Shown: one piece after another, positions 1-64,000 of the stretch
Numbering within the stretch: the stretch's first letter is position 1
Layout: the number at the start of each line of letters is the position of its first letter
Assembly: GCA_004335835.1 (NCBI GenBank)
Contig: RWJK01001686.1
Location: forward strand, 49,598-113,597
Reading direction: 5' to 3'
Length of the DNA: 64,000 nucleotides
From: Scenedesmus sp. ARA3
Lineage: Eukaryota; Chlorophyta; Chlorophyceae; Sphaeropleales; Scenedesmaceae
Notes under the pieces: generated by a model
Told to the model about the DNA's origin: nothing
Databases searched by the model: none
Seen by the model: the letters and a program-made list of their open reading frames with translations, nothing else
Program-made: the position numbers and the translations under genes

Positions 1-958
1 CAAGGTTCTTGCATGCATTGCAGCTTCTTCCTTTTATGCATTGTGGCATCTTTGATTACGTGCAGCGTGCCAGCTTGCTGGATCTAGTCGGCAATGTCTT
101 TCTGATTTGATGATGCGGTAGTGCAGCTGCCGCAGGCGGCCTATTGCATAGTGAAGTTGGCCTCTGTGGTCGGATATCGTCCCAACCGCGCTATGGTTGC
201 AGGACAACTTTGTTGGGAACAGTGCTGTTGTGCGGTGCCACGGGTGCTGCAGCTGCCACTCAGCCTGTGTTGCGTGTGCTGCGTTGACCGATGTCTGCTT
301 TGACATTAAGGAAGCTAGATGCGGCTGTGCCAGATGTAACAAAACCCTTTGGCAACTTCTCTGCAACTACTTTTTTTCTGCAAGTACTTGAGGGGTTTAA
401 TTGTTTTTGATCAAGGTCTGATTACATCGATTTCAGCTCAGATAAACTGGCCGCAGGCATCACTGCCTTGGTAGCGTGTTGAAAGATACCTCGTAGGAAT
501 CAGCCGCACGTGCACGCAGTGCTGTGTCCTTTCAAGGAGGTTGAATTGCACAGATGGCAGACTACCCAGCGACAGTGTCCAGTGGTCCCCGTCGTCTGCT
601 CGCCAAACAGTGTCCTGCAAAATCACTGCGCTGTGTGTGACGGCCGAATCTTGAGCCGGGGCACGCACCGTCAGACTGGTGGTTCAGGTCCTGGAGTGAC
701 ACAGCAGCTGGTGACTATACTCACTGCTCAGAACACGCATTGCTCACACACTACAACGGATGTTCCGTAAGTTTTCTACATGCTTTCATCGGCCTTATTA
801 TTCCTGCACGTCACCCAGCACACGACAAGCTGTTGTAAACTCTTGGTACCTTACCACTTCGTACATCAGCCAGCACTAAGCGTATACATGCGGATACATT
901 ACTAAACACACGCTTGTTTTACTAGAAGCCAATCAAACGTGCGAGAGCGTCTGCAGAT
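1..958. other. Upstream region without a recognised gene
   Basis: No frame gives a recognisable protein family or a convincing exon with splice sites. The T-rich composition differs from the CAG-rich coding style downstream. It probably holds the 3' flank of a gene outside the window and the promoter and 5' UTR of AAR2. Confidence 0.5.
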
Positions 959-2369
959 ATGTCGCAGCAGCAACCCTACTCGGTGCAGCTGGACCCCGAC
1001 ACTGCACGCAAGCTAGCGAGCCATGGCGCCACCATACTGCTGCTGGACGTCCCACTTGGCATGCCAGTTGGCATAGATCAGCAGGTAGGCGCTCAGCAGG
1101 CCCATGCAAGCGAAGCTGTACACGGCAGCAGCTCTTGTACTGCTGCGTGTGCCGCCTGCAGCTTGTGCTGCTGCTGCTGCTTTTGGCATCTCCCAAAGGC
1201 AGGTCTCATATTCTATTATGCCCATGCATTGGCTTCATGACTGCTACAGCAGCACAGCACTGCGTGTCTCCGCCATGAACATCCAAAATATCCAGCAAAA
1301 CTCCGCCTTGCTGCTGCAGGTATTTCTCACAGGCCCAAAATTCAGAGGCATCAAGATGCTGCCGCCCGGAGTGCATTTCCTGTCTTACCAAGCAATTGCA
1401 AAAGACGGCACGCCAGCGCCGCCAGTGAGCAGCCTGCTGGCGCTGCAGCAGCAGCAGGTGCTGGTGCGGCGCTGGGACCCTGCAACAGAGGGCTTTGCAG
1501 CACTACCAGATGAAGATGAGGTGAGAGCTTCGTTGGGAGTTTATTAAGATACTAACACCAAGTAGGTGTGTCTTTGACTCTCAGAGAGGCTAGTTGCATG
1601 CACAGCCCTGTTGCAGCAGCACACAGCAAGAGTTGGGTTCCAGCAGCAGAGGGCTTTGCAGCACCGCCAGACAAAGATGAGGTGAGAGATGCATTGAAAT
1701 ATTGTTTTGGATAGTTCTGCCATATAATTGTGTCGTTGGGTCTGCAAGCGGGCAATTGCAAGAGCAGCCCTATTGCAGCAGCACACGGCACAACCAGCTG
1801 GCATGCATCATGTCCCAGAAAGCCTAGCACAATGCTGCTGCTGCTGCCCCTGGTGCCCCTGCTGCTATTTGCAGGAGGCGCGTTACGTGGCCGGGGTGCA
1901 GCGCTTTGACTTTGACCGTGAGCTGGCGCCGTATGACCTGAACCGCTACAGCCAATGGGTGACGCTGTCATGCCACATCAGCGAGGATGTGCTGCAGGAG
2001 CTGCTGCCGGTGAGTTTGTGGACCTCTACGCCTCATCAGCACTTGCATGAGCTGACATTTACAAACACAGCAGCAACAGCAGCAGCAGCAGCAGCAGCAG
2101 CACAAGATGGCGCTGGAGGAGCTGGCAGTAGCAGCGGTGCTTGCAGGAACAGCTGCTAGTGTGACACGCAGATCCTTGGGCAATGCAGCTGGCATGGCTC
2201 CACGGTTGCAAGGGCAGCATTTTGGCTGAAGCTGCTGGCTGCCATCTTGTGCAACTGTGCAGCAATGGAAGTGCCTAGTTATATTCGTGTGCACAGGCTT
2301 CACACTGTTGAGATGCGTGGCAGCTCTTTGACTGCGTAATCTTCACGACCACAGCAGTTGATATGTTTC

Positions 2370-2412
<43 letters not shown>

Positions 2413-5021
2413 AGCCGTGTGGTGAGCTGAGCATCATGGCAGAAGCTGCCGACCCCTGCCTGACAGCAGCAGCCAGCGAGGCAGAGAAGCGGCTGCAGCA
2501 GCAACTGCAGGTGGGATGCTGCTTCACAACCCTTGGCACCCTAAGCGAGTAACAAGCTGGCACCATGCTTTTTTGATACATTCTGGCCAGCACTTGGGCC
2601 CGTTGATGCATCTACGCACCACCCAGTAATGTTTGCAGTTCAAGTGTATGCCACGCCTGGCTGCTGGGGCCTGCTAATGCTGAGCTTTCTGCGTGTGCTG
2701 GCTGGTTTGAACTTGTGCTTGTTTGTCTTCTAGATCGACTGAGCAACATGTGCTGCTGCAGGAAGGCCGGGCATGGCTCGAAGCCAAGATGGCAGCCATG
2801 CAGGTAGACGCCCCAGAGGGCGAGCAGCAACAGCAGCAGCAGCAGCAGCAGCAGCAAGGGGATGACGCGGGACAGCAGCAGCAGCAGCAACCTGCCCCTA
2901 GGGGTGGCAGGTGAGTGACAGTCAAGAGTCTTGACCCGAGACAGCACACAGCATGTGCATGACGGTACCTGCATAGCAAACGTACTGCTCATGCGGCTGT
3001 TTTGAGATTTCGTTCGGCAGGCTGTTGCTGGTCACTAAGCTGCTGAAGCTGCGTTGCTGGTCCTATGACTCTGCAGATGCCGTTACAGCCAGCTGCCACG
3101 CCTAGAATGCTCATCGCTAGAATGCTCAAGCTGGGTTTGATGTCCTGTTACTCTCTGCACACTCTGCAGGTGCCGCTACAGCCAGCTACCGCGCCTAGTA
3201 AAGGTGCCAGGGCTGCCTGCTGCACAGCTGACAGCACTCAACATGGACAAGACGGCACTGCTGGAGCAAGTCATAGACAGATACAACAACAGCAGCAGCA
3301 GCAGCAGCAGCAGCAGGTCCACGCCAACAGGCCAGCAGCAGCAGCAGCAGAGTGGGCCACAAGGCATAGAGGTTTTAGGGGAGCTGCAGTTTGCGTTCAT
3401 CGCGTTTGTGTTTGGCCAGTCACTGGAAGGTGAGAGCGGCCCAGGCAGTGCCTGAAAGCCTGTACAGCAGTGCCTTTGGCGGTTGGCGCTTGAAGTTTTA
3501 ATACGGCCAAGGTTGTCAGTCAGTGGAGTATAACAGAGACGAACCAGCTGCTGCATGCACTGTTAGGCAGGCCCTGCCTGCTGCAGACCTCCTCATCTGG
3601 TGCCCTGCTGTCACCTGACAAGCTCCATCAAACATGTGCATTGTTATCTAAATTTGTCATAACAAATCTAATGACAACTTTCATACCAAACGTCGTCTTG
3701 AGTTGCACCAGCTGCTGACTGTGTTAGGCTTGGCACCAGTCTCCCAACCCCCTGTATTTGTATGTATCGCATTTGCTGTGCCAATGGCAAGCACCCTCGC
3801 ACGACCTTGCAACCATCACAACTGATGGTGCTGCCACCGTCATCATAACACACCAATCATGGCGCTCCGTGTAACAACATGCTGCCTGTGCGCGTGCAGG
3901 CTTCATGCAGTGGAAGCAGCTGCTGGTGCTGCTGCTGGGCTGCACCTCAGGCCCCCTGGAGCGCCACCCGCTGCTCTTCACAGCCTTCCTGCAAGCAATC
4001 ACTGCACAGCTGCAGTTTGGCCTAGGCCTGCAAACGCCTCGGCAACAAACACCATCATCATCATCGTCAGCAGCAGCAGGGGGTTTAAATGCTGCAGGAG
4101 TCGCAAGCCTTAGCCAGCAGCAGCAGCAGGATAGCACTTCGGCTGGCTTTGGGCTTGCTGCTGCTGGTGGGCTGGTTGATGAGCTGTTGCCAGACAGCTT
4201 CCTGAAGGCTGCCTTCAGGGGCTTCTTTGAGGTGCTGCAGGAGGCAGGGGCGGCAGCACCGGCACCCCTGCTGGCTGAGGTGAGTGCATTGCGGTGGATG
4301 CTGCATGTGCATTGCGCCTGAGCAGGTTTGATTTGGGCAGGGGAGGGGGAGTTGTACAGCTATTGGGTCTGGTGCTCTTGTCGAGTGGCAGAACTTAGAC
4401 AGCAGGACAGCAGGGCTTGTTGTTCGAAGTTTCCTCAAGGCTGCTTTCAGGGGGTTCTTTGAGGTGCTGCAGGAGGCAGGGGCAGCGGCGCCAGCAGCGC
4501 TGCTGGCTGAGGTGAGTGCTCTTCTTTGAGAGAGGGTAGTTGCATTGCTGTGGAGCCTGCGCGTGCATTGCAATGGCCGGCGTGCTTGGGCCGCAGGGGG
4601 GTTGGTTCCACTGCCTGTGGGACTGGTGCTGTAGCTGATTTGCAGGAGGTGGGTCAGTGGGAATATTGCAGCACGCAGGCTTCAAGTCGCGCAGCAGTGT
4701 CAGTGCGCACATGGCATGTTACTGGCTCTGCCACCCTGGCAGGCTGACCCACGTTTCGAACGGCGTACTGCCGACTGTGTCTGGCTGTAAGTCCCTGTCC
4801 GTTTGCTCTGCTTCTGTCATTTTTGATTCATGCAGGCCCGTGTCTTGGAGGGCGTGCTGGCATCAGGTCTGGGCTGGGACTTCCGGCTGCGGGAGCTGAA
4901 GCTTGGCGGTGATGATGATGAAGGCAGCGATGAGGATGGGCCTGTAGTGGTTGAGCTCAGTGAGCAGCAGCTGGCGGAGCTGGAGGGTCTTCAGTTGGGA
5001 GATATTCCAAGTTGGGTTTGA
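959..5021 (+). CDS. AAR2: AAR2-type splicing factor (U5 snRNP assembly)
   Basis: AAR2 proteins bind Prp8 and hold the U5 snRNP in an assembly-intermediate state in the cytoplasm and nucleus. Exons that keep frame: 959-1084, 1320-1520, 1875-2009, 2415-2510, 2744-2910, 3170-3429, 3900-4279, 4836-5021; they sum to 517 codons (516 aa). Visible family motifs are GATILLLDVPLG and GIDQQ near the N-terminus, then GPKFRGIKMLPPGVHFL, a central YSQLPRLVKVPG and LNMDKTALLEQV, then LGELQFAFIAF, and a C-terminal LGWDFRLREL followed by PVVVEL. The protein is longer than animal AAR2 (about 384 aa) because of Gln and Ser tracts around residues 200-280 and a Ser/Ala insert near residue 370. The exon 5 acceptor was chosen because it alone keeps phase. 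Introns contain copies of the ends of exons 2, 6 and 7. Identification is firm; individual splice sites are inferred. Confidence 0.9.
1645..1688 (+). repeat. Intronic copy of AAR2 exon 2 3' end with donor
   Basis: Resembles 1487-1527, including the GATGAG|GTGAGAG donor, with scattered substitutions. It lies downstream of the intact exon. Confidence 0.85.
2371..2412 (+). repeat. (TGC)n tract at AAR2 intron 3 acceptor
   Basis: Fourteen TGC triplets run straight into the CTGCAG acceptor of AAR2 exon 4, so the tract occupies the polypyrimidine position. Confidence 0.9.
3068..3104 (+). repeat. Intronic copy of AAR2 exon 6 5' end with acceptor
   Basis: Matches 3161-3199 (CTCTGCAG followed by the start of exon 6) with a few substitutions. 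It lies upstream of the intact exon. Confidence 0.8.
4430..4519 (+). repeat. Intronic copy of AAR2 exon 7 3' end with donor
   Basis: A copy of about 88 bp of 4199-4285, ending in the same GCTGAG|GTGAGTG donor. It is long and well conserved, so it could be used as an alternative exon only if an acceptor exists; none is obvious directly upstream. Confidence 0.9.
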
Positions 5022-5080
5022 CATGAGACGACAGCTGGCGGGTTGCAGCGACGATTGCTGAAGTTGTCACCTGGTCCCAG

Positions 5081-5085
5081 TGTAA
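5081..5085 (+). terminator. TGTAA polyadenylation signal of AAR2
   Basis: TGTAA is the usual green-algal poly(A) signal. This one lies 60 bases after the AAR2 stop. The 320-base gap to ASA4 (5022-5341) holds nothing else recognised and must contain the ASA4 promoter. Confidence 0.5.
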
Positions 5086-5341
5086 CACCTGTAGTGCTAC
5101 TCGCAGGAACGCTTCGTGTACTGTGCATCACTCGCATCCTGTCTGGCTTAAGTACTAGCCAATGATCAGCAGCCGAGAAAGGCTGTTCTGTAGTGGTTGC
5201 CGGGAGAGTGGGCACTGTCGATCGCTTGAGTTTGCTTTGCTCCTGTCCGCAGCTGCCCAAACACCCACTACCTGGCGCTGTAAGTTTGTTTGATCACACT
5301 TTTTTGTTGACTTAATCAGCAGCAGCTTGTCACCGCTCGCA

Positions 5342-6302
5342 ATGGCACTCCCCATGGCACGCCAGCTCGCTGCTCTGGCTCTTGGCTCCAGCTCTAGCGC
5401 ACTGGTAGCCGCAGCATCACCAGCAGCAGCAACGTCTCTGGCCCGTGGCCTGCGCAGCTACAGCAGCGGGAGCTTCACTCGCAAGGATGTGATATACAAC
5501 CTGGGCAACACCTCAGATCCGGAGGCAGAGGCAGCCATCAAGGCCTTCCAGCGCGAGCAATTTGCAGCAGCAGCGAAGGGCCCCGCAGCCGCGCCTGCTG
5601 CGCAGCCAGATCAGCAGCTGGCAGCCAAGATAGAGCGCAAATACATGGCAGCCCAGATCGTGGAGTCCGGCATTCAGGGGGTTGCCGTGCCGCTCTCATA
5701 CGAAGCTGAGGGTGGTTTGACTGCGGTCAAGCGCTACCTGGCGCAGCTGCAGGACGTGGGGGCCCAGGCAGGCTTTGCAGCGCCAGCAGCAGAGCTGGAT
5801 GCAAAGCTGACAGAGGCCACAGCAGGAGCAGAGACAGTGAAGGAGCTGCTGGGCTCTCTGCGGCCCTACACCAGCCCTGACTATCATGCTGCTCTGAGTG
5901 AGGCGCTGGCAGCGGTTGAGGCGGAGACTGGCGGCGCAGTGATGCTGGATGGGGCATCTGCTGGCTACAAGACGTTTGCGGACAAGGTCAAGGTGAGCTG
6001 CATGCCTGGCGCAGCAGCTTGGGGGACTTTGTGTTTAGCTGGGAGTTGCTGGTTTCGAATGCAGCAGCGTACACAAGTTTGCTGACAAGGTCAAGGTGAG
6101 GCAGCAGCAACACATGCACACTAGGCGCAGCAGCTGGTAGAACTGTCCAAGATAGATGTGGCTGGGTCTTTTGGGCTGCTGGAGGTGCAGCACGCGCAGC
6201 TGTGGCAGCAGCATAGCTGTTGACGTTGGTGCCAGCAGCAGTGATAGACAACATGCAAGCAAGCTTTAAGCGTGAAGGACAGCAGGTGAGGGATACAGAC
6301 AT

Positions 6303-6333
<31 letters not shown>

Positions 6334-7692
6334 GACTCAGCAGAGGCAGAGAAGCTTGTGCAGCAAGCTTGGTGTTGTGTGGGCAATGCAGCACAGCAGA
6401 AGAATGCCTGGGTGTGCAGTGTGCCGTTGCAAGGCAGGTCAGTGCTGCTGCCTGTCCCACTTGCAACGCCTCTGATGAGGCGGTGCATTCTCACGTGTCC
6501 AGCCGTCATAGCAAAGGCAGATGTGGCAGCTTGCCAAGCCGGCAACGATGTGCAGGGCAGTGTTTATGCTGAGTGACAGTGGGCATGCCAGTGCATTTGT
6601 GTTGAAACGGCAGCATGGGCATAAACCAATGCAGGCTTGAGCCTGGCTTGCAGGAAAGCAAGCAACGCCATAAGCAACATGTGTATGTAAACGGCAGTTG
6701 CTGTTGACAGAGAGTTGTGTAGCTGTGTTGCTGTTTGGCTTTAGCAGCTCCTGCAGATGCATGATGCAGCGTGTACAGTTACTTTGGTCATAGCTCAGCA
6801 GCAGCAGCAGCATGTATTGCTTAGCAGTCCACCAGCAGCTGCACAACATGTGAGGATATGCCGTGCAGGTGCTGGATGTACCCTGCTGCATGTGAGAACA
6901 GCAACAAGTTGCATCCACTGCTGCTGCTTTCAGGTACAGCAGTGCACATCCACCCACTGGTCGCACTCCAGCCGCACACCTCACCTCCTCTTGCGGTCCC
7001 CATGTCTGCCCAGCCAGCTCACCACCTGCTGCCACCACCTTCCACGAAACGCACCTGCTTGCAGGCCGTCGTGCAGTCCAACAAGCTCGTTGAAATGCAC
7101 TCTGCTCACTTAATCCTCTGCCGTGACAACTACCTGCCTGTTGCCCGCTGCCCTGCTACCACCCACCACCTCAACCCAACTTATTCTGCAGGCCATTGCG
7201 CAGTTTCACAAGCTCTCTGCAATGCACTCTACGGTCTCCATTCTTTGCCATGACAACCACCTGCCTGCTGCCCTGCTGCCACCCACCACTTCAACCTCAC
7301 CTTTCCTGCAGGCCATTGCTCAGTCCCACAAGCTGCCCTGGCAGATGCTGCTGCCAGTCAAACAGAAGCTGCCCACCGCTGACGAGGACACAGCAGACAA
7401 GCTGCGCAAGGATTACGCCTCATGGCTGCAGTCTGCTGCACTGGCAGATGCACAGGCAGAGCTTGCAGACCTGCAGGCAGAGGCCACACGCCTGCTTGAC
7501 AGCCAGCTGGCAAAGAGTGCCGAGGCAGTGAAGAAGGAGCAGCAGGCAGCGCTGGCTGCGATTGCGCGCAAGGTGGAGGCCGGTGGGAGTGCTGCGTGGG
7601 CGCAGGGATACAAGAAGGATGCGGCGTATGTGGAGTGGTTTGATGCGGCGGTGGCGGCAAACCCTGCTGTTGGGCCCAAGGCAACTGCATAA
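5342..7692 (+). CDS. ASA4: Mitochondrial F1FO ATP synthase-associated subunit ASA4
   Basis: ASA4 is one of the ASA1-ASA9 proteins that form the massive peripheral stalk and dimer contacts of mitochondrial ATP synthase in chlorophycean algae. Two exons, 5342-5992 and 7312-7692, join in phase 0 to give 343 aa. The first 45 or so residues (Arg/Ser/Ala-rich, few acids) look like a mitochondrial presequence. The mature part follows Polytomella ASA4 as I remember it: DVIYNLGNTSD, then ERKYMAAQIVESG, PLSYEAEGGLTAVKRY, GAQAGF, ETVKELL, YTSPDYHAALSE, an EDTADKLRKDY segment, and the C-terminus VEWFDAAV followed by GPK. It is mostly helical and has no membrane span. The single intron (1.3 kb) holds one copy of the exon 1 end and two copies of the exon 2 start. 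The next ATG, at residue 5, would make almost no difference. Confidence 0.93.
6070..6100 (+). repeat. Intronic copy of ASA4 exon 1 3' end with donor
   Basis: Repeats 5966-5997 with a few changes, ending in the same AAGGTCAAG|GTGAG junction. Confidence 0.85.
7059..7235 (+). repeat. Two intronic copies of ASA4 exon 2 5' end with acceptors
   Basis: Copies start at about 7059 and 7184, each reading TGCAGGCC followed by a CAGTYYAACAAG-like stretch. The intact exon begins at 7312. Each copy is followed by the same pyrimidine-rich intron segment (CTGCC, CACCCACCAC), so the unit is about 125 bp and includes the intron 3' end. Confidence 0.85.
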
Positions 7693-8606
7693 GCATGAGG
7701 TTGCACGTGCAGGGTGCTGCTCGGATCAGCACACTGGCTGGCTGGTGTGCTGAGTTGTGACAGGGATGGCAGCAGGAATGGCTGGCAGCAGATTGCAAAG
7801 CTTGCAGTGCAGCAGCAGCAGCAGAGATCAGTAGCTGAGTCGATGGCTTTGCTTGGTCCTGCAGTAAGGGCTGCTTGCTGCGATTATGAGAGCAACTGGC
7901 TGTACGAACAAGGCCAGTTGCTGCCTTTGCCTTTTCGCATGGTGCTTCACTAATGCTGCTCGGCATGCAGAGTGCACCTGCTGTGCAGCTTGTTTGAGCT
8001 TTTTGCATTGGGCTGACCTCCCGGTATGGAGGTCATGGCTTGACAACTTGATATATGTGCTTGTGGATGCGGCCTCAGCCAAGCGTTGGCTGCAGCAGCA
8101 ATCATCAGATCATCTGCAGCTTCAGGATGGTTACTTGAGGGTGGACTGGCATGGGGGCTGGTTTTAGTGGGGTAAGCAAGGCTGTCCTGTGTTTTGGACA
8201 CACAGTTGACGCTGTAGATGCTGGGCAGTTCGTTGGGGTACACCACGAGCAGGGTTGACGTGCCTGCATGTAACTGTACATTGAGTGTGGTGGCTAGAAG
8301 TGGCTCTTCCAGGCTTGCTGGTGCCTGCTTGCACGTTGTACAAATTTTATACTGGTGCCTGTTGATGTTTAGGGTCTTGACACCTGGAGCTCCAGCATTG
8401 CTCCTTGAAGGTGACAGCTGCTTTGAACACGGTAGCCTTCATCCCTAGTTCCAGCACTGCTGTAATGACAAAGCAGGACAGCACCAATCGTAGCTCACTT
8501 CTGGCACTTGGTGCGGCAACATGCAACCGACCGTGTTGGCAACACTCACCGACATGCCTCCAGCGACCAACACCTCGCACTGAACATACCGTAGTCACAC
8601 ACGACA
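7693..8606. other. ASA4 to CASP intergenic region
   Basis: No gene recognised. TGTAA motifs at 8269-8273 and 8461-8465 are candidate poly(A) signals for ASA4; the last 150 bases before 8607 must hold the CASP promoter and 5' UTR. Confidence 0.45.
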
Positions 8607-11600
8607 ATGGACCTCTTAAAGCAGGCGTTTGATAACATCGAGCGGACTGTGGATGCTGCATCGGCTACTGTGCTGTCGACAGTGGTTGAGAGTGCCAGCG
8701 AGTTCCCTAAGCCTGCAGATCCTGCTTTCCCAGCAGCCAGGGCTGCGAAGAAAATACACGTCAGCTCTGCAGGTGACAGCTGCAGCAAGCAGCCCAGCTC
8801 AACACCGTGTAACTGCACATATGCTACTCCAGCTGCTGCTGCAGCAGCAAGCAGCAGGTGCTGAACCGAGTGCACACATGCTAATCCAGCTGCAGATGCA
8901 GCAACCAACAACATGATGAGTAAGACTGCAGCCTATTACATTGTTGGTTAACTTCAAGCTTTAAATCGCAGTTGCTGCAAGCCAGGCCAAGAGCGCACAG
9001 ACATCATGGGAGGACTTTGATTGGCTGGTGAGCATCAGCAGCTTCTTACTGCAAGTCCTGGAACTTGGTTCGATGATGTATGCACTGCAGCAGCAAACAG
9101 CTGCTGTCTACTCATCATGGTGCCCATCACATGCCTCACATGTCACATGCTACATGTTTGGTGCCGCAATTGCTGCGATTTGGTTTTCTGCTGCGCTGTC
9201 ACTTCCCTCGCTATGTTGCCTTGCAGGACCAGCAAGGGCAGTGGCAGGCGTCCCTGCGGGAGCTTCGCAGCAGCGACAGCCAGCCAGCAGCAGCAGACCT
9301 GCAGCAGCAGCTCGAGCAGCTTCTGGAGCAGCTGCTGTCGCTGCCTGACCCGCTGCCCGCCCTGAGCAATGCCGCAGCACTGGCAGCAAGGACTGCTGGT
9401 GAGGCTGGCACTGCTGACAGTGCAATGTGGCGGCTGATGCAAGCAACAGCGCTCAGCACACAGCTTCCAGCATGCAACATGCAATTATTTGTTTCACACA
9501 AGCACAGCCTGCCGTACCAGCAGCTGTCATATGTTTGTCAGTACAGGCGTCGACTGCACTGCTGCCGCCTACTTGAATACCTCTTTTCGTTCTGACGCTT
9601 GTTCCGTGTGCCTCTGCTCTGGGCTGCGATGCACCCCATTGCGCTGTGCTTCACCGCTCAGAGTTGGAGGACAGCTGCCGCTCGCTGCAGCAGCAGGTGG
9701 GCAGCCTGCAGCAGGACCAAGCAGAGGTGGCGCAGCTGCTGAGCCAGTTCCAGCAGGAGCAGGCGGCACACGCGGCGCTGCAGGACGCACACAAGGCGCT
9801 GCAGGTGCGACTGTTTTAACATGTAGATTAGCATGTTTTGAATGAGCTGCAGACACATGCTGCAGGCGGGTGTGCACATGAGCGGCATGCTGATGTTGCA
9901 AACTGTGCTTTTGATTTCATGCTCGAAACTCAGTCTGCCACAGAATCGCAGGTTTGGAATGTGGTTAAAAAATGTGTTGTGCTGCGCTGCAGGAGGAGCT
10001 TGCTGCTGCCAAGGCCAGCAGCGGGGCATCTGAGCAGCTGCAGCAGACGGTGCAGGAGCAGGCAGCCACCATCAGCAGCTTACAGGTGAGCTGCTGTGCC
10101 CACTGCTGGTCTTGTGTAAAGAAAGAATTGGTGCTCGCCAAGGATGAATCTGGTAGAGGCAGGGGGCTGCCAGCTGTTGAGCAGGTGTTGGCTTGCTGTT
10201 CCTGTCGTCCAAAATAATCGTCACAGTGTATCGTGATGACAGATGTAGAGCAGCTGCTGCAACAGAAGCATGTGCCATCAATCGACGGCTAGTGCACTCA
10301 AAGTTTTTACTTTGGCCGCTGCTTCATGCGCACACCATGCTGTGCAGGCCAGCTTAACCTCCCTGCGGGCTGAGCACGAGGCCTCACAAGCCTCACTGTT
10401 TGAGCTGACAGCAGCGCAGGAGGCGGCAGCCGGCAGCGCCAGCACTGCAGAGCAGCTCGCAACAGAGGTGCGGGGCGTGCACAAATGTTGAAAGCAGTTG
10501 ACAGGATGCAGCAAGGGAGCCAGGCCTGCGTGCAGCTTGCGTAGTGTTCAAACATTTATATGGCGCGTGCTGCCCAGCAGACACACCTTCATCAGCCATG
10601 CCTGCATATGCTACTTTGAGGCCAGCACACTGGTACATGCACATGCCAGTGTGATGCAGCACATCACCTGCAAATGCGTTGCTGGAGTGTTGCTTCAACG
10701 TCTGCTGACCGAAACACATGTCCTGCCTTGCTGCTTTGCTTGCAGGAAGTAGAGCGGCTAACAGCACAGCTGCTGCAAGTCAGGAAGGAGCGCGCACTGC
10801 TGCAGCGGCAGCTGGAGCAGCACGAACAGCAGCAGCAGCAACCGCAGCAACATGCAGATGGTGCACTATCGCCTGACGGCGCGTATCAGCAGCAACAGCA
10901 GCAGCAACACCAGCGGCAGCAGCAGCATCCTGACGCTGAGCTGGCGTCCTTGCAGGCAGAGCTTGAGGCAGCACAGGAGGCAGCACGTGACCAGCAGCAT
11001 GAGGCGAGTGTACCATGAGGGCTTAAGTAGAGCTTGCTGTTGCTGTGGCCAGCAGATGTGCTGTCTCTCCTGCACCACATGTAGCCTATATTTTCTCTGT
11101 TCTCACCCGCAACCCAGATGCTGGCGCGCTGTATTTGCACTGCTCTTACATCACGCCACATGAGCACATGGCCGCGCCAGTGTCGAGCAAATTCCAATAC
11201 ACCAATCACAGGTGGGGCTGCTGGCAAGCAAGCTCGCAGCAGTCAGAGTTGCTCCTGTAGCACCTCACTCTCAAGCTGGCGCATCGCAGCACTGCTGCCT
11301 CCGCTGCTTCTGCACTTTTCTCACAACATGCCATGTGCCCACGCGCCCACAATTGCTGCAAACCCTAACAGGTGGCGCTGCTGACGACAAAGCTTGCAGC
11401 AGCCGAGTCCCGCCTAGAGCGCCTCACTTCAGAGCTGCAGCGGCGGCCAGCAGCCTCAGCAGTGTCAGCCATGGCTGAGCAGCTGGCAGCACTGTCAGCA
11501 CTGCTGGGGCAGCAGCTGGAGGCGGAGGGCTGGGGCGGTGAGGCTGCTGCAGCAGCAGTGCTGGCGGCTGGGGGCCCAGGGCAGCTGGAGCCGCTGCTGC

Positions 11601-13267
11601 AGGTGGGTGTGAGGGCGTGTGCTGTTGTGTACACTGTTATGTGCAGTACAGTAGGTTGGTGGCTTCACGCTACAGGGTGTAATGGTGCGAAGCAGGTTTT
11701 TGATTGGCCCTGCCGTGTAATGCTGTGCACACTGTTAGTGGGTGTGCTGCTTTGCGTGTCGTGAGTGAGTCTGGGTTTAGATGGTGGCGGTTGTACTGGC
11801 AGCAGGCTGCCTAGTGTTAGACCCTCAGATTGCTGCAGCCCTGGCAGCCTGGCTGCCGTGCTTGCTGGTAAGGAAACAGGCGCCGTTACAAATATGTATC
11901 AGGATGCTGTGACGTTGGCCCGCATGTTGTTTACAACCTGCCCTGGCTGGGGTTTGCAGGAGCGCTGCCGGCGGTTAAAGCAGTCACTGCAAGCAGCAAA
12001 AGCAGATGCAGCAGCAGCCACCGACGCCGCATCTGCTGCGCAGGAGCAGAGCCAGCAGCTGCAGCAGCAGCTGCAGCAGTCGCAGCAGCTGGTGCGGCAG
12101 CTGGAAGCAGACCTGCTAGCTATGAGCTGCGCCGGCAGCAGCAATGGGATAGCAGCAGGCAAGCAGCAGCCAGCTGCTGCTGCTGCTGCTGCTGCTGCAG
12201 GCAGTGCCGGTGGTACGGGGGAGCAGCTGGGGTCCTCTGCATTGCTAGTTGATGCTGAGCTACTGCGGCTCGTCTCCAGCAGTGGAGCTGCTGACGGCAG
12301 CAGCGACACGCCAACAGCAGCAGCAGCAGCAGCAGCAGTGGATGAGGCAGGGGCAGGGGCGCTGCTGGCAGCAGTTGCGGGTCAGCGTGATAGGTTCAGG
12401 GTGCGGTTACAGCAGCTGGAAAGCGAACAAGAGGGTTCAAAAGAGCAGCTGCAGCAGGCGCAGGCGCAGATTGAGACGCTGAAGCAGGACAATGTAGCGC
12501 TGATTGAGAAGATCAGGTTTCTGGAGCGATACAAGCAGCAGCAGAGCGCGGCGGCGGCAGCAGCAGCTGCAGGCGGCGGCAGCGGGGCATCACAAAGTGT
12601 CACTGTTATTCGAGTTGATGGTGCAGGATGTGTGGTCCAAGGCCCAGAGGGGTATGGCTATGGCGATGCTGCTGCAAGCAGCAAAGGCAGCAGGAGTGGC
12701 AAGCAGAAACGGCGGCAGGCTGGTTGCTTTGGCATGATGGGAGCTGCTGGTGCTGCAGTTGCAGCAGAGGATTGCAGCAGCAGCAGCAGTGTGCTAGGCG
12801 CTCCGGAGGCTCGATACCTGAAGGAGTATGAAGCCAAACTCAACCCGTTTGCTGAATTTCAAGCAAGCGAGAGCGAAGCTGCGCGGCGGGGGATGCGGCT
12901 GCATGATAAGGCCATGCTGGCTGCAGGAAAGCTGATTGCAGGCAGCCGGCTTGCGCGTGCAGGGCTTGCACTGTACTTCTTTTTGGTGCATGTGTTCCTC
13001 ATGGTGCTGATGTATCACGGCGCGAGCCCACACATGACGCTGCAGCAGGCAGCAGTAGGTGCAGTCGGTACAGGTGCTGGTGCAGCTGCAGGTGGTGGGG
13101 TTGCTGTTGATGGGCTAGCAGCAGTGCGGCGAGCTGCAGCAGGTGCTGGTGTGGGTGCTGTAGGGGGCTCTGGGCCAGCGGCTGCAGGAGCAGCAGCAGC
13201 AGCGGGGGCTGCTGACGGAGGTGGTGGGGCATCTGGGCTGCGGCTGTTGCTGTGGGGCTTGGGTTGA
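8607..13267 (+). CDS. CASP: CASP-type golgin, C-terminally anchored Golgi coiled-coil protein
   Basis: CASP golgins are tail-anchored coiled-coil proteins of Golgi rims that tether vesicles. Exons: 8607-8772, 8972-9027, 9227-9398, 9662-9804, 9993-10085, 10348-10467, 10746-11003, 11372-11602, 11960-13267; they sum to 849 codons. An SWEDFDWL segment near residue 70 resembles the FWKDFDL start of plant CASP. A long Gln/Ala/Leu-rich coiled coil follows. The CASP C-terminal signature is clear: QRDRFRVRLQQLE, then KQDNVALIEKIRFLERY, RYLKEYEAKLNPFAEF, and the single membrane span of about 20 residues starting near LALYFFLVHVFLM. Unlike usual CASP proteins, an Ala/Gly-rich tail of about 80 residues follows the span. 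The intron after exon 7 needs a GC donor (GAG|GCGAGT) to keep frame. Family call is firm; middle exons are inferred. Confidence 0.85.
11207..11250 (+). repeat. Intronic copy of CASP exon 8 5' end with acceptor
   Basis: ACAG|GTGGGGCTGCTGGCAAGCAAGC resembles the exon 8 start at 11368-11405; it is upstream of the intact exon, which begins at 11372. Confidence 0.75.
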
Positions 13268-13914
13268 TTTGCTAGCTGGTTGTTGCTGGCTCGTTGATCA
13301 CGGGATGGTTATACTGACCTGTGTCGTGCAACAGCTCTATGTTGGCTTGTTGCCAATGCCGGCTCAATAACTGAACCGGGTGGTGTTGTCGTCCTGTAAC
13401 ATCCAACAACCGAAGATGTGACTAGGGGGGTATAGTATGGTGAGCCAGCTGGCAGTGGGGCCTGACAGGGCTCTGGTGGTGGTGACCAGCTGTCCATCGG
13501 ACAGCTCGGCGCTGATCCTGACGTTCCTGTGTTCAACCATGATCAGAAAAGAATGATCAGACGGCAAGCATGCAATTCGGCGCAGCCGCTGCACCAGGCT
13601 AAGGACGGCCCTGTACAAACAGGCTGTCGGGGACAACAGGTGTGCAGTTGCCACCGACGGCATCCTGTAGCTTGGACCCATGCTGTGCCGTTCAAAACTT
13701 ATAGAGTGACAATTAATAACAAAACTTGAGGGCGATGGTAAAAGTGGCAGATGATCGCGTACACCGATCTTTAGTAATCACGTCTGGGGCTTGGGTAATG
13801 TCGCACCGGCAGACCTAGTACATATAGACCGTGATCGTTACGGCTTATTGTCTTGCACAGTTGCACCAAGCGTAAGGTTGCACAAGCAGGCTCGCTCCAC
13901 AGTAGAAGTCCACC
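13268..13914. other. CASP to P450 intergenic region
   Basis: No gene recognised. A TGTAA at 13395-13399 is a candidate CASP poly(A) signal. The rest is presumed 3' UTR and P450 promoter. Confidence 0.45.
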
Positions 13915-16900
13915 ATGCTGCTGCACCAGCACCGACATGTGGGCGTTTCGCACAGAAGTTGCTCGCAAGCGGCCTCCATACCACTTCACACAGCTCCTCG
14001 CAACTTTCATGGCGTCTCCAGGCCGCAAGTCGCAGCGAATGCCCCGTGTCTGGGCAACAACAGTAGCAGCCTGAGGGCAGCAGCACAGGAGTCAGGGGCT
14101 GCAGCAGCTCCCCAGTCTGCCTGTCCCTTTGCAGGAACAGCTTTGAATCCTTCTGCAGCTGCCACGTCAGCACCACCAACAGACCTCAGCGGCCCAGGAT
14201 GGAAGGTGCTGCCAAACGGCAATGTGGACAACCTGCCACTGGCGCAAGGGAATTTCTCATGGCTGCCTATCATTGGGGAGTATGGCGAGCTTGAAAGCAG
14301 CGGAGGTGGTGCCTTTATGCTGGAGCGCTTCAAGTGAGTGTGTTTTTGTCTCTGCCAGTGTTGCCAGTGTTTTGTCACTGGAGTCACGCAGCAGCTGCAG
14401 TTCTGGCAGGGCTGCACGCTGCACAGCGGTCAGAAGCCGGGGAGACGGCGCCTTTGGATTGGAGCGCTTTGAGTGAGCTGTCGTATTAGGCTGATGATTA
14501 TGCTGCCAGGAAGCTGGTTAAGTAATCAGCTGCCAGGCAGCAAGCTAGCTTCTAGGCCGCCGCGCAGCAGGCGATGGGAGTTGTGTGAGCAGCGGCACGA
14601 GTGACAGTTGCTATCAGAGCATCCGCTGCACACATTTGTGAACTGCTGCTTTGCGCCAGCTTGTGGCGGCGTGCCTCAATGCCTGGGCGCACAGCAGATG
14701 CTCAGTCACATTGATTGGACGTAAAAGCCCTTGCAGCCTGCACAACTGCTGCTCGGCTGCTGGGCTGCTTGCAGGAAGTTTGGTCCTGTTCTCACCTACC
14801 AGCTGGGCAGCTACGAGATGACCACAGCTCATGCCAACCTGCACTTTCGCCTGAAAGCGTGCTGCTGATATGCTTGCAGGAAGTTTGGTCCTGTTCTCAC
14901 CTTCAAGCTGGGCAGCTACGAGACGACCACAGCTCATGCCGACCTGCACTTCCGCCTGAAAGTGTGCTGCTGATATGCTTGCAGGAAGTTTGGGCCTGTG
15001 TTCACCTTCAAGCTGGGCAGCTATCAGACTGCATCAAGTCATGCAGCCTGCACCACCGTATCAAGTGTCTCTGACTGGCGCTTGATGTTGTGGTGCTGCG
15101 TGCTGCTGTGCTGCTTGCAGGAAGTTTGGGCCTGTGTTCACCTTCAAGCTGGGCAGCTATGAGATGACCACAGTGGTGGACTATGAGGCTGTGCGCAGCC
15201 TGCTGCAGCTAGGCGACAGCAAGGTGGGGCGCTGGCAGTAGTTGGGTCGCTGGTTTGGCTACTATTTGCAGGCACTGCACTTGCAGTAGCTTGTTGTTAA
15301 GCTGCTACTTGCGTGGGCTGCACTTGTACCAGGTCCCGGCGGATTTCCGGCGTGCTATCAGCAACGGCGGCAGCAGCAGCTGTTGGCATGAGCGGCATTC
15401 ACGCCAGCAGCAGCAGTTTGTGCACTGCCAGGAACACCGGCTCGCCTGCGTAAAGCCATTGCTGCCATGGCATCTCAATCGTGCAGGTCATGACAGGCTG
15501 GAACCCACCCGCGCTGTATGCCATGCTGGGAGAGGGCACCAAGCGCAACCTGGAGGACCCCGCTGCTCGCGCCATCAGCCGCAAGCTCATGGCACCAGGC
15601 TTTTCAAAAGAGGCGCTGCGCGGCTACTTGCGCAAGGTAACAACTTGTTGTATGTTTTGTATCATGTGATGTAACATAGAGTATTGATTGGAGGACCCCG
15701 CTGCTCGCGCCATCAGCCGCAAGCTCATGGCCCCTGAGTTTTCACAGGAGGCGCTGCGCGGCTACCTGCGCAAGGTGACAACTCATAACATGGTATGACA
15801 TTACTGTAGCTTGCCATGTAACCTATGATGTATGTAATGCAGTGTGTCACATAGAGTGACAGGTGAGGCTGCAGAGCTGCGACTCCTCGTGGTGATGAAT
15901 GACCTCGCACACTCCAACTTGCCCCTGCTGGCAAAGGACAGTGACTGGCTGTAACCGTGTTTGTGCTGCTGCCTCTGCTGCTGCTGCTGCTGCTGCTGCC
16001 AGATCGAGGCCATCTGTGTCAAGCAGCTGGAGGCCTGGGCTGCTGCTGGCAAGGCGGTGGACCTGCGCGCTGAGGGCAAGGTGACGCAGCGACTTCATTG
16101 GATGCCGAGCTGTTGTGTGCAGGGTGTGCCGTGTCAGCATGCAAGCTATGCTGCAGCCTGAGCATGACATGAGCAGAGCGAGGCCACGTGTCTTGCCTCT
16201 CCTTCAGTTGATGAAGCGTGTGCACTGCTGCCCTTGTGTTTTGGTGTCCTGCAGGCGCTGTCCTTTGAATTCAGCACGCAGCTGTTGGTGAGTGACAGGG
16301 GCAGCTGACTTACAGTGCTGGATCGGCAGGCTGCAGTGCAGCATGCAGCATCCAGCAGCTGCATGCTTGACAGCGGTAGCAGCTGCGGTATCAGCAGCAA
16401 CCGTGTGTAATTCTTTTGCACCCTATGCATGTGACAGCTGTTGCGCGGCATACAGCGCGCTGATAACGTCATGCGTAGCCTGCACCCTCGCACATGCAGC
16501 AGGGTCGTGCCATTGCTGACTAGTGCTCACCCTGAACCCTCGCCATCCATTTGAGCTTTAGGCAAGCTTTGGTCAAACTGTGGTCAACCCTGGTCAATGT
16601 TTTTCAGGTTGACTTTGACGTGCCTGATGAGGAGAAGGCGGCCATCAAGACCAAGCTGGACCTGCTGTTCCAGGGCATGTTTGCGCCACCCATCCAGCTG
16701 CCCGGGACCAGGTTCGCTGCTGTGCATCCCGCTTGCGTGCTTTGTTTGTTTTTTTGTACTTGGCTGAAAACCTATCATACTGCTGCATTAATGTAATGTA
16801 CAATGATTTAACGGTGCTGCTGCTGTTGCTGCTGCTGCTGCTCTGCTGCTCCTCAGGTTTTCCAAGGGCCTGGCAGCCAAGCCTGAGCTGCAGCAGGACC

Positions 16901-17603
16901 AACAATGCAGACGCTTGCTGCCGTACATGGCTTGTACAGTTGTTGTTGCTGCTGATGCTCTGCTCTGCCGCAGGTTCTCCAGGGACCTTGCAGCTAAGGC
17001 TGAGCTGCAGCAGGACATCAACATTGTGGGCTACTGCTGCTGTACATTGTCATCACTCTGCTGCTGCTGCTGCTGCTGCTTTGCTGCACCGCAGGTTCTC
17101 CAAGGGCCTGGCAGCCAGGCTGAGCTGCAACGGAAGCCGACAACGTAGACATTTGCTGCCTGGCATGGCTTTTACACCTGCTGCTGCTGCTACTGCTGTG
17201 GGTACCGCAGGTTCTCCAAGGGCCTTGCCGCCAAGGCTGAGCTGCAGCAGGACATCATGCGCATCATCAAGGCTGGCCAGGCGCGGCGCCAGCAGCAGCA
17301 GCAGGATGGCGAGCAGAGCAGCGTGTTCCAGTACATCCTGGAAGCGCGGCGGCAGACACAAAGCACGGTGCGGTGGTGTTGTATGATGAGTATGTGGTGT
17401 TGGTGTTGCTCGTCTGACGAGTTGGTTGCGAACGTTGGTTGGTTGCAGCCGCATGTAGTTGAAGTGTGTATCTATTTCCAGGGAGTGTGTGATTGTCGTT
17501 TGTGTCGCTGCTTCTGCCAGAGGTGCTTGCTGGCTCGTTTACTATGCAAGTCTGCATGCATCGGGCTCATTGAAGACGGAGGGTACTAACAGTACCCTGA
17601 TCG

Positions 17604-17695
<92 letters not shown>

Positions 17696-19212
17696 AAACT
17701 CACAGGACGGCACCCTGAGCGAGCAGCAGATGGCTGATGCCGGCATCGGGCTCATCATCGCAGGCAATGACACCAGCGGCCTGGGCATCAGTGCACTGCT
17801 GGCCATACTGCCGCTGTTCCCAGGCGTGATGGAGAAGCTGAGAAAGGAGCAGCAGGAGGTGGGTGGAAACCTTGATGATATTGGATGTGTGGGCTGTGTT
17901 TAACTTTACATGAGTGCAGGGTTGTGCTGCTGGCTGTACTGCCACTGTTGCCGGCGTGATGGGTTTGCAGAGTTTCTAGAAAGCGATGCTTTTTGCATAT
18001 GTGGGGTGTGAACAAGACACCAGCGGCCTGGGCATCAGCGCGCTGCTGGCCATACTGCCGCTGTTCCCCAGGGTGATGGATCGGCTGCGGCAGGAGCAGC
18101 AGGAGGTGGGTGGTTGCAGGTCGCTGCTTATGTAGAAGGTCTTATGATAGGCATGCATGCTGTGCTAGCTTTGCAAGGCTGCAGGCAGCTGCAGGAAGTT
18201 AGATACCTGGTGAACTTTTGCTGTACATGACTCCGCCAAAAAAAACGCTACAGGAGCCAGGGTAAAATGGGTATATTGGTTTGTAGGTACCTGACAACGC
18301 TGCTGCTGCTGCTGCTGCTGCTGCTGCAGGTGATCGCTAAGTATGGGCCGGACCTGAGCATCAACGTGCTCGACGCCATGCCCTACGCTGATGCCGTGGT
18401 GCGGGAGGTGCTGCGTGTGGCGCCTCCCTCAGCACAGGTGACTCGTCAGACCCTGGTCGACATGGAGGTGAGGGGGATAGCAGCTGTGTTCGGGGTTACT
18501 GTTCAGCAGTGATGCTGGTTCATCAATGCAGAGTAAGTTGACTGCCAGTAAGTGTGTACTGCCTGCTCCTCCTGTTCCCATCCACATATCAATTTTTAGA
18601 CACTGCTCCCGGCCCTGCTGTTGCCGTTGCTGCTGACACCTGCGCCCCGCCTGCCCAACAACAGCTCACTAGATCCTGCTGTGTGACAATGGCCTTGCCG
18701 GTGCTTCTGATTTTCCCTGCTTTCCCTCTCCTTTCCTGCACCCTCACCAGGTCCTGGGCAAGTTTGTGCCCAAGGGCTCCCGGCTGCTACTGTCCACCCT
18801 GATGGGCCAGGTCTTAACAGACCCAAAGCTAAACCCCAGCCTCGGCTCGGAGCAGCTGCAAACCCTAGACCGCACCTGGTATACCATCGACGCCAAAACC
18901 CTGAAGCAGGACTTCAAGCCGGAGCGCTGGCTGGTGCAGCAGCAGCAGCAGCAAGACGGCAGCAGCAGCAGCAGCAGCAACAGGCCGTCGCAGCTGCTTA
19001 CATTTTCAGTGGGTCCGCATGTGTGCCTGGGCCTCTCTTTGTTTATGCATGAGGCCAAGGTGCTGCTGGCGCTGCTGGCAAGGGGCTACAGCTTGGATGC
19101 ATTGAATGGCGAGGATGTGCTGCTGAGTGCGACAGTGGTCACGCAGCTCAAGAGCAACACGCAGGTCAGGTTTGGCAAGGTGCAGCAGGAGACGCCAGTG
19201 GCTGCGCGTTAG
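13915..19212 (+). CDS. Cytochrome P450, CYP85-clan (CYP120/CYP26-like)
   Basis: A heme-thiolate monooxygenase. Exons supported by frame: 13915-14333, 15121-15223, one starting at 15333 with unclear donor, 15487-15636, 16003-16080, 16255-16287, 16608-16711, 17211-17367, 17706-17858, 18330-18467 and 18751-19212; the protein is about 600 aa. All P450 hallmarks are visible: the N-terminal LPIIGEYGEL, KKFGPVFTFKLGS, the I-helix oxygen-binding AGNDTSG, the K-helix EVLR (ExxR), FKPERW, and the heme loop FSVGPHVCLG with the cysteine ligand. The FGPVFxxxLGS and PGFSKEALRGYL context is closest to CYP120/CYP26 of the CYP85 clan, so a hydrophobic isoprenoid or sterol-like substrate is possible, but this is inference. 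The Ser/Ala/Asn-rich N-terminus lacks a clear membrane anchor and may be a transit peptide. Introns carry arrays of exon-end copies. The start codon is the weakest part of the model. Confidence 0.85.
14448..14477 (+). repeat. Intronic copy of P450 exon 1 3' end with donor
   Basis: GGCGCCTTTGGATTGGAGCG then TGAGTGAGC mirrors the end of exon 1 at 14309-14338. Confidence 0.75.
14769..15055 (+). repeat. Three tandem copies of P450 exon 2 5' end with acceptors
   Basis: Copies begin near 14769, 14871 and 14977, each reading TTGCAG|GAAGTTTGG and continuing for about 50-60 bases of exon sequence before diverging. The period is about 105 bp. The intact fourth unit is exon 2 at 15121, the only one continuing to a donor in the P450 frame. 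Confidence 0.93.
15689..15780 (+). repeat. Intronic copy of P450 exon 4 3' end with donor
   Basis: A near-identical repeat of 15550-15640, including GCGCAAG|GT. Confidence 0.9.
16855..17140 (+). repeat. Three copies of P450 exon 8 5' end with acceptors
   Basis: Copies at about 16855, 16973 and 17093 read CAG|GTTYTCCARGGNCCT and continue through GAGCTGCA before diverging. The intact exon is at 17211. CTG-rich tracts separate the copies. Confidence 0.92.
17604..17695 (+). repeat. (TGC)n tract before P450 exon 9 acceptor
   Basis: About 30 uninterrupted TGC triplets end ten bases before the acceptor of exon 9 (17706). Confidence 0.95.
18013..18110 (+). repeat. Intronic copy of P450 exon 9 3' end with donor
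   Basis: Repeats 17769-17864, including the encoded DTSGLGISALLAILPLFP and the CAGGAG|GTGGGTGG junction. A second, out-of-place coding copy of part of the I-helix therefore exists in the intron. Confidence 0.92.
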
Positions 19213-19302
19213 AGGATGTAGGGATGTAGGGATGCTGTGCTAGAGGATGCAGGGATGTAGGGATGCTGTGCTAGAGGATGCAGGGATGTAGGGATGCTGT
19301 GC
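19210..19302 (+). repeat. 3 x 31-bp minisatellite starting at the P450 stop codon
   Basis: Units begin at 19210, 19241 and 19272. The first three bases of unit 1 are the TAG stop of the P450 gene, so each unit carries its own TAG. Only one base separates unit 1 from units 2 and 3. Confidence 0.93.
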
Positions 19303-19454
19303 TGCTATATGGCACTGTTTGGTGTGCTGCTCCTCATGCAGCTTGCCGTGGCTTGGCAAGTTTTGGCAAGGTTTGCTTTGTGTGCAGCTTGACACGGGTA
19401 CGGGTGAGAGCGATACTGCAGCACTGGTTGACTGCCGCTGACTGCTTGTTGTCG

Positions 19455-19598
19455 GAGGGGCTACAGCTTAGGACGCATGTAATGGCAAGGATGTGCTGCT
19501 TAGTGCGACGTTGGTCATGCAGCACAAACAGCAAGATGCAGGTCAGGTTCAGCCGGGTGCAGCGGGATGCGCCTCCCGCGCCTGTGGCCGCTTGCTGA
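19455..19598 (+). pseudogene. Degenerate second copy of the P450 3' coding end
   Basis: Reads like the last 45 codons of the P450 gene (19080-19212): GGGGCTACAGCTT, GGATGTGCTGCT, AGTGCGACG, then an ATGCAGGTCAGGTTC equivalent and a terminal PVAAC-stop like PVAAR-stop. It has substitutions, indels and frameshifts. A TGTAA at 19478-19482 lies within it and may serve the P450 transcript. Confidence 0.8.
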
Positions 19599-19599
19599 G

Positions 19600-21209
19600 A
19601 GTCTGGAGGGCTGTTGGCTGTTTAACACTTTGCTGCTGGGATGTTTTGATCTGTTCGCCTGTTGTGCAGCTTGACACGGCTCAGTTGACAAGATTCACCC
19701 GTGCAAGGTGTGTTGCAGCCGGATGGTTAGCTGCAGCTGGTGCTTGTCTTTGTACGTACTTGGCATTGAAGTACTTGCCGTACGAAAGCGAATTCATGCA
19801 CCGCGTGGCTGAGACGCTCTATTCTTGCCTTGCATGTCACCTTCCAAACAAAAGCTGCACTAATTATACCCTGCCATGCCTGAATATGTTTGGTGCTGGT
19901 GCATGGGTGCTCTTACATGAAATGCCTATTTTGGCATTTGTTGATCAGCTGGTTAGTCTCTCGCCAGCTGACAAGGCAGCCCAAAGTGTTGCATGGATTG
20001 CTATCTTTTGCAGCGTCGATAGCTATGGGATTTGTATCAGGCTGCAGCAGGATGGGTGTTCAGCCAGGTCGTTTCCACCATGTCCATCCTTAGCAGCTGT
20101 TATGGGGTGCACTGGCCATGGTATTTGGGTTTGGAAGAGTGCTCATGGTTTACAAGGTGACCATCACCTTCCACACACAGTGTGGTTTTGCATGTATCTC
20201 AACTGCTCCGCCAGCACCCTTGTGCATGCGCTGCGCTGTGTTTGTGCTCTCATGTGAGAGCACATGCTGCTATTTGTGGCGTATCTTGCTGATATGCCGA
20301 ATGGCATACATCAGACTTGCTTGTATGCTCAGCCTTGTTGCTGCACGTAAGTGCGCACGTGGTGCCCTGCTGCTTGCAGTGCCAGTGGTACTTCGTAGTA
20401 CACACTGTGGTGCCTTGCTGACAGTCACTTGTCGACAGTTGTTTGAGTTGTTACTCCCGACCACATGTTACTTTGTCTTTCATGATCTGTGTGCCTTGCC
20501 ATACAGCAGTGTTATGGCCATATACAGCATGTAAAAGACGAAATTATGGGGCACCTTGACTCCAACTGATTAATGTTGCATGTCCAATGTTGCAACCTCA
20601 ACCTGCAGATCTTGGCCGTTTTGAAAGCGCTGCCACCTTACTTAGGTCAGGAAGCATGCAGATTATCATCAGATATCTACGGATACATGCCTGGCAGTGT
20701 AGCATAGTGCGAGTCGCACTGGCACACCCGCCTGTCTGAACACTGCCAGTGCACGTGGCCCACCGTACGGTCGGTACTTGATGAGTCGACCGGTTGAGTC
20801 GCGAAGCAGCAGCACTTGCAGCCTCACTTTCAAAACAATCCAAGACCAAAACCCGTAATCCAGGCTCTATAAAACGCACACAGACCGTAACACGTCATCA
20901 GGGTGCATGAACCCCGCTTGTTTAGAGCATTTGAACGTGCAAAAGCTGAAGGCACATAGCACTGATGGAAACCTGCTGAGCAGCTTGAGATCGTTGTTTT
21001 TTATACCGTGTGAACTTTTGGATGCAGCGGTGCTGTGTAGGCGTACACTATTGACCTTGACTTTGAACACCCCGACAAACGTCAACTACACCCTGCATGG
21101 TGCACTTCTGATTTCTAGCCTGACATATTATGAAATATATGCACGCTTAAATTCCATTTCGTAATCCAAGATTCAAGTGGTGGCGGTAGACGACAAAAGT
21201 CAATCGGAG
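19600..21209. other. Gene-poor stretch
   Basis: T-rich sequence with few CAG tracts. One frame stays open to about 20257, but it shows no family motif and its codon use is unlike the genes around it. I see no gene here; long 3' UTR or intergenic DNA is likely. Confidence 0.45.
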
Positions 21210-22152
21210 ATGGAGAACAGCAGGCAACAGCCTGCCATCAGCAATAGGAAGCAGCAGCTCACAGCAGCCTTGAATTACCTTGAAGATCAACGAAGATCAG
21301 GAACACTTGTATATGGCAGCTTGCAGGACGCAGTAGATCGCTATAATGTCTCAAGGAAGACACTGCAGCGGCACTGGCGCACAGCAGGCAGTGGCGGCAT
21401 CAGGCTGGCTTTGCAGCAGCAGAAAGGCAACAGCAGGCAACAGCAGGCAACAGCCTGCAATCAGCAATAGGAAGCAGCAGCTCACAGCAGCGGTGAACCA
21501 CCTAGAGGAGCACCGCAGATCAGGATCAATTGCATGGGGCAGCTTGCAGGACGCAGCAGATCGCTATGGTGTCCCAAAGAAGGCACTGGAGAAGCATTGG
21601 CGCAAAGCAGGCAGTGGAGGGGTTAGGCTGGCTTTGCAGCAGCAGAAACAGCAGCATAAGCAGAAGCAGCAGCAGAAGCAAGCTGAGGCAGCAGCAGCTG
21701 AGAGTGCCATGGATGTTGATGAAGCCTGCGATCTGCGCCGCAGCAGCAGGGCCGCAAGTGTGCATGGCACTTATGGCGCCGCGCGGCGCCAGCAGCGCCT
21801 CAACCCTGCTGCTGTCGATGCTGCTGCAGCCCAGCAGCAGCGCAGCAGCAGCCCCTTCAGGACAGGATCAGCAGCAGCAGCAGCAGCAGCAGCAGCTGTG
21901 TCTGCTGACTATGATGCTGATGATGAAGCCGAGAGTGATGACAACAGGCCAGACAGCAGCAGCAGCAGCGACGATGAGACGGCACCTGTGACAGACCCCA
22001 TCATCCTTGCAAAACGAGCTGCAGCAGATGCCGAAATGGCAGCTGCTCATGCAGAGGCTGCAAGGCCTGGGGTGACAGTGGCCAGCCTGCTTGCTGTTGT
22101 GCACCAAGCAGCAGCAACACACATGCGGCAGCTGCCTGGGCGTGGGTCCTGA
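21210..22152 (+). pseudogene. Helix-turn-helix (Psq-like) ORF with internal frameshifting duplication
   Basis: Two tandem units 223 bp apart each encode NRKQQLTAA, then YGSLQDA or WGSLQDA, DRYxV and KxLxxHWRxAGSGG, a small HTH DNA-binding fold like those in transposase-derived proteins. Unit 1 is read in one frame from ATG 21210 and stops at 21468-21470. Unit 2 continues in the +1 frame to 22152, followed by acidic, Ser-rich and Ala-rich segments. The units meet at a repeated 10-bp motif, GGCAACAGCA. Because 223 is not a multiple of three, the duplication breaks the frame; one fewer 10-bp motif would restore it. It may be a recent pseudogene, a polymorphic allele, an assembly error, or an ORF with an unseen short intron. 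Function is unknown. Confidence 0.6.
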
Positions 22153-22530
22153 TGAGTCAGCGACGCATGCAGCAGCAGAGCAGACAACACAGCAAACACT
22201 ACCCTTGCAGCCACCAGTGGCTGCAAGATGATAACGTTCATACGCATTCTACTACTACTACTCAGATGCCAGAGACTGCAGAACGGACTGGCTTTGCAGC
22301 TGCGCACACAGCATGAGCATGCGCAGCAGCAGCAGCCAGCAGACGCGCCAGGAGCTGCCCGAGGCAAAGAAACCACCTGTGCTGCAACAGCAAGCACCCA
22401 GAGGACAAGCCGTTGCAGCCCGTGCAGCAGCTGGCGCACAGCCTTATGCAGCCCAGGCAAGCGCACAGTGCAGTTTCAAGCCCGTGCAGCTGGAGACCGC
22501 CATAAGGCAGCTGCCAAAGCAGCTGTGCGT

Positions 22531-22624
<94 letters not shown>

Positions 22625-23910
22625 GTACATGGTAGCCGACATCGCTGTATTTTAACACCGTGACATCAGCTCAAATCCTCGAACGGGCCTGCCTGCTTCT
22701 GATGTGTTGTACTTGTAGCTTGCAAGCATGCATACTTGTTGAGGGGCCAGTATGGCTTCTATCCAAGGTTTGTGTACAGTTTTGCCGTTGTGACCTCAGT
22801 TTTGCGTCAACAACCTAGCAGGGTAACGCTGTTGCAGCTCAGGTGACATGTGTTACAGCATGCTGCACGATGTGACACAGCACAGGGCAATCTGCATGCG
22901 CAGCGAGCAAAGCGGGTGCACAGGCTCTCTTGCTTATGCCTCTGCTGTATGCTTCACAAGCAGATCTGCTTCTAGAAGCCTTCAAAATGCCGATTTCGCC
23001 GCCCCCTCAGGGTATGCGGCACACTCAGCAACAGCACATCACCATTTGATAAGATGACCGCATGATGGGACACACAAGGCAAGGCAAATTGAGATGCACC
23101 AGCACACAATCTCTCACTTGCAGGTTATGACGGCCCCGTCTATATTTCACTCGTTTTCCACACAAAAAAATGCACTGCAGAAAGCAGTTGCAGGACCTGC
23201 ACACCACCGTCGCTGTGGACAGCAGTACAATAGCCTTGCTGAGAGAATACGAAACAAATAAGAGTGTCATGAAACTAGGCTGCAGCTGCTGCTACAGCAG
23301 CACATGATCATCTCATCTGCTCGTCACAAAATGCACTTCCGAATGATTGTATGATAGTCGTGGCTGCCGCCTGTTCAAGCAGCCCCATATGACACAACAG
23401 CAATGATGGATTGTTGGCTGCAACATCCAGCTCCACTGATATTCGTTCCAAACGTGCTCAACCGTTTCAAATCATATCAACACGTGTCATGTATCATAGA
23501 GTTTGGAACATGCACAGGAGGCAAGTTTTCAAGGATGCATGCCAAGACAGCGTCACACAGCTGCAATCTCACTGTCAACAACTCAATTGACTGCACTGAC
23601 TGAATTGACTGCTACTGTGGCTGTTGCTGGATGCAGTCAATGCAGCTTCAGCAGCAACAATGATGCCATCTCTACGCCATCAACCGACATCTACATGGGA
23701 AACAATATAGCACCGCGTCCACTGTACAGTTCTCTTCCTACAAGCCACATTTGCTCGAGCCAACGCAGATCAAACCACAAACAAAAGAGCGTAACTGACT
23801 GCAACAGCAATCTCAACGGAGCAACATAGTCTCACACCAGATCTGCACCTGCTGCTAAAGCTGTATGATTGCTGTGTACCGGACGCCTGCACTGACAACC
23901 AAAGCACCAA
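22153..23910. other. Intergenic region between HTH ORF and SBP gene
   Basis: No gene recognised in either strand. It contains a 30-copy CAG tract and otherwise unremarkable sequence. Both neighbours end here, so it should hold two 3' UTRs. Confidence 0.5.
22534..22623 (+). repeat. (CAG)30 microsatellite
   Basis: Thirty uninterrupted CAG triplets lie 380 bases after the HTH ORF. All frames stay open across it, giving spurious poly-Ser, poly-Gln or poly-Ala readings. Confidence 0.95.
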
Positions 23911-24565
23911 TCAGTCCCATCCCACCTTCCAATCTACTGTCTCACACACAGGTTGCACACAGCACGCTGCTGCAGCCGCCTGCACACCCTGCTTGCACTG
24001 GCTTTCAGCACCAACTGCTGCTGGCATGCCTTGACCAACTGCCGAATCCGCTACTGCTGTTGCTGCTGCTGTTGCTGCTGCTTCCTTGTGTGCGCGCTTG
24101 CTTGAGCCGCTGCTGCTGCTGTCGTTGCTGTCAGAGCTGCGCTGCTGTTGGCTGACTGACTGGCTGTGGGCCGCAGTTCCATCGCTGCAGCCTGCAGGCG
24201 CTGCTGCTGCTGCTGCTGCTGCTGGTAGTGCAGCTGCTGCTGCCCCGTGTGTCCATACCGGCGTCAACTGCAGCAGCTGCTGATGCTGCTGTGCTGGATC
24301 CTGTTGTGGCTGCTGCTGCTGCTGCTGCACTTGCTGCTGCTGCTGCTGCTGATTCCCTAGTGCAGCCGCACTGACAGAATCAATCAGCGCCGACCGCATC
24401 TGCTGTGTGAAGCCCTCCAGTGAGTCATTGCTGTGCAGCATGCTGATCAGGGAGCTGCCTGCACCTCCCTGCACAGTGGCCAGCACAGCAGCACACACGT
24501 CTGCAAGCAGCTTGTTGCTGACCACACCAGCGGTCAAGCCACCCGCAGCCTGCAGCTGTGCGCCT

Positions 24566-24622
<57 letters not shown>

Positions 24623-25038
24623 CCCTCTGTCTGTATCCCAACGCCCGGCTGCGCTGCTGCTGCTGCTGCTGCTGGTGCCGCATCCTGCCTGCCATCATTA
24701 CTAGCCTGCGACACCTGCTGCTGCTGCTGCTGCTGCCCTTGCTGCTGCATGTCTGTTATGACGGCTTGCAGGATGTGGTCAAATGACTCCCGCATAGCGT
24801 GGCTGGGAATGCGCTCCAACTTAGTCATAAAAGAGTCAAAGTCCATGCTGCTGGGAGCATCCCCAGCTGCTTGGCCCTGCACTGCTGCTGCTGCAGCAGC
24901 CGCAGCAGCTGCTACTGCTGAAGCAGCAGGGCTTGCGGCAGTGGCCACATTCAGGGTACCTGCGCGGCCATGGGCGCTGTAGCTGCTGCTGCTGCCAGGC
25001 CCATGGTCGCCCATGAACAGAGGAAGCACTGGCACCAA

Positions 25039-25069
<31 letters not shown>

Positions 25070-25373
25070 TGCTGTGCAGGTGGAGCAAGCTGCTGTTGCT
25101 GCTGCACTGAGGTTGGCTGCTGCTGCTGCTGCTGCTGCTGATCCACCACAGCATCACCTCCTCGTACTTCTGCTGCAGCAGCTGGCATCTGTCTGTGCAG
25201 CAGTTCAAGCATTGCTGGCATCAGCTGCTGCTGTTCCGGCACTGCGTTGGTAACGCCAGGCATAGCCGCTGCTGACTTTGCACTCAACGCTGCACTTGCA
25301 GCTGCAATTGCCGCTGCTCCCGCAGCAACAGGGTCAGCAGAGTAGCAGCTACCTGACGGGGCAGCAGTGGCCA

Positions 25374-25405
<32 letters not shown>

Positions 25406-25567
25406 GTTGCAGCCCACAGTTGTGCCTGTAATGCCTGCAGAGCAGGTGCTTGCTGCTGCGCCACCTGCTGCTGCTGCTGCTGCAGAAGGATATCCTGCAG
25501 CTGCTGAGGCAGCTGGTGCTGCTGCTGCACCTGCTGCAGCTGCTGCAGCATGTCCTGCAGCTGCTGG

Positions 25568-25599
<32 letters not shown>

Positions 25600-27317
25600 A
25601 ACCAGCAAGCCCTGCAACTGCTGGGGCTGCTGCTGCTGCTGCTGCTGAACCAGCAACCCCTGCAACTGCTGCATCCAGGACTGCACCTGGCCCAACTGCT
25701 GCTGCTGCTGCTGCTGCTCCTGTTGCAGCTGCTGCATATACTGCCAGTCCTGCGGCTGCTGGTACTGCACCTGCTGCTGCAGCTGTGGCTGCTGCATCCC
25801 TGCACTAAGTCCCGGAGCAGTGCTGCTGCTGATGCTGCCCAGGCTAGCAAGAGGTGGCGAGGCAACCTGGCAGACGCTGCTGCTGCTGCCGCTGCCAGCG
25901 CATCGCGGCTTCTTGGCTTGGTTGACGCCTGTTGCTTTGCGCCGCTCCAGCTGCACCCTGCAGCTGCGCTTACTGCCATCAAAGGCATCTAGCCTCTCCA
26001 GCTTGCCTGCAGGCATTTAGATGTGCAGGAAACAAGATACATCAGTGTAGATTGGTTGAGAGGTTGAATCGCAGCCAGCTTGCCATGTCAGCACTATGGC
26101 AGCGGCAGATTTCAACAGGGTTTCAAAAAAGAAGCTGCTGCCGCGGCAGGCAAGGCGGAGTGTTGACAGGTGAGGACGCAGCAGCGCTGCCAGCGAGGTC
26201 TGAATGCAATGCAGTTGGCAGATGATGTGGTATGCTGCAGAATCTATCTTATCACCAACTGCTGCTGGCGGAGCTGCTGTGTCAAGACACTGGATACTAC
26301 CAGATAGCCATGTGCTCACCGCACTGCTGGCAGAAGCGCCAGAGGTCTGGCCCATGCCGCTTGCGCAGCAGCGATATGGCCTGCAGGAAAAGCAGCAGCG
26401 CACACATTGCTGTACATGGCATGCATCCATCTTGCAGGAACAGGCTAAAGCAAGCCGCATACATCTTGCAGGAACAGGCTAAAGCAAGCCGTATGCGAGT
26501 GTGCTGAGGTCCGGGGTGTGTCTGGCAGCTCACATGCTAGCAGGCATGCCTGATCTTTATTTCAGCTTGCATCTTGAGGCACTGCATGACCCACAGCAGC
26601 TGCTGGCCCACGCAGACAGCTGATCTGCAAGCATAGGGACTGTAGCCGTGAAAAGCAGCAGCTTTATCAGAGTGTATCTGAGAGCACAACGGCTGTAGCG
26701 GTGTGGACAGCAGCTGCCTCACCTTTAGATGCTCCCTGCACAGGCGGCGCTTCATGCAGTACTTGCCATCAATGCGCAAGTCAGCCGAACATCCCACCGC
26801 CTGTACCATTGCGAATGAAAGATACACAGGAACAAAGTATGAGCAGGGGTAGGCGTGAGGAGGGGAATGGGCAGTGGAGGGAGCTGCAGTAGGTCTGGTT
26901 CATAACTAGGCAGCCTGCGCAGAAAGTGCAATGCATCCTGTTGCCAGCATGCAGCTGTTGCTGGGCAGTGCAGTGAAATGGGTTTCTGGTTACTGAAACT
27001 ACGAGCTACGCTGCTGGCAGCGCAGCTATAGCCTGCCCTGCCTGTACAGACCAACACCCACTGGGGGCACTGCAGGTGCCCCAGCAGCACGTGCTGCTAG
27101 CTGCTTGCTGATGTTTGCGCTGCATGGACGAAACCGCACCTGGCACTGCATGGTTTTGCGTGGCTCGTCCTCCTGTGCTCCAGCATCGTCCCCTGCAACG
27201 GAATCGGCAAAAGATCAGCTGGCTTTGGGCTGGCGCGGCTGGAGGGCTGCCCTGAGCCTGCTTGCGCGCTGCTGCAGTATGTGTACCTTGTGAGTTTGAA
27301 GGAGACGCCGAAGCCAT
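23911..27317 (-). CDS. SBP-box (SQUAMOSA promoter-binding-like) transcription factor
   Basis: A plant/green-algal nuclear transcription factor binding GTAC-core DNA. Exons: 27317-27287, 27192-27140, 26800-26723, 26380-26320, 26006-23911; 772 aa, all phases agree. The SBP domain spans about residues 27-95 across four exons. Zinc site 1 is intact (C-X4-C-X16-C-X2-H: CQAVGC, RRLCREH). Zinc site 2 reads RFCQQCGKLERLDAFDG then KRSC: the usual histidine (CQQCSRFH in plants) is replaced by glutamate. The nuclear-localisation lysines/arginines KRSC and RRK follow. The remaining 670 residues in one giant exon are Gln- and Ala-rich, as in activation domains, with a short conserved-looking patch around MDFDSFMTKLERIP. 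No ankyrin repeats are present. No exon copies were noticed in this gene. Confidence 0.9.
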
Positions 27318-28327
27318 TGTTGGCTGCTACCACCGGCAGCTGCTGCCACTGAAGTGCTTTGCGGGTCCGTACTTGGAAGACGGACTTGCCCTGTGCTGCT
27401 GCTGTCAGTTGTCTACATCAACAAAACGAAAGCACTTGTCACCTATTACACGGAACCAATGCTGCACAGCAGTGTTCTGTTGTTCGGCGAGTGCTGCTGT
27501 AGATGGACGCCGCGACTGTGCACTCTGAGGAAACCAAAGCATAACATAAGTGCATTGTGATGTCATGAAGTTGCAGCTGCTTACGTCTGTGTACAGTGGG
27601 GAAGGGCAAGGCAAGGGAGGCCACCAGGTGGAGCAGAACAGGTCACAAGGGTTCACTGCTACAGAGCACTGCTACAGCCTGTACATATCTCTTCCTCTCC
27701 TATGCCGTACTAGAACGATTTCGGCCCTCCAATCATTGAAAATGATTTCAACATGTTTTTACTATGGCTGGTTATTCGTGCTCAAGATTGTTTGTGCCAC
27801 TGCAGTGAGCAGCACCCAGCGCAGAACTTCAGCTGAGCATCACGCTGGCCGTGATGCTAGCCGCTAGCCTGGCAGCCAGACTCTTGAGAGAAGCACCCGC
27901 ACAGATGGCGGCCCAGGTATGTACAGAGCTACAACCATAAACGGTGAATTCACTGCCCAAATGTTAGCAATTACATCAACCTCATCACTGTTTCACTTCC
28001 TACCAGGCTGCGCTGCACCCAAGCCCCAACAGGTGTGCATGTCGGAGTCATGCACTGCATGTCTGACAGACAATGCAGCAGGCTTGCTGCCTGCTTATCA
28101 TCAGTCACAACCTCAACCCGCAACGTTCACATAACTGGCACATGCAATTCGTTTCCCCCGCACATCCCAACACAGCTTGATACTCCAATCCCATCAACTG
28201 CAACTGTCTCTTTAATCCTGCAGCTCCACACTGCAGCAACACCAACATACAACCGCCATGCTAATGGCATCAATACATGCACATAACAACTGACAACTAA
28301 CAGCAAACAAAGTAACATGACAACGAT
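27318..28327. other. SBP promoter and SDR 3' flank
   Basis: No gene recognised. Both flanking genes are on the minus strand, so this holds the SDR 3' UTR and the SBP promoter. Confidence 0.45.
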
Positions 28328-28462
28328 CTACACGCCATACTCCTCTGCATGGTGTGGGTGCAACGTCGACAGGCCGCCATCCACTGCCAGCACCTGCCCA
28401 GTGATGAAGTCGTTCTCAGGGGCCAGGAAGAAGGCAAGTGCAGACGCAATCTGTGGCAGGCA

Positions 28463-28499
<37 letters not shown>

Positions 28500-28701
28500 A
28501 TACAGTCATGTTTGTTCGGGATCTGCGGCGGTTGTTTTTGATGGTAGAAGTCGTTCTCAGGAGCCAGGAAGAAGGCAAGCACGGACGCAATCTGTGGCAG
28601 GCAGTTTGTTCGGGATCTGCGGCGGTTGTTTTTGATGGTAGAAGTCGTTCTCAGGAGCCAGGAAGAAGGCAAGCACGGACGCAATCTGTGGCAGGCAGGC
28701 A

Positions 28702-28749
<48 letters not shown>

Positions 28750-31700
28750 GAGATTGTGATGTGTGTCGGGCCTGTGGCTGTTGTGCCAGTGATAGAAGTC
28801 ATTCTCAGGGGCCAGGAAGAAGGCCAGCGCAGACGCAATCTGCGGCAGGCAGGCAGCAGCATTTATACAGTCATGTTTCCAGCTTCAAACTTGTAGCAAT
28901 GAGCCTGAGGCAGTTTTGCCATGAGCGCAGCCACATCGCTTAAATCTGCAATGGCCATCATGAAATGTTTTCATGAGAAGGGCGTTTAGCAAAGGTGCTG
29001 CCCTGCCCCACCTGATCAGGTTCTGCCAGCTCCTTGAGCGGGTGCATCTGCTCCGATGCATCTGACACAGCCTCGTTCTCAGTGAACTTCCTGCAGCGGC
29101 AGCAGCAGCAGCAGCAGCAGCAGCGGCAGCAGCAGCAGCAGCAGCAGCCGCAGCAGCGCTCAGCAGGTGGAGACTACAATCACAGAAGCATCAAGTGTGT
29201 GGCAGCCTCCAAGCCTGTCGGTCTCAGTATGGCCAGCTGGAGCTGCCTGCTTTGTACATGCAGGATGTGCAGGTGTTCGGCAAGACAAAGTGAGAAGCAG
29301 GCGCTCACTTGGTCTGTGGTGTGCGTGTCAGTCCAGGAGCAACGCAGTTGACGCGGATGTTGTGGGCAGCATAGGTGGCAGCCGCACTGCGCGCTAGGCC
29401 TGGTGACAGCAGCAGCAGCAGCATGTGATCTTTCAAAAACTGCTCAAAAGCCAATGCCCCCGTTGTCTCACAAGCAAGCCTCAGGCTACCAGAGCTACAG
29501 CTCCCCGTCACTGTGACTGCATAGCGCAAGAGCGACTGCCTGCAGCTGCATCAGAAGCACACCCTCACAAACATAAGAGCACTCCCATGGCCTGGCCAGC
29601 AACCATAACCTCACAACACTGCCTGCAACAGTCGCTGTTACAGCATGGTGCTGGCGTGTTTACAAAGCACCCTCACCTTCCACTGCCGCCTTTGCTGCAG
29701 ACATGCTCTCATAATTTGGGATGCCGTGGCTCGCCACAGCAGCAGACACCAGCACAATGCTGCCACCAGCACCCTTGCCTTTGGCAGGGCTTGCATGGGA
29801 CGTGGTCTTGCCGGTGCTGCTGCTGCTGCCACCGCTCTGTGCTTCGCCTGCCACCATGGCTTTGATGGAGGACTTGACAATGTTGAAGCTGGTGAACAGG
29901 TTCACCTGGAAAGCGTGACAGTAGCAGTAATTCCTTGTCTACAACAGGGTCCCGGGTACAAACGGCTCTTGTAATTTAACAACTGAACTCAAAAGCAACG
30001 CCATGCAGCACAGCACTGGTTTGACATCGGCGTACTCAAGAACTCTGCAGCAGGTGCAGGACTACTGCCATTACAGGCTGCACCGCACAACCACAGTGCG
30101 GGCCGGACCTGCAGGTCATCCTGCTGCAGCTGCTGCACCTCAGTGGCCAGCGAACACAGCCTTACGACAATCACAGCAAATGCACATGTACAGCAAACAC
30201 AGCAGTCACAGCAGTTGAAGCAGCAAAAGCAACCACGCACCTGCAGGTATTGCTGCAGCTGCTGCACCTCAGTGGCCAGCGCAGACGCAGCCTTACAACA
30301 GTCACAGCAGTCTCAACAGTCGCAGCAGCAATCAGAGAGGATAGTAGCAGCAGCAACGCAAAAAAAAAACCTGTTGTGGCTCATACCATCTTAGATGGTG
30401 CCAGGACCCACACACCATCTTAGATGGTGCCAGGACCCACACGTAACTATCCTCTCTCAAAGTTTGAACTTAACAGCCTAGCCTGGGGTCTTTGACAAAC
30501 ACAGAAGTCGCAACAACCACGCACCTGCAGGTCCTGCTGCAGCTGCTGCACCTCAGTGGCCAGCGTAGACGCAGCATCCACGTTGCCGATGCAGTTCACG
30601 ACGCCGTCCAGCCTGCCATGGCGCGACAGCGCGGCACGCACCACCTTGTCAACCTGCAGCCAGCAAAGGGCAGCACAGCAGCAGAAACACTCTCACAAGG
30701 ACATCCTCAAAACAGGACCAGCAACTGCTGGCGTCTTTGGGCAGAGGTAGGCTGACTGCAAGCAGGCATACATACACATAACGTCACATGGTCCAGATCA
30801 GGTTGTGGCTGAGCACTTCCTTTCTTTTCTTTATTCACCTGCTCAGGGTCTGTTGCATCTGCTGCCTCCACCTCCACCTTGCAGGAGGCGCCCCCAGCAA
30901 GGCTGCCCTGCAGCTGCTGCAGCTTGTCGCTGTGGTGGCTGGTCAGCACCAGCGCAGAAGGCGCGGCAGAGCCTGAAGCATGGCAGCAAAACCACAACCA
31001 ACTAACAAACACATCAGATGGTAACGAGCAGCGTTGGGTGGTTGGTGGCTGGGCAGCACCAGCACAGAGGGTGCGACCAAGCCTCCAGCATGGTAGCACA
31101 AGCACGCATTGTTAAGAGGAGCTGCGATTGTGATGCGATGACAGCAGCAGCGCAGACGGTGCGGCAGCGCCTGTAGCAAGGCAGCACACACATGCATTGG
31201 TCAGAGGGGTTCTGTTTTGCATGCAATACGGGAGCGCCATCAGCCATGGACGTGCCACTCTCAGCTCACAAATCCTCCCCTTTGATTTTGAAACGCTGGA
31301 ATCAGCTGAAGTTGCTGCTGCACCTGAAAACTGTAACGCATTGTGACAGCTGCCTGGTGAAGGCAATGTGGCAAAGTTGGGCTACATTTAAACCCTGCCA
31401 GACGTCACAGGCTCACAACCTTTGCGAACATGAAACCAAACCGAACATGAAACCACATATTTGCGGTGAAATCCGAGGGGCGACATTCTTGGGACCCCAG
31501 TCATATGCCAGGGCTGCCAGTTAAGCACTACTGGCATATGAGTGGAGATCAAAGAACGTTGTGCTGCCATTTTTGAATATGCCAGCGCTGCCAGTGGCAG
31601 ACCAACTGGTTGTGAAAGCCACGACGCAGCAAATCCAATGCCGCAGTGTAATTCGTCAACACAGCTACATGATGCAAGCTGATACAGCTGGGTCGCCCCT

Positions 31701-31788
31701 CTCCGTACCAGACTGTGGCTGGCTGGCCAGGCGGCACGCCAATGCAGACCCAATGCCGCCGGTGGCACCAAACACCAAGTACACTGCC

Positions 31789-31829
<41 letters not shown>

Positions 31830-32396
31830 GGCGGCGGCGGCAACAGCAACGACAGTACAGTTCAGAAGTCCTGTGTGTTAGAAGAGGTCGAGCCCATGTT
31901 CTGTACAGATAGGTGAGTGCGGGCCTGGTAAGGGATGAAGGCAGCAGCGGTCCGCACAAGCCGCCTGCTGCTGAGAGCACCAATTGAAACCTACACACTT
32001 GTGAGATAACCTGACAAGAAAATGCACAGTATGTTCTACTGGAAAGTGGCTGCTCAGCAGTGCTGTGACCACTGTCATTGTCTGGGCACTGCTCAGCAGT
32101 GAGACAAGTCGCCTCTCCGCTGCAGCGCTGCAGTGCATGCACTCAACAACGTGCATTCGCCACAAGCACAGCTCACCAGGCCCCTCGCTGCCTGCAGCAC
32201 TGCCGGAAGACGAGAACAACCTGTGCTGCTGCTGCAGCTTCAGAATGCTCTGCGCTGCACCCCTGCTGGCAGTGCTGGCAGCTGCTGCTGGCAGGGACTG
32301 GGGGAGCAGGCTGCCAGCTGCAGCATTGCACAGCAAGCTCAGTCTTGCTGTACTGCCGGACAGAATTGAAAGGGTAGCAGACGAAGCAGCCTTCAT
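28328..32396 (-). CDS. Short-chain dehydrogenase/reductase-like protein, atypical active site
   Basis: NAD(P)-binding Rossmann protein, probably organellar. Exons: 32396-32177, 31783-31709, 30972-30839, 30653-30525, 29905-29677, 29399-29309, 29090-29012, 28450-28328; 1080 bases, 359 aa, all phases agree. Residues 1-70 are Ser/Ala/Leu/Arg-rich without acids, like a transit peptide. The cofactor loop is VFGATGGIGSALA. Then come ADATD, the GVVNCIGN strand, IVLVSAAVASHG with the catalytic-type serine, and PNYESMSAAKAAVEG where lysine is kept but the catalytic tyrosine position holds methionine. IRVNCVAPG and the C-terminal DFITGQVLAVDGG complete the fold. Bacterial relatives with PNHEAIAAAK-type motifs exist in memory, so this may be a distinct subfamily rather than a dead enzyme. 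Substrate unknown. Confidence 0.88.
28511..28856 (-). repeat. Three copies of SDR last-exon 5' end with acceptors
   Basis: Copies lie at about 28547-28603, 28641-28700 and 28795-28856, equivalent to 28404-28463. The first two belong to a perfect 94-bp tandem repeat (28511-28604 and 28605-28698). All are upstream of the intact exon on the gene strand. Confidence 0.93.
28706..28748 (+). repeat. (CAG)n tract in SDR intron 7
   Basis: About 14 triplets, reading CTG on the sense (minus) strand, next to an acceptor copy. Confidence 0.9.
30107..30291 (-). repeat. Two copies of SDR exon 4 3' end with donors
   Basis: Copies at 30107-30152 and 30233-30291 match 30521-30575 (encoding LATEVQQLQQ and the CTGCAG|GT donor region). 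They are downstream of the intact exon on the minus strand. Confidence 0.85.
30385..30442. repeat. 2 x 29-bp perfect tandem repeat with internal dyad
   Basis: Units start at 30385 and 30414. Each begins with ACCATCTTAGATGGT, a 7-bp inverted repeat around one base. It lies in SDR intron 4. Confidence 0.9.
31040..31190 (-). repeat. Two copies of SDR exon 3 5' end with acceptors
   Basis: Copies at about 31040-31092 and 31140-31190 resemble 30930-30985 (the encoded SAAPSALVLTSHH stretch). They lie upstream of the intact exon on the minus strand. Confidence 0.8.
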
Positions 32397-32767
32397 GATG
32401 GTTCGATAAGCAGAGTGCACTGAGCAGGAAAGCAGAAGGTCAATGCCACCTGGACCACACAGTACAATGTACTTGCAAATGCAACCGCAGCTGCTGCTGT
32501 GTCGACCCGAACTCGTGTATGCACTTCGACTTACTATCCAGGATCGAACTTGATGAATTGTACAAGCAGCAGGTTCCGCTGCAAACGCTTGTGGACGCAC
32601 GATGGTTCGCACTGGGAATGTCACGATGACACATCGAACGCCTCGGCAGGCACATGATCACAGCAACATGGCGCAACAGCACTGCTGTTCAGACCGAAGT
32701 CTTCACCTTTTGTCAGCAAAGTTCTACTCGTTCTCGTGCTCTCGTACCGTGCAGCAAACCTAGGACG
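32397..32767. promoter_or_regulatory. Bidirectional promoter region between SDR and the 32768 gene
   Basis: Only 371 bases separate the divergent start codons. No named element was identified; the assignment rests on gene arrangement. Confidence 0.5.
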
Positions 32768-35700
32768 ATGGCTCTGCTGCGTGCTGCACACAGACTGCTG
32801 GCTGGTCCTGCAGCCACAGGCAAGCAGCTGCTCTTCAAGGTTTTCTATATCAACGTAACTGCTTGCTTTGATTACTCTTCTGTGGTGTGAACCGCTGGTG
32901 CAAGAGTCTGCCATGCTGCAGCTGCTTCTGCTGCAGCGTGCAGCTCAATAGTCTCTCGTGTTGGCTTGCATTCATGCTGCGGGTTTACCTCCAGCCACGC
33001 ATAGCACCTCGAATAACTCATTGACTACCACCGTGCATTGTACCCGCCTTCTCTGCCTTGCCAGGTGCACCTGCCCTGTGCTTTGCAGCAGCCAACGGCT
33101 CCCTGCCAGGCGCTGCTGCTGCTTTCTCCTCATCTCGCGCCGCCACATCAGCGTCACCCAATGCAGATGCAACCAGCGGCCAGACAGGCAGCAGGGGCCG
33201 CACAGCAGGCGAGGCCGCACACGATGCAGCAGAGAGCATGGGCAGTAAGGGGCAGCAGGCAGGCGACAGCAAGATCGCTGCTGCTGCAGATGCTAGGTGG
33301 GTTGAAGGGGCTGGAAGCGTGAGGATAGGTTGTGTATGCTGTGCTGCCACAAGCTACGTGCGGGAAGGTGCCCGGCCCTCAAGCAGCCGCGCAGTTTGAG
33401 GCAGGCAGCTGTGTAAGCATGTGAGCGGGAAGTGCTTTGACGAACTAGTGCAATGGTTGACTGGGCGGGAATGCAGGCGCAACCTGCAGGTGCAACACTA
33501 CTGTGTTGGCACAAGCTAGCTGCAGCGTGATTCAGTTGGCACCTCGGCCACCTCAGAAGTGACAAAGCCTGGGGAAGGCAGGCGTGTAGGCTGGTCACCA
33601 TGACGCTACATCATGATCTTCTGTCACGCTGGCCAGCAGGCCAGTTTGTAGCAGCAGATCATCATGTAGCGCAGTGGTTGTTCGGGTGTGCATCCTTGCA
33701 AAACCATCGTATGCAACCTTACAAAGCGGTGGCTTTACCATCAGACTCTGTTGAGCTTCTGAAGCTCTGACGTTGCTTGAAGTATAGTGTGCATGTCCAT
33801 GTTTATGCATGGGATACGCGTAAGGCGTCACACCTCCTCTCCTGGCCATCAAACGGCGCCAACGTACCTGGTACTTGAACTAACGCCCCCACTCACTTTT
33901 CATCCCCTGCAGTGCCAAGTCCAGTGGCTTTGTGGCTTCAGGTGACGCCTCGCTCAGCCCTGAGGCAGCAGACCTTCGCATTGCAAACAGCAGGCATGAT
34001 CCACACTCTTGTCTTTGACTCTAACAGATTGCCTTTCCCTGCTCTAGCCTTTCATCTTTCCTGTTCAGTGCCAAGTCCAGCGGCTTTGTTGCCTCAGGTG
34101 ACTCCTCACCCAGACCTGAGGCAGCAGAACTGCTTCGCTTCACAGAGAGCCAGCATGCATGAAGTCATACCCTTTTCCTTACCATAACAAAGTGTCTCCC
34201 TCCACTTGTCTTCCTCATCTGTTGCCATGCAGTGCCAAGTCCAGTGGCTTTGTTGCCTCTGGTGATGCCTCACCTAGTCCAGAGGCAGCAGGCCAGGCCG
34301 GCGGCCCCGGGCTTGGGGCCAATGTATTGCTGCTGTCTGCAATGCCTGTTTCTTTCCAAAACCTGTTGCCTTTTGCTCTCCCATCCCCTGGAGATCTGTC
34401 GACTGGGAGTATCCCTGCTACCTGTGATTACATGTTTGACATACGGTATCACCCCTGCTACCTCTTCTTGTTGCAGTGCCAAGTCCAGCGGATTTGTGGC
34501 CTCGGGTGATGCCTCACCCAGCCCTGAAGCAGCGGGCCAGGCAGGCGGCCCCGGGCTTGGGGCCATGGGCGACATTGTGGATGCGGTTGGTGGCGCCTTT
34601 TCAGGAGATGGCAAGCGCGTAGAGAGGGCAGTGGAGGACCTGACACATGAGGGGGAAGGTGAGGCATATGTGATTGTATATGTGTTGTTGGCGCGCTTCG
34701 TTCCTGTAATCAAGCACGCAAGCTGTTGTGCGGAGGCGATGGGAGGTGTCTGGTGGATTTGAGGGTGGCATGTGTGCCGGCGGCCCTGGGCTTGGGGCCA
34801 TGGGGGACATCGTGGATGCAGTGGGGGGTGCCTTTTCAGGGGATGGCAAGCGCGTTGAGAGGGCAGTTGAAGATCTGACACACGAGGGGCAAGGTGAGCG
34901 CAGGTGTAATTGCCTGTGTGTTTTGGGCGCTTGTCGGTTGCTGTGATCAAGCCCAAGCTGTTGTGCGGAGGCGATAGGAGGTGTCACGTGGAATTGAGGG
35001 TGGCATGTGTGCCGGCGGCCCCGGGGCTTGGGGCAATGGGCGACATTGTGGGTGCGGTTGGAGGGGCCTTTTCAGGGGATGGCAAGCGCGTTGAGAGGGC
35101 AGTGGAGGACCTGACACATGAGGGGCAAGGTGAGAGCGGGCTGTGGCGTGGTTTTACCTTACTGGTGTTGTACTGCACGGCCGATCCTGGTGTGGAGGTT
35201 ACAAGTTACAAGTTCTACAGCATCCCCGGCTTATTCCGGCATGCGTAAATCAAGGAAGAGGGTGAGTGAGTCGAGGCTTGCATCACTGTAATGTCGTGAC
35301 ATAACCCCCTACCATGTAGTGTGGAGGTGGTCCAGTATGCGGGTGATATGCATGCATCAAATGAACGCAGTGTACGAGGCAGAATCCAGCAGCCATCGCA
35401 TAGAGGGGTACGAGATGTTATTGGCAAGGGCAGGGCCGATTGCTCCTAGCAGTTTTCTGGACTGCCATGCCCAGCAGTCTCTTTCGCAACCTGAGGGACG
35501 CTTGCATGCATGCTGTGGGCACTTTAAACACGCAGCTGCTGCTTTTTTGCCCGCAGGTGTGTCCCGCAACGCCAAGACCCCCACACCACCAGCCAGGACT
35601 GGCCCCCAGGCACATGACACACCATGCAAGTTATGCATAGCGTGGATTTACCATAACATCTACAGGTTGTGGGCATGCCAAGCATACTGCTGTTGGTGCT

Positions 35701-35871
35701 GCTGCTGCTGCTCAGCAGGTGTGTCCGGCAACGCCAAGCCTCCCCACACCACCAGCCAGGACTGGCCCCGTGGGGGCCTGCAGGAGGGCGCTGCCACACG
35801 CAGTGATGACTTGCAGGCAGAGGTGGAGGTGGAGAAGTATGAAGGTATGTGCCAGCATTGGGATACTTTCG

Positions 35872-35930
<59 letters not shown>

Positions 35931-35980
35931 NNNNNNNNNNNNNNNNNNNNNNNNNNNNNNNNNNNNNNNNNNNNNNNNNN

Positions 35981-36040
<60 letters not shown>

Positions 36041-36445
36041 CAAGACGATAGCTCCTGAGTCCTGTGCTGTGCAGTGGTCTCGTCCCGCAGCGCGGCCTGC
36101 TTCTTGAGCACAAGCGTGTGCGCTGTCTGCGAGGCAGTTTTACACATATGCTTGCTGCACACGCTCCTGCTGCTGCTGCTCTTGATCTGTTTGCGCTGCC
36201 AAGCACCATCCCCAGCAGCAGCCTGGCAGGCTTTAGTGAACGCACTGGAAAGGCGGGCTTGCAGTAAAGTTTCGCTTGCTGCACCCGCTGCTGCTGTTGT
36301 GCTGCTGCCGCTGCTGCCAGGCACCATCCCCAGCAGCAGCCCGCCCAAGTCTCCCCCAGCCATCGACCAGGACCCGCCAGAGAGCGTCACTGCGGGGCCC
36401 ACACCTGGCTACGATGCACGTGGCGGCGACAATCGCGCGATCTGA
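32768..36445 (+). CDS. Unrecognised protein, possibly organelle-targeted
   Basis: I do not recognise the family. Supported exons: a first exon from ATG 32768 (MALLRAAHRLLAG, donor unsure), one of about 33062-33295, then 34474-34658, 35719-35844 and 36321-36445. The last three join in phase 1 and end at TGA 36443-36445, giving about 250 aa. The N-terminus is Arg/Ala/Leu-rich like a mitochondrial or plastid presequence, followed by a Ser/Ala/Gly-rich linker. Conserved-looking parts are MGDIVDAVGGAFSGDGKRVE, HTTSQDWPRGG, and a Pro-rich end with IDQDPPESV and GPTPGYD. The charged, small-residue composition is reminiscent of LEA-like or intrinsically disordered proteins, but that is only an impression. 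Every internal exon is flanked by partial copies of itself, and a 50-base assembly gap sits in the last intron. Confidence 0.6.
33905..34330 (+). repeat. Three acceptor-side copies of exon 3 of the 32768 gene
   Basis: Copies begin near 33910, 34068 and 34229, each reading CAG|TGCCAAGTCCAG then GGCTTTGT and a GGTGACGCCTC-like stretch. The intact exon starts at 34474. The third copy is the longest (about 100 bases). Confidence 0.92.
34770..35135 (+). repeat. Two donor-side copies of exon 3 of the 32768 gene
   Basis: Copies at about 34775-34897 and 35005-35134 repeat 34540-34664, from GCCGGCGGCCC to GAGGGGCAAG|GTGAG. They keep the open frame (MGDIVDAVGG, DGKRVERAVEDLTHEG) and the donor, but have no evident acceptor. 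Confidence 0.93.
35553..35610 (+). repeat. Acceptor-side copy of exon 4 of the 32768 gene
   Basis: GCAG|GTGTGTCCCGCAACGCC resembles the exon 4 start at 35715-35770, upstream of it. Confidence 0.85.
35872..36039 (+). repeat. Expanded (TGC)n tract with assembly gap
   Basis: TGC triplets run from 35872 to 35930 and from 35981 to 36039, on both sides of 50 N. The true number of triplets is unknown. Confidence 0.95.
35931..35980. other. Assembly gap (50 N)
   Basis: Fifty undetermined bases inside a trinucleotide repeat; 50 is probably a placeholder length. Confidence 0.98.
36192..36232 (+). repeat. Acceptor-side copy of exon 5 of the 32768 gene
   Basis: GCTGCCAAGCACCATCCCCA and following bases match the acceptor and start of exon 5 at 36312-36345; the copy reads CAAG where the exon has CCAG. 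Confidence 0.75.
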
Positions 36446-37705
36446 GACGATTCAATCTATATTCTGGAGGGTGGCGGGGTGTAGTTGTTGCTCAAGCACG
36501 TACAAACTGTACAGTGCGCGTTGTAGCAAGTGCCACTTGCAAGTTGCTGTGTAGAGGCTGTTGTTGGCGGCATTGCGGTGGCACCAACGCCATTACTTGC
36601 AGTGCAATCCGATTGCACTGTCAGACAGCGACTTTGGGTGTCAGGGGGATGCAGGGCCCACGCCAGGTTGCGATGCACGGCGCTTTTTTTGACAACCGCG
36701 CGATCTGAGGATAGTTGCAGCTTCATCAGGCACCGGTGGCAGTGTGTTACGTGTGGTGTCAGCTGTACAGTACACACGAAGTACAGGAGGTTTTTGAAAG
36801 TACAGGAGTTGGGGCTGCTGGAGGTTCAACCTCCACGGTGGCATTGTTGCACGACTATCTGACCGTCTAGTGACTAGTACTATTTTTGTGGAGGCAGATG
36901 GATGAGCTACAGCTGCAGTCTGTTCAATGGCCTGGCCGGAGGATGTTGGCTGTCACCAATCTCGTTGCAGTTGGCTTGCCGCTGACATGAAGTTGATTTG
37001 AACCGGTGTAAGAAAGTGATACAGATGCATGTGCTACGCGGTGAGTATTGGAGCTGTCCTGGTGGTAGGTGCACACGTGGATAGAAGGAAGTAAGCGAGC
37101 TGCTCCCGATCAAGCATTATTTCGTTACCCTGGGCTCAGCCAAGCAAGGCTTGCTGCACAAAACATCACCAACATCGCCAGTACGCCAGGGCACTGCAAC
37201 ATCTGCAAGCACCTTCGATTACAGTGTTTTTGTGACCAGGTTTCGGAAAATTCCAGGGAAGTACTAGCACTCGTGTCCTGCACATGGCCAGCAGCACAAG
37301 GATACTGCGGCATTACGAAGCACGCAAGCTCTTTCATTGGCAACCCAATCGACAAACAACCCCCTTGCATGCGCCAATGCAACCAAAACCGCTACCACCC
37401 CTGCCTAGCTGCAACTACATGCAAAACAGCACAACATGCAAGTACATTTCCTACGCCACAATGATGAAGTACAGCCTCCGTACACCAAGCACTGAAGCAG
37501 AACACCTGCAAAGTCCACAGCCGCCGCCATTCCAGCAAACCGCCGCCGGTCAAAGCCGGTCAAACTCTGGTCAACGCAGCTGCTTTCAAAGCATACACAG
37601 TAGTACACCTGCCCAATCAACTGCCAGCACCACACCAGAGCAAACCACCGCCAGTCAACGCCGGTCAAACCCTGGTCAACGCCGGTCAAACACAGCTGCT
37701 GCTGT
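36446..37705. other. Convergent 3' flank between the 32768 gene and GWD
   Basis: No gene recognised. Around 36640-36715 there is a diverged copy of the preceding coding end (GGGCCCACGCCAGGTTGCGA, then CCGCGCGATCTGA). From 37545 to 37692 there are clustered GGTCAA motifs. Confidence 0.5.
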
Positions 37706-38817
37706 TCAGTGCCTGCCGTTGCCATCTCCCGCCCCTGTGGGCAGCACCTGTGGCCTTGCCTGCACCACCACCAGCTTACCCTCTCTCCACACCCCTTCAA
37801 TGTCCTGAGCAACACCTCCAAAGGCATCCTCAACTGCCTGGCCCACATCCACGATGCTGTCGATCAGGCGTGAGCGCAGGCCACCATCCCACAGAAGGGC
37901 TTCTTCTGCTGCTTCGATAGTCACCTCGTTGAGGGGCACCACAGGCACACTACAGCCGCAGCAGCAGTGGCAGCAGCAGCAGCAGCAGCAGCAGCACAGA
38001 TTTCAGCAGAGTACGTGACACAGCAACAGCAGAAAGTGCATGCATTCTCCTTGAGCCTGCGCGTTGTCATTCCTGCCTTGCTCCAGCGCTCAAGCATGCT
38101 GCATTTGTACAGAGCATGACAAGCAGGCATCTCCAACACCACTTGCCAGCCGAGCCGACCCAAATTCCCACCCTCACAACACACTATACAACTATTCTTT
38201 TTGACAACTACCCACGCACCTGTCATACAGCCCTGCTCCTGCAAAGGCCTCCAAATCCTCGCCGTTGGTGTCGCTGCGCGCAATGAGGGTGCCGCCCTGG
38301 GGCGTATACAGCGCCACGCGCTTGCTGGGCAGCGACAGCAGCTGCGGCTCAGGGGCGCCGGGTGAATCGGAGAAGCTCAGAGCACGGCCAGGGTAGTTGC
38401 CCACCTGCAGCAGCACCAGCAGCAGCAACAGCAGAGTCAGCGACAGCAGCTGCGGCTCAGGGGCCCCGGGTGAGTCAGATAAGCTTAGCGCGTGGCCGGG
38501 GTGGTTGCCCACCTGCAGCAGCAGCAGCAGCAGCAGCGCGACAGTGTTGACTGCAACAATGTTCGCTTTCACCTGAGCCCCCACTTTTGACATACAGAGC
38601 TTCATACACATCGCCCGGCTTGCCTCTCATTCAGCACTACCCTTACAGCGAGTAACAGAAGCAGCAGAGTCTGACTTACAGCTAGCAGCAGCAGCAGCAG
38701 CGCCACTCACCAGCACCTCTCCCAGGCCTGCCACCAGCTCCCCAAACATGTCGCCGTGGCGCCCCGTCAGCGGGTTGGCGGTGTGCAGCACAAACGCATA
38801 CTGGCCGTCAACCACCT

Positions 38818-38871
<54 letters not shown>

Positions 38872-41800
38872 ACCGCATCAAATTAACATCTTGTTGCCAT
38901 CACAAATTGCATCAGCAGCAGGCTGCAAGTGACAGCACATGAGCCAGCAGTGCTTGCGTAAGCGTGTGCAGCATCTGATGAGTGCAGAAGCGCATCTGGT
39001 TCCATGCAGGAGCTGTGCCGCAAGCTGGTAAAGTGGCTGTGCCCCGCACCTGCTGCAGCAGCACGCTCATCGACAGCTGGCCCTCGGGCACGCCACATCA
39101 TGAGAATCCACAGCACAAAACAGCAAAACCTGCCCGGCAACGACTTGATATGGCTGTAATGGTAGGAGATGTGAAGGCGCATGGGGTATCCTCATCGTCA
39201 CACACACCCCCTCCCTTAACTTACGCGGGTGGCGAGTTTTAAAACACCACGCGTAGCTCATTCATTCATTCATATGGCTGTGCTGCGCACCTGTTGCAGC
39301 AGCACGCTCATTGACAGCTGTCCCTCAGGCACGCCGCAGGCCTGCCTGCTCAGCCAGGCGCGCTCCGCCCACTGGCTGGCCCACACCTGCAGCAGCAGCA
39401 GCAGCAGCAGCAGGAGCAGCAGCAGCATTTGAGCTCAAGATCAGCATGTCACCTTGTAGACGTGCAGGTAAGATACATACATCAAGCAGCAGTCATGCTG
39501 GCGCTCACGTTGTTGCAGGGACAGCCATAGGTTGCCAGCACAACACAAGCAGCCGCAATGCAGAGGCTGCAGCCGTCAGGCACATACATATATATGCCAG
39601 CCGCTGCAACGGCAGCTGCAAAGATACCCATACCAGCAGCTTCAAGTCAGCACAATTGCCTGGCTGCAGCTGCGGCTGCAGCGTCTCACAAACAATGCAG
39701 TTGGCTAGCACAGAAGCATTTACCCTTCTATGGTACTGCAGCAGCCGCACCTGGTGATGGCTGCCCACATGGGTGCGCATTCGCCTGGTAGCTGTAGCTG
39801 CTGCTTATCATGCCTAGCCAACATGCTGTACAATATAGCCAATATACCACAGCAGCCGCACCTTGGTGATGGCTGCCCACATAGGCGCCCACTCTCCTGG
39901 TGATGTCCAGCTGTCTGCGCCGGGCAAGCCGGCAGCAGCAGCAGTGCGCGCCAGCTCCTGCAAGTGACAGGAGGCAGCAGGAGTGCAAAAAGCAGACAGC
40001 AGCAAGCGTTGTTAGGGTGTGTGTGAAGCGAGCACAGCAGGCATAATGCAGAAGGCGGGACTAGGACTGCTGCATGTAGGCACCAGCAGGTAATGCAGCA
40101 GCAGCTTGAGCATTACGCCAGCGCTTGCATATAGCAGACATGCTACAGACACCATATCAAGATTGCTGCAGTCCGCCGTTCAAAGCTGCTGCAGCAGGAG
40201 TAGCCTGGACCCAGGAATGCCGATCTGGCCCCATCTGTTACTAATATGTTACGTAAAAATCACATAACAGTGCGTGCTGGCAAGCCCGGCTGCTGTCACC
40301 TAGGTGAGTTCTGGTGGTGCCTGCAGCTGCAATTGCAAACTGCCCATGCACCGACATCTACCGCGATCTGTTACGGAAATTGTCATGTAACAGCAGCAGC
40401 ATAAACACAAGCAGCAAGTCCCTTGCTGCTCTTACCTGGACAAGTTCTGGTGGCGCCTGCAGCTGCCTTCGCACCAGCTGCCTGATCTCTGCCAGGGCAG
40501 GGGGCACACCTGCGCCCACCTGCACAGCACGCAAATCAGACGGAACAGTGGCACAGCAAACACAAGACGGTTCAGCAAAAGGGTTTTGCACAACACAAGG
40601 TGCATCTTGTGGATGCCAAAGGGCACTGAAACACCAGAAGACAATGTGAACTGTTAAAAACGCTTTGACCGATTCCACCAGGGATCGAACCTGGAATCTC
40701 CGGTTCCGTAGACCGGCGCCTTATCCATTTGGCCATGGAACCCTGCCAGGCTGAGACAGCATACCAAGGCAGCAACTGCTGCTGCCTGGGCAACTGTGCA
40801 GCCTGGCAGCCCACTGCCTTTCATTTGCGAGTCCAGCGTTGCTGCTTGTTGGTTTACGGGGAGGTAGGGGCTGCAAGATGCCTCTGGAGTTTTACTTTGG
40901 TTGCATCTTGTGGCCTGCTATCGGGTTCTCATGATATGTGAGCTGAAAGAGGGGCAAGTGACTCGCTCTAGGGCGATAGCTTGCCCACCCCTGTAACAGA
41001 CCTCTCTCGCTGCTTTACTGCTGCCGCGCGCACCCCTGTAACAGGCCACTCTCGCGCGACGTCTCTCTCCCGCGCCACAAAGGTACTGCCTGCTGCATGC
41101 AGCACATAACGGCCCCATCAGCCTCACCTCTGCTCTGCCTAGCTCCTGCTGCAGCTCCCTCAGCCGCGCAGCAGCGCCCGAGTTGGCGCCAAAGGCCAGC
41201 ACCTGCTCAAACGTGCCGAAGGGCAGCGCCACGCTTGCAGGAACCTGGATCCACTCCGGCAGCTTGTTGCGCAGTTTGGCCAGGTTGTTGGCCTTGGCAC
41301 CCACCACGCCTGCAGCAGCGATTCGATAACATGGTTTATTATAATGATTATAGATGAATAAACCTACACATAATGCAACGGCAGCTTGTTGCACAGCTTG
41401 GCCAGGTTGTTGGAATTGGCACCCACCACGCCTGCTGAGCAGCAGCAGCAGCAGCGGCAGCAGCAGCAGCAAGCAGATGAAACGTGGTTCAAAGACATAT
41501 TCAAAAAAGATGCAACAGCAATTTGTGACAGACAGCAGCAGAATGCAACGCATGGAATGGCAGCAACACAGCAAGGAACTGGCCACTCATACACTCTGAA
41601 AACATGATGAGCATGCAACAGCAACTCGAAAGGCGTATCTCACCAGGCCCAAACTGCTGCTCTGCCACCGCCCAGGCGCTCCATGGCGCAGGGGCTGCCA
41701 GCGTCAGCTTGCGCCCGCCCCTGCTGGCTGCGCCGGCCGCTGCGTCACCGCTTGGGGGGTCCACCTGCACTGCCATGACCTCGCCAGCTGGGTTGACCTC

Positions 41801-44800
41801 CAGGCTCACGTGCTGGCCCTGCAAGTGGCAGGATGGATGATGTACATAACGAAATGAACGGTGGTAAGCGCAGGGATTGCTGGGGGGCTTGCACATGTTG
41901 TGTCGGAGCATTGCTTCAAGCCGACGATTGAAGAGCGGCGCCATGCTGCTGCATCAAGTGTTGCTGCCGCGATACGAAATCACATGCTGTTTAGTGCTGC
42001 TGCTGTAGTTGAATGGTTGCAACTGCCTGGCTGCTGCAGCAGCCCCCGTGCATGCCCACTGCCACTCAAAGGGTGCGGGCTCAAGGCAGAATAAAAGCGG
42101 TGCAATGCAGCTGGCACGGTGCGGTGGTGCAAGCACAAATACAATCTTGTGATGGGGGAGCACTGACAAACGTTTGCCGCAGAAGGGCAACGGCATGTGT
42201 CGGATGCTGCTGCAGCTGCTGTTGCTGGAAGGAGAGGTGTGCAGCTTGCTGCGTGTGTCTGCTGTTGCTGAACAGACGCAGCCGCTCCGCCATCAGCACA
42301 CAACCCACCTGCATGCCCACAAGCCGCTGCCACTCGGAGTCCTCGAAGCATGTGGCCAGCAGCACTCCCTGGCTGCGTGCCCTGATGGCCACATGACTCA
42401 GCACATCAGTGCTGCTCTTGGTCAGCACAGCAGTGATGCCTGGCGGGATGTCCTGCAAGCAGCAGCAGCGCAGCAGTGCCGATACAGCAAGAATAAGCAG
42501 TTGACTTTAGTGGCAGGCATGCATTGTGGGACTGCTGCGCTGGCTGCATCTATACGTGATCTGGACGGAACACCCGAAGCTGGCAGAGCCTCTAGCACCA
42601 ATCACGCTGCAAGCACAGCAACTGAATTTGCAAACCCACACACACAGCTGCTTAGTCCATGCAGCGCTGCTGCTGCTGCTGCTGCTCACCTCCATGCCTC
42701 CCAGCTTCTCGCAGATGAGCACCAGCGGCTTGTCAAAGGCCTGGCCCTGGATGTCTGCCAGGCTCTGCACTGTCACCTCACCCAGTGCAGGAACCTGGCT
42801 GATGACCTGCAGGAGGGGCAGCAGGCACAGCAACACAGACAATGCTAAGCAACAACCCCGATTTCATGCAAGGCTCTGCACTGTCACCTCGCCCAGACCA
42901 GGCACCTGGCTGATGACCTGCAGGATGGGGCAGCAGGCGCAGCAACACACAAACACTGCTGAGGAAAAGTGCTTGAAAGGTGCTACTTTATGTTTGAAGC
43001 AAAGGCCTGGCCCTTGATGTCTGTCAGGCTCTGGACTGTCACCTCACCCAGAGCAGGCATCTGGCTGATGACCTGCAGCAGGCAACACATGCAGCACTCA
43101 ACATATGACATAGCCTACTTGAGCACTGATGAGCAGCATCCTGACAATTTGCGGAAAAGGGTGACAATGCCTGCAGGAAGTCTGAAAGCCATAGCAGCAC
43201 AACACATTCTGCTGCTGCAAGGTCAACATCTGGTCAAACATATGGTCAAACATATGCTCAAACCCTCACCTGCCAGGGTCCTGCGCCAGCTGCGTCGCGC
43301 AGGTGCCTCTCCAGGTCCTGCAGCAGCCCGCTCAGCACAAACACGGGCTGGCCTCGCACCACCTCCTCCCCAAAGTTGAGGATGAATGCCTGGTCCACCT
43401 TGGCTGCCTTGCCCAGCGCCTCCGCGTGGCGCTGCAGCAGCAGGCGGCAGCAGACAGCAGCATACAAACCGTGTCAGCAATTGAGCCATAGTGACAACAG
43501 CCAACGGCATCACAGGAGGCCAGAAGACATGCAAAAGTGAGAACAGGATGAGCTGTGATTCATCAACGGTGTGAAGCACAAGGATTGAACGTGCAGCTTG
43601 TCGACAGGGTGCAGGTCGATGCAGCAACCTGCCCAGCTGCACCGCCACCGTGGACGCCGTGCACGGATCAGCAGGCCACTGGATCAGAGGATCCTGCACA
43701 ACCTGATTATCCCTGTCCAAACCAGCAGCCCTTCTGTGTGTCGCACCTGTGTGTGGCTGCACATGTCATCCGCGTATCCTGCAAGCGACAGCTCCAGGCG
43801 CTGCGCTGCTGCAAGTGCCTGCAGGCCCCACTCGCCGCTCCAGCGGTTGCCTGCAGAAGCCACGCGGCCCCACAGCCTGCCGCACTGCTGCAGGTCGTCC
43901 GACTCGCACTGCAGGCGGGAAACAGTAGACACCGCACAGCAAAAGATTAGAAAACAAGCTCGGCTATCGCCGTGCGGGCCTGCCCATCTTAGCCAGTCAG
44001 ACATAGTTTTATCAATGAGTGTAGTGTTTGTGATCGACAGGCCCTTGAAACATGCATTGGGTAGGTGTGACAGATCTGTTTAGATGGGACCAACAGAGTC
44101 CAGAGTCTGCACTGTCGGTCTCAGAGGGCTGCAACTAGGCAATAAATTCATCAGAGATAGTTGAAAGGTTGTTTTAAAGTCCTACTGGTAAAATAGTACG
44201 ACTTGGGTAACACCACACGGTCACCATGCAGGTGTGCACTGCCAGTACAAGCACACTGTGCTGATGCTTTGCTGCCTGCGTGCGCTTTCCACAGTCATGG
44301 ACAGTGCACTGTACATCCGAAAAACAAGCTGCTGATCTTTTTCTTCGCTGTTTGTGAATGGTGCTGGGTGCGAAGAGGTTGGGCCTGCTGAAGGGGACAG
44401 CTGTCCTGCAAGCACCTGCACATGACACTAGCTGCTTACTTCTCGCACTGATCGCAGCCGCACCACAAACATAAGTGTTATGACCCGCAACAGAGTGAAC
44501 TAATGCATGACTGATGGGAATGTGCGCTGTGCGACGCAGTATCAGCAAGCACCTGGTCCAGTGGCGCTCTCCTGCGAGCAGCCACCGTTCGCAGCCGCGA
44601 GACATGCGACACACATGTTACCAGCCACGAGAAATTGAATGAACTGGTCACCTGTGCCAAAGGTGCACTGTGCTAGCCGATCTGGGCGGAAAGTGTTACG
44701 AGAAGACGAATGGACGCGGAGGGTGCGAATAGGCCTGTCTAAAGGGCAGGCCAACTGCTGCAAGTGGGGCAACCGCATGAGTTTGCAACATGCAGCACGT

Positions 44801-47800
44801 CCTGCAGTTGAACAGTCAAAGTGCTTGCACTCACATCATGTGTTGCATGATGCAGCAGCATATGAAATCACTTTGTCTCACAGGCCCGTCGACAGCTGTG
44901 CATGCATGATTTGAACTGAAAATAACATGTCACTCACCGCAATGCCTGCGTTCTCCAGCACCATGCCGACCATGTCCACCAGGTTGTCCCTGCTCAGCGT
45001 GGAGCGGTCAGTGCGCTCAATCATTGTCCTGCAAGCAGAGAGCAATGAACAAAGCAATGTAACGCTCCTTCTTGAAACCTGGAACACCCACACACAAGCC
45101 ACAAGCCCCAGAGAGCCACATGGCTAGAGCATTACTGGGCAATGAAAAGACAATGCCAGACAGCCCCTCTATGCACACGACGCGGTTGTCCAGTGCAATG
45201 TCCAGCAGAAGGTGATCAATAACATGTTGTGTTTTCAAACATCATGCGTGCTGCAGTCCGCAGCACTCGCCGCACCTGAAGTAGTTTGTTCAGTGCGATG
45301 TCCAGCAGCAGCACGTCCCTCCAGGTGCACATGCTGTCATCAAATCGCTCAGAAAATACAAAATGCAGTGCACAAAGCAGCGCAGGCCGCACCTGAAGTA
45401 GTTGTCCAGCGCGATGTCCAGCAGCAGCACGTCCCTGCTGCCGCCGGGGGCGCGCCACACGCCAGCCAGGCGCTTGCGCACCTCCACGATCTTTCCCGGC
45501 ACCCACCACTCGTTCCTGCAAGCAACAGCAGGGTTTGTTTGTTAGTTGCTGTGTGTTTGGTTGTTGTTGAAGCAGCATTATGGCCGCGGCACCTGCACAA
45601 TCTTGCCAGGCACCCACCACTCGTTCCTGCAAGCACCATCATGTGTTTGTTTGTATGTTTGTTTGTTTAGGCGTATTTGGTCAACACTGTGGCATACCCA
45701 TACAGTTCAGCCAGCTGTGAACTAACACGTGTTACACACGTAGCCACAGATAACAGGTGCAGGCGTAGAGCTCAAAAATCGGCGCTAAAGTTTGCTTAAA
45801 GTTTGCTCAAGCAACCTGGCCAGAACCCCAGCACCACAAGGAGATAATGACCAGCTACGCAGGTGCAGTAACCGTCAAGTTTGTAGTGTGTTTGAACAAC
45901 TGGTGCCGCACCTGGTGTGCAGCATGTCGAACAGCATCCAGGTGGTGTCGCCGTCCAGGTGGCCCTTGGCCATATCACAACAAAACAGACGCTTGATATA
46001 TGCCAAACCATAGTTCAACACCCTCCCCATCCCTCCAATTGGCAAGCATATAGCTCACCACCCTTTCCAAACAGGCGCACATGCTGTCAGCAGCAGCCTC
46101 TTATTCCTGCAGTTGCCGCACCTGTTCTGCAGCATGTCAAAGAGCATCCAGGTGGTGTCGCCGTCCAGGTGGCCCTTGGCCATCTCCGCTGCCGTGTCCA
46201 TGTCAGCGCCGGAGTGGCACGTCTTGAGCGTCCACAGGTAGCCCTTGAACGCGTTGATCATGTGCGGCAGGTGCTGCGGCCACGCTGCAGATACAAGTTG
46301 ACAAACATGCACAAAGCAGCGGTCAGAAAGTCTGAGATAAGCAACAACATGGCTGTCTTCAACAAGCTTCCACAGGCTGTTCGAGGCCCGGCAAAATATT
46401 ATAGGTATACTCCATCTACGTTCAAATATTGTCTGCAAGGTCAAGCATGATGTGCGAGCCCCCTCACCCTTGATGGGGATGTTCATGCCCTCCATGCGCT
46501 CCTTGGTGATCTTGCCGTGGTCCCACAGCACGAAAACAGCAAGTCAACAAGCATAGCAGCCACACCATATCCCCAAAATGTAAGCAACCTCACCCTGGAT
46601 GGGGATGTTCATGCCCTCCAGAAGCTCCTTGGTGATCTTGCCGTGGTCCCGCATCGTCACAGTCACAACACCGAGTACCAACATTTCAGCGCCAGGCCAT
46701 ATCCCAAACAAAAAAGCAAACAGCATGCCCCCTCACCCTTGATGGGGATGTTCATGCCCTCCAGGCGCTCCTTGGTGATCTTGCCGTGGTCCCACAGCAC
46801 GCGCCAGTAGTCGTCGTGGTTGCCGCTGTGCAGGTAGGCCAGGTAGGCCTCGCAGATGGACACGTCCTCAGGGGTGGTGTTCTGGTGCAGCTTCTGGTGC
46901 CACTGCTCCAGGAAGGGCTCGTCAATGCCCTACAATAAAAACAAGATAGCTTTTTGTGAATGGAATGTAACAGGTGCAGCAAGGCCAGGTAGGCCTCGCA
47001 GATGGACACATCCTCAGGGGTGGTGTTCTGGTGCAGCTTCTGGTGCCACTGCTCCAGGAACGGCTCGTCGATGCCCTGCAATGACATACAATTGACATTG
47101 TTTGAATGGTAACTAACAGTCGCAGGTAGGCCAGGCAGGGCTCGTCGATGCCCTGCAGGAGACAGAAGCAACAAGTTTAATTCAACATGGCGAAGAAGTT
47201 ACCATACCGCAGCAACGCGGACAAGTGTCTTTCAACCCGAATCCCCAAGGGACCGACAGGAAGCTGTTGAATGGTTGGCGCGCCGATACTTTGAGCACAT
47301 GCTGCAGCACCGCCGCCATGTCACCAAAACATTTCATAACACAATTCAAACGCCACTCACCGGCCTGTGGCCCTCCTTGATGCCGTACTCACGCATGATA
47401 TGCAGGATGCCCATGCGGATGTCATCGCTGCACGGACGGCCAGCATGTTACTAACACATGTTACAACATGTTTTAACAACTGCGCTCACCGGCCTGTGGC
47501 CCTCCTTGATGCCGTACTCGCGCATGATGTGCAGGATGCCCATGCGGATGTCATCACCGTTGCCGCCACCACGAGGCAGGCCTGCCAGGGCCAGCCGGGC
47601 ATACAGCCGCACCCAGGGGTCGGGGTGGGCGCGCGCCTGCAAATGAAAGACATGAGACCAATGGGTTATGGTCAAGTTTTGCATATGCACAGCAGCTGCA
47701 TTTGCAGGACACCTCAAAGGCCACACAAACTCCTGCAGCTTACACCCTCCCCAAAACTCGTGCACCGCATGTTGCCCTCAACCCACCCACCTTGTCTGTC

Positions 47801-48488
47801 ATGCGCTGGCTGGTGACCTTCTGCATCCACGCGATGTCCTTGCTCTGGTAGTTGCCCTAAACCCTCGCATTCATCCAAACCCTCAAGCTGCTGCCCTCAA
47901 CCCTGCAAATGCGCGGCCCTAAACCGCCGCACCTTGTCTGTCATGCGCTCGCTGCTGACCTTCTGCATCCACGCGATGTCCTTGCTCTGGTAGTTGCCAT
48001 AAACCCTCGCATTCACCCAAACCCTGAAGCTGCTGCCCTAAACCCTACACACGTGCTGCCCTAAAAACGCCGCACCTTGTCTGTCATGCGCTCGCTGGTG
48101 ACCTTCTGCATCCACGCGATGTCCTTGCTCTGGTAGTTGCTGCGGCGCGCCCAGGTCAGGATCTTGCTGCTGCTCATGCGCAGCCAGGTGAAGATGAAGC
48201 CCATGCCGTCCGGGCCTGCAGCATGTACAAATCAGCGTGCTCTGGTGTTCAGATCAGGTGTATCGGATGATGATGGAAGCATGCGCAACCAGGTGAACAG
48301 CAGTCCCATGCCGTCCGAGCCTGCGGCAAAAACAAAGTATTCCCAAAATGTACCTGCTGCTGCGAAGCCGTCCAGCACGTCGTTGACCAGCACCAGCCTG
48401 TCCTTCAGGCTCCAGTGGCTGGCCTCGCCCTCACAGTCCAACACGCGGCTGATGAGCTTGTCGATGCCCGGGGGCTTCAGCTGTTGGT

Positions 48489-48520
<32 letters not shown>

Positions 48521-49666
48521 CAGCAGCAACAGAAAGCTTCAGGTGCATCCGCATGGCATTGAGAGCGCTTGCCCCAGCAGCACATTACGGGCATGAACAA
48601 GGGCCAAATGCATGTGCGCTTGCTGCTGCTGCTGCAACGTGGCAAATGCTGCTGCTGCTGCCGCTGTTGATATGAATTTAGTAACCACGCCACCTGCACA
48701 CTGTAGCAGCTGCCGCTGTTGACCCAGCTCTCCAGGGAGCGTCTGGCATCTGTTGCTCACAAACAGGAACACACGCACGCATGTGGCTGCCACTGCACTG
48801 CGCCAGGCCCTGCTGCTGCTGCTGCTGCAAGATCGTCACACTCATAGCAACCGCGCCCACCTGCACGCTGTAGCAGCTGCCGTTGTTGATCCAGTTCTCC
48901 GGGGACAGCTCCTTGAGCACAAACACGATGCGCTCCGGCGCGTTGCTGGTGGGGAAGTGCAGCCACACGCTGCGGCCGTCCTTGAAGTGCGTCTGCACAG
49001 ACTTGTCGTCAACCTGCGGCGATGGCATGTTTTCAATGTTGTGAGCAGGATGCTGTGGCGGCAGAACACACGGGTGTGCAAGCGTTGTGATGATGTTGCA
49101 GTAAACAAAACCCAAAACGACAAAGGTTAGGAATGCGCGTTCCTAACCTTTGTCGTTGGAGCCCTCTGGCAGCAGCTCCTAGGGCGGCGCCTCCCACTCG
49201 TTGATGCCCCAGTGCAGCACACACCACCCTGACGTCATCGTTTGCTGCTGCTGCTGCACAGCTGTCTTGCCTCTCCGCACCAGGCTCTGCCAAAACCATT
49301 GCAACAAGCACATTTTCCAACAGCAGCAAAGCTCATAAGGCGTACGCAGCATCACAAAGCAATCAAACGCACCTTGTTGGAGCCCTCTGGTAGCAGCTCC
49401 TGAGGGGGCGCCTCCCACTCGTTGATGCCCCAGTGCAGCACCATGCCGCGGGGCTCTTGAGCCTCAACAAGCACGCTGTAACCGGATGCATCCTTTGTTG
49501 CCACGACAGTCACGCCACCTGCAGCAAAGCAAAGGAGCGGCAGGCACAGGGGTCGGCAGCAGCAGCAGGTGCTTTGTTGGTGCAGCCTCCACCAGCACAC
49601 TGTAGCCGGAAGCATCCTTGGTGGCTACCACAGTCACACCACCTGTGGCAGGGAGGCACAGAGGCG

Positions 49667-49699
<33 letters not shown>

Positions 49700-50170
49700 G
49701 CAGCAGGTGGAACCAATAATGGCAAAGTAATCGCAAGCGAGCAGGCTATGGCTCAGGTGCTGAGATGAGTCATCGCAAGCCGACATGCGCATTTGGGGGT
49801 GTGCAGTTATCCTGCAGGTGCTGCATCTGCACCCGTGATTACAAATTTCTGTGCCCACTTGCGCACAACCGACGTGCAGCGCCTGCACCCAGCGCATTCA
49901 AGTTCCTGCAAGGTGCCAGGGCTGTGCCTCTGTTGTGTGTCTTATGGGCTGTTGCTCCATAAGACACACAACAACAGACAGGCACAGCCTCGCAACAAGC
50001 GTCAAGCAGCGCACCCTGTTCGTAAAACACCCTTGACAGCTCCTCAGCTGCTGCTGGGGCCGGTGGGGCCTGCACTGCATGTGCGACCACGCTGCTGCGC
50101 CTGCTGCTGCAGCTGACGCTGCTGGCCTGGCTTGTGCGCTGCACCAGGGTCACACCCGCTGAAGCATTCC
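37706..50170 (-). CDS. GWD: Alpha-glucan, water dikinase (starch phosphorylating)
   Basis: Transfers the beta-phosphate of ATP to glucosyl C6 of starch, with water receiving the gamma-phosphate; acts at the plastid starch granule and starts starch breakdown. At least 21 exons are recognisable from about 49518 down to TAG/TGA at 37706. In order: a CBM45 starch-binding region (LHWGINEW, then FVLKELSPENWINNG), the WHQKLHQNTTPEDVSICEAY segment, ITKERLEGM, AWPQHLPHMINAFKGYLWTL, the NEWWVPGKIVEV segment, the phosphohistidine loop STDVLSHVAIRA (catalytic His codon 42393-42395), VGAKANNLAKL, and the nucleotide-binding end ARSDTNGEDLEAFAGAGLYD and VVVQARPQV. A probable transit-peptide exon lies near 50010-50170 (SRRSSVVAHAVQAPPA) but its splicing is unclear. 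Recognised exons give roughly 1030 aa against about 1400 in plant GWD1, and only one CBM45 was seen. About 22 partial exon copies lie in its introns. Confidence 0.9.
38445..38520 (-). repeat. Acceptor-side copy of a GWD C-terminal exon
   Basis: Repeats 38330-38405 (SDSPGAPEPQLLSL coding start and CTGCAG acceptor), upstream on the minus strand. Confidence 0.88.
38818..38867 (+). repeat. (CAG)n tract at a GWD acceptor
   Basis: On the sense (minus) strand this is CTG running directly into the CTGCAG acceptor of the VVDGQYAF exon. Confidence 0.9.
39045..39095 (-). repeat. Donor-side copy of a GWD exon
   Basis: Matches 39288-39340 (EGQLSMSVLLQQ coding end plus donor), downstream of the intact exon. 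Confidence 0.8.
39738..39790 (-). repeat. Donor-side copy of the EWAPMWAAITK exon of GWD
   Basis: Resembles 39854-39905, including the donor, downstream on the minus strand. Confidence 0.8.
40656..40660 (-). terminator. Pol III T-run terminator of tRNA-Arg
   Basis: Five T on the minus strand, nine bases past the mature 3' end. Confidence 0.7.
40670..40742 (-). tRNA. tRNA-Arg (anticodon ACG)
   Basis: A 73-nt cloverleaf with a 7-bp acceptor stem (GGTTCCA with TGGAATC, one G-T pair), the D arm GGCCAAATGGATAAGGC, an anticodon arm CCGGT-CTACGGA-ACCGG reading ACG, and a T arm with GGTTCGATCC. There is no intron. A TTTTT run on the same strand (plus coordinates 40656-40660) would stop RNA polymerase III. 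It lies inside a GWD intron, between the exons at 41312-41128 and about 40521-40436, in the same orientation as GWD. Confidence 0.96.
41372..41433 (-). repeat. Acceptor-side copy of the ANNLAKL exon of GWD
   Basis: Repeats 41254-41312 (GGCGTGGTGGGTGCC and the NNLAKL codons), upstream on the minus strand. Confidence 0.85.
42865..43080 (-). repeat. Two acceptor-side copies of a GWD exon
   Basis: Copies at about 42865-42925 and 43005-43080 match 42745-42812 (GEVTVQSLADI region and its acceptor). Confidence 0.88.
45164..45335 (-). repeat. Two donor-side copies of the LLLDIALDN exon of GWD
   Basis: Copies at about 45164-45205 and 45274-45335 match 45388-45440, downstream on the minus strand. Confidence 0.88.
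45596..45632 (-). repeat. Acceptor-side copy of the NEWWVPGKIV exon of GWD
   Basis: Matches 45487-45520, upstream on the minus strand, including the TTGCAG acceptor. Confidence 0.85.
45909..45970 (-). repeat. Donor-side copy of the DTTWMLFDMLQN exon of GWD
   Basis: Near-identical to 46120-46183. Confidence 0.9.
46465..46652 (-). repeat. Two donor-side copies of the ITKERLEGMNIPI exon of GWD
   Basis: Copies at about 46465-46530 and 46589-46652 match 46734-46800, including GT donors. Confidence 0.92.
46976..47160 (-). repeat. Acceptor-side copies of the WHQKLHQNTTPED exon of GWD
   Basis: A long copy at about 46976-47085 and a short one at 47119-47160, both with the CTGCAGG or TGCAGG acceptor and GGCATCGACGAGCC start. 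Confidence 0.92.
47355..47430 (-). repeat. Donor-side copy of the HIMREYGIKEGHRP exon of GWD
   Basis: Near-identical to 47484-47555. Confidence 0.92.
47788..47999 (-). repeat. Two donor-side copies of the IAWMQKVTSERMTDK exon of GWD
   Basis: Copies at about 47788-47857 and 47932-47999 match 48072-48141. The spacers contain CCCTAAACCC and related telomere-like heptamers. Confidence 0.92.
48266..48325 (-). repeat. Acceptor-side copy of the GMGFIFTWLRM exon of GWD
   Basis: Matches 48175-48222 with its GCAG acceptor, upstream on the minus strand. Confidence 0.85.
48694..48745 (-). repeat. Donor-side copy of the CBM45 exon of GWD
   Basis: Resembles 48860-48912 (ENWINNGSCYSVQ end). Confidence 0.8.
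49116..49157. repeat. Perfect 18-bp inverted repeat with 6-nt loop
   Basis: Arms 49116-49133 (AACGACAAAGGTTAGGAA) and 49140-49157 are exact reverse complements around TGCGCG. The right arm overlaps the start of a donor-side copy of the first CBM45 exon at 49150-49215. Confidence 0.97.
49150..49215 (-). repeat. Donor-side copy of the LHWGINEW exon of GWD
   Basis: Matches 49374-49440, downstream on the minus strand; its end is rearranged into the 49116-49157 hairpin. Confidence 0.88.
49578..49645 (-). repeat. Acceptor-side copy of the VTVVATKDASGYSVLVE exon of GWD
   Basis: Matches 49460-49520, upstream on the minus strand. Confidence 0.88.
49931..49973. repeat. 17-bp perfect inverted repeat
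   Basis: TGTTGTGTGTCTTATGG at 49931-49947 pairs exactly with 49957-49973 around a 9-base loop. Confidence 0.95.
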
Positions 50171-50888
50171 CTGCAGAGAAGTGAAAACATTACGCACATA
50201 CCTTGACGCTGCTGTGAGCTGGGTGCAGCGCAGCATCAATGACACCAGCCAATGCAGCAACGATTGCATTGAATGCAGCATGGGTTGTTGGGGAAGGCAC
50301 TTTCTGTAGCTGAGGCAGAGCAGCATTCAGGCCGTGCGAGTCGATCCTAATTGTATTTTGCTGTTGCGGGGAAGTCTGTGCAGCATTGTAGCAGGTCCGT
50401 GGGCGAAATGTGAGACCCTTTTACCTGCAAGAGCAGAGCCGAAGCTCTGGGCCACTGCCTGCCTCCTTCGTGCTGGTGCACTGCATTGATCAACATACGT
50501 AACGTAATACAGTCAATATAAGCGTATTGGCATCACATGCACGTCGCCTGCATGACTGGTGCATATCGGGAAAGTCGGTGCTGCGGTTCCGTGCTCAGCG
50601 TGCAGCTACCCTGCTCGCAGCACTGCTTTTCAGAGGTTAAATATCGTAACCGAGATCATACGTACCATGAGGTCCGAGCGTGCAGCCTCCCCGGATGCAC
50701 GTTGGGAGTGCAGGTCCGCACATTGCCACCGCCCAGCTGCAGGGCGCGATCAACAATCATCGTGGCGACTATGTAAAAAGAAGAAAGATGCCAGATGCCG
50801 TGAGCAGGCATATGCTCAATGTCACTGTCGCCTCTGCCCCTTGCCCGAAACCCCAGCTGGCTTCAAAGCAGCAAGCTGACGTTACATG
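50171..50888. other. GWD 5' flank and PPTase 3' flank
   Basis: No convincing exon found, although the first GWD exon with the true ATG should lie here or nearby. Confidence 0.4.
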
Positions 50889-53406
50889 CTACTGCAAGTA
50901 CTTGTTTAACACGGCAGTAGAGTCCATCATCTGCACCTGCAACAGCGAGCTACCGTGGCTGCTGTCAGTGCTGCCCTTTGTACTGCTTGTACTTCTGGCA
51001 GCACTGCTGCTGATCAACCACCCCTCAGATGCTGCCAATGGAACAGCATGAACGCCAAGTGCTCGATCTACATCGATGCCGGGTCCTCTGCTGCTGCTGC
51101 TGCTGCTGGTGCTGCTGCTGCTGCTGTCACTCAAGTCCAGCTCTTCACAATCACTACTGCTGCTGCAGCTGCTGCTGCTGCTGCTGCTGCTGCTGCGATC
51201 AACGGCACCTTTGTTGCTGCTCAACAGCGGCAGCTGCTCCTCTAGCTGACCTGCGTGCCATCCCTGCTGCTGCTGCTGCTGCTGCTGCTGCGCCGAAACA
51301 ATTGGCTGCTGCACGCATAGCGCAGCAAAATGCTCCTGTGAAGGCGCACACAGCAGCACGCTGTACTGGTGCGGGTCAGGCGCACGTTGTGCAACCTCAA
51401 GACAGCCCAACAACTGCTGCTGCTGCTGCTGCTGCTGGTCCACAGCTTGCAGCAGCTGTCCAATGCCTCCCTCTTCACGTGCTGGGAATCCTGCAGATGG
51501 CAGGGTATGCATCCACACAGAGTCAGGAATGCACGCAGGGTGAGGTGCTGATTGCATCACACACATTTTGTTCTGAATCAAGTAGCTAGCGGCGTAGCCT
51601 GAGCTGTGCAATAGAACATACGGTATGCGTGTACGACATGCCCTCACACCTGCTAGCCCAGGAGCCTAGGCGACGTGCTGATGCCGCTGCAATTGGTCTT
51701 CACCCCGTCACTGCCGCCTTTGCCCTTCACTACCATTGCAGCTGTGGCTGCCTCTGTTCGCAGACAGGCTACCCCGGTACATGCCCTCAGATTCACTATG
51801 TCAAAACATTGTCACTCACGAATGCTGAAGCCCTTGAGGCTCGGTGGAGCGGAGTTGCCGCTGCCCTTGGCCTTGACCACATAACCCATAAGCACGCTGT
51901 GCCTCGCCCCTTCACACCACTGCAACCCCATCCTTACCCGTGCAGCACGTGCGCTGCTGACTTGCAGCAGTAAGCTGAAGCTCCTGCGGCCATTCCATGT
52001 GCTGAGAGGCTCTCCAACAGCCACCCTGATGCACAATAGCACAGGCAGCACGTGCGTATTATGTTTACTTATACTGCCGCCTTGCTGCACAAGAAAAAAG
52101 TTGCATTTGTTACTTACGGATGCTGAAGCCCTTGAGCCCTGGTGGTGCAGAGATGCCGCTGCCCTTGGCCTTGACCACAGCCTCCTTGAGCGTCCACAGC
52201 GCCATGAACAGCGCGGCCCGGGACGACTCATCACCCAGCGCTGCAAACAGCAAGCAGCGGGACAGTACTGCCCTTGAGCAGCCTTGGAGTCGGCGCATGA
52301 AGTACACGACCGCTGCTACTGCTGCTGCTGGCACCCAACACAGCAGGAATGGACCTTTACTTGGTGTGATAACGTGACGCACTTGCGTACATCATGTGCA
52401 TTGGTTGCTCTTCATCACTCGTTGAATGCACGGGCCTTTAACCTGCGCGGCCTCCTCAGCAGAGAAGCGTCGGCGTGCAAGGCACATGAAGCCGCTGCTG
52501 GCGCCAGCCATTTGCACACAGCCTCGTGCACTCGTTGTCGTAACATGTGCTGACCTTCAAGCTGCGCAACCTCTTCCAAAGAAAAGCGCCTTTTAGCCAG
52601 GCGCATGAAGCCGCTGCTGGCTCCGGCGCTGCGCTGCCGCAGCTCCACGTCCAGGCCCACAGGCAGGCCCAGGCTCACCGCACAACCTGTTATTTAACGT
52701 GTCACAAATGACAAATAACATGATGAGCTATGTGACAGGCTGTTTCAAGCCAGAGAGGCTGAGCAACAGTTGAATTTGAGGTGCTGTATCTTGCACTGTT
52801 GGAAGTGGCTGGCGTACACAGGCGGGGTCTTTAAAAAGGTTCAGCTGCAGCCCCCAAAAAACAAAAAAAACATAGTTACATAATACCAGTGACATGGTGA
52901 ATGCTGTTACTCACCCAGCAGCGCTTGTGTGTGTGCCAGGTTGAACTGCAGCTGGGCTGCCAAGTCAGCGGCGGCAGCGCCTGCAGACTGCGGCAGCAGG
53001 TGCGGCTTGCCATGCAGGCCACGCTCAAACACCAGCTGCAGCACAGCGGAGGAGCAAAGTAAAGGTGCCAACACATTTAGTTTGGTGTTGTAAGGATGTG
53101 TGATTGGAAGCACACATACAAAACATGCACTTCAGTTAACAGCCCTGAGGATGGCAGGCTTCATATGTCTAAACATGTTATTGAAACCAACTCCCAGAAG
53201 AATTGTTCACAGAAGTATGCAGCTGTGCTGGTGTTGAGTTGCTGTGCTGGTGCAAGCAATCAGTGCATTCAACCAGGCTTGCCCCCAAGCGGCGCTGCGC
53301 TTGCCGCTGCTGTCACATGTGCTGGGCAAACTGGAAATTGGACAACAGCACTGACCACAGCCACCTGACTTCATCATGTGCAGTAGTCCTGCAGCTGCTG
53401 CTGTTC

Positions 53407-53441
<35 letters not shown>

Positions 53442-53978
53442 GTTCTTGCTGCTGCTGCTGCTGCTGCTGTTCTTGCTGCATTCACCTGTTGAGGGCGCGC
53501 TCCCGGCAAGTACTGTGCTAATGTGCACCGCAGGAACGCCCTGGCCAGCAGGCGCTGCTGCCGCACTGCTGCATCAGATGCCTGCTGCACATACTGCAGG
53601 TCTGCTGGCGGCAGCAGCCGACTGCACTGCGCAAACTGCTCAGCTGACACCTGCAGTGCAGCGCAGGCATTAGGGGGGTCACATGGAACCAGCACACGCA
53701 GCAGCTGCACGTGGGAGAATCAGGCTATGATTGCCGCTGAATGCTGGAGTTCTCAATATTGTATGCTGCTAGCGCACCTGGCTGCTTTTCAGCCACCACA
53801 CATGCACCTCCCCTGAACCTAGTGTGGTGCTACTGCTGCTACTGCTGTGCAGGGCTGCCTGCTGCTGCTGCTGCTGCTGTTGCTGTGCGGCTGCATCTGC
53901 CCTGCTTGACGCGCACGTACATCTGTATCGCCTGATAGCATTCGCAACAGTCGGTCTGATGCGTAGCACTGTTTGCAT
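50889..53978 (-). CDS. 4'-phosphopantetheinyl transferase (Sfp/AcpS2 type)
   Basis: Transfers the phosphopantetheine arm of CoA to a serine of acyl or peptidyl carrier proteins. Exons: 53978-53778, 53650-53486, 53035-52915, 52686-52555, 52240-52118, then one or more exons ending at TAG 50889. Family motifs in order: EVHVWWL at the N-terminus, [24 protein letters not shown] and LQFNLAHT, then PVGLDVEL (magnesium and CoA site) and [15 protein letters not shown] (WxxKEA). The start at 53978 gives MQTVLRIRP and an Arg-rich, acid-free leader that could be an organellar presequence. After the catalytic core a final exon (about 51484-50889) carries [16 protein letters not shown] followed by Gln- and Ser-rich low-complexity sequence not usual for the family. 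The joins between 52118 and 51484 are unclear. Confidence 0.87.
51818..51885 (-). repeat. Donor-side copy of the PPTase WTLKEA exon end
   Basis: Matches 52114-52175 (GLKGFSI end and GTRAGT donor), downstream on the minus strand. Confidence 0.85.
52435..52515 (-). repeat. Donor-side copy of the PPTase [10 protein letters not shown] exon end
   Basis: Matches 52555-52630, downstream on the minus strand, diverged by several substitutions. Confidence 0.85.
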
Positions 53979-54513
53979 GCAGCAATGGGGCTTGTTCAGC
54001 TGCTGCTGCTGTGTCAGCATTGATTTCAGTTCAATCGAGTCACAGTGGCGAAGTTTTTTTGTGATTCTAAAGGGAAACTTTTTCACGTCTGTGTCGGCTG
54101 GGGACTCGTGTTCAGGTGCTGTTTGGGTGCGAAGCTCCTCTACTACGGACCCTTCCGCTTTGAACCCGAACGCAACAGTGCGTGGTTCTCCTGACGATGC
54201 ACAATAGCACATTATTCCGTAATAAATCGCCTAAAGTGCACAGGGAATGTGATCAGCACTTACCACGGTCCACAAAGTGTTTTTGCAAGACATCAGCAAG
54301 CCCTGCTGTCCTGTGCTGGTGATCTGCAACATGCTTCCACTGCAGCAACACCGCTTGGCCTTACACCATCGGCCAGCACGGAATGGTTTAAGAAGCTATG
54401 GACCCTGCAGAACGCCTGTGCACACAGCGCTTGCAGTACAACAGCAGCAACAGACCACACCCTCAAGCTGCAGCAGAGCACAATTTCATAGAAGTACAGA
54501 CACAGGTGTCAAC
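53979..54513. promoter_or_regulatory. Bidirectional promoter region between PPTase and M16 gene
   Basis: 535 bases between divergent starts. No specific element identified. Confidence 0.5.
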
Positions 54514-55893
54514 ATGGCAGCACTGCCACTGGCATGCGCCTTCATTATCTTACAACTGCTGGATGCAGCAGTGCCCCCACATGCAGCTGCTGCTTCCATG
54601 CCGACAGAGCTGCAGCAGCAGCAACACCCCGCAGCGAAGCAGCTGATGCACCGCCACATGCAGCTGCTGCAGCTGCCTTACGCACCCTACTTAACAACAC
54701 CAGACTCAGCAGCACCGAACACAGCAGCATCACTAGCAGCAGCAGCAGCAGTAGACCCACTCAGCAGCACCAGTGGCCCGGGTGGGCTCCCTGCAGTGTA
54801 TGGCCAGCTGCCGCCGCTGCCAAGCAGCTTCCCAGACTTGCCAAAGCAGCAGCAGCCGCTGCTGTATCAAGAAGTGCTGCCCAATGGGCTGCGGGTGACG
54901 CTGCTGGAAGATAGGGAGGTGCCACTGATCAGGGGCAGCCTGCTCATGCCTGGCGGCCAGGTGAGCACGAGTTTTTTGGAGGTTTGAGTGATGAACGTTG
55001 CTGTACTCTTCTACTCGCTTTGGGTTGTTGCTTCAGTCATGCCTTCGGAGCATGTTCAAGGTGCAGACGCTGCCAAGCAGCTTACCTGAGCTGCCAAAGC
55101 AGCAGCAGCCGGTGTTATACCAAGAGGTGCTGCCGAATGGGCTCCGGGTGACGCTGCTGGAAGATAGGGAAGTGCCGCTGATCAGGGGCAGCCTGCTCAT
55201 GCCTGGCGGCCAGGTGAGCACGAGTTACAGAAGTGTGTTGGATCAATGCTTTGATGTGTGGTATCCGCATGGTAGTAAGTTCAAATCACTTTACAGATGG
55301 CGTATGTTGCCACATTGCCGTCGTTGCTGCTACTGCTGCTGCCGCTGCCACTAGGTGTCCAGCCCTCCAGAGCATGTCGGTCTTGCCAGCATCGCAGCAG
55401 CTGTGCAGCGCGCCGGCGGCAGCAGAGCGCACCCAGCCGACCAGATGGACGAGCGGTGAGCAGCAGCGGCAGCAGCAGCAGCAGCACTCTAGCAGGCATG
55501 CGCCGCTGTACAGCAAATGGCGCTTGCAGCCTGTTAGATGCAAGTGCGTTCCTTGCTACCTTGTGCAACCAACAGGAGCCTAGTAGCACACAACGTCAAG
55601 AAATTGGTGCATTCTGTGCTGCTGCAGGCTGGAGGACCTTGCTGCATCCCTCGAGGCCTCTGCAGGGCAGCAGTCAACCACCTTTGACTTCCAGTGCATG
55701 ACAGGTCAGCAGCGCTGCTTGCCACCAGTACAGGGCAGCAGCTCAGCTGACCACGTTTGACTGGTGTTCAACCATGTGGCTGAGTCCCTGCCTGGCTGCC
55801 GAATCAAACCGTCTGTTTCGTTGTCCTGATGCTTTTCTCATGCACCCCTGAAACTGCTGTTGTGAGAACCACATCCTTTACATCACTGTCGAT

Positions 55894-55931
<38 letters not shown>

Positions 55932-57119
55932 TGACACGCGTGAAGTGTTGGGCCTGCTGGGGGAGCTGCTGCAGCAGCCTGCTCTGCCCCGTGACAAGCT
56001 GTCGCTGGTGCAGGCACAGGTCACCAACATAATCAGCCACAGGGATGACAACGCGTCAGGCGTGGCACGCAGGTGCGGTGCAATCAGCACACAGTTGTTG
56101 ACACTGCATCTTCAGTCACTGCTGTGCTTGGCATGACGACAGCACATTCAAACATGCTGTGCTGATGGAGCTCGCTGTGGTCTGCACTCAGTTTGCCCTC
56201 CCATCCGCAGCTGTCTGCAACTGTCGGTAATTCTGTTGCGGTGGACTGCTGCTGCTTCCTTGTAGGGAGCTGTACAAGCTGCTGTATGGGCAGGACTCCA
56301 TCTACGCACGCACCCCAACACTGTCAGGTGTGGCGTGGTGTCTGGCTGCAGTTGTTTGCCGGGCACATGCTAAAGCGTGCTTCAACCTACACATATCTAT
56401 GTGAAACTTCCAGCCGCCAACTCATCAAGGCAGCTGTGGTCGGTCACCTGCTGTCGTTGCTGCTTTTTTTGCTGCTGCTGCTGCTGCAGGTGTGGCGTCA
56501 CTAGCGCCTGCTGACGTGGCGGCCCACATTGCTGCCTGGCAGCGGCCAGATGGTGCCATACTGGGCCTGGTTGGGGACTTCAGCAGCAGCGACATGATGA
56601 GCACAGTCAAGGAGGTGAGTGATGTGTGTTGAAAACAAGCGTGAGGTTGAAGTGGTGCATCAGCAGGCAGGATGTGGGGTTTGCTCTCAATGGGTGGGCG
56701 CAGCAGGATTCTGGGCCTGTGGGGGACTTCAACGGCAGCGACATGATGAGCACAGTCAAGGAGGTGCGTCACAGGAAGGGATTTGCAGTGGTTTGTGAAA
56801 TGGTTTTGCAGCAGCAGGCTGGATGAAATCAATCAAGAAGGTGAGTGGAACATGTGCCGGGAACAACCAGCTGGTTGCAGGTTGACGGCAGAAGGTGTTC
56901 AGCTGCAAAGCGTCAAGCAAAGCAGCATGCACTGCACAGCTTGCACATGCACACATAATCCACATCAACACGTTCACCATGTCTTTGTTTTCCTGCAGGT
57001 GCTGGGCAGCTGGTCGCCGGCAGCAGGGCAGCCTGCAGCGCCACTTGCAAGGCCCCACGAGGATCTGCCTGACCTGCCTGGCGTGCTGGCAGCAGCAGCA
57101 GCAGCAGCTGATGCAGGCA

Positions 57120-57155
<36 letters not shown>

Positions 57156-57815
57156 CGTCCCAGGTGGTGTACCTTGTGGACAGGCCAGATGCCAAGCAGG
57201 TGGGTTCCACCGTTTTCGTGTTGGGCCTCTGCCCTTGACTGCAGCTGCACCAAGTGGCTCTTCACCATCTTTGTTGCTGGCCGCCAGCCATTGCACAATG
57301 GTAACTGCTTGCTGCATGTTGCGCTTCCTCCTGAGCAGCATAACAGCTCCTGCACTGTCCTGCACGCCAGTGTGCTGGCCGGCTGTTGGCTCCTCTCTGG
57401 CGTAGCGCCAACACATTACACCGCACCCCTACCTTCAAGCGTTGTGCCCTGTTGCATTCTGTCATATTCTGCAGGCCAGTGCATCCACTGGGGAGCCAGG
57501 CATCAGCCTGTCTGACCCTGACTGTTACGCGCTGGATGTGCTGAACCCCGTCATTTGCTGAAACTGTGATATGCTGGACCCTCCTGTCAATCTTGCAGGC
57601 CAGTGTGTACACTGGGGAGCCCAGCATCAGCCTGTCTGACCCCGACTGCTATGCGCTGGATGTGCTGGCTTCCACGCTGAATGGCTTTGGAGGCACGCTC
57701 TTTGACGAGCTGAGAACCAGGCAGGGCCTGGTGTACAGCGTGGCTGGTGAGTGCTGCTGCTGCTGCTGCGCATGCGGCAGGGCCTTGCGTACAGCGTGGC
57801 TGGTGAGTGCTGTGC

Positions 57816-57846
<31 letters not shown>

Positions 57847-58086
57847 TGCGCACGCAGCACGGCCTAGCGTACAGCGTGGCTGGTACGCTGGTGTGGCAGC
57901 AAGCTGTGCTCACGCCGGGAGTGAATACGCCGCATTCCTTGCATTGATCCCAACATCAGTTGAACTTGCTGCTGCTGTGCATGCTGGGATACATGCCCCG
58001 TATTAAAACGCATGCCTGCTGTAAAGCAGAGTGCCACGTGGCAGAGGCACTTGCCATCCACTTGCCTGTTGCATTTACTGGTAGAA

Positions 58087-58135
<49 letters not shown>

Positions 58136-59173
58136 TGTCCTGCAGCCAACTGGGACTCCCCAGTGGACCACAGGGGCCTGTTTGTGGCGGCAGCAGAGAC
58201 CGTGCAGCCCGCAAAGTTCATCCAGGCAAGTTCTTGTGTATTGCAGTGCATTGCTGGGCATGCATGCTTACCTGCAGCTCCTGCACAGATGATACAGGAA
58301 CAGTGTAGGCCATCACCAGCACTGACACAGGGGGGCAAACATTGGATGTAAATATTTGAACATATGGAGTGTTGCCCTGCCTGCTTGCAGGAGCTGTGAG
58401 GTGTGCTGGCATCTGTGCATGTGGAGAAAGTGTCACAGGAACAGACGGGGTCATGCATGTTGCTTATCAACGCGCTTATGTTGGTACATTTTTGCTGTTG
58501 TCTGCTTGCAGGAACTTTCAGGAGTGCTGGCATCTGTGCGTGTGGAGCCACCCACGCAGCAAGCACTCGACAAGGCGCGGGCTGGCCTGCTGAACAGCTT
58601 TGTGTTCAACTTTGCCTCCAGCTACTCGCAGCTGCAGCGCACACTGGTGTACCAGCTGCTGGGCCTGCCTCAGGTGAGAGTCCGGTTTTTGGATAACAGA
58701 CAGTGCACTGCATTCTGGCAGTATGTGTGGTGGTTGGCTGTGATGGGTGCAGGGGGCTCATTCCAGGCAGCCTCAAAGCCCCAAGGTGTGCTGCAATTTC
58801 AGCGGCACATGACGTGCAAAAGCGTTTGTGCAAAAAGCAGCCTACCATGCTGTCGTTTCCACTGGCACTGCTACTTTGGGAGGTCCTGACGTCTCTTTGG
58901 GGATATGAAGCAGATGTATGCGTTGGCGGCAAGATGCAGGATGGCACAGCACTGAAGCGTTGCTGCCCTGGGTGTGTGCTGCAGGATTTCCTGTTCACCT
59001 ACCGTGACCGTGTGGAGGCCGTGACTGCAGAGCAAATGGTGGAAGCAGCAGCACGACACCTGCACCCACAGCAGCAGGTGGTGGTGGTGGTAGGCGATGC
59101 TGCTGTGTTTGGTCCGCAGCTGACAGAGGCAGGGTTTGAGGTTCAGGCGTTGCGCCCCGCACCCGCCGAGTAA
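54514..59173 (+). CDS. M16 (insulinase/pitrilysin) family protein lacking the zinc-binding motif
   Basis: Exons: 54514-54960, 55355-55455, 55628-55704, 55931-56072, 56266-56327, 56490-56614, 56999-57199, 57599-57746, 58146-58225, 58512-58673, 58985-59173; 1734 bases, 577 aa, all phases agree. The N-terminus (LACAFIILQLLDAAV) is hydrophobic, like a secretory or thylakoid-type signal. The M16 fold starts at LPNGLRVTLLEDREVPLIRG. In active members HxxEH follows GLA; here the aligned stretch reads GLASIAAAVQRAGGS, so all zinc ligands are absent. The second M16 half is normal: VYTGEPSISLSDPDCYAL, TLNGFGGTLFDELRTRQGLVYSV and LNSFVFNFASS. It probably acts as the non-catalytic partner of an active M16 subunit, as in MPP or bacterial two-subunit peptidases. 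Intron 9 uses an AG|GCAAGT donor. Confidence 0.88.
55060..55215 (+). repeat. Donor-side copy of M16 exon 1 end
   Basis: About 155 bp nearly identical to 54812-54966, with its frame open and the GGCCAG|GTGAGCACGAG donor kept. It is one of the longest copies in the window. Confidence 0.95.
55893..55926 (+). repeat. (TGC)n tract before an M16 acceptor
   Basis: About 11 triplets leading into CCAG|GTGACACG at 55931. Confidence 0.85.
56695..56768 (+). repeat. Donor-side copy of M16 exon 6 end
   Basis: Matches 56555-56620 (GDFSSSDMMSTVKE and donor). Confidence 0.9.
57473..57546 (+). repeat. Acceptor-side copy of M16 exon 8 start
   Basis: Matches 57595-57668 (ASVYTGEPSISLSD coding start, GCAG acceptor). 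Confidence 0.93.
57747..57895 (+). repeat. Two donor-side copies of M16 exon 8 end
   Basis: GGCAGGGCCTTGCGTACAGC at 57777 and a CAGCACGGCCTAGCGTACAG variant at 57857 repeat 57719-57750, separated by CTG tracts. Confidence 0.85.
58088..58131 (+). repeat. (CTG)n tract before M16 exon 9 acceptor
   Basis: About 14 triplets ending just before TGTCCTGCAG|CC. Confidence 0.9.
58384..58430 (+). repeat. Acceptor-side copy of M16 exon 10 start
   Basis: TTGCAGGAGCTGTGAGGTGT then GCTGGCATCTGTGCATGTGG resembles 58505-58550. Confidence 0.85.
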
Positions 59174-59656
59174 TGTGAGGCGGAGGTGTGTGAAGTCTAG
59201 TGGTGCGTACACCTTGACTGTAACGATTCTACCAGAAGGACCAGTGGTGATTGATTTTTTTATGAAGCGCTGGCGGTGCCGGGCTGCCACAGGTGCAGGC
59301 GCTGGCAACAGTAACAGCAGCACAGTGCCATTCACTGGCCGTGCGCTGCCAGGTCAGCAATATGCCCTAAAGTCATAGTAGTAGCTCAAAGCAGCAGCCA
59401 TCGCGTTGGCTGTGAAGACACAGCTGGTGGATTATGCTGTAGGGTTTCTGGCGGGTGACACCTGCCCGTCGTATACTGTAGTACAGTGACACTGCAACAA
59501 TCTTCAAATCATTTATCGGAACGTTTCCATGTCGGTGGTCGACTTTGTTTGACAGCACTGCTTCTGAGGGCTCGAAAGTCTGACATCGCACATGTTTCGT
59601 GTGCTCCGTACCTGACCTGTAGAGCGTGTAATGCCTGAGCAACACTTGCTGCGGTG
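59174..59656. other. M16 to CFAP92-like intergenic region
   Basis: A TGTAA at 59219-59223, 46 bases past the M16 stop, is a good poly(A) signal candidate. No other gene seen. Confidence 0.5.
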
Positions 59657-62600
59657 ATGACGGGCTCTTCAACACCGGCAACGAAGGGGGCTGGGCTCCC
59701 TGCAGCTCCCACGCCTCCCCAAGTTCAGGCCAGGTACTGCTGTACAGCAGTGACATGTACACGCCACTGTGCTACCCTCTGCCCACTGCATGCTGGTGCT
59801 CGTATGCTGCGCTTTGCGTATGACACTTGTGCTTTTGCTGGTTGTTTTGCAGCCTGTGCATCACACTGAGGTCTAAGCCCAGAGATGCACAAGCAGCTGC
59901 TGCTGGTGTTGCAGCCAGTGCAGCGCCTTCTGCTGTGCCCGGCAAACCTGCAGTGGCCGCTTCAGCACGACCAGCAACAGCCACAGCACAAGCAGCAGAT
60001 GCAGCAGCCTTGCCGCATGTCTTGAATGTGCGGCTGCTGGGGTTGCCAGGTCTTGAGCAGGAGTTCACAGCAGTGCCAGGCTACACACGGCACCTGGGCC
60101 CACAGTGAGTCCCCGAGGCAACTGCAGCACTATTTTACAGGGCTGTAGTAGGAACATCACCTGTGCCGATGTCTGATGCAGTTGAGCATGCGGCAAATTG
60201 CGTGATGCACAACTGCCTAGACAGGCATGCTGCCATGCATGTGTTTAGGCAATTGTGGAGGAAAAGCAGCATCCAGACGAGCCTGCTGCTGCTTCCCTGC
60301 ATGCAGGCAATGGTGCGATGTCTACAGTCTCCCTTTACCGGAAAGCGTTCAAATACCTGTCACAGAGCAGCTGGTGCGTGGCTGGGCAGCAGCAGCTGGC
60401 CAGCTGACTGTCCAGTTGACTGTCCTGCAAGCAGCAGCTGCAGCAGAGGCAGCCAAAAAGGCCGCAGCGCCCGCAGCTGCTGCAGGAAAGGCAGCAGCAG
60501 CAGCTGCAACTCCGCCTTTTGTAGCTTCAGGCACCCTGCAGCTGAACTGTGCTGGGTTGCTGGTGGGTGATACAGCAGCACGCTACAGCTGGAGGAGTGA
60601 AGCTACAGCAGTAACAGTAACAGCAGCACTGGGTCAACCACAGCAGGTGCCACAGCCAGAGGCAGCTGCTGCTCAGGATGCTGTTCCTGCAAGCATCAGC
60701 AGTGGCACAGCAACTGCTGCGCTGGCAAGGTGCCAGTCAACAGGCAAGCAGCAGCAGCAGCCAGTGTGTCCTGCAAGCCCGCCAGCTGCTAACAGCAGTC
60801 TGTCCTGCAACAGCGCTTCCTGCAAGCCGCAGCGCAAGGCAGTGCAGCAGCCGCCTGGAGGCAACCTTCAGGAGTGGCTTGGCGAGGCAGACATGCAGTT
60901 GCAGGTGGGGCGTGACTTTTTTTGACAAAAGCATATATACTGCTGGCATGGTAGCTGCAGTGGCCATATCTGCGGTCTCACCTGCTGTATGCTGAGATGC
61001 TCATGACACATTGCTGAGCATCAGCATGCAGCGCTGTGCGTCGTCTCACTTTGCTCGTTGTTCCATCCGTACACTGCGGCTCCTGCTTCCTGCAGCTTTT
61101 CAAGGTTGCAATCCCTGAGCCACCAGCAGACCCCAAAGCAGCAGGCAAAACAGCAAGTTCTGCATGTTCAGCAGCACCTGCAGCAGCACCTCCTGCTGGC
61201 GGCAGGCCCAGCAGCAGCAAGCTACTTTCGGATGCAGCAGCAGCAGCACTTGCAGTACCACCAGAGCCATGCTCGCTGCTCACCCCGGCGCTTGCAGCAG
61301 CACTCAACCCCGTAGTGCTGTGTGCATACAAGGTCAAGAACTTGCCAGATGCGCCAGCAACGCAGCAGCAGCTGGACACTCTGTGTGAGAGGGTGAAGCT
61401 CAAGGCAGTCTGGCCTGGCCTGGTAAGCCTCACATACATAATGCACAAATGGAAACTACAGCAGTAGAATAGCAGGAGCTCAGCGCTGTGTGTCGCCAAC
61501 ATAAGCTGTCAAGTGGCCTGATAGTAGCCCTGCCCCCGTGTGAGGTGCAGCTGCCCCCATGTCACACGACAGATAGCTAACTGTCATATGCTGCCGCTGC
61601 TTCGCCTTCTTGCACTGGTACAGGTGAACTCAGAGCAAGCAGCCGCTACAGTCAGCAGCTGGTGCCAGCCACCATCACAGTGCAGCAACAGCAGCAGCAG
61701 CAGTTGCGACCGCCGCTTCAGCACTCCAGCTGTGCGCAGTGCTACCTTTGCAGCGCCCATTGTCTTCTTGGGATGTGACGTAGGAGGGCCGCAGCAGCTG
61801 CTGCAGCAGTGCAGGACCGCCCCGCTGCAGCTGCAGATACACGACAGGACAGCTGTTCCAGAGCAGCCAGAGTTCCCAATACCTGCAGCCCCAAGCAGCA
61901 GTAACGAAGGCAGTGAGGCTGCAGCTAACAAACCTGCAGCACCCAACATAACAGCAGCTGCAGCCGCAGCTGCAGTACAGCCCAAGGCCCCGGCCACAGC
62001 ACCACCTGCTGCAGCCAACCCAAGTCCTGCAAGTCCTACTGCCGCCGCTGCTGTCAACAGCAAAGACAATTCTGCAGCAGATGAGGGCGAGGTGTTTGGG
62101 CTGGTCTCGCTCAGCCTGCTGGACCTTGCCAGGGGCAGCAGCAGCAGCAGCTTTGCGCTGCCGCTGCGTCCTGCAAGCACTGTGAGGGGCGCTGCCAGCC
62201 TGGACTGGAAGCGGCGCCCTGGCAACTACATGCAGGCAGAGGCAGTGCTGAAAGGCTGGGTACAGGCAGCTGTACCCATACACAAGATGACTGCAGCGGC
62301 AGATCCAGCAGCCGCAGCGGCTGCTGCTGCAGGAGCAAGTGCGGCTGCTGTGAGTGGGACACCTGCGGCTGGGGCAGCAGAGCCAGCGGTGGCAGCAGCT
62401 GCTGCTGCCGCTGCTGCTGCTACTGCTGCACCAATCAAGGCCGGCAGCAAGCCCCTGACAGCCAAGCAGCAGCTGCTGCAGCAACAGCAGCTGCAGGCAG
62501 AGCTTGCGCTACAGGAGCAGCAGCGCCAGCTGGAGCTGCAGCAGCAGCTGGAACAGCAGCGGCTGAATGGGCCGCCTGTGCCTGCGGCACATGTTGCCCT

Positions 62601-62798
62601 GCCAGCTGAGCAGCGGTACCATGGCCAGCTGTCCCGAGCAGTATTCCTGTTTGACTACAGGGACAGCGATCTGTTTCACACCCTTGAGGACACTGTGCGG
62701 CAGCACAATGCAATTGTGCTGGGCCTGGCACCGCCGCCACCACCGACGCCTGAGGAGATTGCAGCAGCAGAGGCAGCTGCTGCGGCCGCAGCGGCGGA

Positions 62799-62831
<33 letters not shown>

Positions 62832-63957
62832 GGCAGCATCGCCCCTGCAGTCGCGGCTGGCTTCTGCTGCTGCTAGAGGGGCGGCTGGCAAGTCCAGTGC
62901 GGGAGCTGCAGCTGCTGTGGTAGCAGCGCCGGGTGCAAAAGGCCCTGTAGCTCTTGCTGCTGCCAATCGAGCAGCCAAGGCAGCAGGCGCAACGGCTAGC
63001 ACAGCTGGTAGCGTTGTTGCTGTCAGTGTTGCTGGCAGTGGCCTGACCGTGGACCCCACTGCTTCAAAGTCAGCAGCTGCGGCCGCGGCAGCAAAAGCAG
63101 CAGCAGGTAGTAGCAGCGCGGGCGGCATAGATGCAGGCACACCCCGCTCAATCCTCAAGCGCAGCTCGTCAGTAGGTACAGCCGTTGCTGGGGCAGCCCT
63201 CACCAGCAGCTGCGCCGGCAGCAAGAGCGGCGGCACCCCTCGTAAAGACGGTCAACAGCAGCAGCACACCAGGTTTGACCGCAGCATCAGCGGGGATTTG
63301 ACCAACTCGGATGATGATGGCAGCAGCAGTGATGAGGGCTCAGATGAGGAGCTGAGTGCGGCTGAGCAGCGGCTGCAAGGAGTGCTGCGGCGCTACGAGC
63401 ATGTGCTGCTGGACAACCGGCTGCATCAGGTGGGCGGGCTTGCAGCTTTAGCCTGTATGGTCATAGCTCAGCAACAAGCAGGCTGCTACGGCCCCGCAGT
63501 TATTAACGATTAAGTGACAACTATCAGCAGCCAATTAGGCGAAGGTTGCGGGTGCTTGACGTCCTGATGCTTTGCTGGCATAATGCAAAAAGCTTGGAAA
63601 CCCACGAGGCCAGTTTACTTTTTTGCATGGCCTCCTTCTGTGCCCGCCTGCAGAGCCTGTCCACACGCCAGCTGGATACCCAGCAGGCTGGCGACCCGAG
63701 CTTAGACCTGCTGACTGGCTGCCAGCTGGCTGCAACAGTACCAGATCCCATGATAGCACTGCGCTTGTTATTACGCATGCCCTCACTGCCTGCCTGCAGA
63801 GCCTGTCCACGTGCCAGCTGGACGCCCAGCAGGCTGCTTACCCTAGCTTAGACCTGCTGACTGGCTTCCAGCTGGCTGACGGGGCGCTGCGGCTGGTGGT
63901 GCTGGAAGGGCCGGCTGAGGGGATAGGCATGGCACAAACCATCGCAGGCATTGCCAG
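59657..63957 (+). CDS. CFAP92/KIAA1257-like ciliary protein (partial, runs off window)
   Basis: Exons: 59657-59733, 59853-60104, 60307-60904, 61096-61422, 61624-63429, 63800-63957, with a GTGAGT donor after the last, so the gene continues. Similarity to animal CFAP92 (DUF4550 region) is judged from memory: LNPVVLCAYKVKNLPDAP, then PIVFLGCDVGG, TAPLQLQIHDR, FGLVSLSLLDLARG, YMQAEAVLKG, RAVFLFDYRDSDLFHTLEDT, and a C-terminal LLTGFQLADG then LVVLEG. These appear in the family order. Long Ala-, Gln- and Ser-rich insertions inflate the protein to over 1000 aa. CFAP92 proteins are associated with motile cilia. A copy of the last exon's start lies at 63650-63742. Confidence 0.65.
63650..63742 (+). 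repeat. Acceptor-side copy of the last CFAP92-like exon
   Basis: CTGCAGAGCCTGTCCACACG and following bases match 63794-63885, upstream of the intact exon, before diverging. Confidence 0.93.
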
Positions 63958-64000
63958 GTGAGTGGTGTTAACTGCGGATGGCTGGTGCTGTTGCTGTTGT

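Follow-up and report, generated by a model that had tools for sequence, protein, structure and literature searches.

Several genes in a 64,000-nucleotide stretch of DNA from the green alga Scenedesmus sp. ARA3 (the window) carry, inside their introns, diverged copies of the ends of neighbouring exons. The locus raises the question of whether such copies lie at exon-intron boundaries more often than chance would allow, by what process they arise, and why they differ from the intact exons in the way that protein-coding sequences do.

The analysis covered 264 kb in all, comprising the window and 20 additional pieces of 10 kb from the same genome. These pieces were picked by their place on those contigs of the assembly (87.27 Mb in 1567 contigs) that earlier searches had named, and form a non-random sample; one of them (L037) lies on the window's own contig and another (L038) carries a GWD paralog. 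Exon models were produced by a home-made two-strand HMM gene finder trained on the same window and pieces, which recovers the named genes of the window, and predicted exons lying wholly within a repeat were counted as copies. The genes whose models were verified against homologous proteins are GWD, P450 and M16, their intact exons being confirmed by tblastn with P0001, P0121, P0136 and P0137 as queries (P0136 begins downstream of the first M16 exon, which P0137 spans). GWD matches the T. obliquus protein P0001 at 98%, P450 matches P0121 and P0122 at 98-99%, and M16 matches the T. obliquus protein P0136 at 94% over 82% of the query; by these matches the window belongs to Tetradesmus obliquus (Scenedesmaceae) or a close neighbour of it. 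Pfam matches were obtained for AAR2, CASP, SDR, PPTase (ACPS) and pieces of P450 and M16; the ASA4 and CFAP92 pieces tried against Pfam gave no match, and these two names are those of the initial annotation.

Abundance and distribution of exon-end copies

Comparison of the window with itself, with simple repeats masked and at 40 bits or more, gives 74 direct pairs less than 4 kb apart, 73 of which are spaced by less than 600 bp, and six pairs more than 4 kb apart. No pair appears at 50 bits in three block-shuffled controls of 60 kb, and Tandem Repeats Finder (TRF) independently reports arrays of period 94-238 at many of the places where repeat pairs lie. At 50 bits, there are 63 direct pairs less than 600 bp apart when the window is itself divided into 10-kb pieces, and 111 in the 20 pieces. 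The same 20 pieces contain 11 direct pairs at more than 600 bp, seven of them in one piece that resembles two adjacent related genes, and a single inverted pair; the copies in these pieces are direct and close, as intragenic tandem duplication demands.

The 190 pairs used for the chance test, 67 of them in the window, were defined by a spacing below 800 bp and a score of at least 45 bits, and the expectation was taken from 300 random relocations of the same pairs within the same sequences. One predicted exon-intron boundary is spanned by 114 of the 190 pairs, against an expectation of 36.4 ± 5.2 and a maximum of 56, so that the suspected excess of boundary-spanning repeats over random positions is borne out by self-comparison. 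Under the same relocation, intron-only pairs number 40 against 62.9 expected, intergenic pairs 11 against 20.3, and pairs inside an exon, short of its edge, 15 against 28.2. Pairs with both members in one exon (10 against about 36.5) and whole-exon pairs (0 against about 5.8) are depleted, which argues that exon-disrupting duplications are removed. The view that the real exon is left intact agrees with these two classes (10 against about 37, and none against about 5.7) and with the proteins of relatives, which hold each exon end once. When the non-disruptive classes alone are considered, boundary pairs still number 114 against 50 expected, with 21 full-unit tandems at boundaries against 11.7 and 14 boundary pairs of at least 94% identity against 5.1; selection and landing place are therefore insufficient to explain the whole excess. 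The longer visibility of the exon half probably accounts for part of it. CTG/CAG tracts were considered as a cause and rejected, since tracts are no more frequent near the pairs (43 of 114) than a random choice of boundaries would give (56 ± 5).

A copy is found at 80 of the 607 predicted boundaries overall and at 36 of 172 in the window, where 50 boundary pairs come near the roughly 60 copies counted by hand in the initial annotation. In the predicted gene models, about one intron in five has a local exon-end copy. Copies are unevenly distributed over the window and the pieces (chi-square 58.0, 20 df, p about 1e-5): pairs of at least 50 bits and less than 600 bp apart occur in 13 of the 20 pieces, ten or more of them in seven, and eight of the 20 pieces hold no boundary copy, despite predicted multi-exon genes there. 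Within the window, and with gene-segment limits that we set ourselves, the boundaries with a copy are 3/19 in AAR2, 1/4 in ASA4, 0/18 in CASP, 4/20 in P450, 4/13 in SDR, 4/8 in the gene at 32.9-36.7 kb, 13/43 in GWD, 1/10 in PPTase, 5/20 in M16 and 1/7 in the CFAP92-like gene, with 0/5 and 0/5 in two other gene segments. Copies had been announced in ten named genes, and nine have them, CASP being the exception; the wording that nearly every multi-exon gene is affected describes the window only, and has to be narrowed for the two further window segments and the eight pieces that have none.

Structure of the copies and traces of tandem duplication

In the alignments (examples in Table 1), an exon end is joined to GT or AG and usually to a few to about 30 bp of intron, beyond which the sequences diverge; the medians are 53 bp for the exon part, 15 bp for the intron-side extension and 185 bp for the spacing. 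The copy lies in the intron adjoining the copied end in 107 of the 114 boundary pairs, 55 being 3′ ends copied downstream and 52 being 5′ ends copied upstream, and seven pairs differ. This confirms the polarity first described for the window (107/114), which follows from geometry once a copy sits in the adjacent intron. GT or AG, which had been said to persist in each copy, is retained in 98 of the 106 copies examined, lost in six and unaligned in two; where alignments stop at the boundary, the dinucleotide is retained in 2 of 8. Mean donor scores are 5.3 in copies, 6.3 in intact sites and −1.7 in the background of other intronic GT, and mean acceptor scores are 6.4, 7.7 and −1.0, respectively, so that duplicate splice sites are not purged. 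The copy donors are thus strong; the decoy splicing or alternative exons suggested in the initial annotation are conjectural. The HMM accepted an overlapping exon at 35 of 109 copies. Identity ranges from 69 to 100% across pairs and is at least 96% in 17 of the 190.

Table 1. Positions of exon-end copies and of the exons they derive from, in window coordinates.
Feature	Position	Strand	Remarks
AAR2, upstream part of gene			N-terminal domain PF20981 (Pfam)
AAR2, intact exon 3′ end	4196..4279	+	predicted exon 3900-4279; donor GTGAGTGC
AAR2, 3′-end copy with donor	4428..4519	+	232 bp downstream of intact end 4196..4279
P450, three 5′-end copies	14756..15036	+	AG near 14775, 14880, 14985; TRF period 105
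P450, intact exon 15121-15223	15121..15223	+	5′ end copied three times upstream; tblastn P0121, 97%
P450, 3′-end copy with donor, downstream of exon 15487-15636	15689..15783	+	92% identity
P450, three 5′-end copies, upstream of exon 17211-17367	16843..17130	+	one frameshifted
P450, 3′-end copy with donor, of exon 17706-17858	18016..18113	+	PRVMDRLRQEQQE against PGVMEKLRKEQQE in the exon
SDR, two identical 94-bp tandem units with copied exon end	28510..28697	-	TRF 2.0 copies, 100%
GWD, 5′-end copy upstream of exon 38222-38404	38438..38514	-	
GWD, 3′-end copy downstream of exon 46122-46284	45904..45976	-	93%
GWD, second 3′-end copy of exon 46737-46929	46458..46532	-	98.7% identity; similarity ends 10 bp into intron
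GWD, first 3′-end copy of exon 46737-46929	46588..46663	-	more diverged than second copy 46458..46532
GWD, intact exon, both ends copied	46737..46929	-	tblastn P0001, 98%
GWD, 5′-end copy upstream of exon 46737-46929	46974..47075	-	TRF period 146
GWD, 3′-end copy downstream of exon 47490-47636	47361..47426	-	peptide identical; 43/60 aligned intron bases identical
GWD, tandem array, period 142	47774..48140	-	TRF
PPTase, 3′-end copy downstream of exon 52118-52240	51809..51881	-	88%; ACPS domain PF01648 in gene
M16, 3′-end copy of exon 54598-54960	55059..55226	+	13 identical intron bases
M16, 5′-end copy upstream of exon 57599-57746	57459..57543	+	PF05193
M16, short 3′-end copies downstream of exon 57599-57746	57770..57884 (57776-57807, 57850-57884)	+	
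CFAP92-like, 5′-end copy upstream of exon 63800-63961	63641..63732	+	89%

In 69 of the 114 boundary pairs the two members cease to resemble each other within 25 bp of the splice site; in the other 45 they do so farther away, with more than 25 bp of intron in common. Among 68 other pairs, 17 have a spacer that retains similarity to the flanking intron (z > 3), and 19 spacers beat all 60 shuffles where about 1 is expected. The AAR2 spacer is 66% identical to the intron after the copy over 146 columns, the spacer at the M16 copy 55059..55226 aligns to the flank from the splice site on (60% over 115 columns), and in the GWD array the 3′ end of exon 48076-48215 is followed by two downstream copies, intron included. 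Full-unit tandems, in which most of the unit aligns along with its intron, make up 32 of the 190 pairs; 21 lie at boundaries, where 7.3 would be expected. Tandem duplication is directly supported for at least 62 of the 114 boundary pairs (45 with common intron and 17 with a similar spacer), pairs within one family not being independent. To that extent the origin by boundary-spanning tandem duplication, as first proposed, stands, whereas plain neutrality of the copies fits neither the excess of third-position differences nor the decay of the spacers. Indeed, 51 of the 68 anchored pairs have no clear spacer-flank similarity (z ≤ 3), some with an exon part 95-100% identical, and exon parts of 90-100% identity are seen in cases whose spacers have lost almost all similarity. 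At one site outside the window (L021:1577-1618), the two members agree over 42 bp and begin to differ 3 bp into the intron.

Median intron length is 452 bp where a boundary copy is present (61 introns) and 278 bp where none is (241), a difference of 174 bp, or about one unit, to be read with the caveat that longer introns can house more copies. The mean intron of T. obliquus UTEX393, 462 bp, is the longest among the five algae tabulated in PMC5966456. The identical SDR units are the youngest case, in a gene that carries the SDR domain PF13561.

Codon positions and the proteins of relatives

The codon test was based on one pair per boundary, at 78 boundaries, and left out the gene at 33.8-35.2 kb with repeated exons. 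Differences at codon positions 1, 2 and 3 number 85, 69 and 234, which gives a third-position share of 0.603 (bootstrap 0.548-0.658) against 0.435 ± 0.030 in simulations of a neutral copy beside a silently evolving exon. Neutral decay of a simple tandem copy is ruled out as a full account by these codon positions. The share is 0.60 in GWD, P450 and M16 (29 pairs, not independent) and falls only slightly from the least to the most diverged pairs (0.71, 0.62, 0.63, 0.56); it is 0.61 for the 35 pairs in which the HMM calls an exon at the position of the copy and 0.55 for the other 74. The same excess is found between copies (0.22 against 0.07 in 29 pairs, with the repeated-exon gene counted in), and nine of the ten exon differences of the AAR2 copy 4428..4519 are at third positions. 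Faster mutation of third positions was rejected as a cause, base composition predicting 0.121, 0.132 and 0.115 for the three positions.

New stops number 2 per 2033 codons, and gap openings per 100 bp are 0.47 in exon parts against 4.2 in aligned intron, the introns being rich in slippery repeats. Among the 80 copies with at least 40 bp of exon, 57 are intact, 20 frameshifted, one carries a stop and two have in-frame gaps. By our own arithmetic, these values would correspond to a protein-level rate in the copy of about half the neutral one, or to some 8% of silent allelic divergence with 4% of neutral decay. When residues were polarised by eye against relatives, the copy mostly had the derived state. 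For example, the GWD exon 38222-38404 fits relatives (GNYPGRALSF) and its copy 38438..38514 reads GNHPGHALSL; as an exception, the P450 copy 18016..18113 has kept Q where the present exon has K, and Q occurs in seven of nine other relatives aligned. The HMM fused this GWD exon and its copy into a single exon.

In the relatives of GWD, P450 and M16, every exon end corresponds to one protein stretch, which tblastn places on the intact exon; the copies give additional matches to the same residues, most of them weaker. P0001, P0121 and P0136 are present in the window at nearly full length, and no copy occurs in them within their coverage of the genes, nor in P0122. The contigs behind P0121 and P0122 are no longer than 2013 and 3126 nt, each encoding the whole protein, and the source tag 'lgn' is one that we take to denote a transcript source; the two contigs are probably transcripts. 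Comparison with these proteins suggests that the copies are spliced out in all three genes.

Two predicted or contig-derived proteins deserve separate mention. P0125, a T. obliquus P450 predicted on a contig of 6.2 Mb, has an exon end, then 16 read-through residues, then a diverged 24-residue copy. The predicted protein P0127, which by its tag belongs to another T. obliquus assembly, has no such copy; 433 of 445 aligned residues are identical between the two, and the locus tags point to two T. obliquus assemblies. The copy within P0125 may be a gene-model error. No orthologue of its exon was found in the genome analysed here, where matches to the later part of P0125 reach the edge of contig C1542. 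In the M16 relative P0229, which is derived from a contig, a single exon end joins the intron that follows the window's copy 55059..55226, with 14 of 20 read-through residues matching the post-copy intron against 3 or 4 of 8 for the post-exon one. Judging from this protein, the M16 copy may differ in presence between relatives, or the P0229 lineage may have lost it. In a diagonal scan of 255 homologous proteins, 36 pass the threshold; among the matches listed (25 of the 36), most are low-complexity, and P0125 shows the exon-end pattern.

Origin of the copies and relation to known duplications

The phenomenon is real, abundant and patchy, and its mechanism is in outline ordinary, that is, short tandem duplication with selection. 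With a probability of roughly 0.6, the copies are what remains of short tandem duplications that recurred in a lineage whose alleles had diverged. Direct duplication over short range, with units of roughly 100-400 bp, would be frequent and probably ongoing, each event adding about one unit to intron length. Duplications that fall into coding sequence or add a whole exon would be removed by selection, while duplication across one splice site would yield a complete exon and a truncated copy, the latter being spliced out with the intron. Such boundary-spanning duplications would remain visible for the longest time, since selection continues to act on one of the two exon ends, the intron halves presumably decaying through substitutions and frequent indels. 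As the favoured candidate explanation of the codon pattern, the copy and the present exon may derive from different, already diverged alleles: allelic differences filtered at the protein level would come early, and neutral decay on top of them would produce the third-position excess. Several results sit less easily with this overall reading: the boundary excess that persists among the non-disruptive classes, the 51 anchored pairs lacking a clear resemblance of spacer and flank, the third-position excess between copies, and the slight fall of the third-position share with divergence. Likewise, no second-haplotype contig was found in the assembly for 44500-50000 (the GWD region), and no haplotigs among the compared loci. 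Any function of the copies is putative.

The same codon pattern could mean that the copies are, or recently were, in-frame alternative exons with purifying selection on their protein sequence. The third-position share (0.603 against 0.435 simulated), the gap openings (0.47 against 4.2), the 2 new stops per 2033 codons, copy donors nearly as strong as intact ones, the reading of P0125 through its copy and the somewhat higher share at HMM-accepted copies (0.61 against 0.55) are all consistent with this. However, replacing an exon end requires a second splice site inside the exon, the HMM places an exon at 35 of 109 copies, the transcript-sized contigs of P0121 and P0122 lack the copy, and the reading frame is lost through a frameshift or stop in 21 of the 80 longer copies, which makes such use unlikely. 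One may also speculate, though we would not expect it to prove right, that a good part of the copies is under protein-level constraint through occasional in-frame use or a continuing exchange with the intact exon, the introns then forming a store of spare exon ends. Differences that look allelic, introns that often diverge directly past the splice site and the few pairs of at least 96% identity (17 of 190) would also be produced by misassembly, if, in a heterozygous diploid, parts of the second haplotype had been strung together with the first in one contig; a relative of this alga is described as a diploid with separated haplotypes (PMC7955037, in the portion available). Yet the 15-bp flanks of 69 anchored copies match at 0.32 and 0.29 on average and would imply joins without the overlap that an assembler uses, families contain 3-4 different copies, identities spread from 69 to 100%, and the 50 boundary pairs of the window contrast with a single N gap. 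Such a copy is moreover found in the T. obliquus protein on the 6.2-Mb contig, and the near completeness of P0001, P0121 and P0136 in the window indicates that exon loss is rarer than end doubling. Misassembly on this scale is rather improbable.

Sharp edges would be expected from gene conversion between exon and copy, which would keep the exon parts alike and leave out diverged intron parts. The GWD copy 46458-46532 is 98.7% identical to its exon and the nearer copy is more diverged, and the L021 site, identical over 42 bp and different 3 bp into the intron, has the same look. Conversion nevertheless erases silent and non-silent differences alike, allowing by our arithmetic a ratio of third to other positions of up to about 1.75 against about 3 observed. 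It is doubtful as the origin of the pattern, and may act alongside the relics of tandem duplication. A process tied to the splice junction, inserting exon ends and a few intron bases into the adjacent intron, could be read from the 69 of 114 pairs, some of them young, in which similarity ends within 25 bp of the splice site, and from the boundary excess that persists at identities of at least 94%. Against it, at least 62 of the 114 pairs have common intron beyond the splice site or in the spacer, and the edge falls where the splice consensus ends, which is what decayed flanks would give; such a process is very hard to credit.

Exon-end copies are not categorically new as a phenomenon. Tandem exon duplication with mutually exclusive splicing places extra exon sequence in a neighbouring intron, with protein-like divergence. 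The copies described here resemble it in both respects, but they are partial, and no complete second exon with both splice sites was found among the 190 pairs (0/190). Internal, or intragenic, gene duplication (Gao and Lynch 2009, as cited in PMC4974935) likewise consists of short direct duplications within genes, some with exon and intron sequence; compared with what that citation conveys, truncated exon ends dominate here (80/607 boundaries), and the copies remain in the old intron without creating a new one. In the one testable case, that of M16 with P0229, at the protein level only, no new intron arose from the duplication. According to the accessible text of PMC4974935, the potato RdRp gene has a tandem duplication beside a splice site, and also an 83-bp intronic duplication that leaves the structure unaffected. 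The likeness is that of a tandem duplication adjoining a splice site; the difference, as far as that text goes, is that the segment duplicated here spans an existing junction and both copies have the same splice site. Introners change introns in bulk, and green algae are named among the lineages that have them in the part of PMC9860276 available. Introns are altered in bulk here too, but no repeat family is common to different introns in the 264 kb, and the window has six pairs more than 4 kb apart. Introner-like families were thus sought and rejected within the 264 kb, distant pairs being nearly absent from window and pieces. Among the titles and opening lines of abstracts by which the literature, mostly non-subscription, was judged, the present pattern is not described. 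Its protein-like divergence is unusual, and its abundance may be so among algae.

If the pattern holds across strains, short tandem duplication would rank among the main causes of intron lengthening in this lineage, and the sequences next to the exons would preserve a dated record of the process. One could then follow how splicing handles strong duplicate sites, how duplication succeeds or fails in initiating new introns, and whether pieces of exon within introns ever turn into exons. Gene finders may splice in such copies in Scenedesmaceae, as the HMM did here, and P0125 is a possible database case. The GWD paralog on contig C1481 (L038) differs in intron positions at the exon compared. Finally, P0042, which by its tag is not from Scenedesmaceae, contains a near-perfect 44-residue repeat, and such protein repeats therefore extend beyond this family.

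Repeated exon segments

The differences within an array of repeated exon segments in the 32.9-36.7 kb gene are almost entirely silent, one pair of segments differing at 21 third positions and only 1 other. These segments may be genuine tandem exons, every one of which is translated.

Coordinates of repeats, gap and related genes (window, or 10-kb pieces elsewhere in the genome)
Feature	Position	Detail
Exon-segment array	window 33898-35140	AKSSGFVASGDASPSPEAAGQ... and GGPGLGAMGDIVDAVGGAFSGDGKRVERAVEDLTHEGE
Sole N gap of the window	35931-35980	50 N; region 35872-36039
CTG/CAG tracts, examples among many	window 17604-17695; 22533-22623	perfect repeats
Tandem pair, 29-bp unit	window 30385-30442	perfect; predicted intron, SDR gene
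Two related genes, adjacent, in tandem	L025 (C1548:250001-260000), about 1-3300 and 5200-8700	
Second GWD gene, diverged	L038 (C1481:60001-70000)	

Related genes outside the window

The GWD paralog differs from the window gene in its intron positions at the exon compared and bears its own exon-end copies, i.e., diverged local duplicates of an exon end and its splice site inside the adjoining intron. No such copies were found in pieces L022-L026, L031, L032 and L036, despite the multi-exon genes predicted there. The aligned blocks of the L025 tandem genes are 72-91% identical and fall mainly on predicted exons.

Triplet tracts and the assembly gap

Exons and introns of the window alike hold a great many perfect CTG/CAG tracts, the longest of which reach 30 units. 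The N gap is flanked on both sides by perfect (TGC)19.7 arrays, with which it probably forms a single longer triplet array that the assembly left unclosed.
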